Below are positions 1-64,000 of a stretch of 64,000 nt of DNA, piece by piece. Below the pieces are notes generated by a model. The model was not told the DNA's origin. It saw nothing but the letters and a program-made list of their open reading frames with translations, and did no database searches. Made by a program: the position numbers and the translations under genes. The DNA is from Pseudobdellovibrionaceae bacterium. Lineage in GTDB: Bacteria; Bdellovibrionota; Bdellovibrionia; Bdellovibrionales; Bdellovibrionaceae. The number at the start of each line of letters is the position of its first letter. The stretch's first letter is position 1. The stretch is taken from positions 80,523-144,522 of the forward strand of contig JAEUWH010000011.1 of NCBI GenBank assembly GCA_016785955.1. The letters are read 5' to 3'.

Positions 1-1
1 T

Positions 2-205
2 TGCTCTGATACAAAATTGAAAAATACCAGTGGTGATGAAGTTCACAAATTCAACTACAGCTTTCAATGTCAGGATGCTTTGAAGTCTATCTCGGGACGT
101 CTGTTCTGTGCCGAAAATATTTTAAAAAACACCAATGGTCAGGTTGTCGAGACGTTCAACTACGGCTTCCAGTGCCAAGACAAATTAAAACAAATTCGAC
201 CATAG
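2..205 (+). CDS. C-terminal part of a repeat protein (cut by window edge)
   Basis: The reading frame is open from the window edge to a TAG at 203-205, so only the C-terminal 67 or so residues are visible. The segment contains two diverged copies of a unit of about 33 residues. Each unit has a Cys near its start, then KNT-x-G, then FNY-x-FQCQD-x-LK. The paired, regularly spaced cysteines suggest an extracytoplasmic beta-rich repeat protein with disulfides. I do not recognise the family, and no function can be given from the tail. The ATG at 17 is not a likely true start because the repeat pattern extends upstream of it. Confidence 0.55.
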   Translation, partial: CSDTKLKNTSGDEVHKFNYSFQCQDALKSISGRLFCAENILKNTNGQVVETFNYGFQCQDKLKQIRP

Positions 206-210
206 TAATT

Positions 211-230
211 AAATCGACCTAGATAGGTTG
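211..230. repeat. Dispersed 20-bp intergenic repeat, copy 1
   Basis: The sequence AAATCGACCTAGATAGGTTG occurs here and again at 14567-14586. It contains the inverted arms ACCTA/TAGGT around GA. Just downstream, AAGGACA is present twice (ATAAGGACATGGTAAGGACA), a word that also recurs as GTAAGGACA near 10470-10487. Both copies lie between genes beside small or decayed reading frames, which suggests a short repetitive element or the scar of one. Confidence 0.5.
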
Positions 231-315
231 ATAAGGACATGGTAAGGACATTTCGTAATAAAATTGGAGAATATTTCTATTTTTTATAGGCGCTGGCGGC
301 GAGCGCCTTTGAAAA

Positions 316-687
316 CTATAAGTCTTTGCGGGCACACTTCGATTGAGAACAATATACCGACGGCTCGATTGCCATATCGCACGTACTCACCAGCCCGCTA
401 GACTCGGCCGCTCTGCGCTCTAATATTTCCAGTCGCTCAGTTAACCCCGATATTTCTTTAAAATTTTGATTGTTTTTAGAAACCACTAAATAATGGCGGG
501 GGCCACCACAAGGTTTATGACCATATGGTAATGCGACACAGTTTTGATCTGTGACACAACCAAGATCCATATTCAATTTTTCAATTTTCTTTTCTATGAC
601 CACAATATTTTCTTTGAGATCGGCTTTCGCAAAAACAAAGACTGATAATCCAAAGATCAAAAACAAAGCTACGTTACGTTTACTCAT
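316..687 (-). CDS. Secreted Cys-rich hypothetical protein
   Basis: This 123-residue protein starts with a typical signal peptide (MSKRN, hydrophobic stretch to about residue 18, cleavage near FAKA-D). The mature part has six cysteines. One block, around residues 44-66, reads C-x-T-DQNC-x-ALPYGHKPCGGPRHYLVVS, and two more Cys occur near the C-terminus, so disulfide bonding outside the cytoplasm is expected. A helical, charged segment lies between the two Cys groups. I do not recognise a named family. The gene stands alone on the minus strand. Confidence 0.7.
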   Translation of the reverse strand: MSKRNVALFLIFGLSVFVFAKADLKENIVVIEKKIEKLNMDLGCVTDQNCVALPYGHKPCGGPRHYLVVSKNNQNFKEISGLTERLEILERRAAESSGLVSTCDMAIEPSVYCSQSKCARKDL

Positions 688-814
688 AAAACCTCCACGC
701 CAATCAAACCGACATTTTCCACCACCATCGCTTCTATCTCCAACACTATGTATCCTCCCTTGATATATAAAACTCTAATTCAAATTATTTGCAAGTCACG
801 ATATTAGTCAACTT

Positions 815-842
815 CTGGTCGCATTGAACTGGTCGCATTGAA
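815..842. repeat. Tandem duplication of a 14-bp unit
   Basis: CTGGTCGCATTGAA is present twice back to back in the 250-bp region before the S46 peptidase gene, followed by a further CT. It is a simple short tandem duplication with no evident function. Confidence 0.6.
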
Positions 843-939
843 CTTAAAGACTAGAAGACTAGTTCGCAGTATCACCGCCTTGCTTATCCCTTTTGTTTAT
901 GATTTCCTACATTCTCATTAACTAAATATAAGGATTGTT

Positions 940-2988
940 ATGAATTTTTTTGTTTTATTCTTTAGTTTTTTCATCGCCTTTTTGGCGGCGGCGGATGAAG
1001 GTATGTGGACGTTCAATCACTTTCCCTCTGAGCAAGTCAAAGCCAAATATAAATTCGATGTAACCAAAGAATGGCTCGATCACGCACGCTTATCGTCAGC
1101 TCGCCTGGCCGACGGATGTTCAGGTAGCTTTGTATCTAGTCAAGGTTTGGTGATGACAAATCACCACTGCGCCCATTCATGCATTGAGCAATTGTCTAAA
1201 TCAGGAAAAGACTACGTCGCGGATGGTTTTTTCGCCACAAATTTGAAAGATGAACTCAAGTGCCCAGAACTTGAAATCAACAAACTGGTCGAAATTCTTG
1301 ATGTCACCCAAAGAATTCGTACCAAAACTGTGAACCTAAAGGGTAAAGAGTTTAATACTCAACTAAAAGCCGTAATGTCTGAAATTGAAAAAGACTGCTC
1401 GGGAACATCAGAGACTATTCGCTGCGATGTTGTGACTCTGTATCATGGCGGTCAATACCATCTTTACAAGTACCAACGCTATCAAGATGTACGCATGGTG
1501 TTTGCGCCAGAACTGTCAATCGCATTCTTTGGCGGTGATCCCGACAATTTTAATTTCCCTCGTTATGCATTGGACACCACGTTCCTACGCATCTATGAAC
1601 AGGGAAAACCATTGCAAACTAGTGACTACTTCAAATGGTCGATGGAAGGCGCCATTGAAAACGAGCTTACGTTTGTGACCGGGCATCCGGGTCGCACCTC
1701 GCGACTGCTGACGATTTCAGAGTTAGAGTTTGTTCGTGATGTACGCTTAGTTCATGAATTAATCTATCGCTCCGAGCTGCGCGGTATGCTGACGCAGTTC
1801 CAGCAACGTGGAAAAGAACAAAAACGCTATTCTACTTCGGAATTATTTTATACCGAAAATGGAATCAAAGCCATGAAAGGTCAGTTACTGGCCCTTCAAG
1901 ACCAAAGTTTTTTCGCCTCGAAAATAAATGACGAAAAGCAACTTCGTCAAAAAATCAATGCCCATCCAAAATGGAAAAAGGAATACGGTTCCGCGTGGGA
2001 TGACATGGCCAGTGCCTACAAAGATCTACGCAACATCTACGAGGCTTATCGCTATATGGAACGAGATCGTTATCGATCGACTTTGTTTACTATTGCTAAA
2101 AATCTGGTGCGGGCAGCAGGGGAACTTCCCAAACCGAATGAGCAGCGATATCGCGAGTTTGCGGAATCTGGATTGCCACAGTTCAAACAAAATCTGCTTT
2201 CTTCGGCTCCCATCTATGACGACCTCGAAATCGAAAATCTGACATTTGGTCTAACCAAAATGCGTGAAACACTAGGACCCGATCATGCCTATCCTAAAAA
2301 ACTTCTGGGTAATAAATCTCCACGAGAGATGGCCGAGTATTTGATAAAAGGCACGAAACTGAAAGATGTCTCTGTTCGCCAAAAATTATTTGATGGTGGC
2401 CAAAAAGCAATCAATGAATCTAAAGACCCATTGATTCAACTGGCTCTTTTACTGGATCCCGATACACGCGCCGTTCGTACAAAATACGAGGATGATATCG
2501 AAGGACGAGTTAAACAAGCCAGTGAAAAAATCGCTCAAGCCATGTTCGCAGTTTACGGATCAAAGCGATATCCCGATGCCACATTTACCTTACGCATGTC
2601 CTATGGCCAAGTGAAAGGCTATGAACAGAAGGGCGAGTTCATAAAACCCTTTACTAACATTGCAGGCGCTTTTAACCGTCACACGGGCAGCGAACCCTTC
2701 ACCCTTCCAAAAACGTGGTTGAACGCCAAATCTAAGCTGGATCTAAATACAAAATTTAATTTTGTCTCCACAAACGATATTATTGGTGGGAACTCGGGCT
2801 CACCCGTCATAAACCAAAAATCTGAAATCGTCGGCTTGATTTTTGATGGCAACATTCAATCTCTGGGTGGAGATTTTGGTTTTGATGCTCGTGTAAATCG
2901 CGCCGTTTCGGTAGACAGCTCAGTTATTGTAGAAACACTAAATAAAATTTATGGCGCTGGACGCATCGTTAACGAGCTAGGAAAATAA
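940..2988 (+). CDS. S46 family dipeptidyl-peptidase (DPP7-like)
   Basis: This 682-residue exported serine exopeptidase removes dipeptides from oligopeptide N-termini. A signal peptide covers residues 1-18. The chymotrypsin-like triad is visible: His76 in the TNHHC motif, the conserved acidic block GGDPDNFNFPRYALD, and Ser619 in GGNSGSP. Eighteen residues after the catalytic Ser the sequence reads FDGN. In DPP11 enzymes this position is the Arg (R673 in the Porphyromonas enzyme) that selects acidic P1 residues; here it is Gly637, as in DPP7, so hydrophobic P1 preference is inferred. An SD-like AAGGATTG precedes the ATG. In a predator such an enzyme would fit periplasmic digestion of prey peptides. 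Confidence 0.9.
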   Translation: MNFFVLFFSFFIAFLAAADEGMWTFNHFPSEQVKAKYKFDVTKEWLDHARLSSARLADGCSGSFVSSQGLVMTNHHCAHSCIEQLSKSGKDYVADGFFATNLKDELKCPELEINKLVEILDVTQRIRTKTVNLKGKEFNTQLKAVMSEIEKDCSGTSETIRCDVVTLYHGGQYHLYKYQRYQDVRMVFAPELSIAFFGGDPDNFNFPRYALDTTFLRIYEQGKPLQTSDYFKWSMEGAIENELTFVTGHPGRTSRLLTISELEFVRDVRLVHELIYRSELRGMLTQFQQRGKEQKRYSTSELFYTENGIKAMKGQLLALQDQSFFASKINDEKQLRQKINAHPKWKKEYGSAWDDMASAYKDLRNIYEAYRYMERDRYRSTLFTIAKNLVRAAGELPKPNEQRYREFAESGLPQFKQNLLSSAPIYDDLEIENLTFGLTKMRETLGPDHAYPKKLLGNKSPREMAEYLIKGTKLKDVSVRQKLFDGGQKAINESKDPLIQLALLLDPDTRAVRTKYEDDIEGRVKQASEKIAQAMFAVYGSKRYPDATFTLRMSYGQVKGYEQKGEFIKPFTNIAGAFNRHTGSEPFTLPKTWLNAKSKLDLNTKFNFVSTNDIIGGNSGSPVINQKSEIVGLIFDGNIQSLGGDFGFDARVNRAVSVDSSVIVETLNKIYGAGRIVNELGK

Positions 2989-3065
2989 AGGAATCAAACT
3001 GGGGCCCAATATTTTGGCTTAGTGATTGCCTTACTCCCTGACTCATCCTGCAAACTATAATTTTT

Positions 3066-3632
3066 TTACGATCGAATGGAAATACAGAGCACCAGACCCT
3101 GGCGCTCTGGTGTTTGCATCACAACATCACCCGGACCTTCAAATCGCAGGAAATCACCATCTCCAAGCTCAATTTCATCGCACGCCACCACGCCTTTTAG
3201 GGATGTAATAAAATGGATCCCTTGATCCATTTCCCATCGCGCGCTCCTTGGCAATTCAACAATATCCATCCGACACTGACAGCTATCACGCTTATAAATA
3301 ATACCAAGATCCTCGACAACTTTTTTTACGAGCGAGCATTGAATCTGATCTTCACCTCGAAATGAATGCACATGAAAGGGTGGCAGATACAAATCATTTA
3401 AAATCAACCCATCCCCCGATAAAACTACCAACTTCCGATCATAACCCGTGAATTCAGAAAATTGATTGTCGGCTTCAATTCGCGCACAGCTTAAACGCCA
3501 CAAAAAATTACCTTTGGCAAAATCACTTCCTGGCGGATAAACTTCAAGCTCGGTCGTGATTCCTAAACCATTCTTCCAAGACATACGTGGACATTGACTA
3601 ATACGAACTACTCTTTTTATAAAATCCTCCAC
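3066..3632 (-). CDS. HutD/Ves family protein
   Basis: This 188-residue cupin-like protein carries the family signature near its N-terminus (MSWKNGLGITTELEVYP), followed by WRLSCARIEADNQFSEFTGYDRKLVVLSGDG. HutD/Ves proteins are two-domain beta-barrels. HutD is linked to histidine-utilisation operons and Ves to cold response, but the biochemical role is not settled. The likely start is a GTG at 3630-3632 lying directly against the TAA of the upstream metallophosphoesterase gene, so the two are probably translationally coupled. No hut genes are seen nearby. Confidence 0.75.
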   Translation of the reverse strand: MEDFIKRVVRISQCPRMSWKNGLGITTELEVYPPGSDFAKGNFLWRLSCARIEADNQFSEFTGYDRKLVVLSGDGLILNDLYLPPFHVHSFRGEDQIQCSLVKKVVEDLGIIYKRDSCQCRMDIVELPRSARWEMDQGIHFITSLKGVVACDEIELGDGDFLRFEGPGDVVMQTPERQGLVLCISIRS

Positions 3633-4745
3633 TTATACAAGCTTAGCTAAAGTGATTTCCGATGCAATCCCAAAACGGTTCGCCGGTCCCCAATATCCCG
3701 TACCGGGATTTACATAAATCCACAGTTTATCGTGCTGATATAAACCACGATAAAATTTATGCACAAATGGAATAAATAAACTGAACGGAAAAAACTGCCC
3801 AGCATGAGTATGCCCGGAAAACTGAAGATCAAAGCCATGTTCAGCTGCTGCCAGATATGGATCTGGCCGATGAGACAACAGTATGTTAATTGAACCCGAA
3901 TCAGAAGGCGACTTCGCATCGCTAATGTTCGGCCGATGACTCTTGATAAAATGCTCACCCACAGGATCATGAATGCCCGCGATCAATACAGACTGCTGAC
4001 CGACGATGATTCTATGATGACTATTCATCAGAATTTGAATACCTAGCTTTTCCAATTCTGGTAATAAGGCCTGGATCCCCCAATAGTATTCATGATTTCC
4101 AGTCACATAAAAAATTCCGTATTTGGCTTTTAATTGACTCAATGGCTGCAAATGCCTTTTCACGGATTCCGTATGCGCATCCACTAAATCACCAGTTAAC
4201 ACAATCAAATCTGGCTCAAGTCCATTTGTGCGTTTAACCACCTTACGAACATAACGTCCACGTATAGTGGGACCAATATGCAAATCGCTAATCTGAGCAA
4301 TTTTAAAATTCTTTAAGTCTGCAAGATCATTTGCCAGCGGGATATCTACTTTAACTATTCTTGGACCAAATACGGCACTAACAAATCCAAGGAACACCAT
4401 CATCAACGCAGCCCAAAAAAGCCCCAAATGAATATCATGGTTTAAAAAATTTTCCTGTCCCACGATCAACGAATAGAGACCAAAGAGAATATCTACCGGT
4501 ATCGTTAGCAAAGCAAATGTGGCCCAAAAACCGATAAATAGAAAACCGATCCAGGTAACAATGTTAAACCACAACCGATCAAAAAGAGATGGACGCGATC
4601 GCCCAAATTGCATTGTCACAATAACCGTCAGAAAAAATAGCCCACAAATCCCCACCATCAGAAATGGTTGAGACGGACGCAACTGAATCGCCTTATAACA
4701 ACTGTAGAAAAAAAGGGCCAATAAAATAGAAATTACTCGTATCAT
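3633..4745 (-). CDS. Membrane-anchored calcineurin-like metallophosphoesterase (YkuE/YaeI type)
   Basis: This 370-residue protein has four hydrophobic membrane segments in residues 1-128 and a phosphoesterase domain after them. The metal-binding motifs are complete: D154-x-H156 (SDLHIG), G185-D186 (TGDLVDAH), G-N217-H218-E (VTGNHE), H292 (SHRPDP) and G311-H312-T-H314. YkuE/YaeI relatives hydrolyse phosphate esters, for example in lipid precursors such as UDP-diacylglucosamine, but the substrate here cannot be read from sequence. Its stop codon abuts the HutD-like gene, giving a two-gene unit. Confidence 0.88.
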   Translation of the reverse strand: MIRVISILLALFFYSCYKAIQLRPSQPFLMVGICGLFFLTVIVTMQFGRSRPSLFDRLWFNIVTWIGFLFIGFWATFALLTIPVDILFGLYSLIVGQENFLNHDIHLGLFWAALMMVFLGFVSAVFGPRIVKVDIPLANDLADLKNFKIAQISDLHIGPTIRGRYVRKVVKRTNGLEPDLIVLTGDLVDAHTESVKRHLQPLSQLKAKYGIFYVTGNHEYYWGIQALLPELEKLGIQILMNSHHRIIVGQQSVLIAGIHDPVGEHFIKSHRPNISDAKSPSDSGSINILLSHRPDPYLAAAEHGFDLQFSGHTHAGQFFPFSLFIPFVHKFYRGLYQHDKLWIYVNPGTGYWGPANRFGIASEITLAKLV

Positions 4746-4903
4746 GGGTCCATACTAACACCAATTGCTTCCCACACAATCTTAGATTCCAAATCTGTGT
4801 TCTTTCATGAACTGTAAGAAAAATTTAAAAATATACCGAATTTGCCCCAGAAAAACTAGACTCTTGCGTTTTCAAAACACCAGAGTTATCTCATTTTTCG
4901 GTT

Positions 4904-6112
4904 ATGTTGTACGAGGAAAAAATTGAACTTACTGAAGAACAAAAAAAACTGAACGAGCTGGCTAACCAGGCCAAGCACGATTTTTTGACATCCATGAATC
5001 ACGAGCTTCGCACGCCGCTAAATGCCGTCATGGGATTCTGCCAAATGCTGGATGGAACATCGCTGGACAAAGAACAAATCAACTTGGTCCGCGGCATTCA
5101 TCGTTCTGGAGAATTACTTTTGAATCTGATTGAAAACATCTTGGATATTTCTAAATTCGAAAAAGGCACTGACAACTTTGAAACTATCCCTTTTTCAATA
5201 AATGAACTCATGGCCGAAGTCATTGATCTATTCCGTCCCCAAGCCAATGCCAAAAACATTACGCTTTCGTATAACGTGTGCTCTGAGGCCTCTCGGAATG
5301 TCATTGGCTCTCCCACTCGCCTTCGACAAGTCCTAGTAAATTTGATTGGTAACGCAATTAAATTCACATCGTTTGGTCAAGTGTATGTCCGTGTAGAATC
5401 AGAACCAGCTAAAACCGAAGGCAGCACGATTTTTCGATTCTCGGTGGTGGACACAGGCATCGGGATTCGCGAAATAGATCAACATAAAATATTTCAAAAA
5501 TTTTCCCAGGCCGAAACTGGTTACACACGACGTTTTGGGGGACTTGGTTTGGGGCTAGCCCTGTCTAAACAACTCGTTCATATGATGAATGGAGAAATTG
5601 ATTTCGAAAGTCAATATGGTGAAGGCTCTGTCTTTTGGATTCGCTTACCAATGAACTTCACTCGGCAGATATCACAGTGGCCAGGGCACACTCGTCGCCA
5701 GAACTGGCTTGCACGATCCGTTCAAAAGAAGAAATTAAATATCATGGTGGTTGATGACAGCAATGACAGTCTCATGGTCGCTGGACTTTTCTTGAAACGC
5801 CTGGGGCATTCATGCGAGCTTGTCACCAGCGGTGCCGACTCGCTAATGAAGCTAAAAATAAAACCATTTGATTTAATTTTAATGGATTTGCAAATGCCAG
5901 AAATGGATGGCTGTCAAGTAACTGAAAACATTCGCCAGTCAGGCAATAGGATTCCCATCATTGCATTAACCGCAAATGCGCTGGAAGACGATATCAAACG
6001 TTGTTACGCCTCTGGAATGAACGACTACCTCTCAAAGCCCATACTAGTCGATAAGTTAAACACCATGCTTGAAAAATGGAGCCCTCAAATCTCACTGCTG
6101 AAGACTCAATAA
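4904..6112 (+). CDS. Cytoplasmic hybrid histidine kinase (HisKA-HATPase-REC)
   Basis: In this 402-residue protein the phosphoacceptor is His33 in MNHELRTPLNA. The N box (VLVNLIGNAIKFT), G1 (VVDTGIGI) and G2 (GGLGLGLALSKQLV) follow. A C-terminal receiver domain has its phosphoryl Asp at D328 (LILMDLQMP) and Lys in LSKPI. There is no sensory domain and no membrane segment. The frame stays open upstream of the ATG without an obvious start or SD, so the N-terminus may be longer. The kinase probably receives its input through a partner protein; none is adjacent. Confidence 0.88.
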   Translation: MLYEEKIELTEEQKKLNELANQAKHDFLTSMNHELRTPLNAVMGFCQMLDGTSLDKEQINLVRGIHRSGELLLNLIENILDISKFEKGTDNFETIPFSINELMAEVIDLFRPQANAKNITLSYNVCSEASRNVIGSPTRLRQVLVNLIGNAIKFTSFGQVYVRVESEPAKTEGSTIFRFSVVDTGIGIREIDQHKIFQKFSQAETGYTRRFGGLGLGLALSKQLVHMMNGEIDFESQYGEGSVFWIRLPMNFTRQISQWPGHTRRQNWLARSVQKKKLNIMVVDDSNDSLMVAGLFLKRLGHSCELVTSGADSLMKLKIKPFDLILMDLQMPEMDGCQVTENIRQSGNRIPIIALTANALEDDIKRCYASGMNDYLSKPILVDKLNTMLEKWSPQISLLKTQ

Positions 6113-6265
6113 ATTCCAAAGTCTAGTTAACCAAAACGATCGCCATCTCTATAGCGGCATATAGGTTTACATTTCCATACCTAGACGTTTTTGAAAACAA
6201 TTTACCGTATACTCGACGTGTACCCAGTGCTATCTTTATCCTATCTCCTCCGAAGAAGGTTTTTC

Positions 6266-7498
6266 ATGTCACACTCGTCTTTAGATTCCAATAAGTTTAC
6301 AAGTTACCAAGTTTTTGTGATTGCGATTCTGGCATTTTTGCAATTTACCATCATATTAGATTTTATGATTATGTCCCCACTGGGTGCGATCTTGATGCCA
6401 GCTCTGAATATTACACCCGCACAATTCGGAACTGTCGTATCTGCCTATGCCATCAGTGCCGGCTTTTCAGGTTTTTTGGCGGCGGGTTTCGCCGACCGAT
6501 TTGACCGTAAAAAGCTTCTTCTGTTTTTCTATGCCGGTTTTGTAATTGGCACATTGTTTTGCGGTCTTGCCCCTAGCTATTATTTTTTACTAGGCGCACG
6601 CATATTTACAGGAATCTTTGGCGGGGTGATCGGCTCGATTGTTATGGCCATCTCGACGGATCTTTTTCCATTTCAAATGCGCGGACGAGTTATGGGTTAT
6701 TTACAAACCGCATTTGCCGCCAGCCAAATTTTGGGAATTCCGGCTGGACTATTTTTCTCGAACCATTGGGGTTGGCATTCACCTTTTATGATGATCGTTG
6801 GTGTTAGTACCGTTGTTGGTGTGGTCATTGTTGTATACTTAAAACCTGTCAATGCTCACTTGAATCAAAAAAATTCCGAGAATGCTTTTTCACATTTGGT
6901 TAACACCCTCAAAAACACAAAATATATTTTGCCGTTCATAACCACAGGTCTATTGAGTTTGGGTGGCTATATGCTTATGCCATTTAGTAGCGCCTTCACC
7001 GTACATAATTTAGGAATTACGATTGATAAATTGCCCTTAATATATTTACTGACGGGTATCGCCTCGATGTTCATCGGTCCCCTGATTGGCAAAGCCGCCG
7101 ACACGTTCGGCAAGTTTCAAGTATTTGTTTTTGGTTCCGTGGTTAGTATCGTTATGGTTCTTATCTATACAAATCTAGGAATCACTCCCCTACTGGCTGT
7201 TGTCTTGGTAAATGCCGTTATGTTTATCGGCATATTCTCACGCATGATTCCCTCACAAGCATTGATGTCCGCGATTCCTCGTCCCGAAAGTCGTGGTTCA
7301 TTTATGGCAGTTAGTGCCTCTCTCCAGCAATTTGCAGGTGGCATCGCCTCGTTACTGGCTGGCCTTATCGTCGTTGAAGGTGCCGGCGGAGTTTTAGAAC
7401 ACTTTGACACTCTTGGTTACATCATCGTTGTTACAACATTAGTCACAATGGCAAACATGTACATCATCAACCGGCGGATTAATCAACCCACCACTTAA
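6266..7498 (+). CDS. MFS transporter (DHA1-like)
   Basis: This polytopic protein of about 410 residues has twelve predicted membrane helices and the MFS loop 2-3 signature (GFADRFDRKKLL). A second loop motif appears as GKAADTFGKFQV in the C-terminal half. I chose the ATG at 6266 because GAAGAAGG lies just ahead of it; an upstream in-frame ATG at 6191 would add a non-hydrophobic basic extension. The family exports small drugs or metabolites, and substrate cannot be inferred. The stop overlaps a small hairpin (AAATGC/GCATTT, 7497-7512) between this gene and the converging FadH-type gene. Confidence 0.85.
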   Translation: MSHSSLDSNKFTSYQVFVIAILAFLQFTIILDFMIMSPLGAILMPALNITPAQFGTVVSAYAISAGFSGFLAAGFADRFDRKKLLLFFYAGFVIGTLFCGLAPSYYFLLGARIFTGIFGGVIGSIVMAISTDLFPFQMRGRVMGYLQTAFAASQILGIPAGLFFSNHWGWHSPFMMIVGVSTVVGVVIVVYLKPVNAHLNQKNSENAFSHLVNTLKNTKYILPFITTGLLSLGGYMLMPFSSAFTVHNLGITIDKLPLIYLLTGIASMFIGPLIGKAADTFGKFQVFVFGSVVSIVMVLIYTNLGITPLLAVVLVNAVMFIGIFSRMIPSQALMSAIPRPESRGSFMAVSASLQQFAGGIASLLAGLIVVEGAGGVLEHFDTLGYIIVVTTLVTMANMYIINRRINQPTT

Positions 7499-7549
7499 AT
7501 GCTTGTGCATTTAAAAACGCGCCACCAAATGGCTCAGTTTCTTGCTTTC

Positions 7550-9634
<2,085 letters not shown>

Positions 9635-9686
9635 TTATTTTATACCGACTAGAGATACGCGCCGGAAAGATTCAAAAAAATAAAAA

Positions 9687-10292
9687 CTACGGACAGGTAA
9701 CTTGCTGACCAGTCATATCACTGATCATTGTCTGCCCCGAGCAAAGACTACCAGAACAGTAAATTCTGACATAGGCACCAGCACCATAAAATTTTGTATG
9801 CCAGCCTTGACATGTATTTGCATTGTAACCAGTCACGCCAGCACAGTACTGATAGCTTACCCACTGACCAGTGTATGTATGCATACAATTATTACCAACA
9901 ATTTGAAACATTCCGTTCATGCCCGTTGCTCCGGGCTGGCACAGCTGATTTCCAACAACATTGTTATTAACATCTAAGCATTGAGTTCCCGTCCAGCGGT
10001 AATTACTATTTCCGATTTGTGAGACGCCATTCATATTACAAAATGACTGGGACACCTGCGCACCATTGGCATCGATACACGTTACACCATTCCAACGATA
10101 TCCGCCATTAATCACAACGTTGGAACACAAACTCGCGGCCACCGGTTGATTCGTAGTTAAATCATAGCATGTACTGCCATTATATCCATACTGAGTTGCC
10201 ACGGGAGCAGGCGCAGGATCGCTGCCTTTCTTATCACAGGCGATCATCGTTACAATCAGCATACCTAGTGCTAGTTGAGCTAGTTTTTTCAT
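9687..10292 (-). CDS. Repeat-containing lipoprotein
   Basis: This 201-residue protein has a lipoprotein signal peptide with a lipobox ending at Cys19 (VTMIAC). A short Pro/Ala-rich linker follows, then four or five diverged copies of a Cys-paired unit of roughly 30 residues of the form Y-x-W-x-G-xx-C-x-D-xx-N-xxx-V-xxxx-C. The even spacing of cysteines suggests disulfide-stabilised small repeats on the outer membrane or periplasmic face. No family is recognised. It lies upstream of fadH, separated by the terminator-like hairpin. Confidence 0.75.
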   Translation of the reverse strand: MKKLAQLALGMLIVTMIACDKKGSDPAPAPVATQYGYNGSTCYDLTTNQPVAASLCSNVVINGGYRWNGVTCIDANGAQVSQSFCNMNGVSQIGNSNYRWTGTQCLDVNNNVVGNQLCQPGATGMNGMFQIVGNNCMHTYTGQWVSYQYCAGVTGYNANTCQGWHTKFYGAGAYVRIYCSGSLCSGQTMISDMTGQQVTCP

Positions 10293-10487
10293 ATAATCTC
10301 CTACTCCATTTAGTATTCAGAATAATATTCATACACACTTCGGGACCTTAACCGAAGTCGATCATAGCTCAATTCATTCAAAATTTAATGTGTAAAAATA
10401 GTGGACAGAAGTAATTACATCTTTAAGCAAATTCGCTGACTTTTTTTGGCTCTGTTATTCGCTCTATAGGTAAGGACAGTAAGGACA

Positions 10488-10563
10488 GCCCAACACTGGC
10501 CAGGGAGGATCCTGGCCGGAATAGTGACATCGCATCAGCTATTCATATTAAAAAATGTTGGGC
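10488..10563. repeat. Nested inverted repeats that can fold as a multi-branch structure
   Basis: An outer stem GCCCAACA (10488-10495) / TGTTGGGC (10556-10563) encloses two hairpins: CTGGCCAGG (10496-10504) / CCTGGCCGG (10511-10519), and GAATAG / CTATTC (10519-10524, 10539-10544). It is preceded by a direct repeat GTAAGGACAGTAAGGACA. The element sits downstream of the minus-strand hibernation-factor gene. It could be a REP/MITE-like repetitive unit, a structured RNA or a transcript end. No T-run supports a plain terminator. The rest of the 290-bp gap shows nothing else. Confidence 0.5.
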
Positions 10564-10582
10564 CTATTTATTGAATTAAATG

Positions 10583-10945
10583 TTATGGCAAACGAGCCAA
10601 ATTACGTGCCTCACGTCGTTGGTAACGGCGATGATCCGCGCGACGCGATGACAGCTCACTTAATCTTTGTTCTACGACATATAAAGAATCGCTAATCAGC
10701 ATAAAGAGATCGCGTCCTTCACGAACAACTTTTTGAGACGATCCATTCATACCGGTTTTATAAATAAATTCACATGAAAATATAGGATGACGATTCGGAG
10801 TGCGCGCCCGAATACTCTCTATATAGATATCCGCACTAGGACTATGGGCTCTGAATTTCTGAAACATTGATTCCAACTCGCTTTTAACGAATGTGTTAAT
10901 TGCCTCGGACATCGCTATGTTTTTATAGTGAACTTGAATTTTCAT
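10583..10945 (-). CDS. Ribosome hibernation-factor-like protein (HPF/RaiA family)
   Basis: This 120-residue protein matches the short HPF/YfiA fold: N-terminal MKIQVHYKNIAMSEAINTFVKSEL, a central beta-strand region (ADIYIESI, HPIFSCEFIYKT) and the second helix VREGRDLFMLISDSLYVVEQRLS, ending in a very basic Arg-rich tail. Family members bind the 30S decoding region and silence ribosomes when growth stops. An attack-phase, non-growing predator stage would be a natural place for this, but that is inference. Identity rests on the overall pattern, not on a diagnostic catalytic motif. Confidence 0.65.
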   Translation of the reverse strand: MKIQVHYKNIAMSEAINTFVKSELESMFQKFRAHSPSADIYIESIRARTPNRHPIFSCEFIYKTGMNGSSQKVVREGRDLFMLISDSLYVVEQRLSELSSRRADHRRYQRREARNLARLP

Positions 10946-11069
10946 TTTGCCTCCTGTGAACCCAGTTTCGCAGTTTTTTACTCATATAAAAAATATATAT
11001 TTTTTATTCTTATCATTTAAATTTTAAATGTATTTACTTCTATGTTACGTTGCGCTAGCTTAAAACCAA

Positions 11070-11918
11070 ATGATTAACTATAATCACATATATTACTTTT
11101 ACGAGGTCGCCCGATTCAACAGTATCACCAAAGCCGCACAGCATCTGCGACTATCACAGCCTTCACTCAGTATCCAAATTAAGACTTTAGAACAGCAACT
11201 GGGTTTTAAACTGATCGAAAAAAAAGGTCGTAATATTGTGCTGACAGAATGGGGCCAGCGATTGTACGCCCAAACAGCACGATTGTTTCAAGGCACCAGC
11301 GATTTAGTTTCACGATTCAAAGAAAAAGACCACGCCAAAAACTTACGCCTTGTCGTACCGATCAGCGTAGAACCGTCATTCCTTTTGGAAATGGTTTACC
11401 TGACTGAAAAAAAACGCAATTCTAAACTGAAAATTGAATTGAATCGTTTGACCTCATGGAGTGAAAAAGATGACGAAATCCTTTCTAACGCCGATCTGTT
11501 GATCAGTGATCAACGAGTATCGCAATTTCGAAATTGGTCTTTGTTTGAAGAAATCAGCATGCCCGTCAATTTGTTTCAATCACAGGTTCACAAGGTGAAC
11601 GAAAACAATATTATTCTACCTGGAAAAAAAACAATCCTTCGTGATGAAACAGAAGACTACTTAAGCAGTTTACCTAAAAACGGATATCGCCCGGCCGTCG
11701 AGTCCGACTTTATATCGTCGATAGTTCGCTCGGTCATAGAGGGCTACGGCGTCGCATTCCTGCCTGTACAGTATATGCAAGAACCCATGGAACAAGGATT
11801 AGTGACTCGTTCGGGACCAAAGCGCGGTTTCTGGCAACACTCTTTGTACATATATTGGAAAAACCAAGAAGAATGGTCTACGTGGCTGAACGCCTTCTCG
11901 AAAAACATTCAACAATAA
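11070..11918 (+). CDS. LysR-family transcriptional regulator (NhaR-like)
   Basis: This 282-residue protein has an N-terminal winged helix (NHIYYFYEVARFNSITKAAQHLRLSQ..., then SLSIQIKTLEQQLGFKLI) typical of LysR activators; the Y-Y-F opening resembles NhaR. The effector domain follows. The DUF808 membrane protein starts 58 bp downstream on the same strand, so the regulator may control that gene or be co-transcribed with it. The upstream region (10946-11069) is very AT-rich and probably holds the divergent promoters for this gene and the hibernation-factor gene. Confidence 0.82.
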   Translation: MINYNHIYYFYEVARFNSITKAAQHLRLSQPSLSIQIKTLEQQLGFKLIEKKGRNIVLTEWGQRLYAQTARLFQGTSDLVSRFKEKDHAKNLRLVVPISVEPSFLLEMVYLTEKKRNSKLKIELNRLTSWSEKDDEILSNADLLISDQRVSQFRNWSLFEEISMPVNLFQSQVHKVNENNIILPGKKTILRDETEDYLSSLPKNGYRPAVESDFISSIVRSVIEGYGVAFLPVQYMQEPMEQGLVTRSGPKRGFWQHSLYIYWKNQEEWSTWLNAFSKNIQQ

Positions 11919-11975
11919 TTCGCTTGAAGCGTTTAGAAAACCTTTCTATGATCAACTCATATAAAAAGGAAGTCT

Positions 11976-12878
11976 ATGGCTGGTTCAAGCTTGTTAACAT
12001 TGATCGATGATATTGCCACAATTTTAGATGATGTTGCGGTACTGACCAAGGTCGCCGCAAAAAAAACATCTGGTGTATTGGGCGACGACTTGGCCCTGAA
12101 TGCTCAACAGGTTATCGGAGTGACCGCCGACCGAGAACTTCCCATCGTGTGGGCAGTATGCAAAGGCTCGCTGGTTAACAAAGTCATTCTTGTCCCACTG
12201 GCACTACTCATCGCCAGCTTTGCCCCCTGGTTAATCACGCCCCTGTTGATGGTCGGCGGAGCCTACCTTTGCTTCGAAGGGTTTGAAAAAATTTGGCATT
12301 TGATTTTTCCAACAAAAGAAACGGCCCAGCACGAGGCCGAGCATCGCCAGCATTTAACAATGACTCCTGAAAAAATGCTAGAATTTGAAAAAGAAAAAAT
12401 TAAAGGCGCCGTCCGCACCGATTTTATTTTGTCGGCCGAAATAATCGCCATTACTCTGGGAACGGTTCAAACATCCACACTCAGTATCCAAGCCGCCGTA
12501 CTGACAGGAATCGCCACAATCATGACGATTGGCGTGTATGGATTTGTTGCGGTGATTGTAAAAATCGACGATATGGGACTACACCTAGTGACGACCGGAA
12601 AAAACTCAACATTTAAAACCGCTTTAGGTAACGGTTTACTGAAGCTGGCTCCCCTGCTGATGAAGTTCTTATCTGTCGCTGGCACAGCCGCTATGTTCTT
12701 GGTTGGTGGCGGCATATTCCATCATGGAATTCCATGGCTGCATCATTTGTCCGAATCTTTAGGAGCAAATGCTTTTATGAGCATGATCTTCGATGGTGTC
12801 GCCGGAGTTATCGTGGGCTTACTTTGCTTTCTCGCTGTTTCAATGATTCATAAAGTAAAAAAAGCGAAAGTCGCTTAG
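11976..12878 (+). CDS. DUF808 (YedI-like) inner-membrane protein
   Basis: This 300-residue protein has the family start ([43 protein letters not shown] split across its first 43 residues) and several membrane helices, including the conserved [19 protein letters not shown] segment. The function of DUF808 proteins is not established. An SD-like AAAAGGAAG lies ahead of the ATG. A LysR gene immediately upstream suggests inducible expression. Confidence 0.85.
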
Positions 12879-13200
12879 GGATCGATTTCAAATAGTCGCC
12901 CCCCTCTGTCCTTAATTTCTTTCGCTTTAATCAGCTCTCCCTAAGCTCACTTCGAGACAGTTTTTTTTCAAAATAAAACAAAAAAGAAATCACAGTGAAG
13001 TCTTTGTGTCGAACTTCTCAACAACTATCAACAGTTTTATCAGAATGATACAACTTATTGAAAAGATTGGATTTTTACAAAAACATCTTCTAGACTAAGA
13101 TCATATCCAGCATGGATGTTGGACGGATCGCAGACGGAAATTGTAGAACCATTAATTTTTTCAAAGGAGGTTTCCTTAAGGTAGATAAACGTTAGTTTAT

Positions 13201-13296
13201 CCTTCCTTTGCCCAAAGGCAAACTTTACGAAAGTAACGGACGCAAAGCTAGAGGGACTACGGTGTAATAGCCTTGTCTGCCAGCTACCAAAGGTAA
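13201..13296 (+). ncRNA. c-di-GMP-I (GEMM) riboswitch aptamer, free-standing RNA
   Basis: The aptamer core is visible: closing stem CCTTTG (13205-13210) / CAAAGG (13288-13293), then GGCAAAC, the GAAA tetraloop hairpin TTAC-GAAA-GTAA, the conserved GGACGCAAAGC, and the distal CTGCCAGCTACC. This is the GEMM-I layout that binds cyclic di-GMP. No plus-strand gene follows; instead an intrinsic terminator lies about 75 nt downstream and the next gene is convergent. That matches the stand-alone, massively expressed merRNA reported in Bdellovibrio attack phase. No clear promoter can be assigned in 12879-13200, which otherwise holds no gene. Confidence 0.85.
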
Positions 13297-13369
13297 GAAC
13301 CCGAGGGAAATTCGAGGTGTCAAATGGAAGGAAGATCATATATATTCATGGATTGGTTTCATTCCCCTT

Positions 13370-13408
13370 AGCCTGAAGAACATCATTGAGGATGACTTCA
13401 GGCTTTTA
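13370..13408 (+). terminator. Intrinsic terminator of the riboswitch RNA
   Basis: AGCCTGAAG (13370-13378) pairs with CTTCAGGCT (13396-13404), with an inner CATC/GATG stem, followed by TTTT. It ends the plus-strand RNA and may also serve the convergent gene whose stop is at 13426. Confidence 0.85.
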
Positions 13409-13425
13409 CTTTTCTCTCAAAAATT

Positions 13426-14406
13426 TTAGTTATGAATATCGGAAGTCCGCAAAAATATATACTTAGGCGGAGTCTCGTGCTCGCCCACTTGTTTTAAAAA
13501 TTTCAACACCGGCATCGACAAAGCCTCAGACGTTCGTTCTATCATGATGACACCGCGATTGGGAAGTGTGGGCGTGTGAATCTTGATTCCGGTCGCATGT
13601 TTTTTTAGCCATGTCTCTAGGGGCACAGAGGGCTTTTCTAAAGAGTCCTTCACCATAAAATTCATTCCATAAATATACAGCCTGGCCCCAGGCTCGGCCC
13701 GGGACAGCGCCTTAAACAAAACGTCAGAAACTTTTTTCGTATAAGAAAACACTCCAAAAAATGAAGATGCCAGTTTGTACCGCGGTATTTCTTCGTCCGG
13801 AATGTCCTCAAACAATCGATCCTTCATCAGTTTCATTTTATCTGTTTCCGGGATCACGCGTCTGACTTTGTAGGTGATCCCAACAGAATTTGGCTTCAGT
13901 TGAAACGGCCGCTCGGCCAATCGATACATCATTTCAAGGTCACGGTCGCTGGCCCCCCTCAGGCGATCTTTCAATGCGTCCTCGGCATGCTCCAAACGTG
14001 TCCAGCCTTGCTGTTCGCGAAGGTTTAGACTGCTGAACATGATCTGAGCGCGCATTTTAAATTCTACATCCAGGTCACGGCCAGAACCATAAATAGACTC
14101 CAGTGCGCCACCGTCTCCGGTTCCAAAATCGATGTAAAACTCCTCGGGCCGCAGCTGGAAAAGATCACGAATAAATGATTTTTGGGAAAAGACATTTCGT
14201 ACAACCAATCCCCCCGCATATTCTCCAAGTATTCGACTTGTCTCAAAAGCATTTTGAAAAACCACCGGGCTGGCCTTAGCACTGTTATAAAACTCATCGC
14301 ATTGTGAACCACGCCCCCACGATTCATAAGCCAATCCGTTTAATCCCACAACAAGCCATAAAAGATAAATGTAAAATCGAGTCACAACAAAATAATCTGA
14401 ATGCAA
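13426..14406 (-). CDS. Probably exported protein with a methyltransferase-like fold
   Basis: This 326-residue protein starts with a hydrophobic segment (residues 10-26), probably a signal peptide or anchor. The body looks like a class I methyltransferase: FYIDFGTGDGG resembles the SAM-binding motif I, and a later LASSFFGVFSYTKKVSDVLFKAL and LSRAEPGARLYIYG resemble motifs IV-VI of that fold. A SAM-dependent enzyme outside the cytoplasm would be unusual, so it may be a re-used fold or act elsewhere. The start used is a TTG at 14404-14406; a run of nine G's (coding sense) lies about 15 nt upstream. Confidence 0.55.
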   Translation of the reverse strand: MHSDYFVVTRFYIYLLWLVVGLNGLAYESWGRGSQCDEFYNSAKASPVVFQNAFETSRILGEYAGGLVVRNVFSQKSFIRDLFQLRPEEFYIDFGTGDGGALESIYGSGRDLDVEFKMRAQIMFSSLNLREQQGWTRLEHAEDALKDRLRGASDRDLEMMYRLAERPFQLKPNSVGITYKVRRVIPETDKMKLMKDRLFEDIPDEEIPRYKLASSFFGVFSYTKKVSDVLFKALSRAEPGARLYIYGMNFMVKDSLEKPSVPLETWLKKHATGIKIHTPTLPNRGVIMIERTSEALSMPVLKFLKQVGEHETPPKYIFLRTSDIHN

Positions 14407-14420
14407 ACTTAATGCAAAAG

Positions 14421-14429
14421 CCCCCCCCC
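14421..14429. repeat. Homopolymer C9 tract upstream of the methyltransferase-like gene
   Basis: Nine consecutive C's (G9 on the coding strand) lie about 15 nt before the TTG start of the minus-strand gene. Such tracts slip during replication and here could alter promoter or ribosome-binding spacing. Confidence 0.6.
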
Positions 14430-14471
14430 AGGCCAGTTGCCATTAATTAAGACGTGTTCTTACGTGTCGTT

Positions 14472-14504
14472 GTTAATAGCTCGTTAATAGCTCGTTAATA
14501 GATC
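14472..14504. repeat. Three tandem copies of an 11-bp unit
   Basis: GTTAATAGCTC is present twice and a third copy reads GTTAATAGATC. It lies in the 350-bp gap 14407-14757 that also contains the second dispersed repeat and a small decayed reading frame. Confidence 0.6.
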
Positions 14505-14566
14505 TCGTCAGTGCCCAATTCGGCACCAGAAAAGCCTAATTTCGCTAACTTGTCATCGATTTGGAC

Positions 14567-14586
14567 AAATCGACCTAGATAGGTTG
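14567..14586. repeat. Dispersed 20-bp intergenic repeat, copy 2
   Basis: It is identical to 211-230 (AAATCGACCTAGATAGGTTG). The next ten bases also resemble those after copy 1 (6 of 10, both containing GACA), and AAATCGAC is echoed again at 14597-14604. Confidence 0.5.
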
Positions 14587-14749
14587 GTAGTGACACAAAT
14601 CGACTAGAAAACTATAGATCCATTAATGATTCCCTCAACGAGCTGAATGCAGACGATGAAGGAAACAAGAAAATGGCGGCCGTTTTTCAGTTGTTCCCGC
14701 CTCTGAATTAGCACCGATCGTTGCAGCGATGGTGACTGCTCTTAAGTAA
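14583..14749 (+). pseudogene. Small frameshifted gene remnant
   Basis: One frame reads DSLNELNADDEGNKKMAAVF before a TAG in the 14701-14710 stretch. A +1 frame from the same point continues as ASELAPIVAAMVTALK to a TAA at 14747-14749. The two parts look like one short C-terminal region broken by a single-base indel. There is no start or SD. The parent gene is unknown. Confidence 0.3.
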
Positions 14750-14757
14750 AAGCGGGA

Positions 14758-16461
14758 TTAGTTTTCGTTTGGGATCAGCAGACGCTGACCAACCAGAATA
14801 CGAGACGAATTTCGAAGTTTATTTTTTGATTTAAAATCTTTCAAATCAACGGAATAATTCTTAGCAATTTTTTCTAAATTCTCGCCCCGTCGAACAATAT
14901 GATAAGACTTTTTCACCGTTTTACGTTTACTTCCAGCTACAGCGCGATTGTTTTTATGCATTTTTCGCTGAGTAGAATCTTGCGAATTTTGATTCTTACT
15001 TTGACTATCTTTATTCTCATCACCTGGGGTTACACTTTCAGGCAAACGGATTTTCGCACCCACTTTCAGAACACGCCCACGACGAATCGAGTTTAATTTC
15101 TTAAGGCTATCCACGGTCGTGTTGTATTTCATCGCGATACTGAACAATGAATCGCCAGACTGCACGATGTAAAACTTCGACAAGCCATCAACCGAAGCCA
15201 TGGCCACATTCGCCGTTGCCGTAGACTCTTTTTCTTTGTAGCTGACTTTCGTCACGCGTGGTGTGCGATCTGGTACAGAAATACGCGAGCCCACACGCAA
15301 GCGCTTCTTTCTCGGGATATCATTCAGATCACGTAAGTAGGCCACGGTGGTTCGAAATTTGCGAGCAATTGTATACAAAGAATCTCCACGACGAATACGG
15401 TATTCTTGAGTATCTCCCGCATCAGCCACAAACTCCACCTTGTCTACCTTGCTATCATTCGCCGCCAGTTTTGCCGCCTCTAAAGTGCCTACAGGAATAC
15501 GCAATGTTAATGCGTTATTAGACAACGTCGCGATCTCACCTTTAAATTTTGGATTTAAAGCCTTGAAGTCTTCATAGTTAAGATTCATTTTCTCGGACAT
15601 GACTCTTAAGTTCAGCGGTTCCGCTAATTTCACCGTATCAAACTCGATCGGTGGTAAGTAATCAATTTCGCCAAAACCAAATTTTTCGGGATCTTTAGCA
15701 ATCAATCGTGCGGCTAAGTACTTAGGAATATAATTGATGGTCTCACGGGGCAGACGCTTTTTCTTGGCGATTTCCCAAAAATCTCGTGTATCCAAACGAT
15801 TCACTTCACGTTTCACTTTGCCTTCACCGACATTATACGAGGCCATGGACAAATACCAAGAACCAAACATTTGGTACAAAGCCCGAAAATAATCGGCCGC
15901 TGCTTGAGTCGCGATTTCAGGATCCCGACGTTCATCGACAAATTTGTTGATTTCCATTCCGTATCGCTTTCCTGTTCCCCGAATGAATTGCCAGTACCCA
16001 ACGGCAGACGCATGGCTGGTGGCGCGGGCACTGAAGCCAGATTCAATCAACGCGATATAAAATAAATCCTCAGGCAGTTTATTGTCGCGCAATACTTTCT
16101 TCATCAATTTTTCATATCGAGCCGAACGCGCCAGATAGCGCTCCATGTGACCACGCCCCTTGCCTTGAAAATAATTAATCCACTTTTCAACCAAGGGATT
16201 CACCTCGCTGGGAATTTCGTCGAACTCCGCCACGGTGTCTTTGGTCGGTTTATCGTCTTGTAAATGAAATGAATCAATCGTCGGCGCCGGCGCATCCCCA
16301 CCACCTGCAATATTTGTTGTCGCGGTCGTGGGACCCGCTGTGGGATCAGTCGGAATCACCGGTTTATCCAAAGATCCGGCAGTTTTGTGCGCACAACTAG
16401 TTAAAAATGCCGCACTTAAAAATAGAAGCCCGATGGCCGATAAAATGGTCCGTCCTTGCAT
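14758..16461 (-). CDS. mltD: MltD-like membrane-bound lytic transglycosylase with three LysM domains
   Basis: This 567-residue lipoprotein (lipobox ending at Cys23, LTSC) cleaves peptidoglycan glycan strands non-hydrolytically. After a linker, an SLT domain carries the catalytic Glu140 in IALIESGFSA, then SAVGYWQFIRGTGKRYG and MASYNVGEGKVKREV. Three LysM peptidoglycan-binding repeats follow, each opening with a Y-x-I/V-xx-G-D/E-S/N-L pattern, separated by basic, Ser/Lys-rich linkers. It lies just downstream of a second lytic transglycosylase gene at the end of the bat operon. A role in predator or prey wall remodelling is plausible. Confidence 0.93.
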   Translation of the reverse strand: MQGRTILSAIGLLFLSAAFLTSCAHKTAGSLDKPVIPTDPTAGPTTATTNIAGGGDAPAPTIDSFHLQDDKPTKDTVAEFDEIPSEVNPLVEKWINYFQGKGRGHMERYLARSARYEKLMKKVLRDNKLPEDLFYIALIESGFSARATSHASAVGYWQFIRGTGKRYGMEINKFVDERRDPEIATQAAADYFRALYQMFGSWYLSMASYNVGEGKVKREVNRLDTRDFWEIAKKKRLPRETINYIPKYLAARLIAKDPEKFGFGEIDYLPPIEFDTVKLAEPLNLRVMSEKMNLNYEDFKALNPKFKGEIATLSNNALTLRIPVGTLEAAKLAANDSKVDKVEFVADAGDTQEYRIRRGDSLYTIARKFRTTVAYLRDLNDIPRKKRLRVGSRISVPDRTPRVTKVSYKEKESTATANVAMASVDGLSKFYIVQSGDSLFSIAMKYNTTVDSLKKLNSIRRGRVLKVGAKIRLPESVTPGDENKDSQSKNQNSQDSTQRKMHKNNRAVAGSKRKTVKKSYHIVRRGENLEKIAKNYSVDLKDFKSKNKLRNSSRILVGQRLLIPNEN

Positions 16462-16552
16462 GATATTTCCTCTTTACTGACTGTTTTACTGACTTTAGAT
16501 TAACAAATCTCGGAGTCATTACAATGCGCGAATTATCCTAATTGATAGAGTA

Positions 16553-18586
16553 TTATTTTAAAAGAAAATCTCGCCAAAAGTCAGGTCTATATTGAATTTC
16601 GCCCTTATCTATTAGTTCATACATTAGCGCGTTACGTAAAATCGACTTCACATAAGCCGTGGTCTCGGCCCAAGGCAGCTCGTCTATCCACAAATCCTCG
16701 ATACCGGGAAATTCTTTATCCTCAACTATTTCAGGGATTTTTTTTGTTACATCACGCTGATTCATGAACGTCTTAATTTTATGCGGTCCCGCGTTGTACC
16801 CCGCCAAAGCCAACGGAACATGCTGGTTCAGTTCTTTGATCACTTGATGAATATAAAATACACCCATAGGTATATTCACTTCCGGTCGATATAAATCATC
16901 AGGAAACTCGATTTTCAATTTCAAGCGTTCGGCAACTTCCATGGCCGTGGGCTGAATCATTTGCATCAATCCCGCCGCATTCGAAGTCGACAAAGCCTTT
17001 AATCCAAACGAACTTTCCTGACGAATCAAACTTAAAATCAAATGCTCGTGCAAAGGATAGCGTTCTTTTTCTTTCAAGATCAGTTTCACATACGACTTAG
17101 GGTAAATGTCTTTGATTGCATCGATCGAACGCACCTCACTGTAGGTTTCCAGCAGCGGCGTCACGTTCTTGACCGTCAGAGGATGCAAATCAGCCTTGGC
17201 TAACACCATCGCGATATAAAATACTTTCAATGGATTTTGTGGCCAAGAGAATCCTTGCATTTCCTGTTGAGCTTCCAAAATCCAACCCAGTTCACTGAGT
17301 TTAATAAATCGCTGCCACACCTGAGCATTCTTTCCCGTCAATGACCACGAGATTTTCGCCATCTCAATGCCCTTTGCAGGTTTTATTTTTCCTTCGTTCA
17401 ACTCGGCCTTGATACGCAGCCCGTAATAGGAAAATGGAAAATCATTCGCAAACTTTTCTTTCTCTTCTTTTTCGCGAGCGTCTTTGTTGTACTGCAACGT
17501 CTTTAGCCACCAATAACGACCCGTGATATCATATTTATCTCGATCCAATTGAACCAAACGCTGAAAATATTTTTGCGCCTCGGGCATTTCCCCCATGCGC
17601 ATTTGCACCATACCAGAGCGAAAAATGGCCTCTTCAAAATCGGCCGACGTGGGATAATAATTCACTACGATCTTGAAATATTCCATCGCTTTACGATAAT
17701 CGCCAATGAACTCATAGCAACGTCCCAACATCATCGAAAAATCTTTGTACAATTCAGAACTTCGAAAATGAGGCTCCAGATTTGGCGCAAGATCCGCGAT
17801 TTTACGATATTCCATTTTACGGTAGAGCTGCTTAAGCGAATCCAAGATCGGCTCAATCTGCACAATCGCGCGCGCCGAATCGGAATTTATAACTTCGTCT
17901 AAATTTAAAAGTCTTTTGTACTCGCCCGAGTTTTCTTCAGCTTTTCCGTCAATAATAATTTTACTTTTTAAACTGACACTCAACGAAGGTTGCTGAGCAT
18001 CCAGTTGCGTCTGAAACCAACGACGAACATCCGCGTTTTGATAGACTTCGTCAGTTTCCAAAAACTGCATCAAATTCTTTTTTAATTTTTCATTTTTTTT
18101 AGGATTTTTCTCAATTTCGTTGATCAGCAGCATCGAAACTTTCTGAACATTCGCCACGATCGAATTTCTCCACGGTCCTTGTTGCACATTCGCCGTGTGC
18201 TGACGAACATTATCCAACAGATTCAAGGCTATTTTTTGATCGAATTTTTCATTCATTTGTTTGTATACACAACTGGACCAAACAGAAATAATCCACCCGG
18301 AAATTAATTTATTTTTAGCAATCAACGTCGGGCCCTTGCCCGTGCAATCTTTGTACTTCTTATCAATCTCCAGCCGTCGCCACGCCGAAAGCTGATTTTT
18401 CAATTTAGGATTTTCATAAATATTCTCGAACGTGTAGTGATGCAACGCCTTGGGGAAGCTTAACTCCACGACTTCTGCACGCACAACAAAGCCTGATACA
18501 AGCCCCAAAACCACATAAGACACCCAATAGGTCATAAGACGGGCATCCCGAAACGCAGCGCCCGGAGGCAGTTTGCTGTTTAACAT
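16553..18586 (-). CDS. slt: Soluble lytic murein transglycosylase (Slt type)
   Basis: This 677-residue periplasmic enzyme has a long alpha-helical, TPR-containing N-terminal part (for example the repeat ending YRKAMEYFKIVVNYYPTS) and a C-terminal SLT catalytic domain with the Glu in ILSLIRQESSFGLKA, followed by NAAGLMQMIQPTA and LALAGYNAGPHKIK. The ATG at 18584-18586 nearly abuts the upstream batD-like stop. However, an internal ATG at 18533-18535 begins a clean signal peptide (MTYWVSYVVLGLVSGFVVRA) and may be the true start. It appears to be co-transcribed with the bat genes. Confidence 0.9.
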   Translation of the reverse strand: MLNSKLPPGAAFRDARLMTYWVSYVVLGLVSGFVVRAEVVELSFPKALHHYTFENIYENPKLKNQLSAWRRLEIDKKYKDCTGKGPTLIAKNKLISGWIISVWSSCVYKQMNEKFDQKIALNLLDNVRQHTANVQQGPWRNSIVANVQKVSMLLINEIEKNPKKNEKLKKNLMQFLETDEVYQNADVRRWFQTQLDAQQPSLSVSLKSKIIIDGKAEENSGEYKRLLNLDEVINSDSARAIVQIEPILDSLKQLYRKMEYRKIADLAPNLEPHFRSSELYKDFSMMLGRCYEFIGDYRKAMEYFKIVVNYYPTSADFEEAIFRSGMVQMRMGEMPEAQKYFQRLVQLDRDKYDITGRYWWLKTLQYNKDAREKEEKEKFANDFPFSYYGLRIKAELNEGKIKPAKGIEMAKISWSLTGKNAQVWQRFIKLSELGWILEAQQEMQGFSWPQNPLKVFYIAMVLAKADLHPLTVKNVTPLLETYSEVRSIDAIKDIYPKSYVKLILKEKERYPLHEHLILSLIRQESSFGLKALSTSNAAGLMQMIQPTAMEVAERLKLKIEFPDDLYRPEVNIPMGVFYIHQVIKELNQHVPLALAGYNAGPHKIKTFMNQRDVTKKIPEIVEDKEFPGIEDLWIDELPWAETTAYVKSILRNALMYELIDKGEIQYRPDFWRDFLLK

Positions 18587-18587
18587 T

Positions 18588-20540
18588 TTATTTTTCCAAA
18601 CACTTGTTAAGAACCACTTTCATTTTTTCGAAATTTTCTTTGATGTCTTTGGGGTTTTTCAAATTTGCCACCAATTCGTCGGGGGCGAAACTCAACGTCT
18701 GAAAGAATTCAAATAAATTGAGGATGTCTTTCTCGTAATTTCGACGAATATCGGTGGGCATCTTGTCCAACAATTTACGAATTTCCATCGAGCCGCCACC
18801 TTCCCCCGCCAGCTCTCCCAATACAAAATAAAAAATATTTGTCACCTCGATGAAGGTTTCTTTTTCCATTTTTTGCTGCAAACGTTTTTCAGCTTTGGCG
18901 ATTTTATGATTGAGTTCTTTTTTGATATCACGCCCACCGTGTCGCCAACCGAATGATACGACCGCATACCCCACCATCACCGCCAAGATAGCTCCGAAAA
19001 TAACGAACCAAAGAATCATCTTGTTTTGAAATGGCGATCGCTGATAAGACTCGACATCCGTGATCACCGACGGCAAGGTCACTGGCGATTCTTTAACGAT
19101 CGGCTTGTTTTCATTTGTTTTAAATGATTCCGTGGACTTGGTTTTATCACCCGGTAAAACGTCAATGGGAATCTCGATTGATCGCTCTGTTTCGTATTTT
19201 TTTGTTTCGGGATTAAAGTAACTCATCTCGACCGCGGGCAAAACCATTTTCCCTTCATTTCGAGGAATCAAGATAATTTCAAATTCTTTAAAACTCTGAC
19301 CATTTTTAAAGAACTTGGTTTCATTACGAACTTCAAATACTTCGATTCCTTCGGGCCATGAAATGCTGGGAAGCTCAATACCTTTGGCATTCCCAAACCC
19401 TTCAATTTTCAGTTTAAACTTCATCGGCTGATGCGCCATGGGTTGACTGCCTTCCAGCTGGGACGTCACTTTGAATTTACCGACGGCGCCACTGAACGAG
19501 GCCGGACGACCTTCCAGCGGCAACGGATTGACTTTGATTTTCACACGCTGCGAAGATTTGGTGTATTCGTACACCTTTCCCAAATTAAAACCGAAATTTT
19601 GGTTTGGCAGACGAACTTTTGATTTGATTTTGAATTCATCGATTACGGTATTACCCGCTTTTAATGGAAATAAAGCATGCCGAGCCAGCAAGGCTTTCTT
19701 GTAGCCCACACCATTAATGACCTCTTGATAAAATTGAATAGCTGGAACCTCTTCAATTATTTCTTTCCAAAATCCTTTCAGATCGGGAAACTTGGTGCGG
19801 TCTAAACTTTCTAATTGACCACGAGTCAACAAGTACCAACTGACTAAAATCTGCTCGCCCTCGTAGACTTCTGTTTTATCGACTTCGACCTGGATAAAAA
19901 AAGCCTCATTTGGATTTGTTGGCTCCGAACGATAGGCAGGCTCTTTAAACAAGGCTGGATTCTGCATGTCTTCGGCTGGTTGCGAATTGCCCCCCGGAGC
20001 CGACGGTGCCCCGCCCCCTCGACGCCGCAGCATCTGATTGAACAGTTCTTCTTCCATACGATTCATTTGTGCAAACGGATCATCGTCATCATTGAACAGA
20101 CGCTCCATCGGATCTTCATGAGGCTGCGCCACTGCCTTGGTCGAAACATCCAACGAAAGACTTTCCGTTTTATAGTCTTTGCCATTCACGACAACATGAA
20201 AGGGCTTGATCACCTTCTTACCCGCAGTGACGGCCTTCAAGCGATAGGTAAAAGTCGTCGTCTTTTGAGTGTTGTACTCCATTCCGTTTTCACCGGGTTG
20301 CATGCGCGTGGAAATTTGCGTACTTTGACTGCTATTCAGAACCGCCATGCCCTCTACTTGTGGTGCGCCCGGAGGATCAATGCTGACATCACCTTGGGAA
20401 CTAATTTTCAGCTCTAAATTGACAGTTTGACCGACACCGATTTTATCAGAAAGTAATTCCGCCTGAACCGCGACTTGGGCATTCGCCCACGGAACAATAA
20501 ACAACAAAAGTAAGAAAATAAATTTACCAATCTTTCTCAC
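18588..20540 (-). CDS. batD: BatD-like periplasmic/membrane protein
   Basis: This protein of about 650 residues belongs to the Bat (aerotolerance) group. A signal peptide (FIFLLLLFIVPWANA) is followed by the BatD opening VQAELLSDKIGVGQTVNLELKI. Several beta-sandwich domains come next, with an acidic/Gly-rich insert (RRRGGGAPSAPGGNS). One membrane helix (KMILWFVIFGAILAVMVGYAV) and a cytoplasmic helical tail end it. I start it at the GTG 20538-20540, preceded by AGGAAG; the upstream ATG would overlap the previous gene by over 100 bp. Its biochemical role is unproven; it probably forms a complex with BatA and BatB. Confidence 0.85.
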   Translation of the reverse strand: MRKIGKFIFLLLLFIVPWANAQVAVQAELLSDKIGVGQTVNLELKISSQGDVSIDPPGAPQVEGMAVLNSSQSTQISTRMQPGENGMEYNTQKTTTFTYRLKAVTAGKKVIKPFHVVVNGKDYKTESLSLDVSTKAVAQPHEDPMERLFNDDDDPFAQMNRMEEELFNQMLRRRGGGAPSAPGGNSQPAEDMQNPALFKEPAYRSEPTNPNEAFFIQVEVDKTEVYEGEQILVSWYLLTRGQLESLDRTKFPDLKGFWKEIIEEVPAIQFYQEVINGVGYKKALLARHALFPLKAGNTVIDEFKIKSKVRLPNQNFGFNLGKVYEYTKSSQRVKIKVNPLPLEGRPASFSGAVGKFKVTSQLEGSQPMAHQPMKFKLKIEGFGNAKGIELPSISWPEGIEVFEVRNETKFFKNGQSFKEFEIILIPRNEGKMVLPAVEMSYFNPETKKYETERSIEIPIDVLPGDKTKSTESFKTNENKPIVKESPVTLPSVITDVESYQRSPFQNKMILWFVIFGAILAVMVGYAVVSFGWRHGGRDIKKELNHKIAKAEKRLQQKMEKETFIEVTNIFYFVLGELAGEGGGSMEIRKLLDKMPTDIRRNYEKDILNLFEFFQTLSFAPDELVANLKNPKDIKENFEKMKVVLNKCLEK

Positions 20541-21324
20541 GGGGGGCTTCCTTCGTTTGATTCTGTTTTGAAAACTGAGTGCGCATTTTTTTCTCTTGCT
20601 GCGAAATCTCGCCAAAAATCTTTTGTACATTTTCCTTGGTCAACTCGCCCTTGAATTCGCGCGGTTTATATTTAGGGCTAGACTCTTTCTTGCGAGGGCG
20701 ATTGTCCTCTTTGTCTTGATCACCCTGTTGATCATCTTTGTTATCTTTAGGGTCTTTACCCTCTTTTCCATCTTTGCCGTCTTGCGATTGATCTTTGTTC
20801 TTGTCCTGATTCTCCGAGTCGCCCTTGCCTCCGCCTTGCTTTTGCTGGAACAGTAGTTCGATGTTGGTTTTCACTTCGATCGAATCAGGATTCAAACCCA
20901 AGGCCGCTTGGTATTTCTGAAGTGCTTCATCCACTTTATTTTCCCGCGCTAACAACTGCCCCTGATTGTACAATGACGCATATAATGTGGTCAGCAACGC
21001 TGATTTTTCCCACTTTGAAATCAACGGATTTTTTTCCGCCAGGTCCAGTTCTGCTCGAGAAAATTCTTCGGCATTTTTGTATAACTTCAGTGCGCGCTCG
21101 GGATCTTTTAAAGTATCGTACGTCGCCCCTAAATTTGAATGCACCGCCGGTAACAGCGGCTCGACTTCTAAGGCCTTCAAATAGTCCGCTTGGCTCTCGT
21201 CCACGGACCGTTCTTTGATTTGCTTGGACGCTTTATTATTCAGAAACACCGCCCGAATATCGGTAAATTGACACTGAGTCAGCCACAATGCCATGAACAC
21301 TAAACTATGGCGAAGAATCGACAT
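20524..21324 (-). CDS. TPR lipoprotein of the bat operon (BatC/BatE type)
   Basis: This protein of about 266 residues starts at the ATG 21322-21324 behind GGAGGGG. A lipoprotein signal ends at the Cys of LWLTQC. TPR repeats follow (ADYLKALEVEPLLPAVHSNLGATYD and VDEALQKYQAALGLNPDSIEVKTN region), then a very polar Lys/Asp/Gln-rich disordered stretch and a short conserved end (ENVQKIFGEISQQEKKMR) typical of BatC. It overlaps the genes on both sides, indicating translational coupling. Confidence 0.82.
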   Translation of the reverse strand: MSILRHSLVFMALWLTQCQFTDIRAVFLNNKASKQIKERSVDESQADYLKALEVEPLLPAVHSNLGATYDTLKDPERALKLYKNAEEFSRAELDLAEKNPLISKWEKSALLTTLYASLYNQGQLLARENKVDEALQKYQAALGLNPDSIEVKTNIELLFQQKQGGGKGDSENQDKNKDQSQDGKDGKEGKDPKDNKDDQQGDQDKEDNRPRKKESSPKYKPREFKGELTKENVQKIFGEISQQEKKMRTQFSKQNQTKEAPREKDW

Positions 21325-22369
21325 AACGTCCCCTCCATTTGGGCGAGCTTCGTTTTCTTTCCCCCAAGATGAGTTCAATCAGTCCCAAAACAAATGCGAT
21401 GACTAACACAATTTGAAATCGCTCCTCGTAGTCGGTGACGACCGTGGATTCAAATTGTGATTTTTCAAAATCTTTAAAATCATCGACCAAGCTTTGAATA
21501 TGGTTGCCCCCAAAAACAGAAAAATAAAAAGACCCTTTGCCTTTCTGCGCAACTTGTTTCAGGAAATCACCTTTTACCTGAGTGATAATGGTTTGGCCTT
21601 TGTTATCGGTTTTATACCCTTTCAAATAGCCAAAGTTATCTCGTTTGGGAATCGTGCCGCCTTTTTCTGTTCCATAGGCGATCGAAAACACGCGGATGTT
21701 TTTTTGCACGGCGGCCTCGACCGCTTTCAAGGCATTTTCTTCGTGATCTTCTCCATCAGAGGCCACCAAAATCACGCGCGTGACTTTCGATCCGCTATCC
21801 GTGGTGACGCCACCGCGTTCAAACACATCCATAGAGTGCTGTATCGCAGATTCAATATTAGTTCCCTGATTGGAAATCAAACTGGGTGTTAACGAGTCTA
21901 AATACATTTTGATCGCGCCCATATCGTTAGTCAGTGGCGACATCAAAACCGATGAGCCTGCAAACGCGATCAAGCCCACTTTATTTCCGGGCATCAAATC
22001 CACCAGCTTAGCAAGTTCCAATTTGGCTTGATCCAAACGGGATGGCCTTAAGTCTTCGGCCATCATACTTTCAGAAACGTCCACCGCAAAAATAATCTCG
22101 AATCCTTCCGAGCGCACGACGGCCTGATTCTGACCCAATTGGGGGCGAGCCAAAGCCACGGCCATCAATGACAAAACTAGGAATTGCAAAAACCATTTCC
22201 ATTTGCGCTTTTGATAATCAAACGTCATTAAAATCTGACTCAACATCGAGGCATTAAACACATGCTTGAGTTTCCGCATCGTTGATTTATGCATGAATAC
22301 GGCAACCAGCCACAGAATTCCTGCTAAAACAATCCAGTAAAAAGCGCCCGGAGATTCGAATCGAAACAT
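21305..22369 (-). CDS. batB: BatB-like VWA-domain membrane protein
   Basis: Two N-terminal membrane helices are followed by a von Willebrand A domain with an intact MIDAS (DVSESM, TNIES, ASDGEDHE) and a final membrane helix near the C-terminus. I start it at the ATG 22367-22369, overlapping the BatA stop as TGATG, with AGGAGAG ahead; this gives 354 residues. The VWA faces the periplasm between the helices. Such proteins assemble with MoxR-type ATPases and BatA; the client is unknown. Confidence 0.88.
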   Translation of the reverse strand: MFRFESPGAFYWIVLAGILWLVAVFMHKSTMRKLKHVFNASMLSQILMTFDYQKRKWKWFLQFLVLSLMAVALARPQLGQNQAVVRSEGFEIIFAVDVSESMMAEDLRPSRLDQAKLELAKLVDLMPGNKVGLIAFAGSSVLMSPLTNDMGAIKMYLDSLTPSLISNQGTNIESAIQHSMDVFERGGVTTDSGSKVTRVILVASDGEDHEENALKAVEAAVQKNIRVFSIAYGTEKGGTIPKRDNFGYLKGYKTDNKGQTIITQVKGDFLKQVAQKGKGSFYFSVFGGNHIQSLVDDFKDFEKSQFESTVVTDYEERFQIVLVIAFVLGLIELILGERKRSSPKWRGRYVDSSP

Positions 22370-23382
22370 CACGGCACTCTCCTTAACCATGTTGATTGCA
22401 GCAACCAAGCCAGTATGTAGAACACCATCGCTATTACTAAATAGGACGGGAATATCTCGGTGTACTTGGTGTATTTATTTATGTCCGTTTTTGTTTTTTC
22501 CAGTTTGTTGATCTCGTCAAATACCCCTTTTAGAGAGTCTTCTTTAGTGGCGCGAAAATATTTACCGCCCGTCTCGGAGGCCATCTTAGAAAGCAGCTCT
22601 TCATTCACCGTCGATTCAAATGGTTGGTATGTTTTGACTTTGTTGCCCATGAAATCTCTTACATAAATGGGAATACGCGTGGGGCCGTCTTTTCCCAAGC
22701 CGATCGAATAAATCTTAATTCCATAGCCTTTGGCCAGTTCCAAGCCCGTCTCGGGGTCAATCGTTCCGCTGTTGTTTTCCCCGTCCGTCATGAAAATCAC
22801 CACTCGCGTTTTAGCCTGCGAGTCCTTCAACCGACTGACAGCATTGGCAAGACCAACACCCAAAGCCGTTCCTTCCTTGATACGGGCATCTTGAGCCGTC
22901 GTGATTTCCCCGATGCGCGCCAAGATCAATTCGTAATCCAGGGTGGGTGGCACCAACGTAAAGGCTTCACCCGCAAAAATAACGATACCGATCTTATCGG
23001 TCGTTCGGTTCTTGACGAATTCTTGGATACGTTCTTTGGCGGCCTCTAGCCGATTCAAAGGCTTCATATCCTCGATCAACATACTGTCCGAAATATCAAA
23101 CGCAATGACAATATCGATACCTTCGACATTCGTTTTGATCTTCGTGTCGGCGGTTTGTGGACGACATAATGCAATGATGACAAACACTAAACTCAACGCC
23201 TTTAAAACCAACGGCAACTGAACCAGCCACACCTTCAAACTGCGCGTTCCTGTTTTCAATAAATTCACGGTGGAAAATCGAAACGAACTGTGTTTTTGCT
23301 TTTGTTTTAAATAACTCCACGCCAAGACCGCGATCAAGGGCAGCAGCAACCACAGATACATCGGATCTTTCCACTGCATCAT
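22369..23382 (-). CDS. batA: BatA-like VWA-domain membrane protein
   Basis: This 337-residue protein has two N-terminal membrane helices (residues 9-23 and about 53-72), a VWA domain with MIDAS residues D96-I-S98-D-S100, a conserved EGTALGVGLANAVSRLK (Thr ligand) and FMTDGENNSG, and a C-terminal helix. It overlaps both neighbours by a few bases, so it is part of one translational chain with the BatB gene and the preceding 338-residue protein. Confidence 0.9.
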   Translation of the reverse strand: MMQWKDPMYLWLLLPLIAVLAWSYLKQKQKHSSFRFSTVNLLKTGTRSLKVWLVQLPLVLKALSLVFVIIALCRPQTADTKIKTNVEGIDIVIAFDISDSMLIEDMKPLNRLEAAKERIQEFVKNRTTDKIGIVIFAGEAFTLVPPTLDYELILARIGEITTAQDARIKEGTALGVGLANAVSRLKDSQAKTRVVIFMTDGENNSGTIDPETGLELAKGYGIKIYSIGLGKDGPTRIPIYVRDFMGNKVKTYQPFESTVNEELLSKMASETGGKYFRATKEDSLKGVFDEINKLEKTKTDINKYTKYTEIFPSYLVIAMVFYILAWLLQSTWLRRVP

Positions 23383-24395
23383 TTGCCGCCCCTTAGTTTT
23401 TTAATCAATGCCGAGTCCTTAGCCAAAACCGCACTTTGCAATTGATCAGCCTTCTCAACCCAGCGGCGAGATTTTTCCGCAATCAGAATAACATCTTTGC
23501 CTTCTAGGGTGCCGCGACTGACGTTCACTTTCTGGAACTCACGACTGATTTCAGCTAAATCGTTCCCCATCACCAAGTAAACCACCTCATGAAAGTTCTG
23601 GAGTTCTTTAGAAATCGCGCTCCAGCCGTACTCAAATCGTGTAATCTGAAATCGTCGAGCTACAAAAGTTTTAAATGTTTTTTCAATTTGATGAATGATC
23701 GTGACCAGCTCTTCCGCCGTTTGCGTTGGCTCGATGGTGACCAGCGTATCCACGGTGGAGCGAATATTGAAGATCGGGTTTTCACGTTGCAATTTGCGAA
23801 AGACCGCAAAAAACTGTTGAATGGGCAATGAACCGTCTTCTAATTCGGCCAGTTTAGCCAGCCGCTTTTTGCGTTTCCAACGACGACGCACCATCACCAT
23901 CGCCGATGATGCCAGCACCAACAAAATCGAGCCCAGCAAAATCCAATACACCATCGGAATCACGACCGTCAGCCCCGCGGCCGGCCCAAACATTTCAGGT
24001 TTTTCATTGGGTTTTAAAATCGATTGCACTTCGAACTGCACACGTGACGTGATCGTGAATTCATTCGTGCCATCGGTCACAATGAACGATGGAATATCTT
24101 TCGGGCCGACGATATAGGACGTCAATGCCAGCCCTAAATTTTCGTCGTTCTTGGCCACCTTCACAATCACAAGCTCGTACGCAGACACGCCACCGGCCGG
24201 CAAAGATCCTTCGGTTTTTCCAGTGCTTTGCGGTCCACCCGTCGTATTTTCCGGTGGCGGCGTCATTTTCACTTTTAATTTATTCACATCCACAGCAATG
24301 GGTCCCGCCAAAGGACAATGAGCCTCAAAAACCTCACCCACGGTGATGGTCGTATTTTTTTCTTTAGAAAAGTGAAACGTACAATTTAAATCCAT
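23379..24395 (-). CDS. Bat-operon membrane protein of unassigned family
   Basis: This 338-residue protein sits between the DUF58 gene and BatA, the place where DUF4381-like proteins occur in related operons. The N-terminal half is a predicted beta-sandwich. It has one membrane helix around residues 147-168 (MVYWILLGSILLVLASSAMV), then a very basic stretch and a helical cytoplasmic domain. There is no obvious signal peptide, so the topology of the N-terminal half is uncertain. It overlaps both neighbouring genes. Confidence 0.7.
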   Translation of the reverse strand: MDLNCTFHFSKEKNTTITVGEVFEAHCPLAGPIAVDVNKLKVKMTPPPENTTGGPQSTGKTEGSLPAGGVSAYELVIVKVAKNDENLGLALTSYIVGPKDIPSFIVTDGTNEFTITSRVQFEVQSILKPNEKPEMFGPAAGLTVVIPMVYWILLGSILLVLASSAMVMVRRRWKRKKRLAKLAELEDGSLPIQQFFAVFRKLQRENPIFNIRSTVDTLVTIEPTQTAEELVTIIHQIEKTFKTFVARRFQITRFEYGWSAISKELQNFHEVVYLVMGNDLAEISREFQKVNVSRGTLEGKDVILIAEKSRRWVEKADQLQSAVLAKDSALIKKLRGGK

Positions 24396-25261
24396 TATTT
24401 CTTTCTTTTAAAATAAGCGATCAGCGGCTGAACGAAATCGCCCTGAGTCGAAATTACGATTTTATCCACTTGCGATTTTTTTAACATTTTATCCCGCGCC
24501 TCATTTTGAAAATAAAAATTCTGTTTTACTTTTTGCTTGGTGTACGCTGCGGCCGTGTCCAACAACACGCGTTCGCCGGTCTCGGAATCTTCAAATTCGA
24601 TTAACCCCAGATCGGGAAAGTTTTCTTCGATGGGATCATTGATCACGCACGCGATAACTTCATGCTTCTTCGCCAAGAACCGCAAGCTTTGTTCATAATT
24701 TTGATCAAAAAAATCACTCATAAAAAACACCGTCGCCCGCTTTTTTAAAAAGCCTTGCAAAAAGGCGGCACACGATGACAGATTCGTTTTGCGCCCCACG
24801 GGCTTGAAATACAATAAATCGCGAAGCAATCGTTGCAAATGTCCGCGACCTTTTTTCGGCGGCACAAAATGCTCTACACGATCAGAAAATAAAATTAAAC
24901 CAATTTTGTCTTTGTTTTTTTCCGTCGCGTACGCCAGCAATGCCGACAGATAGACAATCACTTCACCTTTGACGTACTTACCCGAGCCAAAATCCGTAGA
25001 TCCACTGATGTCGACAGCCAGGATCACGGACAGTTCACGCTCTTCTTCGTAGGTCTTGACGTATGTCTTTCCCGTGCGCGCCGTCAGCGGCCACGAGATC
25101 GAGCGCACATCATCGCCCGGTACATATTCACGAAAATCTGAAAACGTCATCCCCTGACCTTTGAAATGCGTATGATACTCTCCCGAAAAAATGTTGTTCA
25201 CCATTTTCTTAGTTTGGATTTCAATCAGTTTTACTTTCTTGAGTATCTCTTTTGGGATCAT
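24395..25261 (-). CDS. DUF58 protein (MoxR-associated, VWA-like)
   Basis: This 288-residue cytoplasmic protein has the DUF58 signature DFREYVPGDDVRSISWPLTA at about residues 42-61, followed by KTYEEER. A VWA-like MIDAS begins at D84 (DISGST) and continues as GLILFSDRVE and FFMSDFFD. DUF58 proteins are the usual partner of MoxR AAA+ ATPases and may adapt them to BatA/B. The start ATG overlaps the MoxR stop as ATGA. Confidence 0.9.
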   Translation of the reverse strand: MIPKEILKKVKLIEIQTKKMVNNIFSGEYHTHFKGQGMTFSDFREYVPGDDVRSISWPLTARTGKTYVKTYEEERELSVILAVDISGSTDFGSGKYVKGEVIVYLSALLAYATEKNKDKIGLILFSDRVEHFVPPKKGRGHLQRLLRDLLYFKPVGRKTNLSSCAAFLQGFLKKRATVFFMSDFFDQNYEQSLRFLAKKHEVIACVINDPIEENFPDLGLIEFEDSETGERVLLDTAAAYTKQKVKQNFYFQNEARDKMLKKSQVDKIVISTQGDFVQPLIAYFKRKK

Positions 25262-26250
25262 GCAGGGACTTCGATTTGGGCAAAAATATCTTTGATGATG
25301 TCATCTGTTCGGATGTTTTCCGCCTCGGCTTCGTAACTTAAGATCAAACGATGACGAAGAACATGGTAACCGATAGCTTTCATATCTTCAGCCGTGACGT
25401 ACCCCCGCCCCTTTAGAAAGGCATTGGCTTTGGCAGCGCGAAGCAAACTGATGGTCGCTCGTGGCGAGGCACCGACTTGAATTAAATTTGCAATTTTTCC
25501 TAGGCCGTACTTGGCCGGTTCACGCGAGGCCATCACGATGTCCACGATGTAGTTTTTAATTTTTTGATCCACATAGATCTGATCGGCTTTTTCACTGGCA
25601 CGAAGTAAATCTTCTTTCGTAATGACCGCATTGATTTTGGGTTTTTCATTTTTTCCCATGCGATTCAAAATTTCCAACTCGTCCCCTTTGGTTGGGTACT
25701 TGACGTTGATCTTAAACATAAAACGATCCATTTGGGCTTCCGGCAGTGGGTATGTTCCTTCTTGTTCCAATGGGTTTTGTGTGGCTAAAACCAAAAATGG
25801 ATTTTCTAATTTGTAGGACTGTTCGCCGATGGTGACTTGTTTTTCCGCCATGGCTTCCAGCAAAGCACTTTGCACTTTCGCGGGCGCACGATTGATCTCG
25901 TCGGCCAGTACGATGTTGGTGAACACGGGGCCTTTTTTGGGGGCGAACTCGCCCGATTTTGGATTAAAAATCATCGTCCCAATTAAATCCGTCGGCAACA
26001 AATCAGGAGTGAACTGAATCCGCTGAAAACCCAGCGAGATCGACTGCGCCACCGAAGAAATCGTCAATGTCTTGGCTAAACCCGGCACCCCTTCGAGAAG
26101 AATGTGACCACCCGTTAACAATCCCATCAAAATACCGTCGACCATTTCACTTTGTCCGACGATCACTTTGTTGATTTCTATTTTCATGCGTTCAATGAAT
26201 TGACTCTCTTGTTTGATCGCCGCATTCAGCGCCAGAATATCTACTTCCAT
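25258..26250 (-). CDS. moxR: MoxR-family AAA+ ATPase
   Basis: This 330-residue ATPase has Walker A GVPGLAKT (54-61), Walker B LADE (D117-E118, followed by INRAPAKVQ), sensor 1 in LATQNP and the Arg-finger region EAQMDRF. MoxR proteins are chaperone-like ATPases that work with DUF58 and VWA proteins. It is the first gene of a leftward chain of at least nine overlapping or closely spaced genes ending with mltD. The promoter must lie in 26251-26401, shared with the divergent M48-like gene. Confidence 0.93.
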   Translation of the reverse strand: MEVDILALNAAIKQESQFIERMKIEINKVIVGQSEMVDGILMGLLTGGHILLEGVPGLAKTLTISSVAQSISLGFQRIQFTPDLLPTDLIGTMIFNPKSGEFAPKKGPVFTNIVLADEINRAPAKVQSALLEAMAEKQVTIGEQSYKLENPFLVLATQNPLEQEGTYPLPEAQMDRFMFKINVKYPTKGDELEILNRMGKNEKPKINAVITKEDLLRASEKADQIYVDQKIKNYIVDIVMASREPAKYGLGKIANLIQVGASPRATISLLRAAKANAFLKGRGYVTAEDMKAIGYHVLRHRLILSYEAEAENIRTDDIIKDIFAQIEVPA

Positions 26251-26401
26251 TATTCATCCTCGAATGTGTATGATTTTTAAAATCTAAAATTAATTATGCT
26301 TTAAAATCCTGAAATAGATAAATAAAATCCTCACATGATCCCGATGACGCTTTAGGAAATTTTGTTGCCTAAACCTGAGATATTCAGAATAATAAAAATC
26401 A

Positions 26402-27235
26402 ATGATGACCCTTTCGAGTTCGACAAAAGTCTGGCTATTTATTTTAATCTCAAGCATTTCCTTGCTATTTTATGGTTACTCAATGCACAGTCGATTGGGT
26501 TTGATTTTGGGTTTTTTTGTCTCGTTGTTCTTTAATGTGCTTATTTTCATTTACGGCGATTTTAAATTGTACAATTTTTTTAAATCCATAGAGCTAAAGG
26601 GCCAAGACCCTTACGGCGCACTTCGGATGCGTGATGATTTATGCGAAAAATTGAAAATGGAAAAACCAAAGATCCGTATTTACGAGTCACAATCGATCAA
26701 TTCATTCACGTTGGGTCTGTTTTGGAACTCCTCCACGATCTTTGTTTCCCGGGGTTCGATCCAACATTTGAATTCCACCGAATTGGAGCAAGTTATTTTA
26801 CTTGGCCTGTGCCAAATTAAAAAGATGGACTCGTTTGCGTTCGGCGTCGTCAGCGTGCTGGCGAATACATTGGCCGGTTTTGCTTATTTATTAGATCAAA
26901 TTATATTTTTGAAATTTATTTTTAAATCTGAATTGATGTTTTTTTCTTGGCTGATCAAGCCCGTCATCTGGGTCTTGGTAAAATCAGTGGCTAGTTTTGA
27001 ATCATTCTACCGAAATGACCGACTCTGCTGTGACGTTTTAAAAGATAAACGTCAATTTTGCGAACTTTTGTGGAAACTGGATGGCTATGCGAAGACCATT
27101 CCCGACACGATCCCCGAGGGCACGGCGCATTTATTTTTAGTTCACCCCTCAATTCAATTGCAAAGTTTTTTCGAACGTATACACCCGAGTGTGCAACGAC
27201 GAATTGTCCACTTAATCGGACATAGTCCGTTGTAA
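26402..27235 (+). CDS. Catalytically degenerate M48/HtpX-like membrane protein
   Basis: This 277-residue protein has two N-terminal membrane helices (residues 10-26 and 32-52), the HtpX-like domain start (RMRDDLCEKLKMEKPKIRIYES) and FTLGLFWNSSTIFVSRGSIQHLNSTELEQV. At that point M48 proteases have AHEISHI, but here it reads LLGLCQI: both His zinc ligands and the catalytic Glu are gone. The later Glu ligand is also not kept (FYRND in place of EFxAD). It is therefore a pseudo-protease. It is divergent from moxR and could be a regulatory or scaffold protein. Confidence 0.65.
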   Translation: MMTLSSSTKVWLFILISSISLLFYGYSMHSRLGLILGFFVSLFFNVLIFIYGDFKLYNFFKSIELKGQDPYGALRMRDDLCEKLKMEKPKIRIYESQSINSFTLGLFWNSSTIFVSRGSIQHLNSTELEQVILLGLCQIKKMDSFAFGVVSVLANTLAGFAYLLDQIIFLKFIFKSELMFFSWLIKPVIWVLVKSVASFESFYRNDRLCCDVLKDKRQFCELLWKLDGYAKTIPDTIPEGTAHLFLVHPSIQLQSFFERIHPSVQRRIVHLIGHSPL

Positions 27236-27250
27236 AAAAAAGGAGACTTC

Positions 27251-27499
27251 ATGAACGATCCAATCAAAGCTGACTTTTCTTCGTTAGTTTTATCTATTGC
27301 CTCTTCAGCAGCGATGTCTCTAGGGCTTGCTCCTGATCAAGAAACGGGAAAGACTCACGTCGACAAACATATGGCTAAATTCAATATCGACCTACTCATG
27401 ATGTTAAAAGAAAAGACGAAAAACAACCTGACAGCGGATGAAAATCAACTGATGGCCAGTCTTGTTTCCGATTTACAAAATCATTACGTAAAACTATAG
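27251..27499 (+). CDS. DUF1844 family small protein
   Basis: This 82-residue protein has the family pattern: FSSLVLSIASSAAMSLGLAPDQETG, then MAKFNIDLLMMLKEKTKNNLTADE and a C-terminal helix. The function of DUF1844 is unknown. It begins 15 bp after the M48-like gene with a good AAGGAGA sequence, so the two are probably one transcript. Confidence 0.88.
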   Translation: MNDPIKADFSSLVLSIASSAAMSLGLAPDQETGKTHVDKHMAKFNIDLLMMLKEKTKNNLTADENQLMASLVSDLQNHYVKL

Positions 27500-27900
27500 C
27501 CGACGGCGCACAGTGGTTCTCCCTGCCGTTTGCGGCCGTTTGCAATCGAATCCTATTTATTACCCCCACTCTGTTCCGATCAAAAGTGACGTTATTAAAA
27601 AATGTTACCAAAAGACCTTTATCAAATGACGTTTATCAAAAAAAAGTTCGCATAAAAAAAGCGTTCGTACCAAAAAAGTACCCCCCCTCAAAACAAACCA
27701 TAGACCCAAATTGGGTGGCTTCAAAACGGAACCAAAGCGGGCCGATCCCGAGACCATGGTCGCAATCACTAACGCCCAAAGCTAATTAATTGCTTCCGTT
27801 GTCATTTTTCCAAAATTTTATTACTGCATAACCTTGCGCCTCGAATTTGCATTACTAATTTAGCGAAGTGAAGAGGCACTTTTGATCTGGAGGAAATAAA
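27500..27900. other. Intergenic region before degP
   Basis: There is no credible gene in these 400 bases. It holds a short direct repeat (GCCGTTTGCG/GCCGTTTGCA near 27520-27545), a purine-rich A-tract region, and near 27830-27860 a possible sigma-70 promoter (TTGCGC, 16 nt, TAATTT). The degP SD GGAGG is at about 27890. Confidence 0.4.
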
Positions 27901-29343
27901 ATGAAAAAGTTGTCTGTGTCCTTGGTTGTTTTTGCAGTCTGTTTTTACAGTTTGTTTTCTTTTAATACGGAAGCGCAATTTACTTCGAAACCGCCCCCTC
28001 CCTTAAAGTTATCGGACCCCCTTCCGGCTAACTTGTTCATAGAGTTGGCGAAAAACGTGAACCCGACGGTGGTCAATATCTCGACGAGTGCCATCGCTCG
28101 GGGCACACGTTTGCGTGATCCCATGATGGAGCTATTCGAACAATTCTACGGTGTGCGTCCGCAGCAGCCGCGCTCGAACAAACCTCAGAAACTGTCACTG
28201 GGTACAGGCTTCATTATTCGCGAAGATGGTTTGATTCTGACGAATAATCATGTTGTTCAAGGTGCAGACTTGATTCAAGTGCAGCTAACTGAAAAATCAG
28301 ACAAACTCTATGATGCGAAACTGATTGGTTCAGATGCGCGCCTCGATGTGGCGCTGATCAAGATTGATGCGGGCTCAAAAATGCCAGCCGCTTCTCTGGG
28401 AAGCAGCAAAGATTTGCAGGTCGGTGAATGGGTCGCGGCATTTGGTAATCCTTTTGGTCATGGACATTCTATGACCAAAGGTATCGTTTCCTCGTTGGGA
28501 CGCGATATTGGCGAAATTAACAAAGTTCCTTTAGTGCAAACGGACGCCAGCATTAATCCAGGAAATTCGGGTGGCCCACTGGTGAACTCAAAAGGGTACG
28601 TGATTGGGATGAACCAAGCGATCGATGCGCGCGCGCAGGGAATCGGCTTTGCCATTCCGATTGATGATATCAAAAAGATTCTCCCCGATTTAGAATCTCG
28701 AGGAAGCATCCGCAAGGGTTACATCGGCGTATCGCTGGGAGACCTGGATCCTGAAGCTGCGACTCATGTGGGACTCACAGAAGATTCAGGCGGTGCGGTC
28801 ATCGTCAGCATCGAGCGCGACGGTCCCGCGGCTCGTGCGGGATTAAAACCATATGATATCGTGCTCGAGTTCGGCGCCGAGAAAATCAAAAGCTCAACGG
28901 GATTGATGGATGCCGTGGCCGATAGCAGCATTGGCGAAAAAACTAAGGTCGTTGTTTTAAGAGACCGCAAAAAAGTAAATCTAACGATCGAGGTGATGGA
29001 GCGACCATCAGATCAAAAACTAGCTCAAAAATTAAACAAACGCGCCAACCCACAACCGGGTCAAAAAGCGCCAAATAATTTTGGTTTTACGCTATCGGAC
29101 CTGGATGACAGCCTAAAAGATCAATGGGATATTCCTCAAGACGTGAAAAAGCCGATTATATTGACGGTCGAACAAGGAACGATGGCCTCATTGGCAGGAT
29201 TAAAACCCGGAGACCTGATCTTGGACGTCAACAAAGAGGAAGTCTCAAGCGCCAAGGACGTCTTCGCCAAGCTCGGAAAAAAGGCAAACACCTTCCGAAT
29301 TGCCCGCGGAAACCGCATTATTGTAGTGACGATTTCGGACTAA
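27901..29343 (+). CDS. degP: DegP/HtrA periplasmic serine protease
   Basis: This 480-residue protein has a signal peptide (residues 1-25), a trypsin-like domain with triad His117 (LTNNHVV), Asp149 (ARLDVALI) and Ser223 (GNSGGPLV), and two PDZ domains (about 260-355 and 385-480). It degrades or refolds misfolded envelope proteins. GGAGG precedes the ATG. It is the last chromosomal gene before the tRNA and the integrated element. Confidence 0.95.
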   Translation: MKKLSVSLVVFAVCFYSLFSFNTEAQFTSKPPPPLKLSDPLPANLFIELAKNVNPTVVNISTSAIARGTRLRDPMMELFEQFYGVRPQQPRSNKPQKLSLGTGFIIREDGLILTNNHVVQGADLIQVQLTEKSDKLYDAKLIGSDARLDVALIKIDAGSKMPAASLGSSKDLQVGEWVAAFGNPFGHGHSMTKGIVSSLGRDIGEINKVPLVQTDASINPGNSGGPLVNSKGYVIGMNQAIDARAQGIGFAIPIDDIKKILPDLESRGSIRKGYIGVSLGDLDPEAATHVGLTEDSGGAVIVSIERDGPAARAGLKPYDIVLEFGAEKIKSSTGLMDAVADSSIGEKTKVVVLRDRKKVNLTIEVMERPSDQKLAQKLNKRANPQPGQKAPNNFGFTLSDLDDSLKDQWDIPQDVKKPIILTVEQGTMASLAGLKPGDLILDVNKEEVSSAKDVFAKLGKKANTFRIARGNRIIVVTISD

Positions 29344-29352
29344 ACACCAAAA

Positions 29353-29396
29353 CCAGAGTTCCATTGTACTAAAGACTCTCCATAATGAAACTCTGG
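29353..29396. terminator. Imperfect hairpin downstream of degP
   Basis: CCAGAGTTCCATT (29353-29365) pairs with AATGAAACTCTGG (29384-29396), with one mismatch. The loop is long and there is no strong T-run on the plus strand, so termination here is only likely. Confidence 0.4.
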
Positions 29397-29459
29397 CAAA
29401 AAAAATCCTTGAATTTTAAACCCAATTTCAATACTACTACATAGGTCATTTCTGAATAT

Positions 29460-29535
29460 TGGGGTATCGCCAAGTTGGTAAGGCAATAGATTTTGATTCT
29501 ATCATTCGGAGGTTCAAGTCCTCCTACCCCATCCA
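29460..29535 (+). tRNA. tRNA-Gln (anticodon TTG)
   Basis: A full cloverleaf is visible: acceptor stem TGGGGTA/TACCCCA, D arm, anticodon arm ATAGA-TTTTGAT-TCTAT with anticodon TTG, T arm GGAGG-TTCAAGT-CCTCC, discriminator T and encoded CCA (29533-29535). Its 3' end is the attachment site of the conjugative element. The downstream sequence in the empty site would be AATTTTTTTCC, now found at the right end (63831-63842), which would supply the tRNA with an oligo-T transcription end. Confidence 0.97.
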
Positions 29536-31241
29536 ATTGTCAATCTATTCGAACCATTGAATGAAAAAAAAGCCGAAGCGGAATTATCCGCCTCAGCTCT
29601 TTTATTTTGTTCTTTCGTAACTTCTTGAAATCGCTTTAAATTTTCGTGACCTTTATCAACGTTTTCCTGTCCAACAAAGTAGTGAATTTTGAAAGACTGC
29701 GGCAGGACTTCTACTTTTTTTACCAACCTCCGAATGACCTGATTTCTTAAATCCGAGTTCTGCTCTTTCGAAAGTATACCCTTTAGTGTCTTACAGAAAG
29801 ACTCGTAACTTTGAAAAGTGACCGGAAGGTCGTTCACTATCCCCCTTGCACGGACTTCCGCCAAGTTTGCTTCCGCCTCGTTTTTTAATCCTTCCAGCTT
29901 CTGCATTTGAGCATAAATTGGATCAGGAGAAACACCCTTAGGTAACTTAGACAAGTGCTCAGCAAGAGCCTCCATTTGTTTTGAAATTGCCTTAGCATGT
30001 TTCGACAAAGACTCTTCCTCCTTCAAAGAAGGATTCGCTACGTGAAGCTCATTAGCTCTTTCTACAATCTTCCTAATTGCTTCCGGCCTAGTTAACATCC
30101 CCATGACCTTTTCAAGAACTATTGGCTCAACTCGATTTGCTAGAATTCTATGAGGTTGGCAGGTGAATATTTTTTTGTTTAGGAATCCTTGCTTTTTTGT
30201 AGCCCAACTATGTTCGTAATAAGGTACTTTTCCCGAGTTTCCATGGGCAGACTTTCCAACAAGACTTTGATTACAAGTTCCACAGACACAAAGACCTGAA
30301 AGCAAAAATGGAAATCTTTCGTCCAATCGTGACCTAGCTTTGAATCGATTACTCTTAAGCATCCCTTGGACTTTTTCGAAATCACTTTCACTTATAATTG
30401 CAGGCCAAACAGCTTTGAAAAACTCTTCTTCACCGTCAGAATTGCGAACAGTCTTCAGACCTATATAGGCTCTATTGGTCAGCATTCTATATAATATCTC
30501 GATTGTGAATTTTCCGTTTCTCTGAGGTACGCCATTTTTCCTAAAAGTGCGATTTAGCTGATAGCCTTTACTAGCAAGAATTTTCCCAGCCGCATTGAGG
30601 GTTTGTTCTCTAATAAACGTGGCATACGCTTCCCTGACTATTTCGGCCTCGTCTTCGGCGATTTCTAAATGGCCTCTTTTTTCTTCGGACTTTTTGTATC
30701 CCCAAGGTATAGATCCACCATTAAACAGGCCTCTCTCTGCCCTCGCTCTAAAGTTATACCGAACTCGTTCCGAAACTTGTTTTCGCTCAAATTGAGCTAT
30801 GTTTGCCAAGGTCATCAGGACCATTTCCCCAGCAGCACTTGTTGTATCGAATTGTTCGCGCAAGCTCTGAAACTCGCAATCATGCTCCCTCATTAAATCC
30901 CAAATTTCGCAAAAATCTTTTATATTACGAGAAAGTCGAGAGAGTTCAGTAACCATCACTAAGGAAATATCGCCTTTAACGATAGACTTTAGAAGTCTTT
31001 GCAACTGAGGCCGGTTGGTGTCCTTCCCTGATTTAGCGCGATCAATGTAAACATCAACAACTTCTCCCCAATGCTCTTCAAAATTTCGAAATTGAACATG
31101 ATGTCTAAGACGCTGCTCCTGACTTTTAATGGAGCCTTCAGGGTTACTTGCCTGCTCCTCTGTCGAAACACGAATGTAAAGAGCGATTTTGTGAGCGGAT
31201 TTTTTTTGCTTTAAACTTTTTTTGGTCAAGCAGTCCTCCAA
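29514..31241 (-). CDS. Large serine recombinase (integrase), truncated by integration
   Basis: This 575-residue recombinase has the resolvase domain with nucleophile Ser26 (YIRVSTEEQ) and conserved ELSRLSRN, then a recombinase domain, a Cys4 zinc ribbon (CVCGTC ... FTCQPH) and a coiled-coil rich end. Its last codons run through attL into the tRNA-Gln 3' end, which supplies the TGA at 29514-29516. In the excised circle the frame instead continues from IGWG into 68 residues now found at 63615-63821. So the integrated form lacks a helix-turn-helix tail. It is the last gene of the transfer operon and overlaps the preceding gene by 16 bp. Confidence 0.92.
   Translation of the reverse strand: MEDCLTKKSLKQKKSAHKIALYIRVSTEEQASNPEGSIKSQEQRLRHHVQFRNFEEHWGEVVDVYIDRAKSGKDTNRPQLQRLLKSIVKGDISLVMVTELSRLSRNIKDFCEIWDLMREHDCEFQSLREQFDTTSAAGEMVLMTLANIAQFERKQVSERVRYNFRARAERGLFNGGSIPWGYKKSEEKRGHLEIAEDEAEIVREAYATFIREQTLNAAGKILASKGYQLNRTFRKNGVPQRNGKFTIEILYRMLTNRAYIGLKTVRNSDGEEEFFKAVWPAIISESDFEKVQGMLKSNRFKARSRLDERFPFLLSGLCVCGTCNQSLVGKSAHGNSGKVPYYEHSWATKKQGFLNKKIFTCQPHRILANRVEPIVLEKVMGMLTRPEAIRKIVERANELHVANPSLKEEESLSKHAKAISKQMEALAEHLSKLPKGVSPDPIYAQMQKLEGLKNEAEANLAEVRARGIVNDLPVTFQSYESFCKTLKGILSKEQNSDLRNQVIRRLVKKVEVLPQSFKIHYFVGQENVDKGHENLKRFQEVTKEQNKRAEADNSASAFFSFNGSNRLTIGWGRRT
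29524..29556. other. attL: core repeat plus left attP arm
   Basis: The 15-bp core (29524-29538) covers the tRNA acceptor 3' strand, CCA and AATT. The following 18 bases (29539-29556, GTCAATCTATTCGAACCA) are the inverted partner of 63801-63818, matching at 16 of 18 positions. The predicted crossover is at the central CA, 29530-29531. Confidence 0.85.
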
Positions 31242-31450
31242 TGATTTTTATCTGCGTCATTGCAATTTGCAAAGACACTTCGGTTAAGTTCACCGTTCAT
31301 TGAGTACTGTTGAATTGGGCCAAGCCATTGACCTTGATTACTGCAAAAATGAAAATATAAAACTTCGGCGATTTCATCAAGCAGTTTATCGTAATGCTCG
31401 ACGGCAACTTCAATCATCTCCGGAGGCGTCGTAACTTCCCATTTCGCCAC
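31226..31450 (-). CDS. Small hypothetical protein in the transfer operon
   Basis: This 74-residue acidic protein has no Cys cluster, signal peptide or recognisable domain. Its start ATG touches the stop of the RHH-like gene, and its end overlaps the integrase start, so it is translationally linked to both. It could be a directionality or regulatory factor for the integrase by position only. Confidence 0.6.
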   Translation of the reverse strand: MAKWEVTTPPEMIEVAVEHYDKLLDEIAEVLYFHFCSNQGQWLGPIQQYSMNGELNRSVFANCNDADKNHWRTA

Positions 31451-31878
31451 TAAGCCTCCTCTCCATTTTCTAAGTTTCCAATAAATTGTTCATTTGGATT
31501 TAAAGGCACATCAGCTTTTCGAGTTTTTTTTGTCTTTGCGACGGAATCTTTCTTGTCGTCCTTCGTTTTATTCCTTTCTTCAACTATTTTAATATTTATA
31601 CTTTCGCCTCGAGCTTTAGCTAAAGTCGCAGTTTTCAAAACCCATTTAGCGTGTTCTACGCTATCGTAGAATTTATCCTGAAGAGATTTTAGATCTGCTT
31701 CAGATAACAAATCAGGAGCAGAATCCAGGAGCCAATGAACTATATCTGCGCGACTAGCCTTCACTCCTGGTTTGCTTTCATTTAATTGTTCTTTCCAGCG
31801 CGACACTTTCTCAAGCATCGCAGGAATGAGCGTAATCCTATCTGGATGCTTCTGTTTCTTTTTACCTACTGTATCCAT
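31450..31878 (-). CDS. RHH-like accessory protein (possible relaxosome component)
   Basis: This 142-residue protein has an N-terminal stretch (PDRITLIPAMLEKVSRW, then SRADIVHWLLDSA) that looks like a ribbon-helix-helix beta strand plus two helices, as in TraY/MobC-type oriT-binding proteins. The C-terminal half is highly charged (Lys/Asp/Glu) and probably disordered. Its position between the lipoprotein and integrase genes fits DNA processing. No specific family is claimed. Confidence 0.5.
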   Translation of the reverse strand: MDTVGKKKQKHPDRITLIPAMLEKVSRWKEQLNESKPGVKASRADIVHWLLDSAPDLLSEADLKSLQDKFYDSVEHAKWVLKTATLAKARGESINIKIVEERNKTKDDKKDSVAKTKKTRKADVPLNPNEQFIGNLENGEEA

Positions 31879-32129
31879 ACTGATTGCTCCTCTATTTCAT
31901 AGACCCAATGACCTTTGATAAAACGTTTGCCTTCAACTTTATCTTGCTGCCAATATTTCTTAACTTTTGGAGACTTTAGAAATGGAGATTCAGAATCTTC
32001 AATTTCGATTCGTTCTGGTTGGGTGGTTGCTGACGTTCTTTTACTACTATTTGCACAACCTATTTGGAAAAAGGCTATATTAATAAAAATAAGAATAATG
32101 AAATACAAAAAAAAAGCTTTCTTTATCAT
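31866..32129 (-). CDS. Small lipoprotein of the transfer operon (VirB7-like by position)
   Basis: This 87-residue protein has a lipoprotein signal ending at Cys25 (FFQIGC), a polar linker, and a short conserved-looking end (KKYWQQDKVEGKRFIKGHWV, then YEIEEQSVWI). Small lipoproteins of this type stabilise VirB9/VirB10 outer-membrane cores. The gene lies after the replication-relaxation gene, not in the usual virB7 position, so the role is inferred. Confidence 0.5.
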   Translation of the reverse strand: MIKKAFFLYFIILIFINIAFFQIGCANSSKRTSATTQPERIEIEDSESPFLKSPKVKKYWQQDKVEGKRFIKGHWVYEIEEQSVWIQ

Positions 32130-32158
32130 GGAAATACCTTTGTGAGTTTGTTGATGAA

Positions 32159-33058
32159 CTAGGAAATTTTGATAAGATTTGAAAATGGAGTAGATTTTAA
32201 ATAGGTAGCTAGATCGGGATTCGCGGAATCGAACAAATTTTTCGATGAGATTGATTTATAAGGCGTTTTAGAAATATCCAAATGGCACCACCTCCGTCCC
32301 GGTACCGACAAAGTTCCCTGAGTTATTTCCAACAATTCGCCAAGTGATTTGCGATTCACTTGCTCAAGCAATGGATAAGAGTTCAATCCATAAGTAATCA
32401 AATTAGGTATGGAAAAGAAAACATGCTTAGAAGTTGTAGTCCCCAATCTAGTTTTTATACTACTTAGTATTTTCTCCGCCATTGAAAGCGATGGCACAAA
32501 CCAAACGACTCTAGTAATGTTTTCCGAGTCCTGATATTGGGTAGCAATAGATTCATATTTTGCGATGGCTTTTAGATTAATCTCTACTTCAATAGCGAAT
32601 AGTTTTTCAGTGTTAGCATTTCTCCAAATTCCATCTGGTCGTCTAATTAGCTCGAAAGGGAACCATTCAGGTAAGTTTTCAAGATTATGCCTTTTGATTT
32701 CCTCATCTGTCAAAATTGACAAGCCACTATAAAGATTCGGCCAACTATCAACGTAACTTGCCGATAAAACGATTAGGTCGTGCAACGGAGACTCAGACCC
32801 ATAGCCCGGTATTTTCAATTGAGGCATTTGATCTTTCAAAACATTGTATCCATTTACTGATAGTGTCCATGCATAGCCTGAATCCCCAACTCTGACACTT
32901 TTAATATGATTCGAACTCTCAAGTTTCAGAAGACGCTGATAGCAAGTTTTTAAACTTGCAGACTCGAATTCCGAAAGCCAGATAGCTCTAGTAGTTAATA
33001 ATTTATGCTTCCACAGGGTTCTAAAGAGGTTCGCATCTCGGGGAAACATTATTTTCAT
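32159..33058 (-). CDS. Replication-relaxation family protein (candidate DNA-processing protein)
   Basis: This 299-residue protein has a winged-helix N-terminus (LFRTLWKHKLLTTRAIWLSEF, then TCYQRLLKLESS, then YAWTLSVNGYNVL) followed by a nuclease-like core with RRPDGIW and FAIEVEINLKAIAKYESI, the RPD...E-x-E pattern of replication-relaxation proteins. In other elements these act near the transfer or replication origin. No classical HUH relaxase was found elsewhere in the element, so this may be the protein that prepares DNA for transfer. It overlaps the coupling-ATPase gene by 4 bp. Confidence 0.6.
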   Translation of the reverse strand: MKIMFPRDANLFRTLWKHKLLTTRAIWLSEFESASLKTCYQRLLKLESSNHIKSVRVGDSGYAWTLSVNGYNVLKDQMPQLKIPGYGSESPLHDLIVLSASYVDSWPNLYSGLSILTDEEIKRHNLENLPEWFPFELIRRPDGIWRNANTEKLFAIEVEINLKAIAKYESIATQYQDSENITRVVWFVPSLSMAEKILSSIKTRLGTTTSKHVFFSIPNLITYGLNSYPLLEQVNRKSLGELLEITQGTLSVPGRRWCHLDISKTPYKSISSKNLFDSANPDLATYLKSTPFSNLIKIS

Positions 33059-34455
33059 TTGCTACTCATTTCCATTGCTGAGCTATTTGACACCTTGAAC
33101 TTCTCGATTAAAGCTTCTGCCTCCTGCGTACTCAAGAGCGGGGTTTGAATCTCTGTCATTTTCGGCCCCTCTTTCCAGATCGCTCTTCCTGGAATAGATG
33201 GCAAGTCAGTTGCTCTACCGTTTCCAAGTACGCTAATGCTCGAACTATCATTTTGCATTTGGAAGCAAATGACTCCAACCAAGTTCGCTTTAACTTGAGG
33301 ATCAAGTGACTTTGAATCCGGACGTTGGGTTGCCACGATCAAATTAATCCCAACGGCCCGTCCTTGTCGTGCGATCAAACTCAATATCCTTCGGGCCTGA
33401 ATGATTTTTGAGGAATCTGCGCCTCCACCTGCTAAAAACAACTCCGCTATCTCATCTACTACAACAAGTCGTCGACTTCTAAGAAAAGTTCCTTCAGAAG
33501 AATTCTCTTTAATATTGGCGATGTCTTTTACTTTGTTCTTTTTTAAAATTTCCATTCTTCGAATTAGTTCTTTCTGCAAGGAGTTTAACTCTTCAATTGC
33601 TCTCTCAATGTTTGGGATGACAGAAACTCTCGGTAGCTCTTCAAACAACTGAAATTCCAATCCTCCTTTTAGGTCAATGAGTGTAAACTTAGTGTTTTTT
33701 GAGTTTAAATAAAACGTCGTGATTAGATTTCGTAAGAAGGTAGACTTCCCTCCGCCTGTTTGTCCCGCAACTAACAAATGAGGAGTAGAATCCAGATCTC
33801 CGGTAACTTCCTTCGATCGTGTAGCTCCGACAAAAAAAGATTTGCTATCTAGAAGTTCCGGATCTCGAAAAGAAACCTTAGTTGGAAGCGTAAGTGATGA
33901 ATATATAATTTCGACAGTACCTTTAAGTCTGCTCTCCCTGATATCATCAATATATGAGTTTAAACCACTTTCGATACGGTCTCTTGCCTTCACAAAATCT
34001 CCCACTGCATAGGATGACCTATTGAGGACAAGCTTATTTGTTTCTTTATCTACAGGATAAATACCAGCTATTGTGGGCACCTTTCCAAAAACATTTCTGA
34101 GACCAGCAATTGCTAACGACTCTTCAATTCTCTTTTTTAGCCGCTGAATCTTTGCCCCTTCATACAGCCCCCAAACAATAAATGGAAAAACTAGATATCC
34201 GGAAATTTTAATAAATTTTCCGAAACCCGACATGGGATTCAAAATTTCTCCAAACAGCTTTCCCAGTATCAACAGATCCAATTTAGTTGCATGGAATAGG
34301 AAAAGTGTCGATGAAGAAAGCAAGATTGATTCGAACGGAATTGTGTTAAATTTAATGGAATGAATTAAACCCCGGACTGGGAGTGACATTGCTTCATAGA
34401 ACTGAACGAAATTCATTTCACTCAACATTCGTGAATACGAATTCTCCTTTCCCAT
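33055..34455 (-). CDS. FtsK/SpoIIIE-like coupling ATPase
   Basis: The protein has 466 residues from the ATG at 34453-34455 (an upstream ATG at 34503 would overlap virB10 by 47 bp). There are two N-terminal hydrophobic segments. The ATPase motor has Walker A GQTGGGKST, Walker B LVVVDEIAEL, and GQGRAVGIN/ATQRPD-type motifs (ARQGRAVGINLIVATQRPD). It lacks the FtsK gamma domain. It most likely replaces VirD4 as the coupling protein that feeds DNA to the secretion channel. Confidence 0.82.
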   Translation of the reverse strand: MGKENSYSRMLSEMNFVQFYEAMSLPVRGLIHSIKFNTIPFESILLSSSTLFLFHATKLDLLILGKLFGEILNPMSGFGKFIKISGYLVFPFIVWGLYEGAKIQRLKKRIEESLAIAGLRNVFGKVPTIAGIYPVDKETNKLVLNRSSYAVGDFVKARDRIESGLNSYIDDIRESRLKGTVEIIYSSLTLPTKVSFRDPELLDSKSFFVGATRSKEVTGDLDSTPHLLVAGQTGGGKSTFLRNLITTFYLNSKNTKFTLIDLKGGLEFQLFEELPRVSVIPNIERAIEELNSLQKELIRRMEILKKNKVKDIANIKENSSEGTFLRSRRLVVVDEIAELFLAGGGADSSKIIQARRILSLIARQGRAVGINLIVATQRPDSKSLDPQVKANLVGVICFQMQNDSSSISVLGNGRATDLPSIPGRAIWKEGPKMTEIQTPLLSTQEAEALIEKFKVSNSSAMEMSSK

Positions 34456-34456
34456 A

Positions 34457-35302
34457 TTACTTATCCCCACTGAAAAAAATAAATATTGGAGTCCCCGATT
34501 CAACTCGTAATGAAACCTTCTGATTTTTTAGATCTTCCATCATATATTTTGCATGATCTAACGACGCATGTGCTGTTCCGTTTAATAGTGCGTTCGACAA
34601 AGAGTTATTCTCCACGCTAGCGCCGTTTTGACCCGTTCTTTCTTTTAACCCCTCCGCTACACCTCCAACAAAATTTAGGCCGATTGACGCTCCTAACTTA
34701 ATCGAATCTGAATTTAGCTTTGATGCCTGCAATCCTACGAGTTCGTCTACGGAATCAATTGCGACAGCACTGGTTTCAAACACTTCTCTTTCATTTACTA
34801 CTCCTTTGAAAAATTGAATCGAAACTCGGGATTCCAAACTGGTACCCACGCCAACTAAAACTGATCCAGCAGGAATTCTTACGTCTCCATCGACTAAAAC
34901 ATCTTCTATAAGTTTCGCCTTTACGGGACCGTCTGTTGCTGCAGTAACCAACACTGCACGGACCGTAGTCCCTGGAAGAACTTTGTTTCCTCCCGGTCTC
35001 GAAATTAAACTTGGCCCAGGGTACACAGTATGACCGCTCGTTGTTCGCCTTTTTTCAACTCTTACTGCCACAGCCTTATACTCTGGAATTGCAATTTGAT
35101 TTGACTGTGAAGTCGATCCAGACTTCCAAAGCGAAGTTTTTTTTCGTTGTGGTCGATCTGGCTCACCCAAACAAATCGCTAATAGGCCGATAGTCCCGAA
35201 AATCAGTGTAACTGTTTTAACTAGTTTTCGATTTAGCACCTTTTTTTTACCGTCTTCTTCAAACAGAACTTTATTAAGTCTTTCTTGGATAGCGTTCATC
35301 AT
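34457..35302 (-). CDS. virB10: VirB10/TraB-like secretion channel protein
   Basis: This 281-residue protein has a cytoplasmic start, one membrane helix (LVKTVTLIFGTIGLLAICLG, about residues 28-47), a linker, and the TrbI/VirB10 beta-barrel domain with LPGTTVRAVLVTAATDGPVKA and VDGDVRIPAGSVLVGVG. It spans inner to outer membrane in the core complex. Its start overlaps the VirB9-like gene end. Confidence 0.85.
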   Translation of the reverse strand: MMNAIQERLNKVLFEEDGKKKVLNRKLVKTVTLIFGTIGLLAICLGEPDRPQRKKTSLWKSGSTSQSNQIAIPEYKAVAVRVEKRRTTSGHTVYPGPSLISRPGGNKVLPGTTVRAVLVTAATDGPVKAKLIEDVLVDGDVRIPAGSVLVGVGTSLESRVSIQFFKGVVNEREVFETSAVAIDSVDELVGLQASKLNSDSIKLGASIGLNFVGGVAEGLKERTGQNGASVENNSLSNALLNGTAHASLDHAKYMMEDLKNQKVSLRVESGTPIFIFFSGDK

Positions 35303-35679
35303 TTCACCTTAATGCTCAAAGTGCGTTCAAAACTGTCACGTATAAGTACTATTTCATCTCCCGCAGCATCCGAAGTAGATAACTTGAACGTATAACGGCG
35401 GCCTTCCAAGTAGACTGTTAGATTCGACTGGGCAGTTGAATAAAGGGGCGATACGGCTACATCGTTTTCGATATATTCAAGTCCGAAACTGTTCTTCTTT
35501 CCCAATATTACTTTCTGTGGTTTTCCAGGGAAGCTCAAAATAGTTCCTTTTGTTGAAACTTTAATGTTTGAGATACTTTCAGAATTGAGTCTCAGTCTCT
35601 TTACCTGCGCCCCAAAGGAAAAATTGAATCCAATCAGGACTGACAATAAAACTACGCTTCTATTTATTCTCAGTGACAT
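35299..35679 (-). CDS. VirB9/TraK-like protein (short)
   Basis: This 126-residue protein has a signal peptide (residues 1-23). It ends with a beta-rich region containing SNLTVYLEGRRYTFKL, the strand pattern of VirB9 N-terminal domains. At this length it lacks the usual VirB9 C-terminal domain. It lies between VirB8-like and VirB10-like genes and overlaps both, which supports the assignment. Confidence 0.6.
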   Translation of the reverse strand: MSLRINRSVVLLSVLIGFNFSFGAQVKRLRLNSESISNIKVSTKGTILSFPGKPQKVILGKKNSFGLEYIENDVAVSPLYSTAQSNLTVYLEGRRYTFKLSTSDAAGDEIVLIRDSFERTLSIKVK

Positions 35680-36211
35680 TTGTACCTTCTTTTTTTAACT
35701 CTATTCTCTCAATTATAAGTCCGTAAGGATTTGAATCACTTCTAGATACCGTGGCCACACGAACTTGAATAGTCGTAGGAAAAACGGATTTCAGCTTGTC
35801 CACTGACAACACTCGATCAATTTCGACCGACACGTTCTGATCGTTAAATTTAATCTCATTAATTAAAATGCTTTGCCGAACCTTTTTAGCAACTAGCTCT
35901 TTGAATTCTGAGATCTTCGCTAAATCCTCTTCTGGCGACAGCCAAATATAGGCTGAGGTCATAGAATCTGTCGAAAACCTAATAGGCAAAGCAAACCGTA
36001 AGAACGACTCGATTTCATCATTAGTTCGCTTGTTATCACCCAAGCTCGCCGGAGAGGAATAGCAGCCCCTTTCGATAACCAACGGATTCTTAAAAACCAA
36101 ATAGGATGTGGTTAGAATTAGTACAAGGCTAAGAATTGATGAAAATAGTAATGAATATTTTAATACTGAATTTTGCTGAGCAGTCTCGGCCCAAGCTAAT
36201 GGATATCGCAT
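35660..36211 (-). CDS. VirB8/TraE-like protein
   Basis: This 183-residue protein has one membrane helix near residues 19-41 and a periplasmic domain of the size of TraE (F plasmid, 188 residues). The pattern ...EIESFLRFALPIRFSTDS... then VEIDRVLSV and IERIELKK resembles TraE/VirB8 NTF2-like domains. It is placed directly after virB6 and before virB9. Confidence 0.65.
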   Translation of the reverse strand: MRYPLAWAETAQQNSVLKYSLLFSSILSLVLILTTSYLVFKNPLVIERGCYSSPASLGDNKRTNDEIESFLRFALPIRFSTDSMTSAYIWLSPEEDLAKISEFKELVAKKVRQSILINEIKFNDQNVSVEIDRVLSVDKLKSVFPTTIQVRVATVSRSDSNPYGLIIERIELKKEGTNVTENK

Positions 36212-36223
36212 AAAACTCCTTAG

Positions 36224-37105
36224 TTACTTATTTTTTGTTGAGTCATCTTCTGGACTCATAAATTTGGAAACCGCGCCGCCTACTTTGGAAACGCCCTGAT
36301 AGGTACTTTTAGATTTGCTGTACGCTGACTTTACAAACGATACTGGGGCCGACATTGTTGCTCCTGCGACTAGTCCGCCAGCAGTACTCGCTAAGGATGC
36401 CATGCCGCCGCCCGCAAGGGCACTTACCACAAGCGGTGTAAACAAAAGCGAACCCGCTAAAATCAAATTTAAGAATATTGAAGTTAAAAAATTCACTTCC
36501 GCTCCCTGATTAATATCTGAGAGGGCAAAACTCCATAAAAGTGTGGAAAGAACTGTCCAAGTTATTTTCCATAAACCAACTTCAACCAGCGATTTGAAAA
36601 GCGCGGATGTGGCACCTGCCGTACTCGGGAAAACGAAAAAAGCGATTAACACTGGTGAAAATACGAACAGAATCGTCCATGAAAAGATCATGAATGCCTG
36701 GATCGCATAGACTGAAATGTATAGAATGAAAAATGAAAGATACGATAGAATTCCAATAATCGAATCCTTAAAGCTAACCCACGACCACGTGAGCGTTTCT
36801 AACTTGTCGCCCATTTTAGCCAAAACAAGTTTGAAATTGTTTAAGTCCCCCAATTGTGAGCAAGCAGCGTCTACCAAATCAGCGAATAGATTTGAAATTT
36901 CAGGATAAGCATACAATAAAACACAAGCAATCAATGTACGCCCAATCAAAGTAGCAAAACTAGGTGTGCCGCCCAAAGGAAACTTAAAATACTCGACGAG
37001 TACTGCGGTAAGAAGGAAAAAAGAAACAAGAGGAAAAAACCAGGAAAAGAATATTGAATGAATTGTTCTGGCTTGCTCTGAAAGCCACGCTATATCTGTA
37101 AACAT
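36224..37105 (-). CDS. VirB6/TrbL-like polytopic membrane protein
   Basis: This 293-residue protein has six or so membrane helices, a Gly/Ala/Ser-rich region (SALAGGGMASLASTAGGLVA) and a charged C-terminal tail. This is the usual form of the inner-membrane channel subunit. No catalytic motif is expected. Order between VirB5-like and VirB8-like genes supports the call. Confidence 0.72.
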   Translation of the reverse strand: MFTDIAWLSEQARTIHSIFFSWFFPLVSFFLLTAVLVEYFKFPLGGTPSFATLIGRTLIACVLLYAYPEISNLFADLVDAACSQLGDLNNFKLVLAKMGDKLETLTWSWVSFKDSIIGILSYLSFFILYISVYAIQAFMIFSWTILFVFSPVLIAFFVFPSTAGATSALFKSLVEVGLWKITWTVLSTLLWSFALSDINQGAEVNFLTSIFLNLILAGSLLFTPLVVSALAGGGMASLASTAGGLVAGATMSAPVSFVKSAYSKSKSTYQGVSKVGGAVSKFMSPEDDSTKNK

Positions 37106-37117
37106 TCAGACCACCTT

Positions 37118-37804
37118 TCAAAATCTTGGAATCGAAAATTGAGGCTGTTGATTTTCCATCGAACTCTTTAGATCTTTCGTCAGCTTCAAAGTATTTCTAG
37201 TAAACTCTTTGTCCTTTTTGTTCTGAATAGATATGGTCATCGCCTGCATTTTTAGCGCAGTTGCCTGAGCCCGCAATGATTCGTTCATTACGTGTAAAAG
37301 CACTCCTAAACTCTGTGCGGTTAACTTCTGCGCACCTCCAGGCGAGACTCTATGAGAAAAACTCTTGATATCCTCTCCAATTTGATCGATTTGCTTCGTA
37401 TATTGGAAAATACTGTTGTTCATTGCAATAGCCTCTGCAACCTGAACATCAGCGTCTTTCTGCATTTTCTGATCTGGCGAATTTGAAACTATTCCGTAAA
37501 TTCTCTCCAATTGTCTGAGCGCTTCCGCAGAATTTTGCAAGTCTCTATATAGACCGGGATCGATATTCGGCTTGATGGTCTTAAGTAGAAACATCGAGTC
37601 GTTAATTCCCCGATTGATGTCTCTCAACAATCCGAGAGTATCATTTCCAGATTGAACAATTTTGCGCATTTCGGTGTACTGCCGAATTGATTGCTCCAGA
37701 ATTTTAAAGAGTACGGCATTTTCTTCGCCGAACATGCTTGCCGAAACTTTCTGTGAAACTGAAAATAGTATAAGAATTACTATCGCAAATCTTTTAATTT
37801 CCAT
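37118..37804 (-). CDS. VirB5/TrbJ-like periplasmic protein
   Basis: This 228-residue protein has a signal peptide (cleavage near VSA-S, residue 22) and an almost wholly helical, coiled-coil body, as in VirB5/TrbJ minor pilus proteins. It is the fourth gene of the virB2-3-4-5-6 series here. Confidence 0.68.
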   Translation of the reverse strand: MEIKRFAIVILILFSVSQKVSASMFGEENAVLFKILEQSIRQYTEMRKIVQSGNDTLGLLRDINRGINDSMFLLKTIKPNIDPGLYRDLQNSAEALRQLERIYGIVSNSPDQKMQKDADVQVAEAIAMNNSIFQYTKQIDQIGEDIKSFSHRVSPGGAQKLTAQSLGVLLHVMNESLRAQATALKMQAMTISIQNKKDKEFTRNTLKLTKDLKSSMENQQPQFSIPRF

Positions 37805-37812
37805 CGCCCTAC

Positions 37813-40236
37813 CTATTTTTCTTTTTTAGAAATCGAATTTAGGACGCCAAAAGGCATCTCTACCGAAAGTGACTCAACGATTTTCGACAACGAATTATCA
37901 GGACTCTCAGATTGAAGTTTTTCAAAGTGAGCTACATCCCTCGGGTCAGTTGTTGATATCCAATATTCAGCCGGTGTAGGCTCGAAAGCTATTACGCTTC
38001 GATTTCCCCCTGAAATTAGAAATGCTTCAGAAAACTTACCTCTGTCCTGATAAAGCGTGGATACTAGTTGCGCTTCTGTTTCGTTCAGTTGCAGCACCTC
38101 AGCCAACCGTTTCTGATTCGCACCCTTTTGCATTAACACGATTTTGGTTCCAGAATTTGGCAAAATTGCATTGGCAACTTTACTTCGGGCGAAATCGTCA
38201 ATGTCCTGGGAAATCGCGATTACACCGGCGTAATATTTTCGAAAGGTTCTAAACACGTTTCCGATGAAATGGCTACCAGCTTCATTCTCAAGTATTTGCC
38301 AGCATTCATCGAACAGGAGCATTTTTTTTCGTCCCCGATCTTTCTGAACCTCTCGCCAAACTAAATCAGTAATAAGGAATAGAGAAACGGCCTGTAAATC
38401 GGGGACGCTGTCTAATCCTTTCAAATCAAAAGAAATTAAATCGCTTTTTAGTTCGATATTAGTTTTCCTATCGATAAACTTTCCGTAACTAGAATTTCCG
38501 GTCCACGAGTTTAAAATTCGACTTAGACGTCTAATATTGCTTTCCGAGTGTTCGCCCAATAATGTTTTCAAGTCTGAAAGAATTGGATTCGCGTTTTGCT
38601 CGTAACATTTCAAAATACATTCCTCAAGTAACGCTTTATCCAGCTTGCTTAGGCCACTAGTTTCATTTTCTTTCGTCATAAGTTCTATTAAGTTGACTAA
38701 GTATTTAACTTTTTCACCAGTTGGGGCAGTTTCGCTTTCAGAAAGATCAAATGGATTGATACTTAGGTTCATATCTAATCCAAGTTGAACTGATTCACCG
38801 CCCATTAATTTGCAAAGTCTTCCGTAAGAATTACCAATGTCTACGATGTAAATCCTCGGAGATTCTTTCAACAATTGAAGAAGAACTAAGTTCGCACAAA
38901 AGGATTTTCCACTACCGCTACCACCGCTAATTAACACATTATGATTGGTTAGCTCTGTCGAAAAGGGGTCGAAACTTACAACAGAACCTAACCTAGAGCG
39001 CAAAAGTACGCTGGGAGACGAATGTCCTCTCCATGGGCCGTACACAGGCAGAAAATCGGATAAGTTAGTGGTTTTGATTTTCTTTTTGCGTTCATTGGCT
39101 TTTGCATTTGGAACAGCAATCTCATTAAAAATATCAAAGGCAGCTAAAGTTTCCTGCATAGCCTCGCCGCCAGCAAGCTGACGCACCTTCGAAAGTGTTT
39201 TTGCCACCTGGGAATCCAGGTCGGTCTCACTTTCGCTTGTCAATAAAACCTGCAAGCTGAAGTTAAAAACTTTCTCCCCTTGAGAAATTAGATCTGCTAG
39301 CAGACTTTCAATTTCCTGAAGCTTGGCCTCACTTTCAAGATCGGCGACTCCATTTCTTTTTCCTCTCGCAAGTGAGTATGCAATTCTTCTGTCTGACTGG
39401 AGGGATTCAAATTCCTTCTGTTGATCGGGCACATGAATTGATAAGAACAGCTTAGAATTAAAAGGAAGTTCTCGTAACACTTGAGCCATAGCCGCGAACG
39501 TCACGTCAGGGAATGACTTTAAGCTTACTACTCGATAGAAATTGCTTCCCATGCAAAACCCTTTTTCAGTTGTCTGAACATCCGAGAAAATGAGGTTAGG
39601 CACAATAAACTCAGGATCGTAATAACCCATTGGCAGCTGCTTAGATCTTTCAGGATTCCACTGAGTATAAATCTGCTCTAAAATCTGCGCCTGGCTCAAA
39701 ACGTTTGCTCGGAATCCCATTTGAATTAGATTTCGGGTGATACTTTCTCTTAACTGTCTTGTTTGATTTACCTCGGCCTCAAACTCATTTTCTGCAAGTG
39801 CAGGAAAAAGTTCCGGTTTCTTTAGCAGACTAGGCCCGTTCTCAAGCAAATGTTTAGACGGTCTTCTAACAAACAATTTCAGTCCATGAAAAGGTACAAA
39901 TCCATTTAGGTCGTGGTTGCGCCATCGGCGCAGTCGAGATCCTAAAAGCACTTTAACTTCCTCATTGATGCATGAATTAGCTAGCTTCTCGTGTTCAGAG
40001 AATATCGATTCATTTCCAGGTTTGATCTCTTGTATGAATTGAAGATCCAAATGGGGAGGTAAACTATTTAAGAACTGATCTAAACTGTAGGCCAATTCGT
40101 TAATCTGATCAGCGGTCCATGTGCTAACGTCAATATAGTTAACGTCCAAACCAAAACCAATTGATCCATCTTTAAATACAACAAAGTCATCTTCAAAGCC
40201 CCATAACTGTATTTTTTCAGCAAGATTTCCACTCAT
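37813..40236 (-). CDS. virB4: VirB4/TraC ATPase
   Basis: This 807-residue conjugation ATPase has Walker A GGSGSGKSF, Walker B KMLLFDECWQIL and a further conserved ISQDIDDFARSKVANAIL. The N-terminal CagE/TrbE-like part precedes the motor. It energises pilus assembly and substrate transfer. It is the longest gene of the element besides czcA, and its start overlaps virB3 by 4 bp. Confidence 0.93.
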   Translation of the reverse strand: MSGNLAEKIQLWGFEDDFVVFKDGSIGFGLDVNYIDVSTWTADQINELAYSLDQFLNSLPPHLDLQFIQEIKPGNESIFSEHEKLANSCINEEVKVLLGSRLRRWRNHDLNGFVPFHGLKLFVRRPSKHLLENGPSLLKKPELFPALAENEFEAEVNQTRQLRESITRNLIQMGFRANVLSQAQILEQIYTQWNPERSKQLPMGYYDPEFIVPNLIFSDVQTTEKGFCMGSNFYRVVSLKSFPDVTFAAMAQVLRELPFNSKLFLSIHVPDQQKEFESLQSDRRIAYSLARGKRNGVADLESEAKLQEIESLLADLISQGEKVFNFSLQVLLTSESETDLDSQVAKTLSKVRQLAGGEAMQETLAAFDIFNEIAVPNAKANERKKKIKTTNLSDFLPVYGPWRGHSSPSVLLRSRLGSVVSFDPFSTELTNHNVLISGGSGSGKSFCANLVLLQLLKESPRIYIVDIGNSYGRLCKLMGGESVQLGLDMNLSINPFDLSESETAPTGEKVKYLVNLIELMTKENETSGLSKLDKALLEECILKCYEQNANPILSDLKTLLGEHSESNIRRLSRILNSWTGNSSYGKFIDRKTNIELKSDLISFDLKGLDSVPDLQAVSLFLITDLVWREVQKDRGRKKMLLFDECWQILENEAGSHFIGNVFRTFRKYYAGVIAISQDIDDFARSKVANAILPNSGTKIVLMQKGANQKRLAEVLQLNETEAQLVSTLYQDRGKFSEAFLISGGNRSVIAFEPTPAEYWISTTDPRDVAHFEKLQSESPDNSLSKIVESLSVEMPFGVLNSISKKEK

Positions 40237-40559
40237 ATTTTATTTTCCTTTTTTCTAATTTTTGGCGGAGCTTTCCAGACTTTCGGATCTTGAAATGCAC
40301 TGAAGCTCGACGGAGAAAATTGATAGCGAATCCAATGAACTAAATAATTGTCTGGCTTTCCTCTCTTCCCGTAATAAAGGATCAATGCCAATGAAGCAGA
40401 TGGAATCCAAACCAATGGAACTTTCATGCTTGTCGAACCAAAAATGAAATTTAGGACTGAAATTGAAAGGAAGACGGCAAAGAGATCGAACACCTCAAAT
40501 CCTAAAACCTTTAACTTTTTATCTAAGCATTTGCTAATTGGCGAAACGCGTACACTCAC
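40233..40559 (-). CDS. VirB3/TraL-like membrane protein
   Basis: This 108-residue protein has two hydrophobic segments (about residues 25-42 and 46-63) and a polar C-terminus, matching the size and topology of VirB3/TraL. The placement between pilin and VirB4 is the canonical one. Confidence 0.72.
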   Translation of the reverse strand: MSVRVSPISKCLDKKLKVLGFEVFDLFAVFLSISVLNFIFGSTSMKVPLVWIPSASLALILYYGKRGKPDNYLVHWIRYQFSPSSFSAFQDPKVWKAPPKIRKKENKI

Positions 40560-40599
40560 AACAACTCCATAAGTGAGGTAGGTAAACCTACCTCCAAAA

Positions 40600-40884
40600 C
40601 TAATTTACTAATCCACGAATAAAATTAACGATACTTTGGCTACCAAAGCCTACAAATGCTCCAATGATAGCTAAAATTAAATGTGACCGAGCGGATGGAG
40701 ATCCCATCACGAATGAAAAACCCGCGAATACGAGCCCCAAAATCGCTACCAAGGGCAAGATGGTCGATACTAATTTATCCTGCACGTTTGAAAGAGTAGA
40801 CTCGACACTTGCCAACGCAAGTTCGGGAAAAAAGTAAAATAACCCAATGCTAAGAAGAAAGACCAATTTTTTATTAAATTTCAT
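40600..40884 (-). CDS. VirB2-type pilin
   Basis: The protein has 94 residues from the ATG at 40882-40884, chosen because GGAGG lies just upstream. A long signal segment ends near ALA-S. Two hydrophobic helices follow (LPLVAILGLVFAGFSFVMG and LILAIIGAFVGFGSQSIVNF) joined by a short polar loop, the VirB2/TrbC pilin layout. It should form the conjugative pilus. Confidence 0.82.
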   Translation of the reverse strand: MKFNKKLVFLLSIGLFYFFPELALASVESTLSNVQDKLVSTILPLVAILGLVFAGFSFVMGSPSARSHLILAIIGAFVGFGSQSIVNFIRGLVN

Positions 40885-40895
40885 GTAAACCTCCA

Positions 40896-41252
40896 CTAGA
40901 CCGGAAACAAATTCATTCGGATTGGAGACCCAAGAATTGGAATGAAGATTTCGATATTTGCACTGTTGTTAGAAGGTAGCTCAGCCCAACCGACTGGATT
41001 TCTAAATGTGCCATTTTCTGAGCCTTTGGTGCTAAATACTGTGTAATTGTTATTTGAGTTTCTGTTTTTTACTAAAAAGAAATACTTTTCAAACAAGAAC
41101 AGCTTAAGAAGATAGTAGTCATTCCCATCGATAAGAAGTGAATACCCTACTGTAGAACCTGGCTTCAGATCTTGTTTAGATTCATTTCCACAATATAACT
41201 TGAACTTAAGCGCATCATGATTTTGCAAATTGTTTACTCCACTAGGCTTCAT
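40896..41252 (-). CDS. Hypothetical protein upstream of the pilin
   Basis: This 118-residue protein, probably beta-rich, has no signal peptide or recognised motif. It overlaps the preceding 72-residue gene by 11 bp and lies just before virB2. The function is unknown; it is specific to this transfer operon as far as can be seen. Confidence 0.6.
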   Translation of the reverse strand: MKPSGVNNLQNHDALKFKLYCGNESKQDLKPGSTVGYSLLIDGNDYYLLKLFLFEKYFFLVKNRNSNNNYTVFSTKGSENGTFRNPVGWAELPSNNSANIEIFIPILGSPIRMNLFPV

Positions 41253-41460
41253 AAATTGTCTCTCCAGTATCTGTTCTAATTTCTACTAGTTGCCCCTCAT
41301 CGAAAATTAGCGAAACGACTTCGCATTCAAGTTCTCTGTTTGTTTCTGTCCTAAATAGATCACCAATACGTTCTGATGCCTCATCAAATATTTCTGAGTG
41401 GTTATAGTCGTAGAATTCAATTGAGTTATTTCTTTTTCGATTTCCATTTAGTGAAGCCAT
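41242..41460 (-). CDS. Small acidic hypothetical protein
   Basis: This 72-residue, charged, cytoplasmic protein ends in a beta-hairpin-like sequence (LVEIRTDTGETIYEA). It starts with ATG at 41458-41460 inside the end of the 47-residue gene, with GAGGATGAA ahead. No family is recognised. Confidence 0.6.
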   Translation of the reverse strand: MASLNGNRKRNNSIEFYDYNHSEIFDEASERIGDLFRTETNRELECEVVSLIFDEGQLVEIRTDTGETIYEA

Positions 41461-41591
41461 TTCATCCTCATTGTTTTTTCATATGCCATTCTTAGCTCTC
41501 GTCCATCAGTTGGATTTTCCAAAATGGCGGCTTTGGTCGACGGTTCGTATTTCAAAATTTTAGTTAGTTGTGCTATCAGTTGCTTGAGCAT
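41448..41591 (-). CDS. 47-residue small protein in the transfer operon
   Basis: A 47-codon frame starts at ATG 41589-41591 with GGAGG eight bases upstream, inside the 3' end of the zinc-ribbon gene. It stops at 41448-41450 after overlapping the next gene start. The protein begins MLKQLIAQLTKILKYEPSTK and is basic and helical. The chained overlaps on both sides and the strong SD argue that it is real despite its length. No function can be given. Confidence 0.6.
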   Translation of the reverse strand: MLKQLIAQLTKILKYEPSTKAAILENPTDGRELRMAYEKTMRMKWLH

Positions 41592-41769
41592 GCAAAATTC
41601 CTCCAACTAATTTCAATCTATTGATTAGTTTAATCGCCTCGACATTTTTGGATTTATTTTTGATAGGTTGAATACTAACATCTGTTTCAACAGAATAATT
41701 ACAGTGAACACAATATGAACTCAGTGCTGTCGTCATTGTGTAGCTTTCGCATCTTGGACAAATCTCCAT
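41560..41769 (-). CDS. Small zinc-ribbon protein, first gene of the transfer operon
   Basis: This 69-residue protein has a CPRC ... CVHC pair (residues 4-7 and 20-23), typical of a zinc ribbon. AGGGGAG precedes the ATG. It is the first coding region after the sigma-54 promoter, so it may be an early regulatory factor for the transfer operon. Confidence 0.68.
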   Translation of the reverse strand: MEICPRCESYTMTTALSSYCVHCNYSVETDVSIQPIKNKSKNVEAIKLINRLKLVGGILHAQATDSTTN

Positions 41770-41789
41770 AAAACTCCCCTTTTGTTTAG

Positions 41790-41809
41790 AGAGGGAATCA
41801 CCTCCCTCT
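41790..41809 (-). promoter_or_regulatory. 5'-end hairpin of the transfer-operon transcript
   Basis: AGAGGGA (41790-41796) and TCCCTCT (41803-41809) form a perfect 7-bp stem. With the predicted start of transcription near 41812, it would sit at the very 5' end of the mRNA, a usual place for a stabilising structure. Confidence 0.45.
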
Positions 41810-41822
41810 TACCAATTTAAAT

Positions 41823-41838
41823 TGCAAGGGATTGACCA
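41823..41838 (-). promoter_or_regulatory. Sigma-54 promoter of the transfer operon
   Basis: The minus strand reads TGGTCAATCCCTTGCA: GG and GC are exactly 10 nt apart, as required for -24/-12 recognition, and TTGCA matches the -12 consensus. It lies about 55 bp upstream of the zinc-ribbon ATG. It needs an activator; matching upstream sites are at 41914-41992. Confidence 0.75.
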
Positions 41839-41913
41839 AGTGTCTGAGAAAACTTAACTTACTGATTTCGTTCAGGGATATTTAGAACGGAATATTTTTT
41901 CGATAAAAACTAA

Positions 41914-41992
41914 AACGAAGGTCCGTTTATTTTTAAGCTAATTTGGAAACTAGTAAACGCCATTCCGTTTATCGAATAAACGCAACTTCGTT
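41914..41992. promoter_or_regulatory. Upstream activator sites (three AACG-N6-CGTT copies)
   Basis: Three 14-bp imperfect palindromes are seen: AACGAAGGTCCGTT (41914-41927), AACGCCATTCCGTT (41956-41969) and AACGCAACTTCGTT (41979-41992). Centres lie about 108, 150 and 173 bp from the predicted transcription start, normal for sigma-54 activators. Extra half-sites (AACGGA) occur at 41886 and 41993. A perfect copy lies upstream of the response-regulator gene (48502-48515). Confidence 0.65.
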
Positions 41993-42485
41993 AACGGATA
42001 TTTATGATTTTTTGAAAGGCAAATGCGGGTTTTCCGCTAGAAGCATCGACAATTTTATTACCAGTGTTCCCAAAAATTTTATTGGCTACAACGATTGAAT
42101 AATAGTTAGTCTCCTCGACTACAGCTTCAATATAGAATTCTTTTAAATTGTTTCGTTTGAGCCCCACTTCAAGTTCACTGATGCCAATGGAAACCGCTTC
42201 TACACCCAAATTTTGTCCACGGGAAGACCGTGAGACTGCATATCCAATGTTAAAGCAGACTAGACCGCTAATTGGCTGTGCCATTGCAAATATAGAAAGA
42301 GCTAGCACTTTATTTGAAATGATTTTCGCGTAGCTATATCTTGATTGTCCCGCTGGTGTATCGAATATTAACTTATAATTTTTCGCAAGTGCACAATTCT
42401 GAGAACTGAGCTGATTAAACCGACCTTGATCAATTTCATTTTGTAAACTCGACAATGCATCCATGGGATTAGGCATTGATTGCAT
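41991..42485 (-). CDS. GNAT-like N-acetyltransferase
   Basis: This 164-residue protein's middle part has the acetyl-CoA-binding pattern of GNAT enzymes: CFNIGYAVSRSSRGQNLGVEA (Q/R-x-x-G-x-G/A type loop in RGQNLG), then YIEAVVEETNYYSIVVANKIFG, the typical N-x-x-S late motif. It is the last gene of the signalling operon. It could acetylate a peptide signal or a protein of the module; the target is unknown. Confidence 0.6.
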   Translation of the reverse strand: MQSMPNPMDALSSLQNEIDQGRFNQLSSQNCALAKNYKLIFDTPAGQSRYSYAKIISNKVLALSIFAMAQPISGLVCFNIGYAVSRSSRGQNLGVEAVSIGISELEVGLKRNNLKEFYIEAVVEETNYYSIVVANKIFGNTGNKIVDASSGKPAFAFQKIINIR

Positions 42486-42505
42486 TAGATACCTCTCATT
42501 GCTGT

Positions 42506-44107
42506 TTAGATGAGGACCTTAGGAAAAACCTTGAAACCTCCAGAAGTTGCTGAAGTAATAATATCTTTATCAAGAAATGATGATGTAGCAATTGTAGACT
42601 CACGCTCTAGACCATATTTTTTTATGACAGCGGCACCAGTATTTGTTCCGTCCAAATGGTAATCAAAAACGAACTCTAGTTCGTCTTCATATTGCCCACC
42701 ACTTTCAAACCAGTTCTCAAATTCGGCCGCTGCTTTAAAACTCAGACAATTTTCGCTTCTCAACTGATATTTGGAAATCCAACGATCCAACATTGCGGTG
42801 TCATCGTCCAGGAAGACAATTTTTTTGCTTTCGCTAAAGTTAATACGTGAGGTGAACCAAATTGGAGTTTCGCATTTAGGAAGCCTGATAGAGATAGATG
42901 TACCTTTTCCAACTTCCGACTCAATACTGAAACTACCATTCCAATGCTTTATCGACTCTAGAGCGAAATGCAAGCCGAGCCCCCTCCCTCCAGATTTTCC
43001 GTTAGAGAAACCCTTTCTTCCTATATTTGGTAACAGGCTTTCCTCTATGCCTTTTCCTGAGTCAGATACTTTCACTATGATCGAATGATCATCATTGAAA
43101 ATTTCCATTTTTAAAGTTTTAGTCAGATTACCGTCCATAGACTCTATGGAGTTTTTAAAAATATTTGAGATATGCCTTTTAAAATCCGCGGGATTGATTT
43201 CGACGAAACAATCTAACACATCTTCTAGCCCAGATATCTCAAACGTAAGACCTTCCCTAGATGAGAATTCTGACCTTTTTTGATAATACAAATCCTTTAG
43301 AAATGGAGCAACTGGAACTTTCTCAAAATCTCTATCAATTGCCGACTCATTTGAATACGCAGTAGCAGTATCAGCATTCTCCTCTAGGATTCTTTTGTCT
43401 AGTTTATCGGTCTGTGCAAATAACTGTCTAATACTCTCAATAGACTTTTCAATTCTTAAATATAAATCTGCATCGTATCTCTTTGTTTGCAAAGATATTC
43501 CAGACAATGCCAAAAGCGGTGAATTCACGTCGTGAGAAAGTCTCTTTAACAGATCAGACCTTAAAACTTCTCTTTTCTTTCTTTCAATTGCATTCACTTT
43601 AGCTGTCAAAGACATTAGATAGGTTACAAACAAAATACCGAATGCTAACGTAATTAAAAAAGACCAAATTAGAAAATCCGATGATATCTCGTAGAAAATA
43701 AAAAGACCATTCTTGCCAGGTAATTTTGCAAATACTAGATTAGAAAGAAATCCGTTTCTGACAGAAACGATTGAGTCGCCGACGTGGTATTGCTCTGATA
43801 CGAATTCTTTTGATAGTGGCTTTTGTTGAACACCTATTGAAAATAGGTGCCTGCTTGGATTTGCCTGGTCTACAAGGACTACAGATTTAATATAAGGTGA
43901 TTGGTTCAAAAGTCCTTGGTTTTTGAAAATTGCGGAATGTACCTGCCCTTCCTGTAAGTTTACAATCTCGCCATAGTACCAAGCTTTGACAATTTCTTCT
44001 CCTGTAATCAATAGGAATCGATCAAAGAGCAGATATAGAAACGGTGCGAGTGAAAAAATCGCGGTCACAAATACTATTAATGTTCGATTCTTCAAGTTTA
44101 AAGACAT
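42506..44107 (-). CDS. Membrane hybrid sensor histidine kinase
   Basis: This 533-residue protein has two membrane helices (about 10-30 and 146-168) that bracket a periplasmic sensor domain of some 115 residues. The phosphoacceptor His lies in RLSHDVNSPLLAL; the N box (HISNIFKNSIESM), G1 (VSDSGKGI) and G2 (GGRGLGLHFALE) follow. A C-terminal receiver-like domain has acidic DDD and the candidate Asp in FVFDYHLDG. It probably senses a periplasmic ligand, possibly through the co-encoded solute-binding protein, and signals to the operon's sigma-54 regulator. Confidence 0.85.
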   Translation of the reverse strand: MSLNLKNRTLIVFVTAIFSLAPFLYLLFDRFLLITGEEIVKAWYYGEIVNLQEGQVHSAIFKNQGLLNQSPYIKSVVLVDQANPSRHLFSIGVQQKPLSKEFVSEQYHVGDSIVSVRNGFLSNLVFAKLPGKNGLFIFYEISSDFLIWSFLITLAFGILFVTYLMSLTAKVNAIERKKREVLRSDLLKRLSHDVNSPLLALSGISLQTKRYDADLYLRIEKSIESIRQLFAQTDKLDKRILEENADTATAYSNESAIDRDFEKVPVAPFLKDLYYQKRSEFSSREGLTFEISGLEDVLDCFVEINPADFKRHISNIFKNSIESMDGNLTKTLKMEIFNDDHSIIVKVSDSGKGIEESLLPNIGRKGFSNGKSGGRGLGLHFALESIKHWNGSFSIESEVGKGTSISIRLPKCETPIWFTSRINFSESKKIVFLDDDTAMLDRWISKYQLRSENCLSFKAAAEFENWFESGGQYEDELEFVFDYHLDGTNTGAAVIKKYGLERESTIATSSFLDKDIITSATSGGFKVFPKVLI

Positions 44108-45012
44108 AAACGCTCCAACTCACCGTCAACAAATGGTGGCTGATTCTCGAAAAGACATCGGTGTACGTAAATAAGCTTATTAAACTCGCGAGAAGGAATT
44201 TCTTGATCAATTTGAAGATTCGGCAAGTCTACTTTGTTTGTTCCCGACTTACCAAGTCTTTCAAGTACTAAATCATTTCCATGGCCCAATCCAAAATACA
44301 TTAGTCGCTTTTCATAGAAGGTGCTGGCAGGAAAATTTTGGGCAATACCTCTTTTTAAAGCTATTCCATGCCTAATCAATTCCGAAAGTCCACGACCGAA
44401 AGTCTTTGATTCTTCGCCCTTCCACCCTGCCGCTCCACCAGACACAAAACCGAAGTTGCTTATTTTAGCAATTAATACCTGTACGTTAAGGGTCAAATCT
44501 TTAACGAAAGGCTCAATAACAAAAAACTCTTCCACGTCACAAAAACTCGTAAACTCTTTTAACGAATTACCATTTGAAGCAAGATAACCTGTAGCCAAAT
44601 CTTCAATTTGATGTGCCTTGTGTCCAATATCACTATCGTCCCACCAGTGAGCCCAAACATATCTTTCTACTGCCTCAAGATAAGCATTGTCTCTTGCTTG
44701 CGCTAATGCATTTTCGATATGTATAGGAAAAGCCGCGATACCATCCGAATGTAGTCTGTCACAGGCGGGGTGACGATTTAAAATTCCTTCTTGAAAAACC
44801 GCCCTCTCATAAAACTCTACTAGTGCTTTTGTTATAGCAAGTTCTGGGTCAACATCCACGCCAGCACAAGCGTCATTGCACATTAGTCCTTTAGGTCTTT
44901 GTTTAAAAGTAGAAACGAAGTTTAATTCTCCAAAATGCGAAATCTCAAGCGCAGGCTTCAACAAAGCTAGTCTATCGATTTTTTCTAATAACGCATTTGA
45001 GATTTGCTTCAT
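44098..45012 (-). CDS. YcaO-like protein
   Basis: The protein has 304 residues from the ATG 45010-45012. Three YcaO-family segments are visible: CAGVDVDPELAITKALVEF then YERAVF (first E-x-x-ER motif), HSDGIAAFPI followed by AYLEAVERYVWAHWW (S-x-G-x-A and second E-x-x-ER motif), and FGRGLSELIRHGIALKR. YcaO enzymes use ATP to activate peptide backbone amides, giving azolines, thioamides or amidines. No ThiF/E1-like partner lies nearby. Placement between a peptide-type binding protein and a sensor kinase suggests work on a peptide signal. The gene overlaps the kinase gene. Confidence 0.7.
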   Translation of the reverse strand: MKQISNALLEKIDRLALLKPALEISHFGELNFVSTFKQRPKGLMCNDACAGVDVDPELAITKALVEFYERAVFQEGILNRHPACDRLHSDGIAAFPIHIENALAQARDNAYLEAVERYVWAHWWDDSDIGHKAHQIEDLATGYLASNGNSLKEFTSFCDVEEFFVIEPFVKDLTLNVQVLIAKISNFGFVSGGAAGWKGEESKTFGRGLSELIRHGIALKRGIAQNFPASTFYEKRLMYFGLGHGNDLVLERLGKSGTNKVDLPNLQIDQEIPSREFNKLIYVHRCLFENQPPFVDGELERLCL

Positions 45013-45014
45013 TT

Positions 45015-46583
45015 CTATTCCATATCCCCAAACAAATGCCAAGGAGACGGACTCGTAATTCCCTGTGGTCTTTTCAGAACCAAATCTTTGTTTTTTGAAG
45101 CATAAAAACGTCGTATGTGAGAGTAGACGCTTAGTTTCGAGTCGGCGAAAAGATAATTATTTACGCTATCAACTATCTGGTCGTTCACTTTTCCCTCACT
45201 GACAATCTTCTGAAGTTGGGACTGTAACTTCAGATCGTTCCAAAAATGCTTTAGGCCCTTGTGCAAGTTTGGTGTAAACAACATTTGGATGTCCCCGGTT
45301 GGGTCCATGGCCCAGAAGCCGGTGCGCGCATAGGCAAATGTAGTTTGATTCGACAAGAAAGCTTCAACTTCCTCTTTCTTATTACTAAATTTTTTCGGTC
45401 CATCTATTGTAAGACCTAAATCTTTAGCGGTTTTTAATATTGTTTCCACAAAGATATTTGGGGTCGAGCCTTCAAAACCCCAAGGTACTTTAGCTCCATT
45501 CAACTGCTCTAAGCAAATTTTCTGATTCGAGTCTAAGCTACTTTTCAGCTCTTCGATAGTTTTATAGCCTGGAACAAGTTTTGTAAATATACTCGCTTCA
45601 GCAGGTACTTTATAAAGTTCCTCGAAATTCTGACGAAATCTATCGGCGAAAAGCAATCGGCACCCGGGACTATTGAATGGGGGAACTTCCGGATTAATCT
45701 GCAACACAGTAAACCATGCTGCCGGCGTGTAGCTGATTTCGAATTTTCCCTGAATCGAATTCAGTTCAGTTGGTGAAAATTTAGACTCGCTACTTAAAAC
45801 TATTGTAGTATTATTTTTATTTACGGAGTCTTCAAATGCAGTTTTCGCATCTGCATATATGAATTTGATCAGAGCGGGGGATTTTTCAGTATCAATCGTA
45901 TTAGGCTCTTTGCTTTTTTCAAATATTACGGAATCACCGTTTTCCGAGGCAATCTGATATAAACCGCTGGTTGGAGTCTTTTCGCATTCAATTTTATTTG
46001 TGGCCGGATTCACGCACTTTCTTGGAATTACACTAAAAATTTCCAAGCAAAATCTGAACATTGGATGTGGGTAGTCTTCTTTCAATTTAATTTCGATTTT
46101 GTTCCCGCTTACCGAGATCCCGCTTGGATAAGATTTTAGAGGAGTTTGCTGAGTCAACCAGGTATCAATTCCCTCAATCAGTTTAATTAGTGGGAACTTA
46201 GGTCTTGTGAATGCCATCCGTGATACCGAAAATGCAATGTCGTCTGCCGAAATTACAGAACCATCAGAATATTTCAGATTGTCTTTTACGACCCAGCGAA
46301 TTGTTTTTGCAGATTGATCATATTCAAAAGACTTAAGGAGTCTACTGCCTAACGTATTGTCTGCCGTTATTTCTACAGGAGTTGAATATACCATTCTTGC
46401 AACTGGAAGATTTTGTGAGCTGTCACCATCTAAGGGATCAAGGGACACATATTTTCCAGTTTCTGTAATTACTAAAGTAGCCACGTTCAAATCCTTTTCT
46501 TTATTTATTCTCTTTGCAATGACATCAGTTACAAACAGGAGGGCCGTGATTCCAATGCCAAATTTCAAATATGCCTTTTTCAT
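45015..46583 (-). CDS. Family 5 (peptide/Opp-type) extracellular solute-binding protein
   Basis: This 522-residue protein has an N-terminal signal or anchor helix (residues 8-22) and SBP_bac_5 features: LLKSFEYDQSAKTIRWVVKDNLKYSDGSVISADDIAFSV split over residues 85-125, and FAYARTGFWAMDPTGDIQMLF later. Such proteins bind oligopeptides or similar ligands. No ABC permease genes accompany it, so it more likely serves as a receptor for the neighbouring kinase than as an importer part. Confidence 0.82.
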   Translation of the reverse strand: MKKAYLKFGIGITALLFVTDVIAKRINKEKDLNVATLVITETGKYVSLDPLDGDSSQNLPVARMVYSTPVEITADNTLGSRLLKSFEYDQSAKTIRWVVKDNLKYSDGSVISADDIAFSVSRMAFTRPKFPLIKLIEGIDTWLTQQTPLKSYPSGISVSGNKIEIKLKEDYPHPMFRFCLEIFSVIPRKCVNPATNKIECEKTPTSGLYQIASENGDSVIFEKSKEPNTIDTEKSPALIKFIYADAKTAFEDSVNKNNTTIVLSSESKFSPTELNSIQGKFEISYTPAAWFTVLQINPEVPPFNSPGCRLLFADRFRQNFEELYKVPAEASIFTKLVPGYKTIEELKSSLDSNQKICLEQLNGAKVPWGFEGSTPNIFVETILKTAKDLGLTIDGPKKFSNKKEEVEAFLSNQTTFAYARTGFWAMDPTGDIQMLFTPNLHKGLKHFWNDLKLQSQLQKIVSEGKVNDQIVDSVNNYLFADSKLSVYSHIRRFYASKNKDLVLKRPQGITSPSPWHLFGDME

Positions 46584-46927
46584 TTGTTATGCCCGCCACC
46601 TAACCATTCTTGAGTTGAGAGCACCATTACGTCAACTGGCACCACGCGAATATCAAAACCATAGTTTAACAATTTGGCAATTGAACTCATAATTGATTCA
46701 TACTCTTGATTAGTTAAAGTAACCCTAAAAGCCTTCTCAAGGTCTACCTTTTTGGCATTTAGTACCTGATACAGTTCAATGCCATTGTTTTCATATCTTT
46801 TTACTAATTCATTTACGATTACTTCAACTTTGTTGACTGATACTGGATAGCCAATTTTAGCCTTACCGGTTAGAACAAACAAAAGTGTCGCTAACACTGC
46901 CGTAATTTTAGTTTTGATTGATTTCAT
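46580..46927 (-). CDS. Small secreted protein of the signalling operon
   Basis: This 115-residue protein has a signal peptide (MKSIKTKITAVLATLLFVLTG-KA), a helical body and a Gly-rich end (EWLGGGHNK). It contains no Cys and matches no family I know. It overlaps the response-regulator gene end and the binding-protein start. Candidate roles are precursor of, carrier of, or sensor for the signal handled by the YcaO-like protein. Confidence 0.65.
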   Translation of the reverse strand: MKSIKTKITAVLATLLFVLTGKAKIGYPVSVNKVEVIVNELVKRYENNGIELYQVLNAKKVDLEKAFRVTLTNQEYESIMSSIAKLLNYGFDIRVVPVDVMVLSTQEWLGGGHNK

Positions 46928-48350
46928 TTAATTCTCCCATTTGCTTTTCAATTTCGTTATTCTTAAAAATAATTCCGTAAAACTCCAGTTTGTCCCTTAA
47001 TGTCGACGGAGCCATATCCATCCTGTTCAATGCAGCATCTCTTACAGATTTTGCTTTGGATAAGTGATAGAGATAATAATTTTTTTCGAGTTCGTGAATA
47101 AAGGTAGACATTTTCTTATAGCTCATTGTGAAATCGAAAAGGCTTTCCGATTTCGGTGTCTCCGAAGACTCGAATATCTCTGAAGGCAAATGTTCAGGTG
47201 TGATCTCAGCGTCTTCTACCAGAATTGTTAACTTCTCTATCAGGTTTTCTAATTCTCTTACATTCCCTGGCCATTGATACTTTTCCAATTGAATCATAGC
47301 AGCAGGGCTTATCGTTTTATCGGATTTGAATTTCTTCAAAAAATGCGCACAGAGAATATCGATATCATCAGTCCGTTCGCTCAACTTCGGAATATTCAGT
47401 TCCAATACATTTAATCGCTGATACAGATCAAATCGGAATTTTCCAGACGATATTCTTTCTTGTAAATTTACGTGGGTTGCGGCCACTACACGAACGTCGA
47501 TTTTTATAGATTTGTTAGATCCGACAGGCTGAACTTCCCGTTCTTGTAAAACTCGCAGTAGTTTCACTTGAAGATCCAATGGCAGGTCTCCAATTTCATC
47601 TAAAAAAATTGTACCGCCATTTGCCAATTCGAATGCGCCCTGCCTAGAGCCAGTGGCACCAGTAAAAGAGCCTTTCTCGTGTCCAAATAGCTCACTTTCA
47701 ATTAATGTAGGCTGGAATGCGCCCATGTTTCTAGCTATAAACGGACCGTTCTTTCTAGCACTTAGAGAATGAATACTTTTTGCGACTAATTCTTTCCCAG
47801 TGCCGGACTCTCCTCGGATCAGAACTGTCGCCGAATCATTTGAAGAAACCTTTGATATCATTTTCGCGAGATTAGCCATTTTCGTTGAGCGAGAAATAAT
47901 TCCGATTCCTTCGCAAACAGACAAATTGTCGTTCAAAGTCTGAGATATATCGACAGGCTTATTTGTTGCTTTGTATTTTTTAAGAAGATTCAGAACACGT
48001 TTCTGGATGAAAGTCGCAGGACTGCTTTTTTTGATATACTCAACAATAGGCGTTCCAATGAATTTGATTGGGACCTCAATATCATTTTCACCGGAAAAAA
48101 TCGCAATTAACTGATTCTTGTTAATTTTCCAGATATCCTTCGTTAACGTGAACCCATCATAGTTTTCATGGTTAAGATTGTAGTCACAGAGTACAAGAGC
48201 AAATCGCTTAGGATTGCGAGCAATAAGGCCCAAAGCCTTCTCAGGTTGTGTATTGAATGTTACATTGATATCCGCAAGTTCGCCTAAAATCTGAGTAACA
48301 GATTCTGCATCGACAACATTATCGTCAATTACCAAAATTTCCAGATCCAT
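46908..48350 (-). CDS. Sigma-54-dependent response regulator (NtrC type)
   Basis: The protein has about 480 residues from the ATG 48348-48350, which has GGGGGAAG upstream and lies about 14 nt from the predicted start of transcription; this rules out the longer upstream frame. The receiver domain has acidic IDDN and phosphoryl Asp in LVLCDYNLN. The AAA+ domain has Walker A GESGTGKE, the sigma-54 contact loop as GSFTGA, and Walker B GGTIFLDEIGD. A Fis-type HTH ends the protein (SVRDAALNRMDMAPSTLRDKL). It heads the six-gene signalling operon. Confidence 0.93.
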   Translation of the reverse strand: MDLEILVIDDNVVDAESVTQILGELADINVTFNTQPEKALGLIARNPKRFALVLCDYNLNHENYDGFTLTKDIWKINKNQLIAIFSGENDIEVPIKFIGTPIVEYIKKSSPATFIQKRVLNLLKKYKATNKPVDISQTLNDNLSVCEGIGIISRSTKMANLAKMISKVSSNDSATVLIRGESGTGKELVAKSIHSLSARKNGPFIARNMGAFQPTLIESELFGHEKGSFTGATGSRQGAFELANGGTIFLDEIGDLPLDLQVKLLRVLQEREVQPVGSNKSIKIDVRVVAATHVNLQERISSGKFRFDLYQRLNVLELNIPKLSERTDDIDILCAHFLKKFKSDKTISPAAMIQLEKYQWPGNVRELENLIEKLTILVEDAEITPEHLPSEIFESSETPKSESLFDFTMSYKKMSTFIHELEKNYYLYHLSKAKSVRDAALNRMDMAPSTLRDKLEFYGIIFKNNEIEKQMGELNEINQN

Positions 48351-48374
48351 ACTTCCCCCTACAACCAAGTAAAT

Positions 48375-48390
48375 TGCAACAGGCGAGCCA
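48375..48390 (-). promoter_or_regulatory. Sigma-54 promoter of the signalling operon
   Basis: The minus strand reads TGGCTCGCCTGTTGCA, nearly the consensus TGGCACG-N4-TTGCA, with GG-N10-GC spacing. It lies just ahead of the response-regulator start, so the regulator probably activates its own operon. Confidence 0.82.
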
Positions 48391-48501
48391 CATCTAAAAA
48401 ATCAGTTGGAAAACGATCAAAACAATATCAAGTATCTGAAAACCCAAGTAGATATCAATTCCCCAAACTAACCACCCGATTTCAATGAAACTTCACTGAT
48501 G

Positions 48502-48515
48502 AACGGAAGTCCGTT
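48502..48515. promoter_or_regulatory. Perfect activator palindrome AACGGA-AG-TCCGTT
   Basis: This 14-bp palindrome is centred about 145 bp upstream of the predicted start of the signalling operon. It is the best copy of the site repeated before the transfer operon. The rest of 48369-48718 holds no credible gene. Confidence 0.7.
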
Positions 48516-48718
48516 ATACCACACCAGGTACTTTTACTCATGTAGATTACGGAAATCGCAGAGAAATTTGTGATCTTGATTTTAAATTGAGTTGAATTGA
48601 AAAAAATTCATAAACGTCTAACTAAACTAAGAAAGTTTAATGGAGTCGCTAATATCTAATGAAGAAATTGTTTATAGAACCTTGAAATTTCACCTACAAC
48701 TTAATCAGCGACAACTAC

Positions 48719-48934
48719 CTATTCAATTAAGCAATCATCCCTTAAAGTAGTTTCAATCTCTAAAACTTCAAGCCGGTATTGTTCGGCGTAGGCCTCGGGA
48801 CACTTACTTACAATTAGTTTAAGTTCGTCTAGTAGTTTTTGAAAATCTAAATTGAGATCCTCGTAATGCCAAAAATGTTTTACCTTCTTCGCGAGGTCTA
48901 CTCGCTTGATATGGTATTCTTCGAGAATGTTCAT
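48719..48934 (-). CDS. Small hypothetical protein (accessory operon)
   Basis: This 71-residue acidic, helical protein is last of a chain of four overlapping minus-strand genes. It has no recognised domain. It overlaps the preceding gene by 4 bp. Confidence 0.55.
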   Translation of the reverse strand: MNILEEYHIKRVDLAKKVKHFWHYEDLNLDFQKLLDELKLIVSKCPEAYAEQYRLEVLEIETTLRDDCLIE

Positions 48935-49233
48935 AAATCACTTGGAACAACCTTATAAACAAATTCAGGTTTGTATCCAGTCATAGGCCCTCTATCATTA
49001 TCTAAGCCATCTTCCAAATAAGTCACATTGCTAAGTTCCAAACCCTGCCCCGCCAATGCGTAACCAATATATTTATATCCATTTCCCATTCGACCTTGAA
49101 TATAAGCATCGGTATAAACGCAATCGTTAATTAACTTCTCTAAATCAGCTTTTTCACAGTAATAGAAATTACCAACTTTTTTCCAAAAGCTATGCTTTGG
49201 CTGCCTCGGTCTATATTCTGGTCTACGAGTCAT
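48931..49233 (-). CDS. Small hypothetical protein (accessory operon)
   Basis: This 100-residue protein has a basic N-terminus and an aromatic-rich middle with GNGYKYIGYALAGQGLEL. No signal peptide or known family is seen. Its start abuts the end of the 77-residue gene upstream. Confidence 0.58.
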   Translation of the reverse strand: MTRRPEYRPRQPKHSFWKKVGNFYYCEKADLEKLINDCVYTDAYIQGRMGNGYKYIGYALAGQGLELSNVTYLEDGLDNDRGPMTGYKPEFVYKVVPSDL

Positions 49234-49466
49234 TAGCCAGCCTCACATGTTATTTCATTTAAGAATAAATTTGATTTGAAAAAACTGAAATTGGAATCAG
49301 TCTGAACTTGAAAAATGAGACCAAGACCCTTAAAAAGATATAAGTTATCTTTTTGCTCAATTGATATAACAGATTCAAAATCAAACTCGGTTTTAATAAG
49401 ATACTGGAGTAATTTGGGCCTTTGTTCTAAAAATATTCTTTTAAGACTTATATATTTCGATTTCAT
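49233..49466 (-). CDS. Small hypothetical protein (accessory operon)
   Basis: This 77-residue protein with alternating hydrophobic strands (LYLFKGLGLIFQVQ) is of unknown function. It overlaps the end of the preceding 113-residue gene by 26 bp. Confidence 0.52.
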   Translation of the reverse strand: MKSKYISLKRIFLEQRPKLLQYLIKTEFDFESVISIEQKDNLYLFKGLGLIFQVQTDSNFSFFKSNLFLNEITCEAG

Positions 49467-49782
49467 ATTTACCCCTTTTTAAAAATTTTCTAAGTGTTCG
49501 TCTAAGCTCATCATCTTTACTAAATTCATTAAAAAAATCTTTCTCAGTTCTAAGAATTGAGACTACGTAATCCCAAGAAACTTTACTTGCCTTAAGCTTC
49601 TTCTCATTTAATTTTACTTCTGAATCGGCAATCCGAACTAACTGATCCAAATGTTCCATAAGCGGACGCTCATACTTGCGCATTGCCATTGTAACCGTCC
49701 TGTTCTCAAATCGAACCTGATAAGCCTTCCTTTGAAGTCTTTTAAAAAATTCTAGTAAAAGCTTCCATTCTTTTGGCTCCAT
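49441..49782 (-). CDS. Basic hypothetical protein (accessory operon)
   Basis: The protein has 113 residues if started at the ATG 49780-49782; a longer frame from 49842 would begin inside the operator palindrome. It is Lys/Arg-rich and helical (for example RKAYQVRFENRTVTMAMRKY), so nucleic-acid binding is possible. It is first in a four-gene set divergent from the SRAP gene. Confidence 0.5.
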   Translation of the reverse strand: MEPKEWKLLLEFFKRLQRKAYQVRFENRTVTMAMRKYERPLMEHLDQLVRIADSEVKLNEKKLKASKVSWDYVVSILRTEKDFFNEFSKDDELRRTLRKFLKRGKYEIEIYKS

Positions 49783-49834
49783 ACTTAATATGTAAATTAT
49801 GTGTAAATTAAATTCAAGATGGTTTTTGTTATTT

Positions 49835-49847
49835 GACCACAATGGTC
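49835..49847. promoter_or_regulatory. Palindrome between divergent accessory genes
   Basis: GACCA-CAA-TGGTC lies between the four-gene set and the SRAP gene, a likely repressor operator. A possible -10 (TAGAAT) for the SRAP gene is near 49901. Confidence 0.4.
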
Positions 49848-49927
49848 GTTAAAAATAGACCTCTAGACAGGCCAGGCTTTATTTGCCTTGTTGTTCTGGT
49901 AGAATGTAAACAATCAAAGGAATCCGA

Positions 49928-50884
49928 ATGTGCTACTCAGCTCTCGTTAAGCAAGAAGTCAAAGAACTCAGCATGTCTTTTAACGTCAGAATGGACGAGC
50001 AGCTAACCTTTGATATGTTTACTAAACGAGACCAAGGGGAAAACATTACTGTTCCCAAGGCATTTGAACGGAATTTTAAGAATCCGAAAACTCCAATTGA
50101 AAAAGAAATATGGCAATTAATTGAAAAACACTTCACAGACCACATTTCACAATTGGAATCTGAATTATTTGAACAAAAGACAAAACAAAATAAAGCTAAA
50201 GAAGCTTTGAATAAGAAATCTACAAAGACTGCCCAAAATAGATATGAGGTAGCAGGTAGGCAAATAGAAAGAATTTTAAAGAGAATTGAAAAGGTAAAGG
50301 ATAGGACCGAAAAGGAAGGCGATTCTCGAATTTTTCCACAATACTACGCACCTGTCATAATTTTAAAGGACGGCAAACGAACTTTGGTTCCCATGCGATA
50401 CTTACTTAGACCGAACGGAATGAAACCCAGTTTTGATAAGACTTATAACACTTGCTATAATGCAAGAAGAGACAACTTAGCAGGCTTTTGGAAAAAACAG
50501 TTTGGGACCAATCATGGGGTAATCATCGTCGAAGCTTTTTTTGAAAATGTAGCTAAGCACGATTTTGAAAAACGCCAATTGCGCGAAGGCGAAGAAGAAG
50601 AAAATCTAATTTTGAAGTTTGAGCCAAAGGGTATGGAATATATGGTTATCCCGGTAATTTGGGATAAATGGGTAAACGAAAATGAGGAACTTTACAGTTT
50701 TGCACTCATTACAGACGAGCCTCCTCCAGAAGTTTTAGAAACAGGTCACGATCGATGCCCTATTTTTCTGAACGAATCAAGAATAGATGACTGGCTGAAT
50801 CCAGTAGGTAAAAGCCAAATGGAATTGTTTGAAATTTTGGATGATCGTTCTAGGCCATTTTATAAACACGCCTTGGCCGGATAA
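49928..50884 (+). CDS. SRAP/HMCES-family protein with a large coiled-coil insertion
   Basis: This 318-residue protein, usually about 220, keeps the catalytic residues of SOS-response-associated peptidases: Cys2 (MCYSA), N178 and R180 (YNARRDN), E202 (EAFFE) and H274 (GHDRCP). SRAP proteins form a covalent crosslink from Cys2 to abasic sites in single-stranded DNA. Residues about 50-135 are a Lys/Glu-rich coiled coil absent from standard members. In a conjugative element it could protect transferred single-stranded DNA or act in defence. The AAGGAA sequence precedes the ATG. Confidence 0.85.
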   Translation: MCYSALVKQEVKELSMSFNVRMDEQLTFDMFTKRDQGENITVPKAFERNFKNPKTPIEKEIWQLIEKHFTDHISQLESELFEQKTKQNKAKEALNKKSTKTAQNRYEVAGRQIERILKRIEKVKDRTEKEGDSRIFPQYYAPVIILKDGKRTLVPMRYLLRPNGMKPSFDKTYNTCYNARRDNLAGFWKKQFGTNHGVIIVEAFFENVAKHDFEKRQLREGEEEENLILKFEPKGMEYMVIPVIWDKWVNENEELYSFALITDEPPPEVLETGHDRCPIFLNESRIDDWLNPVGKSQMELFEILDDRSRPFYKHALAG

Positions 50885-50898
50885 GTTAGATAATTCTA

Positions 50899-51354
50899 CT
50901 AATCAACTCTATAAATAGCTAAGTACAAACACCAAGCACCAACTATTAAAGAGCCCAGAGAAGAAATTGTAATTAGCGACATCAAGAAACTATCACTAAA
51001 TATTGAAATCTTAAGAGAAATTTCCGGAGTAATAGAAAACAGTTTTTTAATGAAGTTCCTTGATGGATATAAAAGAGAAACTATCATGAACAGCAAAGTT
51101 TGGAAGATAAGCGGAAAACATAGACTTTTTATATTGTCTGTACCAAGTTTATAGAATTTTTCCTCTGAACTCTGGGTAAACTTAAATTTCGATAAATAAA
51201 TTACACCGCCTCCCAAAGCGAATAGCACCGCCCAGACAACTTGAAGCGACATTGACAAAAAAACGGAAGTATCGATCTCAAAATCTATGCTCCAGAGCAA
51301 TAGCCACAATAAAAACGGGGCAATAAAAATAAAAACTACAAATTTATTCTTCAT
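50899..51354 (-). CDS. Membrane protein paired with an unknown soluble protein
   Basis: The protein has 151 residues from the ATG 51352-51354, with four predicted membrane helices and little soluble sequence. It starts inside the 3' end of the 346-residue gene upstream. A two-gene set of soluble sensor plus small membrane protein is common among anti-phage systems (Kiwa has a similar shape, though in a different order). No family match is claimed. Confidence 0.6.
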   Translation of the reverse strand: MKNKFVVFIFIAPFLLWLLLWSIDFEIDTSVFLSMSLQVVWAVLFALGGGVIYLSKFKFTQSSEEKFYKLGTDNIKSLCFPLIFQTLLFMIVSLLYPSRNFIKKLFSITPEISLKISIFSDSFLMSLITISSLGSLIVGAWCLYLAIYRVD

Positions 51355-52384
51355 TGTTATCAATTCTTTTTAAATTACTAAAAAATGCACTTCTTTGCTC
51401 GCTCCACATTTTCCCACTATCATTAAAGTTAGCTGGGTTCACTGTACAATCACTTGTTAACTTGGCAGAATTATATAGCGCATTTTCTAATTCTCCGTTT
51501 GCTGATTTATACTTAAATGAGGTTTCATCTGCAAATAAATAGTCCTTGTATTCTTTCAAAAAACTTTTCACGTGATTTTTGTCAGAATTCTTAACTTTCT
51601 TATCGTCTAAGCTCATCGAAATTTTAAAAGACTTAACAGGCAGATCATCTATCTTAATATCATCTTTGTTTAATCCAAAAAACGCGGACATCATCGACTC
51701 AGTAAGCTCTGCAAATTTTTTATTCTCGGGTTCAGGAACGTAATCTTCAGCTAAAGCGCTTATCTTGAGTTTACTTGGCTTAGCAAACATAAACGTGGCT
51801 TCCTTCATGTTCTTATACTGTTGATTGAGAATTTCTTCAAAATTTTTCTTAGGCACCGGAACTATTTTAATTCTTAAATTATCAATATCTTGGCCAAGCC
51901 CCATAAAGGAACTGCTATCTATATGAAGCGAAATTAGCGCTTTTAAAAGTGGAATGACCGTCCCAGCGAAACACTTATTATCTAGGATAATTGTATTGTA
52001 ACTAGGAACAATAGTAAAATGCAGCCTAATATGCCTGTATTTACTTCCATCAATTTCAATATCTTCAACATTAGAATTTGACTCATCGTAAGTTTCAAAC
52101 TTTTCCTGGTCTCGATAAACAAAACCCAACTCGAAATGAAAAAAGTTTTTCGATTTTTCAGTTTTTTGAACTATATCGTGAATGCCAACTTTCTGATATT
52201 TTCGACTAATTGTCGGTGAGAGTTCAACCAATGTATCCTTAAATTTCCTTATCTTCCCTAATTCCTTTTTTAAAATGTCTTCTAAATTTGTAACAGGGTA
52301 AGCCCGTCGCACTTCTTTGTTGTTGGGGTGAAAGAACCGACCTAAATAATTGATTTTTAATCTTGAAAATTCGTTTTTTCTCAT
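51344..52384 (-). CDS. Unknown soluble protein of a two-gene module
   Basis: This 346-residue protein has no signal peptide or membrane helix; mixed alpha/beta with a central RHIRLHFTIVPSYNTIILDNK strand-rich segment and a Lys/Asp-rich C-terminal third. No motif is recognised. It overlaps the downstream four-helix membrane protein gene, so the pair should act together. It lies in the accessory region beside SRAP, which hints at a defence or anti-defence role. Confidence 0.6.
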   Translation of the reverse strand: MRKNEFSRLKINYLGRFFHPNNKEVRRAYPVTNLEDILKKELGKIRKFKDTLVELSPTISRKYQKVGIHDIVQKTEKSKNFFHFELGFVYRDQEKFETYDESNSNVEDIEIDGSKYRHIRLHFTIVPSYNTIILDNKCFAGTVIPLLKALISLHIDSSSFMGLGQDIDNLRIKIVPVPKKNFEEILNQQYKNMKEATFMFAKPSKLKISALAEDYVPEPENKKFAELTESMMSAFFGLNKDDIKIDDLPVKSFKISMSLDDKKVKNSDKNHVKSFLKEYKDYLFADETSFKYKSANGELENALYNSAKLTSDCTVNPANFNDSGKMWSEQRSAFFSNLKRIDNNEE

Positions 52385-52720
52385 TCTTGCTCACATTTGG
52401 TATTGAAGTAATTTACTTTATTGTGATTTGACATCCTGAAAACCGTCAAGGCAATACTCTTATATCAAAATTCCTTCACTTCAACTCAACTATTAAAGTA
52501 ACAGTTAATTTTTTTTCCAATGACACCATGCCGTTTGACCAATGAGGCCCGGAGGCGATAGAAAATTTAACGGGTCTGGGAAGGCCTGCCGGTCGCGGCT
52601 GAAATGCTAAGGTGAATCTTCCTACACAATCATTAAAGGTTTTTTACAATACAAACTTTTTAAGGACTGTACTTTAAGGCGACCATAAGAACGAATAGTC
52701 CGCAAAAAAAGGATGTACTT
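52385..52720. other. Intergenic region with a GC-rich islet
   Basis: No gene is seen in these 336 bases. A stretch of about 75 bases near 52537-52612 (from GAGGCCCGGAGGCG to GCGGCTGAAATGC) is much more GC-rich than the AT-rich surroundings. No strong inverted repeat was found in it. It could be an RNA gene or part of an origin of transfer, but neither is demonstrated. Confidence 0.35.
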
Positions 52721-53302
52721 ATGAAAGAACCGTCGAAAGACCAAATAAAAGATCGTGCGAAATTTCTTCGCCAAATCTTAAAAGAAAAGCACAATATCGA
52801 TTTACCTCACGGGCACGCATTAGAAGCACTTGCGAAAGTATTCGGTTTCAGTGATTGGAATACGGCCTCAGCAATGACCGACAAGGGCACTTCTGAATCT
52901 AAGGTAGAGTCTGCCATAGTAGAACCAATTCCAGCAAAAGAAAAACCGGTAGCTGCTAAACTTCAAAAGGCAGGAGAACTAGCGGATTTTTTCAATTCGT
53001 TTGACCGAGAGAAACTTGTTTTTGTTAATGAATATAAAGACTCCTCTCCGAATGATAAAAATCCGAAGAGTATTTCTGATTTTTTGGCAGGTACAATGAC
53101 ATCGGTCTGTTCCCTTACCTATGATTCGGAAATCCAGGTGGACTCCGAAATTCGATTGGAACTGAATACAGAGTCCGAAAGGAATTTTCAGCTAAATGAC
53201 TTCGGGAAAAGTGCAACTCAGTCTTTCGAGCGAACTGGTGCGGGCCGCTCTCAAAGGAGAGTAAAATACTTGAGTCTATTCAGAAGTTTTTGGACACAAT
53301 AG
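52721..53302 (+). CDS. Protein with glyoxalase-related N-terminal domain
   Basis: In this 193-residue protein the first 50 residues (KDRAKFLRQILKEKHNIDL, then GHALEALAKVFGFSDWNTASA) match the short glyoxalase-related helical domain often found in plasmid and conjugative element proteins. A Lys/Glu/Pro linker and an unrecognised C-terminal part follow. AAAGGATG lies ahead of the ATG. Its function is not known. Confidence 0.6.
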   Translation: MKEPSKDQIKDRAKFLRQILKEKHNIDLPHGHALEALAKVFGFSDWNTASAMTDKGTSESKVESAIVEPIPAKEKPVAAKLQKAGELADFFNSFDREKLVFVNEYKDSSPNDKNPKSISDFLAGTMTSVCSLTYDSEIQVDSEIRLELNTESERNFQLNDFGKSATQSFERTGAGRSQRRVKYLSLFRSFWTQ

Positions 53303-53318
53303 AATTGTCTTGATCTGA

Positions 53319-53347
53319 TCGTCTCTGCGCTTTTTGCGTGGAGACGA
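53319..53347. terminator. Bidirectional terminator between converging genes
   Basis: TCGTCTC (53319-53325) and GAGACGA (53341-53347) form a stem extended by GU-rich pairs around TTTTT. It separates the glyoxalase-related gene from the converging ferroportin-like gene. Confidence 0.6.
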
Positions 53348-53364
53348 CTTATTATTAAGTTTTA

Positions 53365-54672
53365 TCAATATTTAATTTGTCTACTTTTCCTGACCCAAAC
53401 GGAATAAACAGCAAGTCCTAATATCACAAACGATACTGACAATACTATGAGCTTTGTGAAATCTTGCGTGGAAGGCAATAGCGCTCCAGCACCATATAAT
53501 CCCAACGTAGCAATTCCCGTAAGAGCATTAGCAAATCCATTCACCTCTCCTCGCACTTCAGGCCTTATGCCAACTTGTCTAATCTGCATTTCGCCTAAGC
53601 TAAAGCCATAGAGTCCAATTCGAGAAAGGAGAATTAATGCCAAGAAACCAATTTGTCCGGTGCGGTTGTCCATATAAAAAAACATTAGAGCGGTAATAAC
53701 TGATGCACTTTGAAACGCCAAAAAGATATGGGCAGTTTTTATCAGCCCAAGCTTCTTATTTACCCAAGGAAATAATAACGTGGCACCTAACCCGAAAAAT
53801 GCGCCTAGTCCACGAAAAATTCCAATTTCCCATTCAGGAAGCTTCCACCCGTCAGTCAAATAGGCGGTGAGTAAGACCCCGTGAGGACTTAATACGGATA
53901 ACCATAATAGCGCATAGGCGATAACCGCTAGCGAGACTGGCTCCGAGAAGAAAGATTTCCATCCAGAAGTAATATTTTTCACGAAAGACGAGTTCTTAAC
54001 TCTCTCAATATTAATCTCTTTATTTTTTAAATCAGGTCGTTCATCAAAAATCGATTTAAGTAAAATATATTCGGGAACAAATGAAAATACATTCCATAAA
54101 CCAATTAGTAAAAATCCAAATAATGGAGCCAAAGGTGACTCTAAAACTAAAAGCAACCCAGCTACTACCGGCGCAGTCACCTCGGTCAATAGGTCGACTT
54201 GTCGCAATCTACTGTTAAACGCGGCCAATTCATTTTCGGTAAAACTTGATGGAACTAAATCATTCGCAATGGCAATATCCATAAAACTTGAACCTAAGCT
54301 CGCGACCACGCCTCCAAGGACAAGACCAACAAATGCAAAAATGAAAGGCCCTTTACCCCACATTGGCTCGATCGAGTTCAGCATTGAAATAAAATAAATC
54401 GAAAACAATCCTAAAAGCACGCCTACCAACTGAAGCAGTATTCCTAGTCTAGCAGCGTTGAAGCGATTAATCCGATCTATGAGGGAGGTTAACCGTGGGA
54501 GGAATATAACTAGTGCCAAACGAATTAAAAAATAATAAAATGCGGCTACTCGCAACTCTCCAGGTAATATTTTAAGTAAAATTAGCGGTACCGCAAAATC
54601 CCATGCCTGATCCCCTGAACGCGTCAGAAGTCGACCAAGCAATAATCTGTGCGAAAACGCCATTTTAATCAT
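53365..54672 (-). CDS. Ferroportin-family metal exporter
   Basis: This 435-residue polytopic protein, about twelve helices, has ferroportin-specific segments: an N-terminal SGDQAWDFAVPLILL (cf. GDRMWHFAVSVFL of ferroportin) and a late IGLYGFSLGEMQIRQ followed by RGEVNGFANAL. Ferroportins export Fe2+ and related divalent metals, and a Bdellovibrio homologue is a structural model for the family. It is preceded by an RcnR-like regulator gene 20 bp upstream on the same strand, so metal-controlled expression is likely. Confidence 0.78.
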   Translation of the reverse strand: MIKMAFSHRLLLGRLLTRSGDQAWDFAVPLILLKILPGELRVAAFYYFLIRLALVIFLPRLTSLIDRINRFNAARLGILLQLVGVLLGLFSIYFISMLNSIEPMWGKGPFIFAFVGLVLGGVVASLGSSFMDIAIANDLVPSSFTENELAAFNSRLRQVDLLTEVTAPVVAGLLLVLESPLAPLFGFLLIGLWNVFSFVPEYILLKSIFDERPDLKNKEINIERVKNSSFVKNITSGWKSFFSEPVSLAVIAYALLWLSVLSPHGVLLTAYLTDGWKLPEWEIGIFRGLGAFFGLGATLLFPWVNKKLGLIKTAHIFLAFQSASVITALMFFYMDNRTGQIGFLALILLSRIGLYGFSLGEMQIRQVGIRPEVRGEVNGFANALTGIATLGLYGAGALLPSTQDFTKLIVLSVSFVILGLAVYSVWVRKSRQIKY

Positions 54673-54692
54673 AAAATCAAAAGCCTCTTATT

Positions 54693-54965
54693 CTATTTCC
54701 AAAAACTCTTTAAAATATCTGTAACTTCCCGCCCTGCTTGCGCGGCATCCTTCTTTGTCGGGGCCTCCACGATATGTTCTAGTATATGCCCCTCAAGTAT
54801 ATCTCCCATCATTCCTGTTAATGCTCCCCGACTAGAACTTAACAATTGCAAAAGTTTGTAGGGATCTTCTTCCGCATTTAAAATTTGCGATACTGCATCC
54901 AACTGTCCTTTGATCCTATTCACACGCGCGATCAATTTATCTTTATCTCTTATTGTATGGCTCAC
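54693..54965 (-). CDS. RcnR/CsoR-family metal sensor lacking Cys35
   Basis: This 90-residue all-helical repressor (DUF156 family) opens as MSHTIRDKDKL, like RcnR. The ligands His3, His60 (EGH) and His64 (LEH) are present, but position 35, a Cys in RcnR, CsoR and FrmR, is Pro. A different metal or effector preference is inferred. It heads an operon with the ferroportin-like exporter, and a likely operator lies in the divergent promoter region at 55017-55030. Confidence 0.85.
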   Translation of the reverse strand: MSHTIRDKDKLIARVNRIKGQLDAVSQILNAEEDPYKLLQLLSSSRGALTGMMGDILEGHILEHIVEAPTKKDAAQAGREVTDILKSFWK

Positions 54966-55016
54966 CCCAAACCCTCCTTGATTCCAATTCTGAGACAGCC
55001 TTGTCTCGCTATATGA

Positions 55017-55030
55017 TATAGGGGAGTATA
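55017..55030. promoter_or_regulatory. Probable RcnR-like operator
   Basis: TATA-GGGGAG-TATA resembles the G-tract site flanked by inverted AT bases used by RcnR/CsoR-family repressors. It lies between the divergent regulator gene and the His-rich protein gene. A separate inverted repeat GAGACA/TGTCTC sits next to it, near 54992-55007. Confidence 0.6.
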
Positions 55031-55109
55031 CTATATTTTTTCTCAGTTTAAAACTGTTTAATAATTACGCTTGACCAAAAACAACTTAATGCACTACCAT
55101 TAAGGCATC

Positions 55110-55511
55110 GTGAAGATGTTGTACGTTTTTGCATTAGTTATGCTCCACTTGTTTGCTCTTTCTAAAGAAGGATATATCGCCCTTCCTAAAATCGAGAGCG
55201 AATCGTCGCAAGATCACGTTCATTCTGATGAACATGCTGATCCTACGCAAAGCCACGAACACGATGAAGAGTCCAACAATGTTGCTGATTTTTCTTATCA
55301 CGAACACACCCACAGACATTCTCCTGATGAACCTGAGCATACACACACTCACCATCATTCAGTAGCTTCTGGACAATCAGTTCCTTTTCTTTTTGGATCT
55401 AACTTTCAATATGTAGTTCAATTTAATCAGGGTCTTCAATTTGGAAGATTCAATGCTACATCTATTCAAAGTCCTTATTTAGACTCAGTTTTTCGCCCTC
55501 CGATCGCCTAA
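55110..55511 (+). CDS. His-rich secreted protein of the metal cluster
   Basis: This protein of about 133 residues (GTG start at 55110 or ATG at 55116) has a hydrophobic N-terminal segment. Residues 35-88 are crowded with His, Asp and Glu (for example HVHSDEHADPTQSHEH and EHTHTHHH). This composition suits periplasmic metal buffering. The C-terminus is unlike known domains. Confidence 0.7.
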   Translation: MKMLYVFALVMLHLFALSKEGYIALPKIESESSQDHVHSDEHADPTQSHEHDEESNNVADFSYHEHTHRHSPDEPEHTHTHHHSVASGQSVPFLFGSNFQYVVQFNQGLQFGRFNATSIQSPYLDSVFRPPIA

Positions 55512-55659
55512 TTTTATTTACACCAAATCTTATTTAACTATTTGTGTTTTCGCGCAGATTTTCGCGCGCTCGGCCTAGTTAAACCATTCGATTTGGCGTC
55601 TTTTATTCTACCAATACATTTTAAATAAATTTCCGCAGCATTGCTGTGAAAGGCGACTT

Positions 55660-56907
55660 ATGTCTTTACGACCACAATTGTTTATTATGGTTTTAGGCTG
55701 GACGGCTATTGGAATAGCACAGTCTAGCTCCGCCAACTGTGACACTTTTTCTAATTATAAAGATGTCATCCGTTGCGCTATTGAAAACCATCCAGATGCT
55801 CAACAAGCTAAACTTCTCTTTAAACAAAATGAGAACTTAGTTGGTATTGCCGAGCAACGTCCTAACATAGAGCTAGATTCTCAGGTATTAGGAGGAAGGG
55901 TTGGCGACGATAGCTACCAATACACTCAAATAAATTTGGCCCACACTTTTGAATTAGGCGGCAAACGTGATGCCCGCATACGCAGATCTGAAGCACAGGT
56001 GCGAAATAGCGGATTTGATCTAAAGCTAGTTCAGGAACAAATCTATCTAAAGACTTATCTAGCGATGGTTCGCATTCGCCAAATTAATGCCGAGATCGCT
56101 GTTTACGATGATGCTTTAACGACGTTTGAGCGTATCCAAAAGCAGTATCAGTCAAGACCGCGCATGACTCCTGAGCAAAAGGCCACTTACGCAATAATGG
56201 ATATTGCGGCTAGTGATTATCGACTACGTCGACGTCCGCTAGTTAACGAGGTACGCGAGAACGAAAAGTTTCTAGAAATGGCTACCGGGAAAAAGTTTGA
56301 TGTCAGAAAAGATTTTCTTCCGACATTCAGAAAAAAATGGCCGACTGTTTCTTCCTCGGGCAACTCTGATACGACGAGAAGTCTTACCTTACAGAAATCA
56401 ATAACGGATCTTGAGGTCGCACAAGCCGAACTTAAAGAAGCAGAAAGTTTAGCCTGGCCCGATTTGAAGCTCGGCCCCACTTTCGAGACGCAATCAGCAG
56501 GTAGCCAGAAGACTAACTCGTTTGGCTTAAACTTATCGTTTGCAATTCCATTGTTCCACACGAACGGCGCCGGAAAAGCTTATGCGACTGCTGGAATCAG
56601 TCGCGCGCAAGTCGCGGTTGCAAATGCAAAAAATATCGAAAGCCAAAGACTGCAACTGCAAATTGATAAATACAAAGATGCAGTTAATTCGCTTGAAAAT
56701 TCACTCTCGTCTACGGAGCTAGACAGAAAACATCGAGATGTTGAGAGTTCATTCGGTAGCGGAGTTATTCCAAGCTCACTTGTAATCGAAATCCACCGTC
56801 AAATGGCGGATTACGTAAAGAGTTTAAGCGAGCAAGAAAATACGGCCATCGAAGCGCTAGCAAATATTTATTCCATCGAAGGCCGCCTTCTATCGGAGGG
56901 ATTATGA
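55660..56907 (+). CDS. czcC: CzcC-like outer-membrane efflux protein
   Basis: This 415-residue protein has a signal peptide (cleaved near SSA-N, residue 25) and a TolC-fold body made of two repeated helical halves, with typical ALENHPD-like start (CAIENHPDAQQA). It forms the outer-membrane channel of a CzcCBA metal efflux pump. Its stop overlaps the next start as ATGA. Confidence 0.85.
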   Translation: MSLRPQLFIMVLGWTAIGIAQSSSANCDTFSNYKDVIRCAIENHPDAQQAKLLFKQNENLVGIAEQRPNIELDSQVLGGRVGDDSYQYTQINLAHTFELGGKRDARIRRSEAQVRNSGFDLKLVQEQIYLKTYLAMVRIRQINAEIAVYDDALTTFERIQKQYQSRPRMTPEQKATYAIMDIAASDYRLRRRPLVNEVRENEKFLEMATGKKFDVRKDFLPTFRKKWPTVSSSGNSDTTRSLTLQKSITDLEVAQAELKEAESLAWPDLKLGPTFETQSAGSQKTNSFGLNLSFAIPLFHTNGAGKAYATAGISRAQVAVANAKNIESQRLQLQIDKYKDAVNSLENSLSSTELDRKHRDVESSFGSGVIPSSLVIEIHRQMADYVKSLSEQENTAIEALANIYSIEGRLLSEGL

Positions 56908-57323
56908 GAAATAATAAAATAAACATTCTTTTACTATGCACTGTCATAACAATCAGTGCGGTATCTCAAGAAGAAGCGACCGGTTTCCGCGCAGGTCCAA
57001 ACATGGCAGCCACAGAGGCCAGTTTAAAAGATGGCTTTAAGCTAACGGACAAGGCTAAAGAAGTTATCGGTGTAAAAACCAAATCTATTGGATCAAAGCC
57101 ATACTCTATACCAAATGAGGCCCTTGTTCACTACGGCGACAAAGTTGGCGTCTATCGTTTACGCGATGGTTGGTTCAAATTGATTGAAGTTCAAAAAACA
57201 AATAAAGACAGCGGAACATCTACCATTTCAAGTTCCGATCTAAATGAAAAAGATCAAATCGCCATTGAAGGCGTAGCCCTTTTACGTGTCAGTGAAATGG
57301 ATATCTTCGGAGGTGAAGAATGA
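56904..57323 (+). CDS. Shortened CzcB-like periplasmic adaptor
   Basis: This protein has only 139 residues, where normal CzcB adaptors have 350-500. A signal peptide is followed by a part resembling only the C-terminal membrane-proximal and beta-barrel end of an adaptor (IPNEALVHYGDKVGVYRL ... DQIAIEGVALLRVSEMDIFG). The lipoyl and alpha-hairpin domains are absent. ATGA overlaps on both sides show it is in an intact operon, so it is probably a true short form. Confidence 0.68.
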   Translation: MRNNKINILLLCTVITISAVSQEEATGFRAGPNMAATEASLKDGFKLTDKAKEVIGVKTKSIGSKPYSIPNEALVHYGDKVGVYRLRDGWFKLIEVQKTNKDSGTSTISSSDLNEKDQIAIEGVALLRVSEMDIFGGEE

Positions 57324-60300
57324 TCAGCAAGATAATTGCCTTTTCAATATATAATCGCATCGCAGTTCTGGCCATAACGTTGGCTATCGGTATTGCGGGA
57401 TGGTTTACATTTGAAAACCTACCTATTGATGCCGTTCCGGATGTTACGAATAATCAAGTTCAAATTAACAGCGCCGTTGATGGTTTATCACCAGAAGAAA
57501 CTGAACGAAATGTAACTTTCGTTATCGAAACCGCAATGCGTGGTCTTCCCGGTGTTACGGAAGTGCGATCTTTAACACGGTTTAACTTGTCGCAAGTTAC
57601 AGTTATCTTTGAAGATGAGGTCGACATCTATCGGGCTCGTCAATTGGTTGCCGAACGCCTTCAATCGGTATCTGGCTCTCTTCCTCCCGGAGTTTTACCA
57701 CGTCCGGGTCCCGTAAGTTCTGGACTTGGTGAGATAGTTCACTATTCCGTTGAAGCCGATAAAATTGAAGAAGGGCAAAAACGAATTGAACAACTCATGG
57801 AAATGCGGACGATCCAAGAATGGTTTGTTAAACCCCGCCTGTTAACTGTTAAAGGCGTAGCGGAAGTAAACACCATTGGCGGATTTGAGCGGCAATTCCA
57901 TATCCAACCGAATGCGGCTAAAATGGCTCGTTACGGAGTTCAATTCTCTGAGATTATCGAAGCCATTGAACGAACTAATAAAAATGTCGGCGGTGGCTAC
58001 GTCCAGCAAACTGGGGAACAATTCCTTGTTCAAGCTGTGGGTCTTTTAAAGGACATCGAAGACATTCGCGCGGTTCCTTTAAAATCGCTCGAAACATTTC
58101 AGACGATCACAATTGGTGATGTGGCCGATGTCGCCCTAGCAACTGAATTACGTTCTGGTGCCGGTCTTGTTCGCTCTCGCGAGGCAGTTGTGGGCACAGT
58201 CATGATGTTAATGGGTGAAAACAGTCGAACAGTTGCTATGCGTGTTGATGAGCGTTTAAAGGAAATCCAGCAAGGCTTACCTAAAGGCTATAAACTTGAA
58301 ACTCTCTACATTCGTTCAGACTTAGTAAGCTCAACAATCGGTACCGTGGAGCACAATCTGCTAACTGGTGCTTTTCTAGTTATCGTGATCCTTGCGTTGC
58401 TGATGGGTAACTTGAGAGCCGCCATTATTACCGCAATTACTATTCCACTCTCTCTACTGATTTCATTTATCGCGATGAGATATTTTAAAATCTCCGGCAA
58501 TCTGATGAGTTTAGGTGCGCTAGATTTCGGAATTATTGTCGATGGAACGGTTATTCTCCTGGATCACTGCGTGCGGGTGATCCAAGAGCGTTCTGCGGCC
58601 ATGAAAAGAAATTTAACCAAAGAAGAACTACAGAAAGCGGTTTATGACGCCACTGTTCACATCCGTACTGCCGCCGGTTTCGGTCAATTAATCATTGTCG
58701 TAGTGTTTCTTCCAATTTTCTCTCTCGTTGGAGTAGAAGGAAAAATGTTTCGCCCAATGGCGGCAACGTTTATCATCGCGATTCTTGCGGCTTTAGTTCT
58801 TTCATTTACGACTGCGCCTGCTTTGGCAAGTTTACTAATGACAGGAAAAGTTGCCGACAAAGAGCCATGGTTGATGAGAAAACTTGAGCACTTTTATGCC
58901 CCGATATTAAATTTCGTTCTGAAGTTTAAAGTAGCAACAATCTCCATTGGCGTCATCTCAACGATCATTGGTGCGATCCTGTTTGCTCGTCTGGGCGGAG
59001 AGTTCTTGCCACAGTTAGATGAAGGCACTCTACTCGTCCAAACAACTCGACCTGTGAATGTAAGTATCGATCAATCGGTGGTGCTTCAGGCTAAGACGGA
59101 AGAAATCGCGTCTCAATTTCCGGAAGTGGCTTATACATTCTCAAAAATTGGTACATCCGAAATTGCGAACGACCCTATGGGCGTTCACCAAGCTGATACC
59201 TACGTTATGTACAAGCCCGAAAAAGAATGGCCACTAATCGAAGGTAAACGCAGAACTCGCGGTGAAGTTGCAAATGCCATCATCGAAAGACTTGATGCTG
59301 AATTACCTGGTCAATCCGTACTTAGAAGCCAGCCGATTCAAATGCGCTTTAATGACTTATTGGAAGGTTCTAAATCGGACGTTGCGGTTAAACTCTACGG
59401 TGATGATATGGAAACTCTTTCATCGATCACAAAGCAGATTGCTGCAATCGTCGAAAAAATCGAGGGTGCCGGGGAAGTGGAAACCGAGCTTCGCGGTACT
59501 TCGCCACTATTAAAGGTCACTCCGAAGAAAGAAATGCTAAGAAAAATGGGGATCTCTACTCAACAAGTTTTACAAACTGTTGGTGTTGCTCTTGGAGGTT
59601 CTGAGGCTGGAATTCTTTATGAGGGCGAGCGTCGATTTCCGATCTTTGTCAGGTTGAGTGAAAAACAACGATCAGACCTTGATGGAATTCGTAATTTGCC
59701 AGTGGGCATTGGTAGCAATGCCACAGTTCCGCTAAGCGAAGTAGCTGACATCAAGTTTGATGCGGCCTACGGAACAATTGTTCGTGAAGATGGAAAACGT
59801 CGTGCGGCCGTTATGATTAATCCGCATGGCCGAGATACTGAAAGCTTTGTTAATGAAGCTAGAGCGGCCGTTGAACAACAAGTAAAATTACCGGAAGGTT
59901 ATTACATTGAATGGACTGGAACATTCAGAAATCTTCAGGAAGCTAAATCACGCTTGTTAATCTTAGCCCCATTGGCATTGCTTTTAGTTCTTCTAATGAT
60001 CTACGCCGCATTCAAAAGCGTTGGTGAAACATTGCTTATTTTTGCATGTGTACCGATGGCCCTTGTAGGCGGGGTACTTGGTCTAATGATGAACGGCCTT
60101 CCGTTTAGCATTACTGCGGGTGTTGGCTTTATCGCCTTATCCGGTATTGCAGTTCTAAATGGGGTCGTACTGATGAACTACTTCAACGACCTCAGAAAAG
60201 AACGTCTAGATTCAAAAACAATTGTTACTCGCGGTGCTTTACTGCGCCTACGTCCGGTAATGATGACAGCACTAGTAGATATTTTTGGATTCTTGCCAAT

Positions 60301-60460
60301 GATGCTTTCAACAAGCATCGGTGCGGAAGTTCAAAAACCTCTAGCATCTGTCGTTATCGGTGGAATCGTATCATCGACTCTACTAACCCTACTCGTTTTA
60401 CCTGCGCTCTATTTAGCGTTTGAAAAATACATGAAACACGAAACCAGCGAAGCCAACTAA
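57320..60460 (+). CDS. czcA: CzcA-like heavy-metal RND pump
   Basis: This 1046-residue proton-driven exporter has twelve helices and two large periplasmic loops. The TM4 motif of the divalent-cation (Zn/Co/Cd/Ni) class is at D402-FGIIV-D408 with D415 at the usual Glu415; the monovalent-copper CusA type lacks this. It should export divalent metals with CzcC and the short adaptor. Confidence 0.92.
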   Translation: MISKIIAFSIYNRIAVLAITLAIGIAGWFTFENLPIDAVPDVTNNQVQINSAVDGLSPEETERNVTFVIETAMRGLPGVTEVRSLTRFNLSQVTVIFEDEVDIYRARQLVAERLQSVSGSLPPGVLPRPGPVSSGLGEIVHYSVEADKIEEGQKRIEQLMEMRTIQEWFVKPRLLTVKGVAEVNTIGGFERQFHIQPNAAKMARYGVQFSEIIEAIERTNKNVGGGYVQQTGEQFLVQAVGLLKDIEDIRAVPLKSLETFQTITIGDVADVALATELRSGAGLVRSREAVVGTVMMLMGENSRTVAMRVDERLKEIQQGLPKGYKLETLYIRSDLVSSTIGTVEHNLLTGAFLVIVILALLMGNLRAAIITAITIPLSLLISFIAMRYFKISGNLMSLGALDFGIIVDGTVILLDHCVRVIQERSAAMKRNLTKEELQKAVYDATVHIRTAAGFGQLIIVVVFLPIFSLVGVEGKMFRPMAATFIIAILAALVLSFTTAPALASLLMTGKVADKEPWLMRKLEHFYAPILNFVLKFKVATISIGVISTIIGAILFARLGGEFLPQLDEGTLLVQTTRPVNVSIDQSVVLQAKTEEIASQFPEVAYTFSKIGTSEIANDPMGVHQADTYVMYKPEKEWPLIEGKRRTRGEVANAIIERLDAELPGQSVLRSQPIQMRFNDLLEGSKSDVAVKLYGDDMETLSSITKQIAAIVEKIEGAGEVETELRGTSPLLKVTPKKEMLRKMGISTQQVLQTVGVALGGSEAGILYEGERRFPIFVRLSEKQRSDLDGIRNLPVGIGSNATVPLSEVADIKFDAAYGTIVREDGKRRAAVMINPHGRDTESFVNEARAAVEQQVKLPEGYYIEWTGTFRNLQEAKSRLLILAPLALLLVLLMIYAAFKSVGETLLIFACVPMALVGGVLGLMMNGLPFSITAGVGFIALSGIAVLNGVVLMNYFNDLRKERLDSKTIVTRGALLRLRPVMMTALVDIFGFLPMMLSTSIGAEVQKPLASVVIGGIVSSTLLTLLVLPALYLAFEKYMKHETSEAN

Positions 60461-60472
60461 AGGAGATTAAAC

Positions 60473-61228
60473 ATGAAGTTATTCGCATTACTATTTTCAC
60501 TATTACTGAGCCCACAATTGTGGGCCCACGGAATATCCGCCGCCGATAAGCAAGCCATGCTGGACGGAGGGTACCTTCGCTATGTGTGGCTTGGAGCCAC
60601 GCATATGCTATCAGGCTATGACCATTTACTCTTTATCTTCGGAGTCATATTTTTCCTGAGCACATTCAAAGATATCGTAAAATTCATAAGTGTATTCACA
60701 TTTGGCCACTGTATCACACTGATCTTTGCAACGTTCTTTAAAATCACGGCAAATTACTACTTAATTGATGCCGTAATTGCGATTAGCGTAATGTATAAAG
60801 GATTTGAAAACATTGACGGCTTTAAAAAGTACTTTGATTGGAAAGCGCCAAGCCTTCTAACTATGGTATTTGTCTTTGGTTTAATCCATGGTTTCGGCTT
60901 ATCTACTCGTTTACAGCAGTTACCTTTAGGTGACGACAAGCTCCAAATGCTTTTCAGAATTTTGTCATTCAACGTCGGTGTTGAAGTAGGACAAATTGTT
61001 GCCTTAACGGCGATGCTGATCGTTCTTAGCGGTTGGAGAAAAGCAAAAGCGTTTGCCAAATTCGCCTACGCCGCAAACGTGGGGTTAATTGCGGGTGGAA
61101 TATTTTTATTCTTCATGCAGTTCCATGGTTACTGGCATGGTTCAGATCCGGATGCATTCCCATTAAACAAAGATGATCACTCGCACATCCATGAAGATAT
61201 GGCTCAAGAACAATTGAATTCACACTAA
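60473..61228 (+). CDS. HupE/UreJ family membrane protein
   Basis: This 251-residue protein has a signal segment ending WAHG, then the family signature GATHMLSGYDHLLFIFGVIF, a further FTFGHCITLI and VFGLIHGFGLS, with about seven helices. HupE/UreJ proteins are Ni2+/Co2+ permeases. The His-rich end (HSHIHEDM) fits metal handling. It begins 12 bp after czcA with AAAGGAG, so it is in the same operon. Confidence 0.85.
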   Translation: MKLFALLFSLLLSPQLWAHGISAADKQAMLDGGYLRYVWLGATHMLSGYDHLLFIFGVIFFLSTFKDIVKFISVFTFGHCITLIFATFFKITANYYLIDAVIAISVMYKGFENIDGFKKYFDWKAPSLLTMVFVFGLIHGFGLSTRLQQLPLGDDKLQMLFRILSFNVGVEVGQIVALTAMLIVLSGWRKAKAFAKFAYAANVGLIAGGIFLFFMQFHGYWHGSDPDAFPLNKDDHSHIHEDMAQEQLNSH

Positions 61229-61263
61229 TTTAACAACAAACAACCATAACAAAAGGAGAAAAA

Positions 61264-61617
61264 ATGAAAAATTTATTTATGGTGTCAGCGGCCCTACTAA
61301 CTTCAACTTTAGCATTGGCTCATGGAGACCACAAACCACCTCCACGTGTTGCAAAATGCGAATCCAGCAAATGCACTAAAGAGGAAATTATGAAGGGCGC
61401 CGACATGGCCATAGCGCTGGCCAAAAAAGATGGCGACGCCAAGAAAAAATCTTGGACTGTTACTACACCTTTAAGTGTTGAAGAAAAATCGTTTTCTAAA
61501 GGTCCTGAATATGTAATGGCGTTTGAAGATAAATCGCGTCCTGAAGGCGAACAAAAACTATACATCTTTGTAACTTTTGAAGGCGCTTATAACGGCGCAA
61601 ATTTTAGCGGAAAATAA
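61264..61617 (+). CDS. DUF6488-like periplasmic protein of the metal cluster
   Basis: This 117-residue protein has a signal peptide ending LAHGDHK, then KCESSKCTKEEIMKGADM, and a beta-strand C-terminal part (KLYIFVTFEGAY). Small proteins of this kind are found beside czc-type pumps. Their role is unknown. GGAGAA precedes the ATG. Confidence 0.65.
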   Translation: MKNLFMVSAALLTSTLALAHGDHKPPPRVAKCESSKCTKEEIMKGADMAIALAKKDGDAKKKSWTVTTPLSVEEKSFSKGPEYVMAFEDKSRPEGEQKLYIFVTFEGAYNGANFSGK

Positions 61618-61625
61618 TTAGCCCA

Positions 61626-61667
61626 AAGGGCTTATGCCACCCCTCACCCCTGGCATAGGTCCTTTAA
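61626..61667. terminator. Hairpin ending the metal operon
   Basis: TATGCCA (61633-61639) pairs with TGGCATA (61651-61657), extended by AAAGG/CCTTT after an internal loop. A small AGCCC/GGGCT hairpin overlaps its left side. The T-run is weak, so termination is moderately supported. Confidence 0.45.
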
Positions 61668-61711
61668 AAGCATTGGCCAAGGATGGCCATATTTAGTGAT
61701 AGGAAGATAAA

Positions 61712-62497
61712 ATGGTCCATATCCCACGAGGAAATACTCAAAAAAACGTCAGTCGAGATGTCTATGAAACTCTACTTCCAGAGTTAAAAAATGAAGCGAC
61801 AAAAATGCTTGTAGATATTCCTTGCGGAGATGGAAGTTTCGCAGAGTTTATACAAAATTCTCATCCAAAAATATCAGTAGTCGGCGCAGATCTACACCAA
61901 GAAGCCTCAGGAAAATTAAAAGCATTTTACAAATCCGATGCAGTTCACTTCCTAAAATATCTATGTCCAAAGAAAGTCGATATAATAACGTGTATTAGCG
62001 GTGTAATGTGCTTTGACCGCATTGAGGAACTATTTCAGCAGTTTTCTAAAGTATTAAAGAATAACGGTATCGTCATAATTACGAATGACAACGTCCATAC
62101 AATAAGAGATCGCCTAAGTTTTTTAATGTTCGGTTATTTTAAACGATTCAATCCATTTTATAAAAAAAACGAAGGAATATGGAAAGTCGTTTTACCTCAA
62201 GAAATAGTCATGCACTTAGAGAAAAACGGTTTTGACGATATTAAAATTAAATATACCTCAACATATTACGAAGATTTTTTATTTTTCCCATTAGCCGTAA
62301 TTCTATTTCCAGTTTGCGTGATCGGATTACTACCAAAAGCTCAATGGAACCTGAGGCAAGTTCTAAAAATTTATTCCTTTAAAATGTTGATAGGCAGACA
62401 TTACATAGTATCAGCAAAGAAATATTCGTTAGGTCTACTCTGCTTTTTATCGACGGAAATAAATCAACTTATGCAATGGGCAGCTCAATATGGTTAG
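61712..62497 (+). CDS. Class I SAM-dependent methyltransferase
   Basis: This 261-residue protein has motif I VDIPCGDGSF (residues 34-43), an acidic motif II (VVGADLH), and later LKNNGIVIITNDN typical of small-molecule methyltransferases. The C-terminal third contains a hydrophobic stretch (FFPLAVILFPVCVIGLL), suggesting a membrane-associated substrate, perhaps a lipid or quinone. AGGAAG precedes the ATG. Confidence 0.75.
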   Translation: MVHIPRGNTQKNVSRDVYETLLPELKNEATKMLVDIPCGDGSFAEFIQNSHPKISVVGADLHQEASGKLKAFYKSDAVHFLKYLCPKKVDIITCISGVMCFDRIEELFQQFSKVLKNNGIVIITNDNVHTIRDRLSFLMFGYFKRFNPFYKKNEGIWKVVLPQEIVMHLEKNGFDDIKIKYTSTYYEDFLFFPLAVILFPVCVIGLLPKAQWNLRQVLKIYSFKMLIGRHYIVSAKKYSLGLLCFLSTEINQLMQWAAQYG

Positions 62498-62744
62498 AAA
62501 CCTAATCGCCTTTGTCCTTTATTTTCCATTCGCTTATGCGGGAGATCCCACTACAACGCACACGCATGTCATTAATCTAAAAGGGAAATATGACCCAAGA
62601 GTTTTGGTCATGGGAGTTATCGCACTTGTGATCTTGATCGCAGTGCTATGGTTCGCTCCCCATTCTACAAAAAAGAAAAAAAATAAAAAGAATTATTTTA
62701 AGACAAAAAATAAACGGGGAAAAGGTATGAAACTTCCCTATTAA
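62490..62744 (+). CDS. Small membrane protein with basic tail
   Basis: This 84-residue protein has a signal peptide (cleaved near AYA-G), a His/Thr stretch (TTTHTHV), one membrane helix (VLVMGVIALVILIAVLWFA) and a very Lys-rich cytoplasmic tail. It overlaps the methyltransferase end by 8 bp. The function is unknown. Confidence 0.6.
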   Translation: MVRNLIAFVLYFPFAYAGDPTTTHTHVINLKGKYDPRVLVMGVIALVILIAVLWFAPHSTKKKKNKKNYFKTKNKRGKGMKLPY

Positions 62745-62756
62745 AAAGGAGAACGT

Positions 62757-63152
62757 ATGAAGGTAACGATTTTAGGATTTACCCTATTAGGAACAGTATT
62801 GTTAAGCATCGGTTGTGCACACACCCACAAAGTATTAGGACGCCAAGATAAAGTGGAAATACCGGAAGGAGTGCGAGTTAACGTCGGCTCCCCTCATGTT
62901 AAGGAGGGAGATGTCGTCGACATATATAGACGTAAGTGTAAGAAGTTTTCCACTGGCAAAGGAAATTCCACTGAAACTTGCACTCGTACCTTCGTAGCTC
63001 AAGCGCCCATCATAAAGATTTTGTCAGAAGACGAATCTATTATGTCTCCTCCGGCTGGATTTAAATTAGAAACCGATATGTTCGTTGAGGACAAAAATTC
63101 TGAAGGCGAAGACCAAATGCGACCGTTAATTTGCCCACAACCACAAAAATAG
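62757..63152 (+). CDS. Lipoprotein of the cargo region
   Basis: This 131-residue protein has a lipobox ending at Cys20 (LLSIGC) followed by a short His pair and a small beta-rich domain with two Cys (RRKCKKF ... TETCTRTF). It lies 12 bp after the small membrane protein gene with AAAAGGAG ahead of the ATG. No family is recognised. Confidence 0.65.
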   Translation: MKVTILGFTLLGTVLLSIGCAHTHKVLGRQDKVEIPEGVRVNVGSPHVKEGDVVDIYRRKCKKFSTGKGNSTETCTRTFVAQAPIIKILSEDESIMSPPAGFKLETDMFVEDKNSEGEDQMRPLICPQPQK

Positions 63153-63160
63153 GACAGAAA

Positions 63161-63370
63161 ATGAAGAAATTTTTAAGTATAACTATTCTAGCCGCCCTGC
63201 TAACCAGCTTTAATACATTCGCCTGTACGGACTGTGGGGACGACAAGCAAACCGTAACTACAGCTAACGAAGGCAAAAAAAAGAAGAAGAAACCAAAAAA
63301 ATGTAAATGTGCCGAGGAAAGCAAGAAATTAGAACAAAAAGAAGAAAAAGAGCAAACTTCAGCCCCCTAG
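63161..63370 (+). CDS. Small Cys/Lys-rich secreted protein
   Basis: The protein has 69 residues from the ATG 63161-63163, preceded by AGGA. Its signal peptide ends at FACTDCGDD. The mature part is a Lys-rich segment with CTDC and CKC pairs and a Glu/Lys tail, consistent with metal binding in the periplasm. It is the last plus-strand gene of the element. Confidence 0.55.
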   Translation: MKKFLSITILAALLTSFNTFACTDCGDDKQTVTTANEGKKKKKKPKKCKCAEESKKLEQKEEKEQTSAP

Positions 63371-63386
63371 TAAATCTCGATCAAAA

Positions 63387-63409
63387 GGGAGAGTTGCTAT
63401 CGCTCTCCC
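63387..63409 (-). terminator. Intrinsic terminator for the right-end minus-strand genes
   Basis: GGGAGAG (63387-63393) pairs with CTCTCCC (63403-63409); on the minus strand it is followed by TTTT. It ends transcription of the 55-residue gene. In the excised circle it would be the end of the whole transfer-integrase transcript. It may also stop the plus-strand cargo genes. Confidence 0.7.
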
Positions 63410-63420
63410 CTATGATCCAA

Positions 63421-63588
63421 CTAATCAGCTAATCTGCGATTCCATTTACCAAGTTTAAAATTCTGTTGATCCTTGTGCGCTTCCACTGCCTGCTTGGCCA
63501 GGTTTAGGGCAGCAGGGGCTAACTGCCCAGCCAGCAAAAGACTGATCGCGATCGTCATTATTCCGATAACAAATTTTGAAATTCCCAT
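63421..63588 (-). CDS. Small membrane protein next to the integrase tail
   Basis: The protein has 55 residues from the ATG 63586-63588, with GGAGG at good spacing. One N-terminal helix (FVIGIMTIAISLLLAGQLAP) is followed by a short charged part. In the integrated form it has no evident promoter of its own. In the circle it follows the full integrase gene in the transfer operon. An exclusion factor or toxin is possible by position only. Confidence 0.6.
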   Translation of the reverse strand: MGISKFVIGIMTIAISLLLAGQLAPAALNLAKQAVEAHKDQQNFKLGKWNRRLAD

Positions 63589-63614
63589 GTAAACGAACCT
63601 CCGTTTGCTCAAAT

Positions 63615-63905
63615 TTATCGCATCTGAGCCTGCGCGGCCTTCCGCAAAGCGCGCTGAACTCCGGATAAACTGAGGTTAAAATGCTTAGCAAGTTGCTCAT
63701 AGGTCATTCCTTGTTCCTTTTGCAGTCGAGCAACCGCGTTAAAATCGTTGAACTTGATTGGCTTAGCCCACCCAAATTGGTACTCCTCTGTTACGATGAG
63801 TGGTTCGACTAGATTGTCGCTACCCCATCCAATTTTTTTCCGACAATAAATCGAGTTTATAACCCAGATTCGCGGATAAAGCGCGTTAATTGAATAGATT
63901 TTCAT
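63615..63905 (-). CDS. Detached C-terminal HTH segment of the integrase
   Basis: The frame reads through attR. Residues encoded by 63835-63905 come from flanking chromosome; those encoded by 63615-63821 (68 residues) are the element's own. They include a helix-turn-helix (GMTYEQLAKHFNLSLSGVQR then ALRK), as at the C-terminus of many serine recombinases. At the core both this frame and the integrase frame encode IGWG in the same phase, so excision joins them into a 640-residue protein. As it stands here it is probably not a working gene. Confidence 0.75.
   Translation of the reverse strand: MKIYSINALYPRIWVINSIYCRKKIGWGSDNLVEPLIVTEEYQFGWAKPIKFNDFNAVARLQKEQGMTYEQLAKHFNLSLSGVQRALRKAAQAQMR
63801..63834. 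other. attR: right attP arm plus core repeat
   Basis: TGGTTCGACTAGATTGTC (63801-63818) is the inverted partner of 29539-29556 (16 of 18). The core CTACCCCATCCAATT (63820-63834) follows. Sequence to the right (TTTTTCC...) should be chromosome once downstream of tRNA-Gln. Positions 63906-64000 show no gene. Confidence 0.85.
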
Positions 63906-64000
63906 TTTATAAAATTAAACAAAGTTTTTCTATCCAAGATTTTCGTTTTTGAAAATCAGGAGGCCTCGTCATGCCCAAAATTTAACTTATTTACCTCGAA

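Follow-up and report, generated by a model that had tools for sequence, protein, structure and literature searches.

In the 64,000-nt stretch of Pseudobdellovibrionaceae DNA analyzed here (the window), the gene of a large serine recombinase (LSR) is split at the attachment site of its own mobile element. Because the attachment site lies inside the LSR gene, excision is predicted to give a long enzyme with a helix-turn-helix (HTH) tail. Integration would, in the reading that we consider probable, exchange this tail for residues read from a tRNA gene, so that the C-terminus is coded by the state of the element. The split, the in-frame tail, an inverted repeat formed by the two element ends and the phylum-wide recurrence of the layout are established at the level of sequence. 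The features concerned are:

29460..29535, plus strand: tRNA-Gln(ttg), the integration target (tRNA calling; also in 5/5 genus relatives)
29514..31241, minus strand: LSR, integrated (short) form (575-aa ORF from TTG; Pfam domains)
29524..29538, plus strand: attL core, 15 bp, CTACCCCATCCAATT, overlapping the end of tRNA-Gln
29541..29556: attP arm, integrase side, CAATCTATTCGAACCA, overlapping the GSN-motif codons on the minus strand (dyad test)
63615..63830, minus strand: C-terminal recombinase tail; 71 residues counted from the core Gly, then a stop; the second half contains the HTH
63801..63816: attP arm, tail side, TGGTTCGACTAGATTG (dyad test)
63820..63834, plus strand: attR core, 15 bp, CTACCCCATCCAATT, exact second copy

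The LSR frame passes through the attL core, enters tRNA-Gln and terminates there (575 aa in ORF calling). It ends in IGWGRRT, with RRT and the TGA stop encoded by tRNA-Gln antisense, as expected from the claim of the first-pass annotation that the tRNA truncates the LSR. The start codon is uncertain (571 aa in a database copy vs. 575 aa called from TTG). All three Pfam domains are above cut-off (Resolvase, 2.2e-34; Recombinase, 1.2e-12; Zn_ribbon_recom, 2.6e-8). In the catalytic serine motif YxRVST, Y22, R24, V25, S26 and T27 are invariant among 15 aligned members, and we take S26 of the window LSR to be the catalytic serine. When the right end, the core and the left end were joined in silico, a single frame of 640 codons resulted, running 68 residues past IGWG; the two remaining frames, read from the attR core, hit a stop after 4 and 7 codons. 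The join confirmed that the missing 68-residue HTH tail lies at attR in the same frame, 34,296 bp away (the core-to-core distance of this ∼34-kb mobile element), and reproduced the uninterrupted 640-codon gene that had been claimed. The placement of attP within the LSR gene also stood: the core crosses the LSR frame at attL, the tail is in frame at attR, and the arrangement was seen again in relatives.

The core occurs in exactly two copies in the window, both on the plus strand. The tail-side arm is an inverted repeat of the integrase-side arm at 15/16 positions. Across 18 pairs of element ends, 12.1/20 positions were complementary at one center, vs. 3.5–5.9 at 19 other registers, and the value fell to 10.0/20 when ends were swapped between the 18 elements (0/10,000 permutations). 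Complementarity between the integrase side and the tRNA peaked (9.8/20; 18 pairs) at a spacing 5 nt shorter than in attP, as predicted by the rule, given in passages of PMC3783163, that the position of the zinc-ribbon motif differs by 5 bp between attP and attB. The attP arms contain GGTTCG, a motif like that of the tRNA T-loop, and the T-loop in attB lies 5 bp closer to the center; this offset is as expected of a putative zinc-ribbon motif. Thus, the half-site dyad of attP and a motif 5 bp further out, both LSR hallmarks, were found, with attB seen on the tRNA side only. In all five genus relatives, the stretch of up to 330 bases past tRNA-Gln was, judged by reading, unlike the element, and in three of them the site equals the first 17 bases at attR, 2 beyond the core. 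An assembly artefact as the source of the att pair was rejected, given that relatives have the site without the element. In one of these three (G059), 100 bases matching the right flank of the window at 90% identity come after the site; because they belong to a dispersed repeat, with 5 matches in G059 and 18 in the genome that holds the window, this proof is weaker than it appears.

A similar layout was found in related elements. In the first survey, the tRNA 3′ end lay within the LSR frame at 30/30 loci with a called tRNA, 28 of them in one phase and 2 off phase; the set had 40 LSR ORFs in all, and the 10 without a called tRNA stood outside the 30. The second survey was chosen by LSR only. 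A search of genome contigs with a single protein as query gave no match, and an alignment query gave 65 loci, of which 59 had an LSR ORF of at least 400 aa (shorter ORFs were left out in both surveys, and one LSR was taken per locus in the second). A tRNA was called for 41 of these 59, and the LSR frame contained the tRNA 3′ end in 40, of which 39 were in the same phase (L228 was off phase); the frame of the one exception (L235) does not include the tRNA. The remaining 18 had no called tRNA; some of the LSR ORFs of this kind in the two surveys are at contig ends, and they are uninformative either way. Fifteen of the 59 LSRs were shared with the first set, and without them the tRNA 3′ end was contained in 29/30, with 28 in phase. 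The first-pass annotation had set against its reading any homologues that end at a stop of their own near residue 575; none was found where this could be checked, the frame entering the tRNA in 30/30 and 40/41. In the 28 phase-matched loci, the seventh codon past the core was TGA in 15 and CGA in 13, and we read both as deriving from the tRNA T-loop. The called integration targets were tRNA genes (only tRNA calls were counted). Judged from these loci, the split layout is a family trait that recurs at many tRNA genes across a bacterial phylum.

The joined junction was not found in the own assembly of the window with up to 3 mismatches allowed, and the circle itself was not seen. The proposed database check for recombinases of ∼640 residues with this HTH tail was negative: among 126 candidates from 5.8 billion proteins, none had the tail of this window at E ≤ 10. 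The same database searched with another tail gave 2 matches, one of them identical to the query. The database protein P0122 is identical at 145/150 positions, through the core, to L005, a chromosomal short form integrated at tRNA-Met, and then continues into a tail; P0122 is a natural long form. The genome of L005 also carries an uninterrupted 784-aa LSR-plus-tail frame (L003), and partial fused frames are present in arrays among related elements. The tail of P0122 is of type A, but a type-B tail belongs to the fused frame that comes next upstream of L005, so the nearest tail in an array may not be the cognate one. An LSR query of plasmid and phage records gave no circular form of the family. 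A distant LSR is present in 46 plasmid records, and 80% coverage of the 784-aa L003 was reached in none. Of the phage records, 169 have such an LSR, always below 60% identity, and 45 of these cover 80% of the 575-aa short form. A true circle junction is supported by the inverted-repeat ends, which match better with their own than with swapped partners, by the co-divergence of LSR and tail (see below) and by P0122 running into a tail.

In the strongest rival reading, only the long form is active: integration inactivates the enzyme, and for excision an incoming circle or a tandem neighbor has to provide a long form in trans. The archaeal suicidal integrases are interpreted in this way in passages of PMC8371274, and the arrays with fused LSR-plus-tail frames could supply such a form. 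However, all three LSR Pfam domains remain in the short form, and the ten phage LSRs listed align only up to residues 521–523 of the short form, so the part lost on integration is not core enzyme. We consider this reading unlikely, if the most serious of the alternatives.

That the tail is instead a separate small HTH gene (a repressor or directionality factor) at the right end, meeting the core by accident, is very improbable. An in-frame ATG, GTG or TTG precedes the core in 20 of 42 tails, some of these being fused frames; for the window tail, this is an ATG located at 63905 within the flanking host DNA. The other 22 tails have no upstream start, and in 5 of these the first internal start comes after residue 35. 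The fused frames and the single phase in nearly all loci led us to reject a separate gene. Tails began at the CCA-complement TGG in the integrase phase in 38/42 cases of the first set, in 25/26 of newly fetched regions and in 19/20 of the LSR-chosen set (13 of these 20 repeat earlier loci, 10 from the first set and 3 from the newly fetched regions; the other 7 all fit); by chance, T precedes 34% of Gly codons. The tail profile was trained on the first tails, with profile E > 0.001 left out and at most 15 candidates scored per genome. Among 38 related tails aligned at TGG, the median open frame was 73.5 codons in the integrase phase vs. 6 and 12.5 in the others, and a frame of at least 60 codons was open in 37/38 vs. 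0/38 and 0/38. This openness is partly selected for, because the tails came from a protein profile, but the phase relative to the core was not selected. A chance ORF was rejected, the openness in the integrase phase exceeding chance.

The window tail matches HTH_24 (24.9 bits; cut-off, 21.9). Three helices were predicted, in weak models (pLDDT 69–71) that place helices in the second half of the tail, and Foldseek of the tail model against PDB gave generic HTH matches only (best E = 0.17). No single Pfam family was matched by more than 2 of 18 tails, and known HTH families give weak support. Among tails, one Trp is nearly invariant. In 16 close, nonindependent pairs, tail codons 11–65, beyond the attachment arm, had a dN/dS of 0.20, and the third-position difference rate was 0.284 in the integrase frame vs. 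0.139 and 0.101 in the two alternatives (the pairs used had 65–98.5% identity and aligned over 60 codons without gaps). The first 10 tail codons were constrained at synonymous sites too (pS = 0.109), that is, as DNA. The LSR body and the distant tail co-diverge (Mantel r = 0.90, 0/5,000, 18 pairs). LSR-tail co-divergence could reflect shared descent. That only the attP DNA matters, the open frame past it being a by-product with no function as protein, was already disfavored. The arms do overlap the first 10 tail codons, which are conserved as DNA, but this reading is scarcely credible in view of the dN/dS and third-position excess beyond the arm, the Trp, the predicted helices and the co-divergence.

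The element further carries:

32159..33058, minus strand: Replic_Relax-like protein encoded close to the recombinase (PF13814 match under the cut-off, E = 0.0052)
33055..34503, minus strand: FtsK/SpoIIIE-type ATPase, likely coupling protein (PF01580, 4.3e-25)
34457..35302, minus strand: TrbI/VirB10-like conjugation protein (PF03743, 1.4e-11)
37813..40236, minus strand: VirB4/TraG-type conjugation ATPase (P-loop_TraG, 3.7e-44)
40600..40896, minus strand: TrbC/VirB2 pilin (PF04956, 6.5e-9)
63421..63612, minus strand: membrane-like ORF, 63 aa, directly after the tail

Integrase, att sites and type IV secretion genes are all present, as in an integrative and conjugative element; the relaxase candidate is subthreshold (17.3 bits; cut-off, 25.3). 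By eye, several small relatives have genes resembling it next to the LSR. The 63-aa ORF had no match in Pfam; ORFs resembling it, again by eye, follow two related tails.

In phage large serine integrases (LI/A118, phiC31), attP lies outside the integrase gene, whereas both attP arms are coding in the LSR element. Shared with these enzymes are the domain set and the 5-bp difference in the position of the zinc-ribbon motif (LI/A118 integrase, phiC31; passages of PMC3783163). The first-pass annotation knew of no description of attP in a key gene for an LSR of a conjugative element. The idea had in part been described, a similar logic having been suggested in 2011 for Dehalococcoides. Passages of PMC3146451 report that dsiB, a serine recombinase gene, overlaps attL in every case, as the 3′ end of the LSR gene does here, and suggest that its full function may be limited to the circle or to copies next to a neighboring island supplying the 3′ fragment; a trivial explanation is offered there as well. 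Those islands target tmRNA (ssrA) rather than tRNA genes, and no tail is identified in these passages. In archaeal suicidal (SSV-type) integrases, attP also lies within the integrase gene, which is partitioned on integration, and self-disrupting recombinases are described as exclusive to archaea (passages of PMC8371274). Those are tyrosine recombinases, whereas the enzyme here is a bacterial serine recombinase that loses a C-terminal HTH tail and not its core. Integration-dependent immunity of mycobacteriophages, with attP inside a key gene (passages of PMC8092301 and PMC9934374), likewise gives different C-termini in integrated and free forms. There, however, the split gene is the repressor, which loses an ssrA-like degradation tag, and the integrase is a separate tyrosine enzyme.

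In the C-terminal switch that we propose, the long form would come from the circle or from tandem arrays only and would drive the element into the 3′ ends of tRNA genes. With crossover close to the CCA end, the tail would be cut off, and integration would likely put a few tRNA-read residues in its place. Because the catalytic, recombinase and zinc-ribbon domains are kept, the short form can probably still recombine, but with its DNA binding or its control altered; it might, for instance, be kept from inserting again or be released for excision. In this way, the gene would encode the physical state of the element in its protein. About as likely as not is a broader reading, that of a phylum-wide class of bacterial serine integrases with coding attP arms that mimic the T-loop and so make almost any tRNA usable as target, a long integrator in the circle and a short chromosomal form, a stop often supplied by the T-loop, and arrays that mix tails into hybrid recombinases.

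If true, gene-splitting integrases would extend from archaeal tyrosine enzymes, to which passages of PMC8371274 confine them, to bacterial serine integrases, and the 2011 guess for Dehalococcoides would gain its missing 3′ fragment, in another set of elements. Chromosomal copies may end in antisense tRNA with the C-terminus of the circle form kilobases away, a warning for annotation. The T-loop-like arms suggest that one enzyme family may be usable on many tRNA genes, which is relevant to recombinase tools, and natural long and short pairs that differ by the tail would offer a way into how serine integrases choose direction.

The earlier proposal that the large serine recombinase (LSR) gene is split at its own att core was borne out by the sequence of the 34-kb element, which carries type IV secretion genes, encodes an FtsK-type ATPase and is inserted at the 3′ end of tRNA-Gln. 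At the left copy of the core the LSR gene ran into tRNA-Gln in antisense and then met a stop, and at the right copy the LSR frame remained open for 68 further residues, as an in-frame tail. Joining both element ends in silico gave a single LSR frame, confirming the predicted 640 codons. The features concerned are as follows (window coordinates).

29524-29538, left copy of the 15-bp core
53365-60460, cargo: ferroportin-like transporter, metal-sensitive repressor, RND efflux gene
63421-63612 (-), small membrane-like ORF directly 3′ of the tail
63820-63834, right copy of the 15-bp core
63857-64000, dispersed repeat of ~140 bp, beginning just right of attR

The cargo is likely a metal efflux set. 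In genus relatives, the sequence after tRNA-Gln looked unlike the element in 5/5 cases; the right flank matched one of them, but within the dispersed repeat. This 166-bp flank had 18 matches in its own genome, 12 of which (including itself) showed 98-100% identity. The joined junction of an excised circle was looked for in the host assembly (124 contigs, 4.34 Mb) and was not found. By eye, ORFs similar to the small membrane-like ORF followed the tails of two related loci (L038 and L041), so the long integrase and this ORF may share a transcript in the circle.

The split-by-integration layout is a family trait. Protein relatives of the LSR numbered 1,286 (E ≤ 1e-20); among the 120 matches listed, 75 carried a GSxxLTxG-like motif near the C-terminus (regular expression), often followed by antisense-tRNA-like sequence (by eye). 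Most named relatives (54/65) were titled as Bdellovibrio-, Bacteriovorax- or Oligoflexia-group bacteria, presumably the phylum of the window as well. The first set, 40 LSR ORFs (at least 400 aa), came from DNA fetched on the basis of relatedness; an antisense tRNA 3′ end lay inside the LSR frame in 30/40, involving ten tRNA kinds and one common phase in 28 of these 30; the other 10 had no called tRNA, four of them being at piece ends. A second survey of named genomes selected by LSR only gave 59 LSR ORFs, with a tRNA called for 41 and none for 18. The tRNA 3′ end was inside the frame in 40/41, with 39 in the same phase as before (29/30 and 28, respectively, when 15 LSRs shared with the first set were removed). 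The simple reading of the shared phase is that TGG, the complement of CCA, ends one codon with its T and opens a Gly codon with its GG. LSR relatives also occurred in MAGs labelled Lysobacteraceae (L262) and Aenigmatarchaeota (L233), through either transfer or mis-binning.

Tails began with TGG in the integrase phase in 38/42 cases in the fetched DNA, 25/26 in newly fetched regions and 19/20 in the LSR-chosen set (13 of these 20 repeat earlier loci); by chance, T precedes 34% of Gly codons. Tails of this kind (type A) were searched with a profile built from seven tails, and relatives were found in 69/143 genomes of the class (E ≤ 0.01) and in at least 90/368 genomes of the phylum (E ≤ 1e-6; up to 15 candidates scored per genome). 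In 16 listed combinations, the tail shared a strand with the LSR and occupied the distal end; some of these represent several tails per LSR within an array. The window tail matched HTH_24 above the Pfam cut-off (24.9 bits), but no single Pfam family matched more than 2 of 18 tails. AlphaFold models of the window tail, from the single sequence and from an 18-row alignment, both placed three helices in its second half with modest confidence.

The tail is a piece of the recombinase. P0122, a database protein from a 1,119-base contig, was identical at 145/150 residues through the core to L005, a short recombinase form integrated at tRNA-Met, and continued into a tail after it. An unbroken LSR-plus-tail frame of 784 aa was present in the window's own genome (L003); its type-B tail combined a sub-threshold HTH_58 with a second Recombinase stretch, and type B had matches in 52/143 genomes (E ≤ 1e-4). 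Partial fused frames occurred at other loci; the fused frames appear to represent either junctions inside tandem arrays or relics. LSR and tail divergence were correlated (Mantel r = 0.90 over 18 pairs, 0 of 5,000 permutations), which shows that the two move together, although shared descent could by itself explain the correlation. In 16 close, non-independent pairs, tails past the attP arm had a dN/dS of 0.20 in the integrase frame and a third-position excess in that frame only, absent from the other two; within the arm, synonymous sites were conserved too, as expected for a binding site. For 22/42 tails there was no in-frame upstream ATG, GTG or TTG, which leaves these tails without a common start codon for translation from their first residue while the element is integrated.

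At the window junction, the integrase and tail sides formed an inverted repeat (TGGTTCGA[A/C]TAGATTG on each side). Over 18 pairs, 12.1/20 positions were complementary at a single centre, compared with 3.5-5.9 at the remaining 19 registers scanned. When tails were exchanged among elements, complementarity fell to 10.0/20, and the observed dyad sum was reached in 0 of 10,000 permuted pairings. The integrase arm and the tRNA paired at 9.8/20, with a spacing 5 nt shorter than in attP; this difference equals the 5-bp shift of the zinc-ribbon motif from attP to attB that PMC3783163 describes for serine integrases. Judged by these pairings, the reconstructed junction acts like a real attP. The GGTTCG motif of the attP arms resembles the tRNA T-loop, and the attB half-site would consist of T-loop plus CCA end, which would account for the many different tRNA targets.

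In one genome, two LSR C-termini matching the same LSR query were fused to different tail types (L003 and L143, the latter on G000:C84), which suggests that tandem integration exchanges tails. Units were stacked at a single tRNA-Leu in L237 (G047:C35:91708-102436), where three tails, along with partial LSRs, fell inside 11 kb. Small related elements had core-to-core distances as short as about 3.5-4 kb and often few genes besides the LSR and a Replic_Relax-like gene; by eye, their cargo included possible defence-type ATPases and gene pairs resembling toxin-antitoxin systems.

The first-pass annotation knew of no description of such a system, and this held in part. Searches of open-access papers turned up no account of the tail or of the T-loop/attP logic, but PMC3146451 notes that Dehalococcoides DsiB, like the window gene, overlaps attL, and voices the same idea. 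Archaeal tyrosine integrases are said, in PMC8371274, to be the sole self-disrupting recombinases. The window LSR works like these suicidal integrases but, being a serine enzyme, lies outside that family by the tyrosine criterion.

The seventh codon past the core was TGA in 15 and CGA in 13 of the 28 phase-matched loci, which we interpret as T-loops carrying TTCAA and TTCGA, respectively; on this interpretation, the stop would often be provided by the tRNA itself. Overall, the analysis shows that a single reading frame can end in either of two C-termini, with the element's physical state determining which. The long form, as predicted for the circle, would carry out integration, and the short form, which retains the LSR domains, would be altered in control and on the chromosome either active (a switch) or dead (a suicidal lock).
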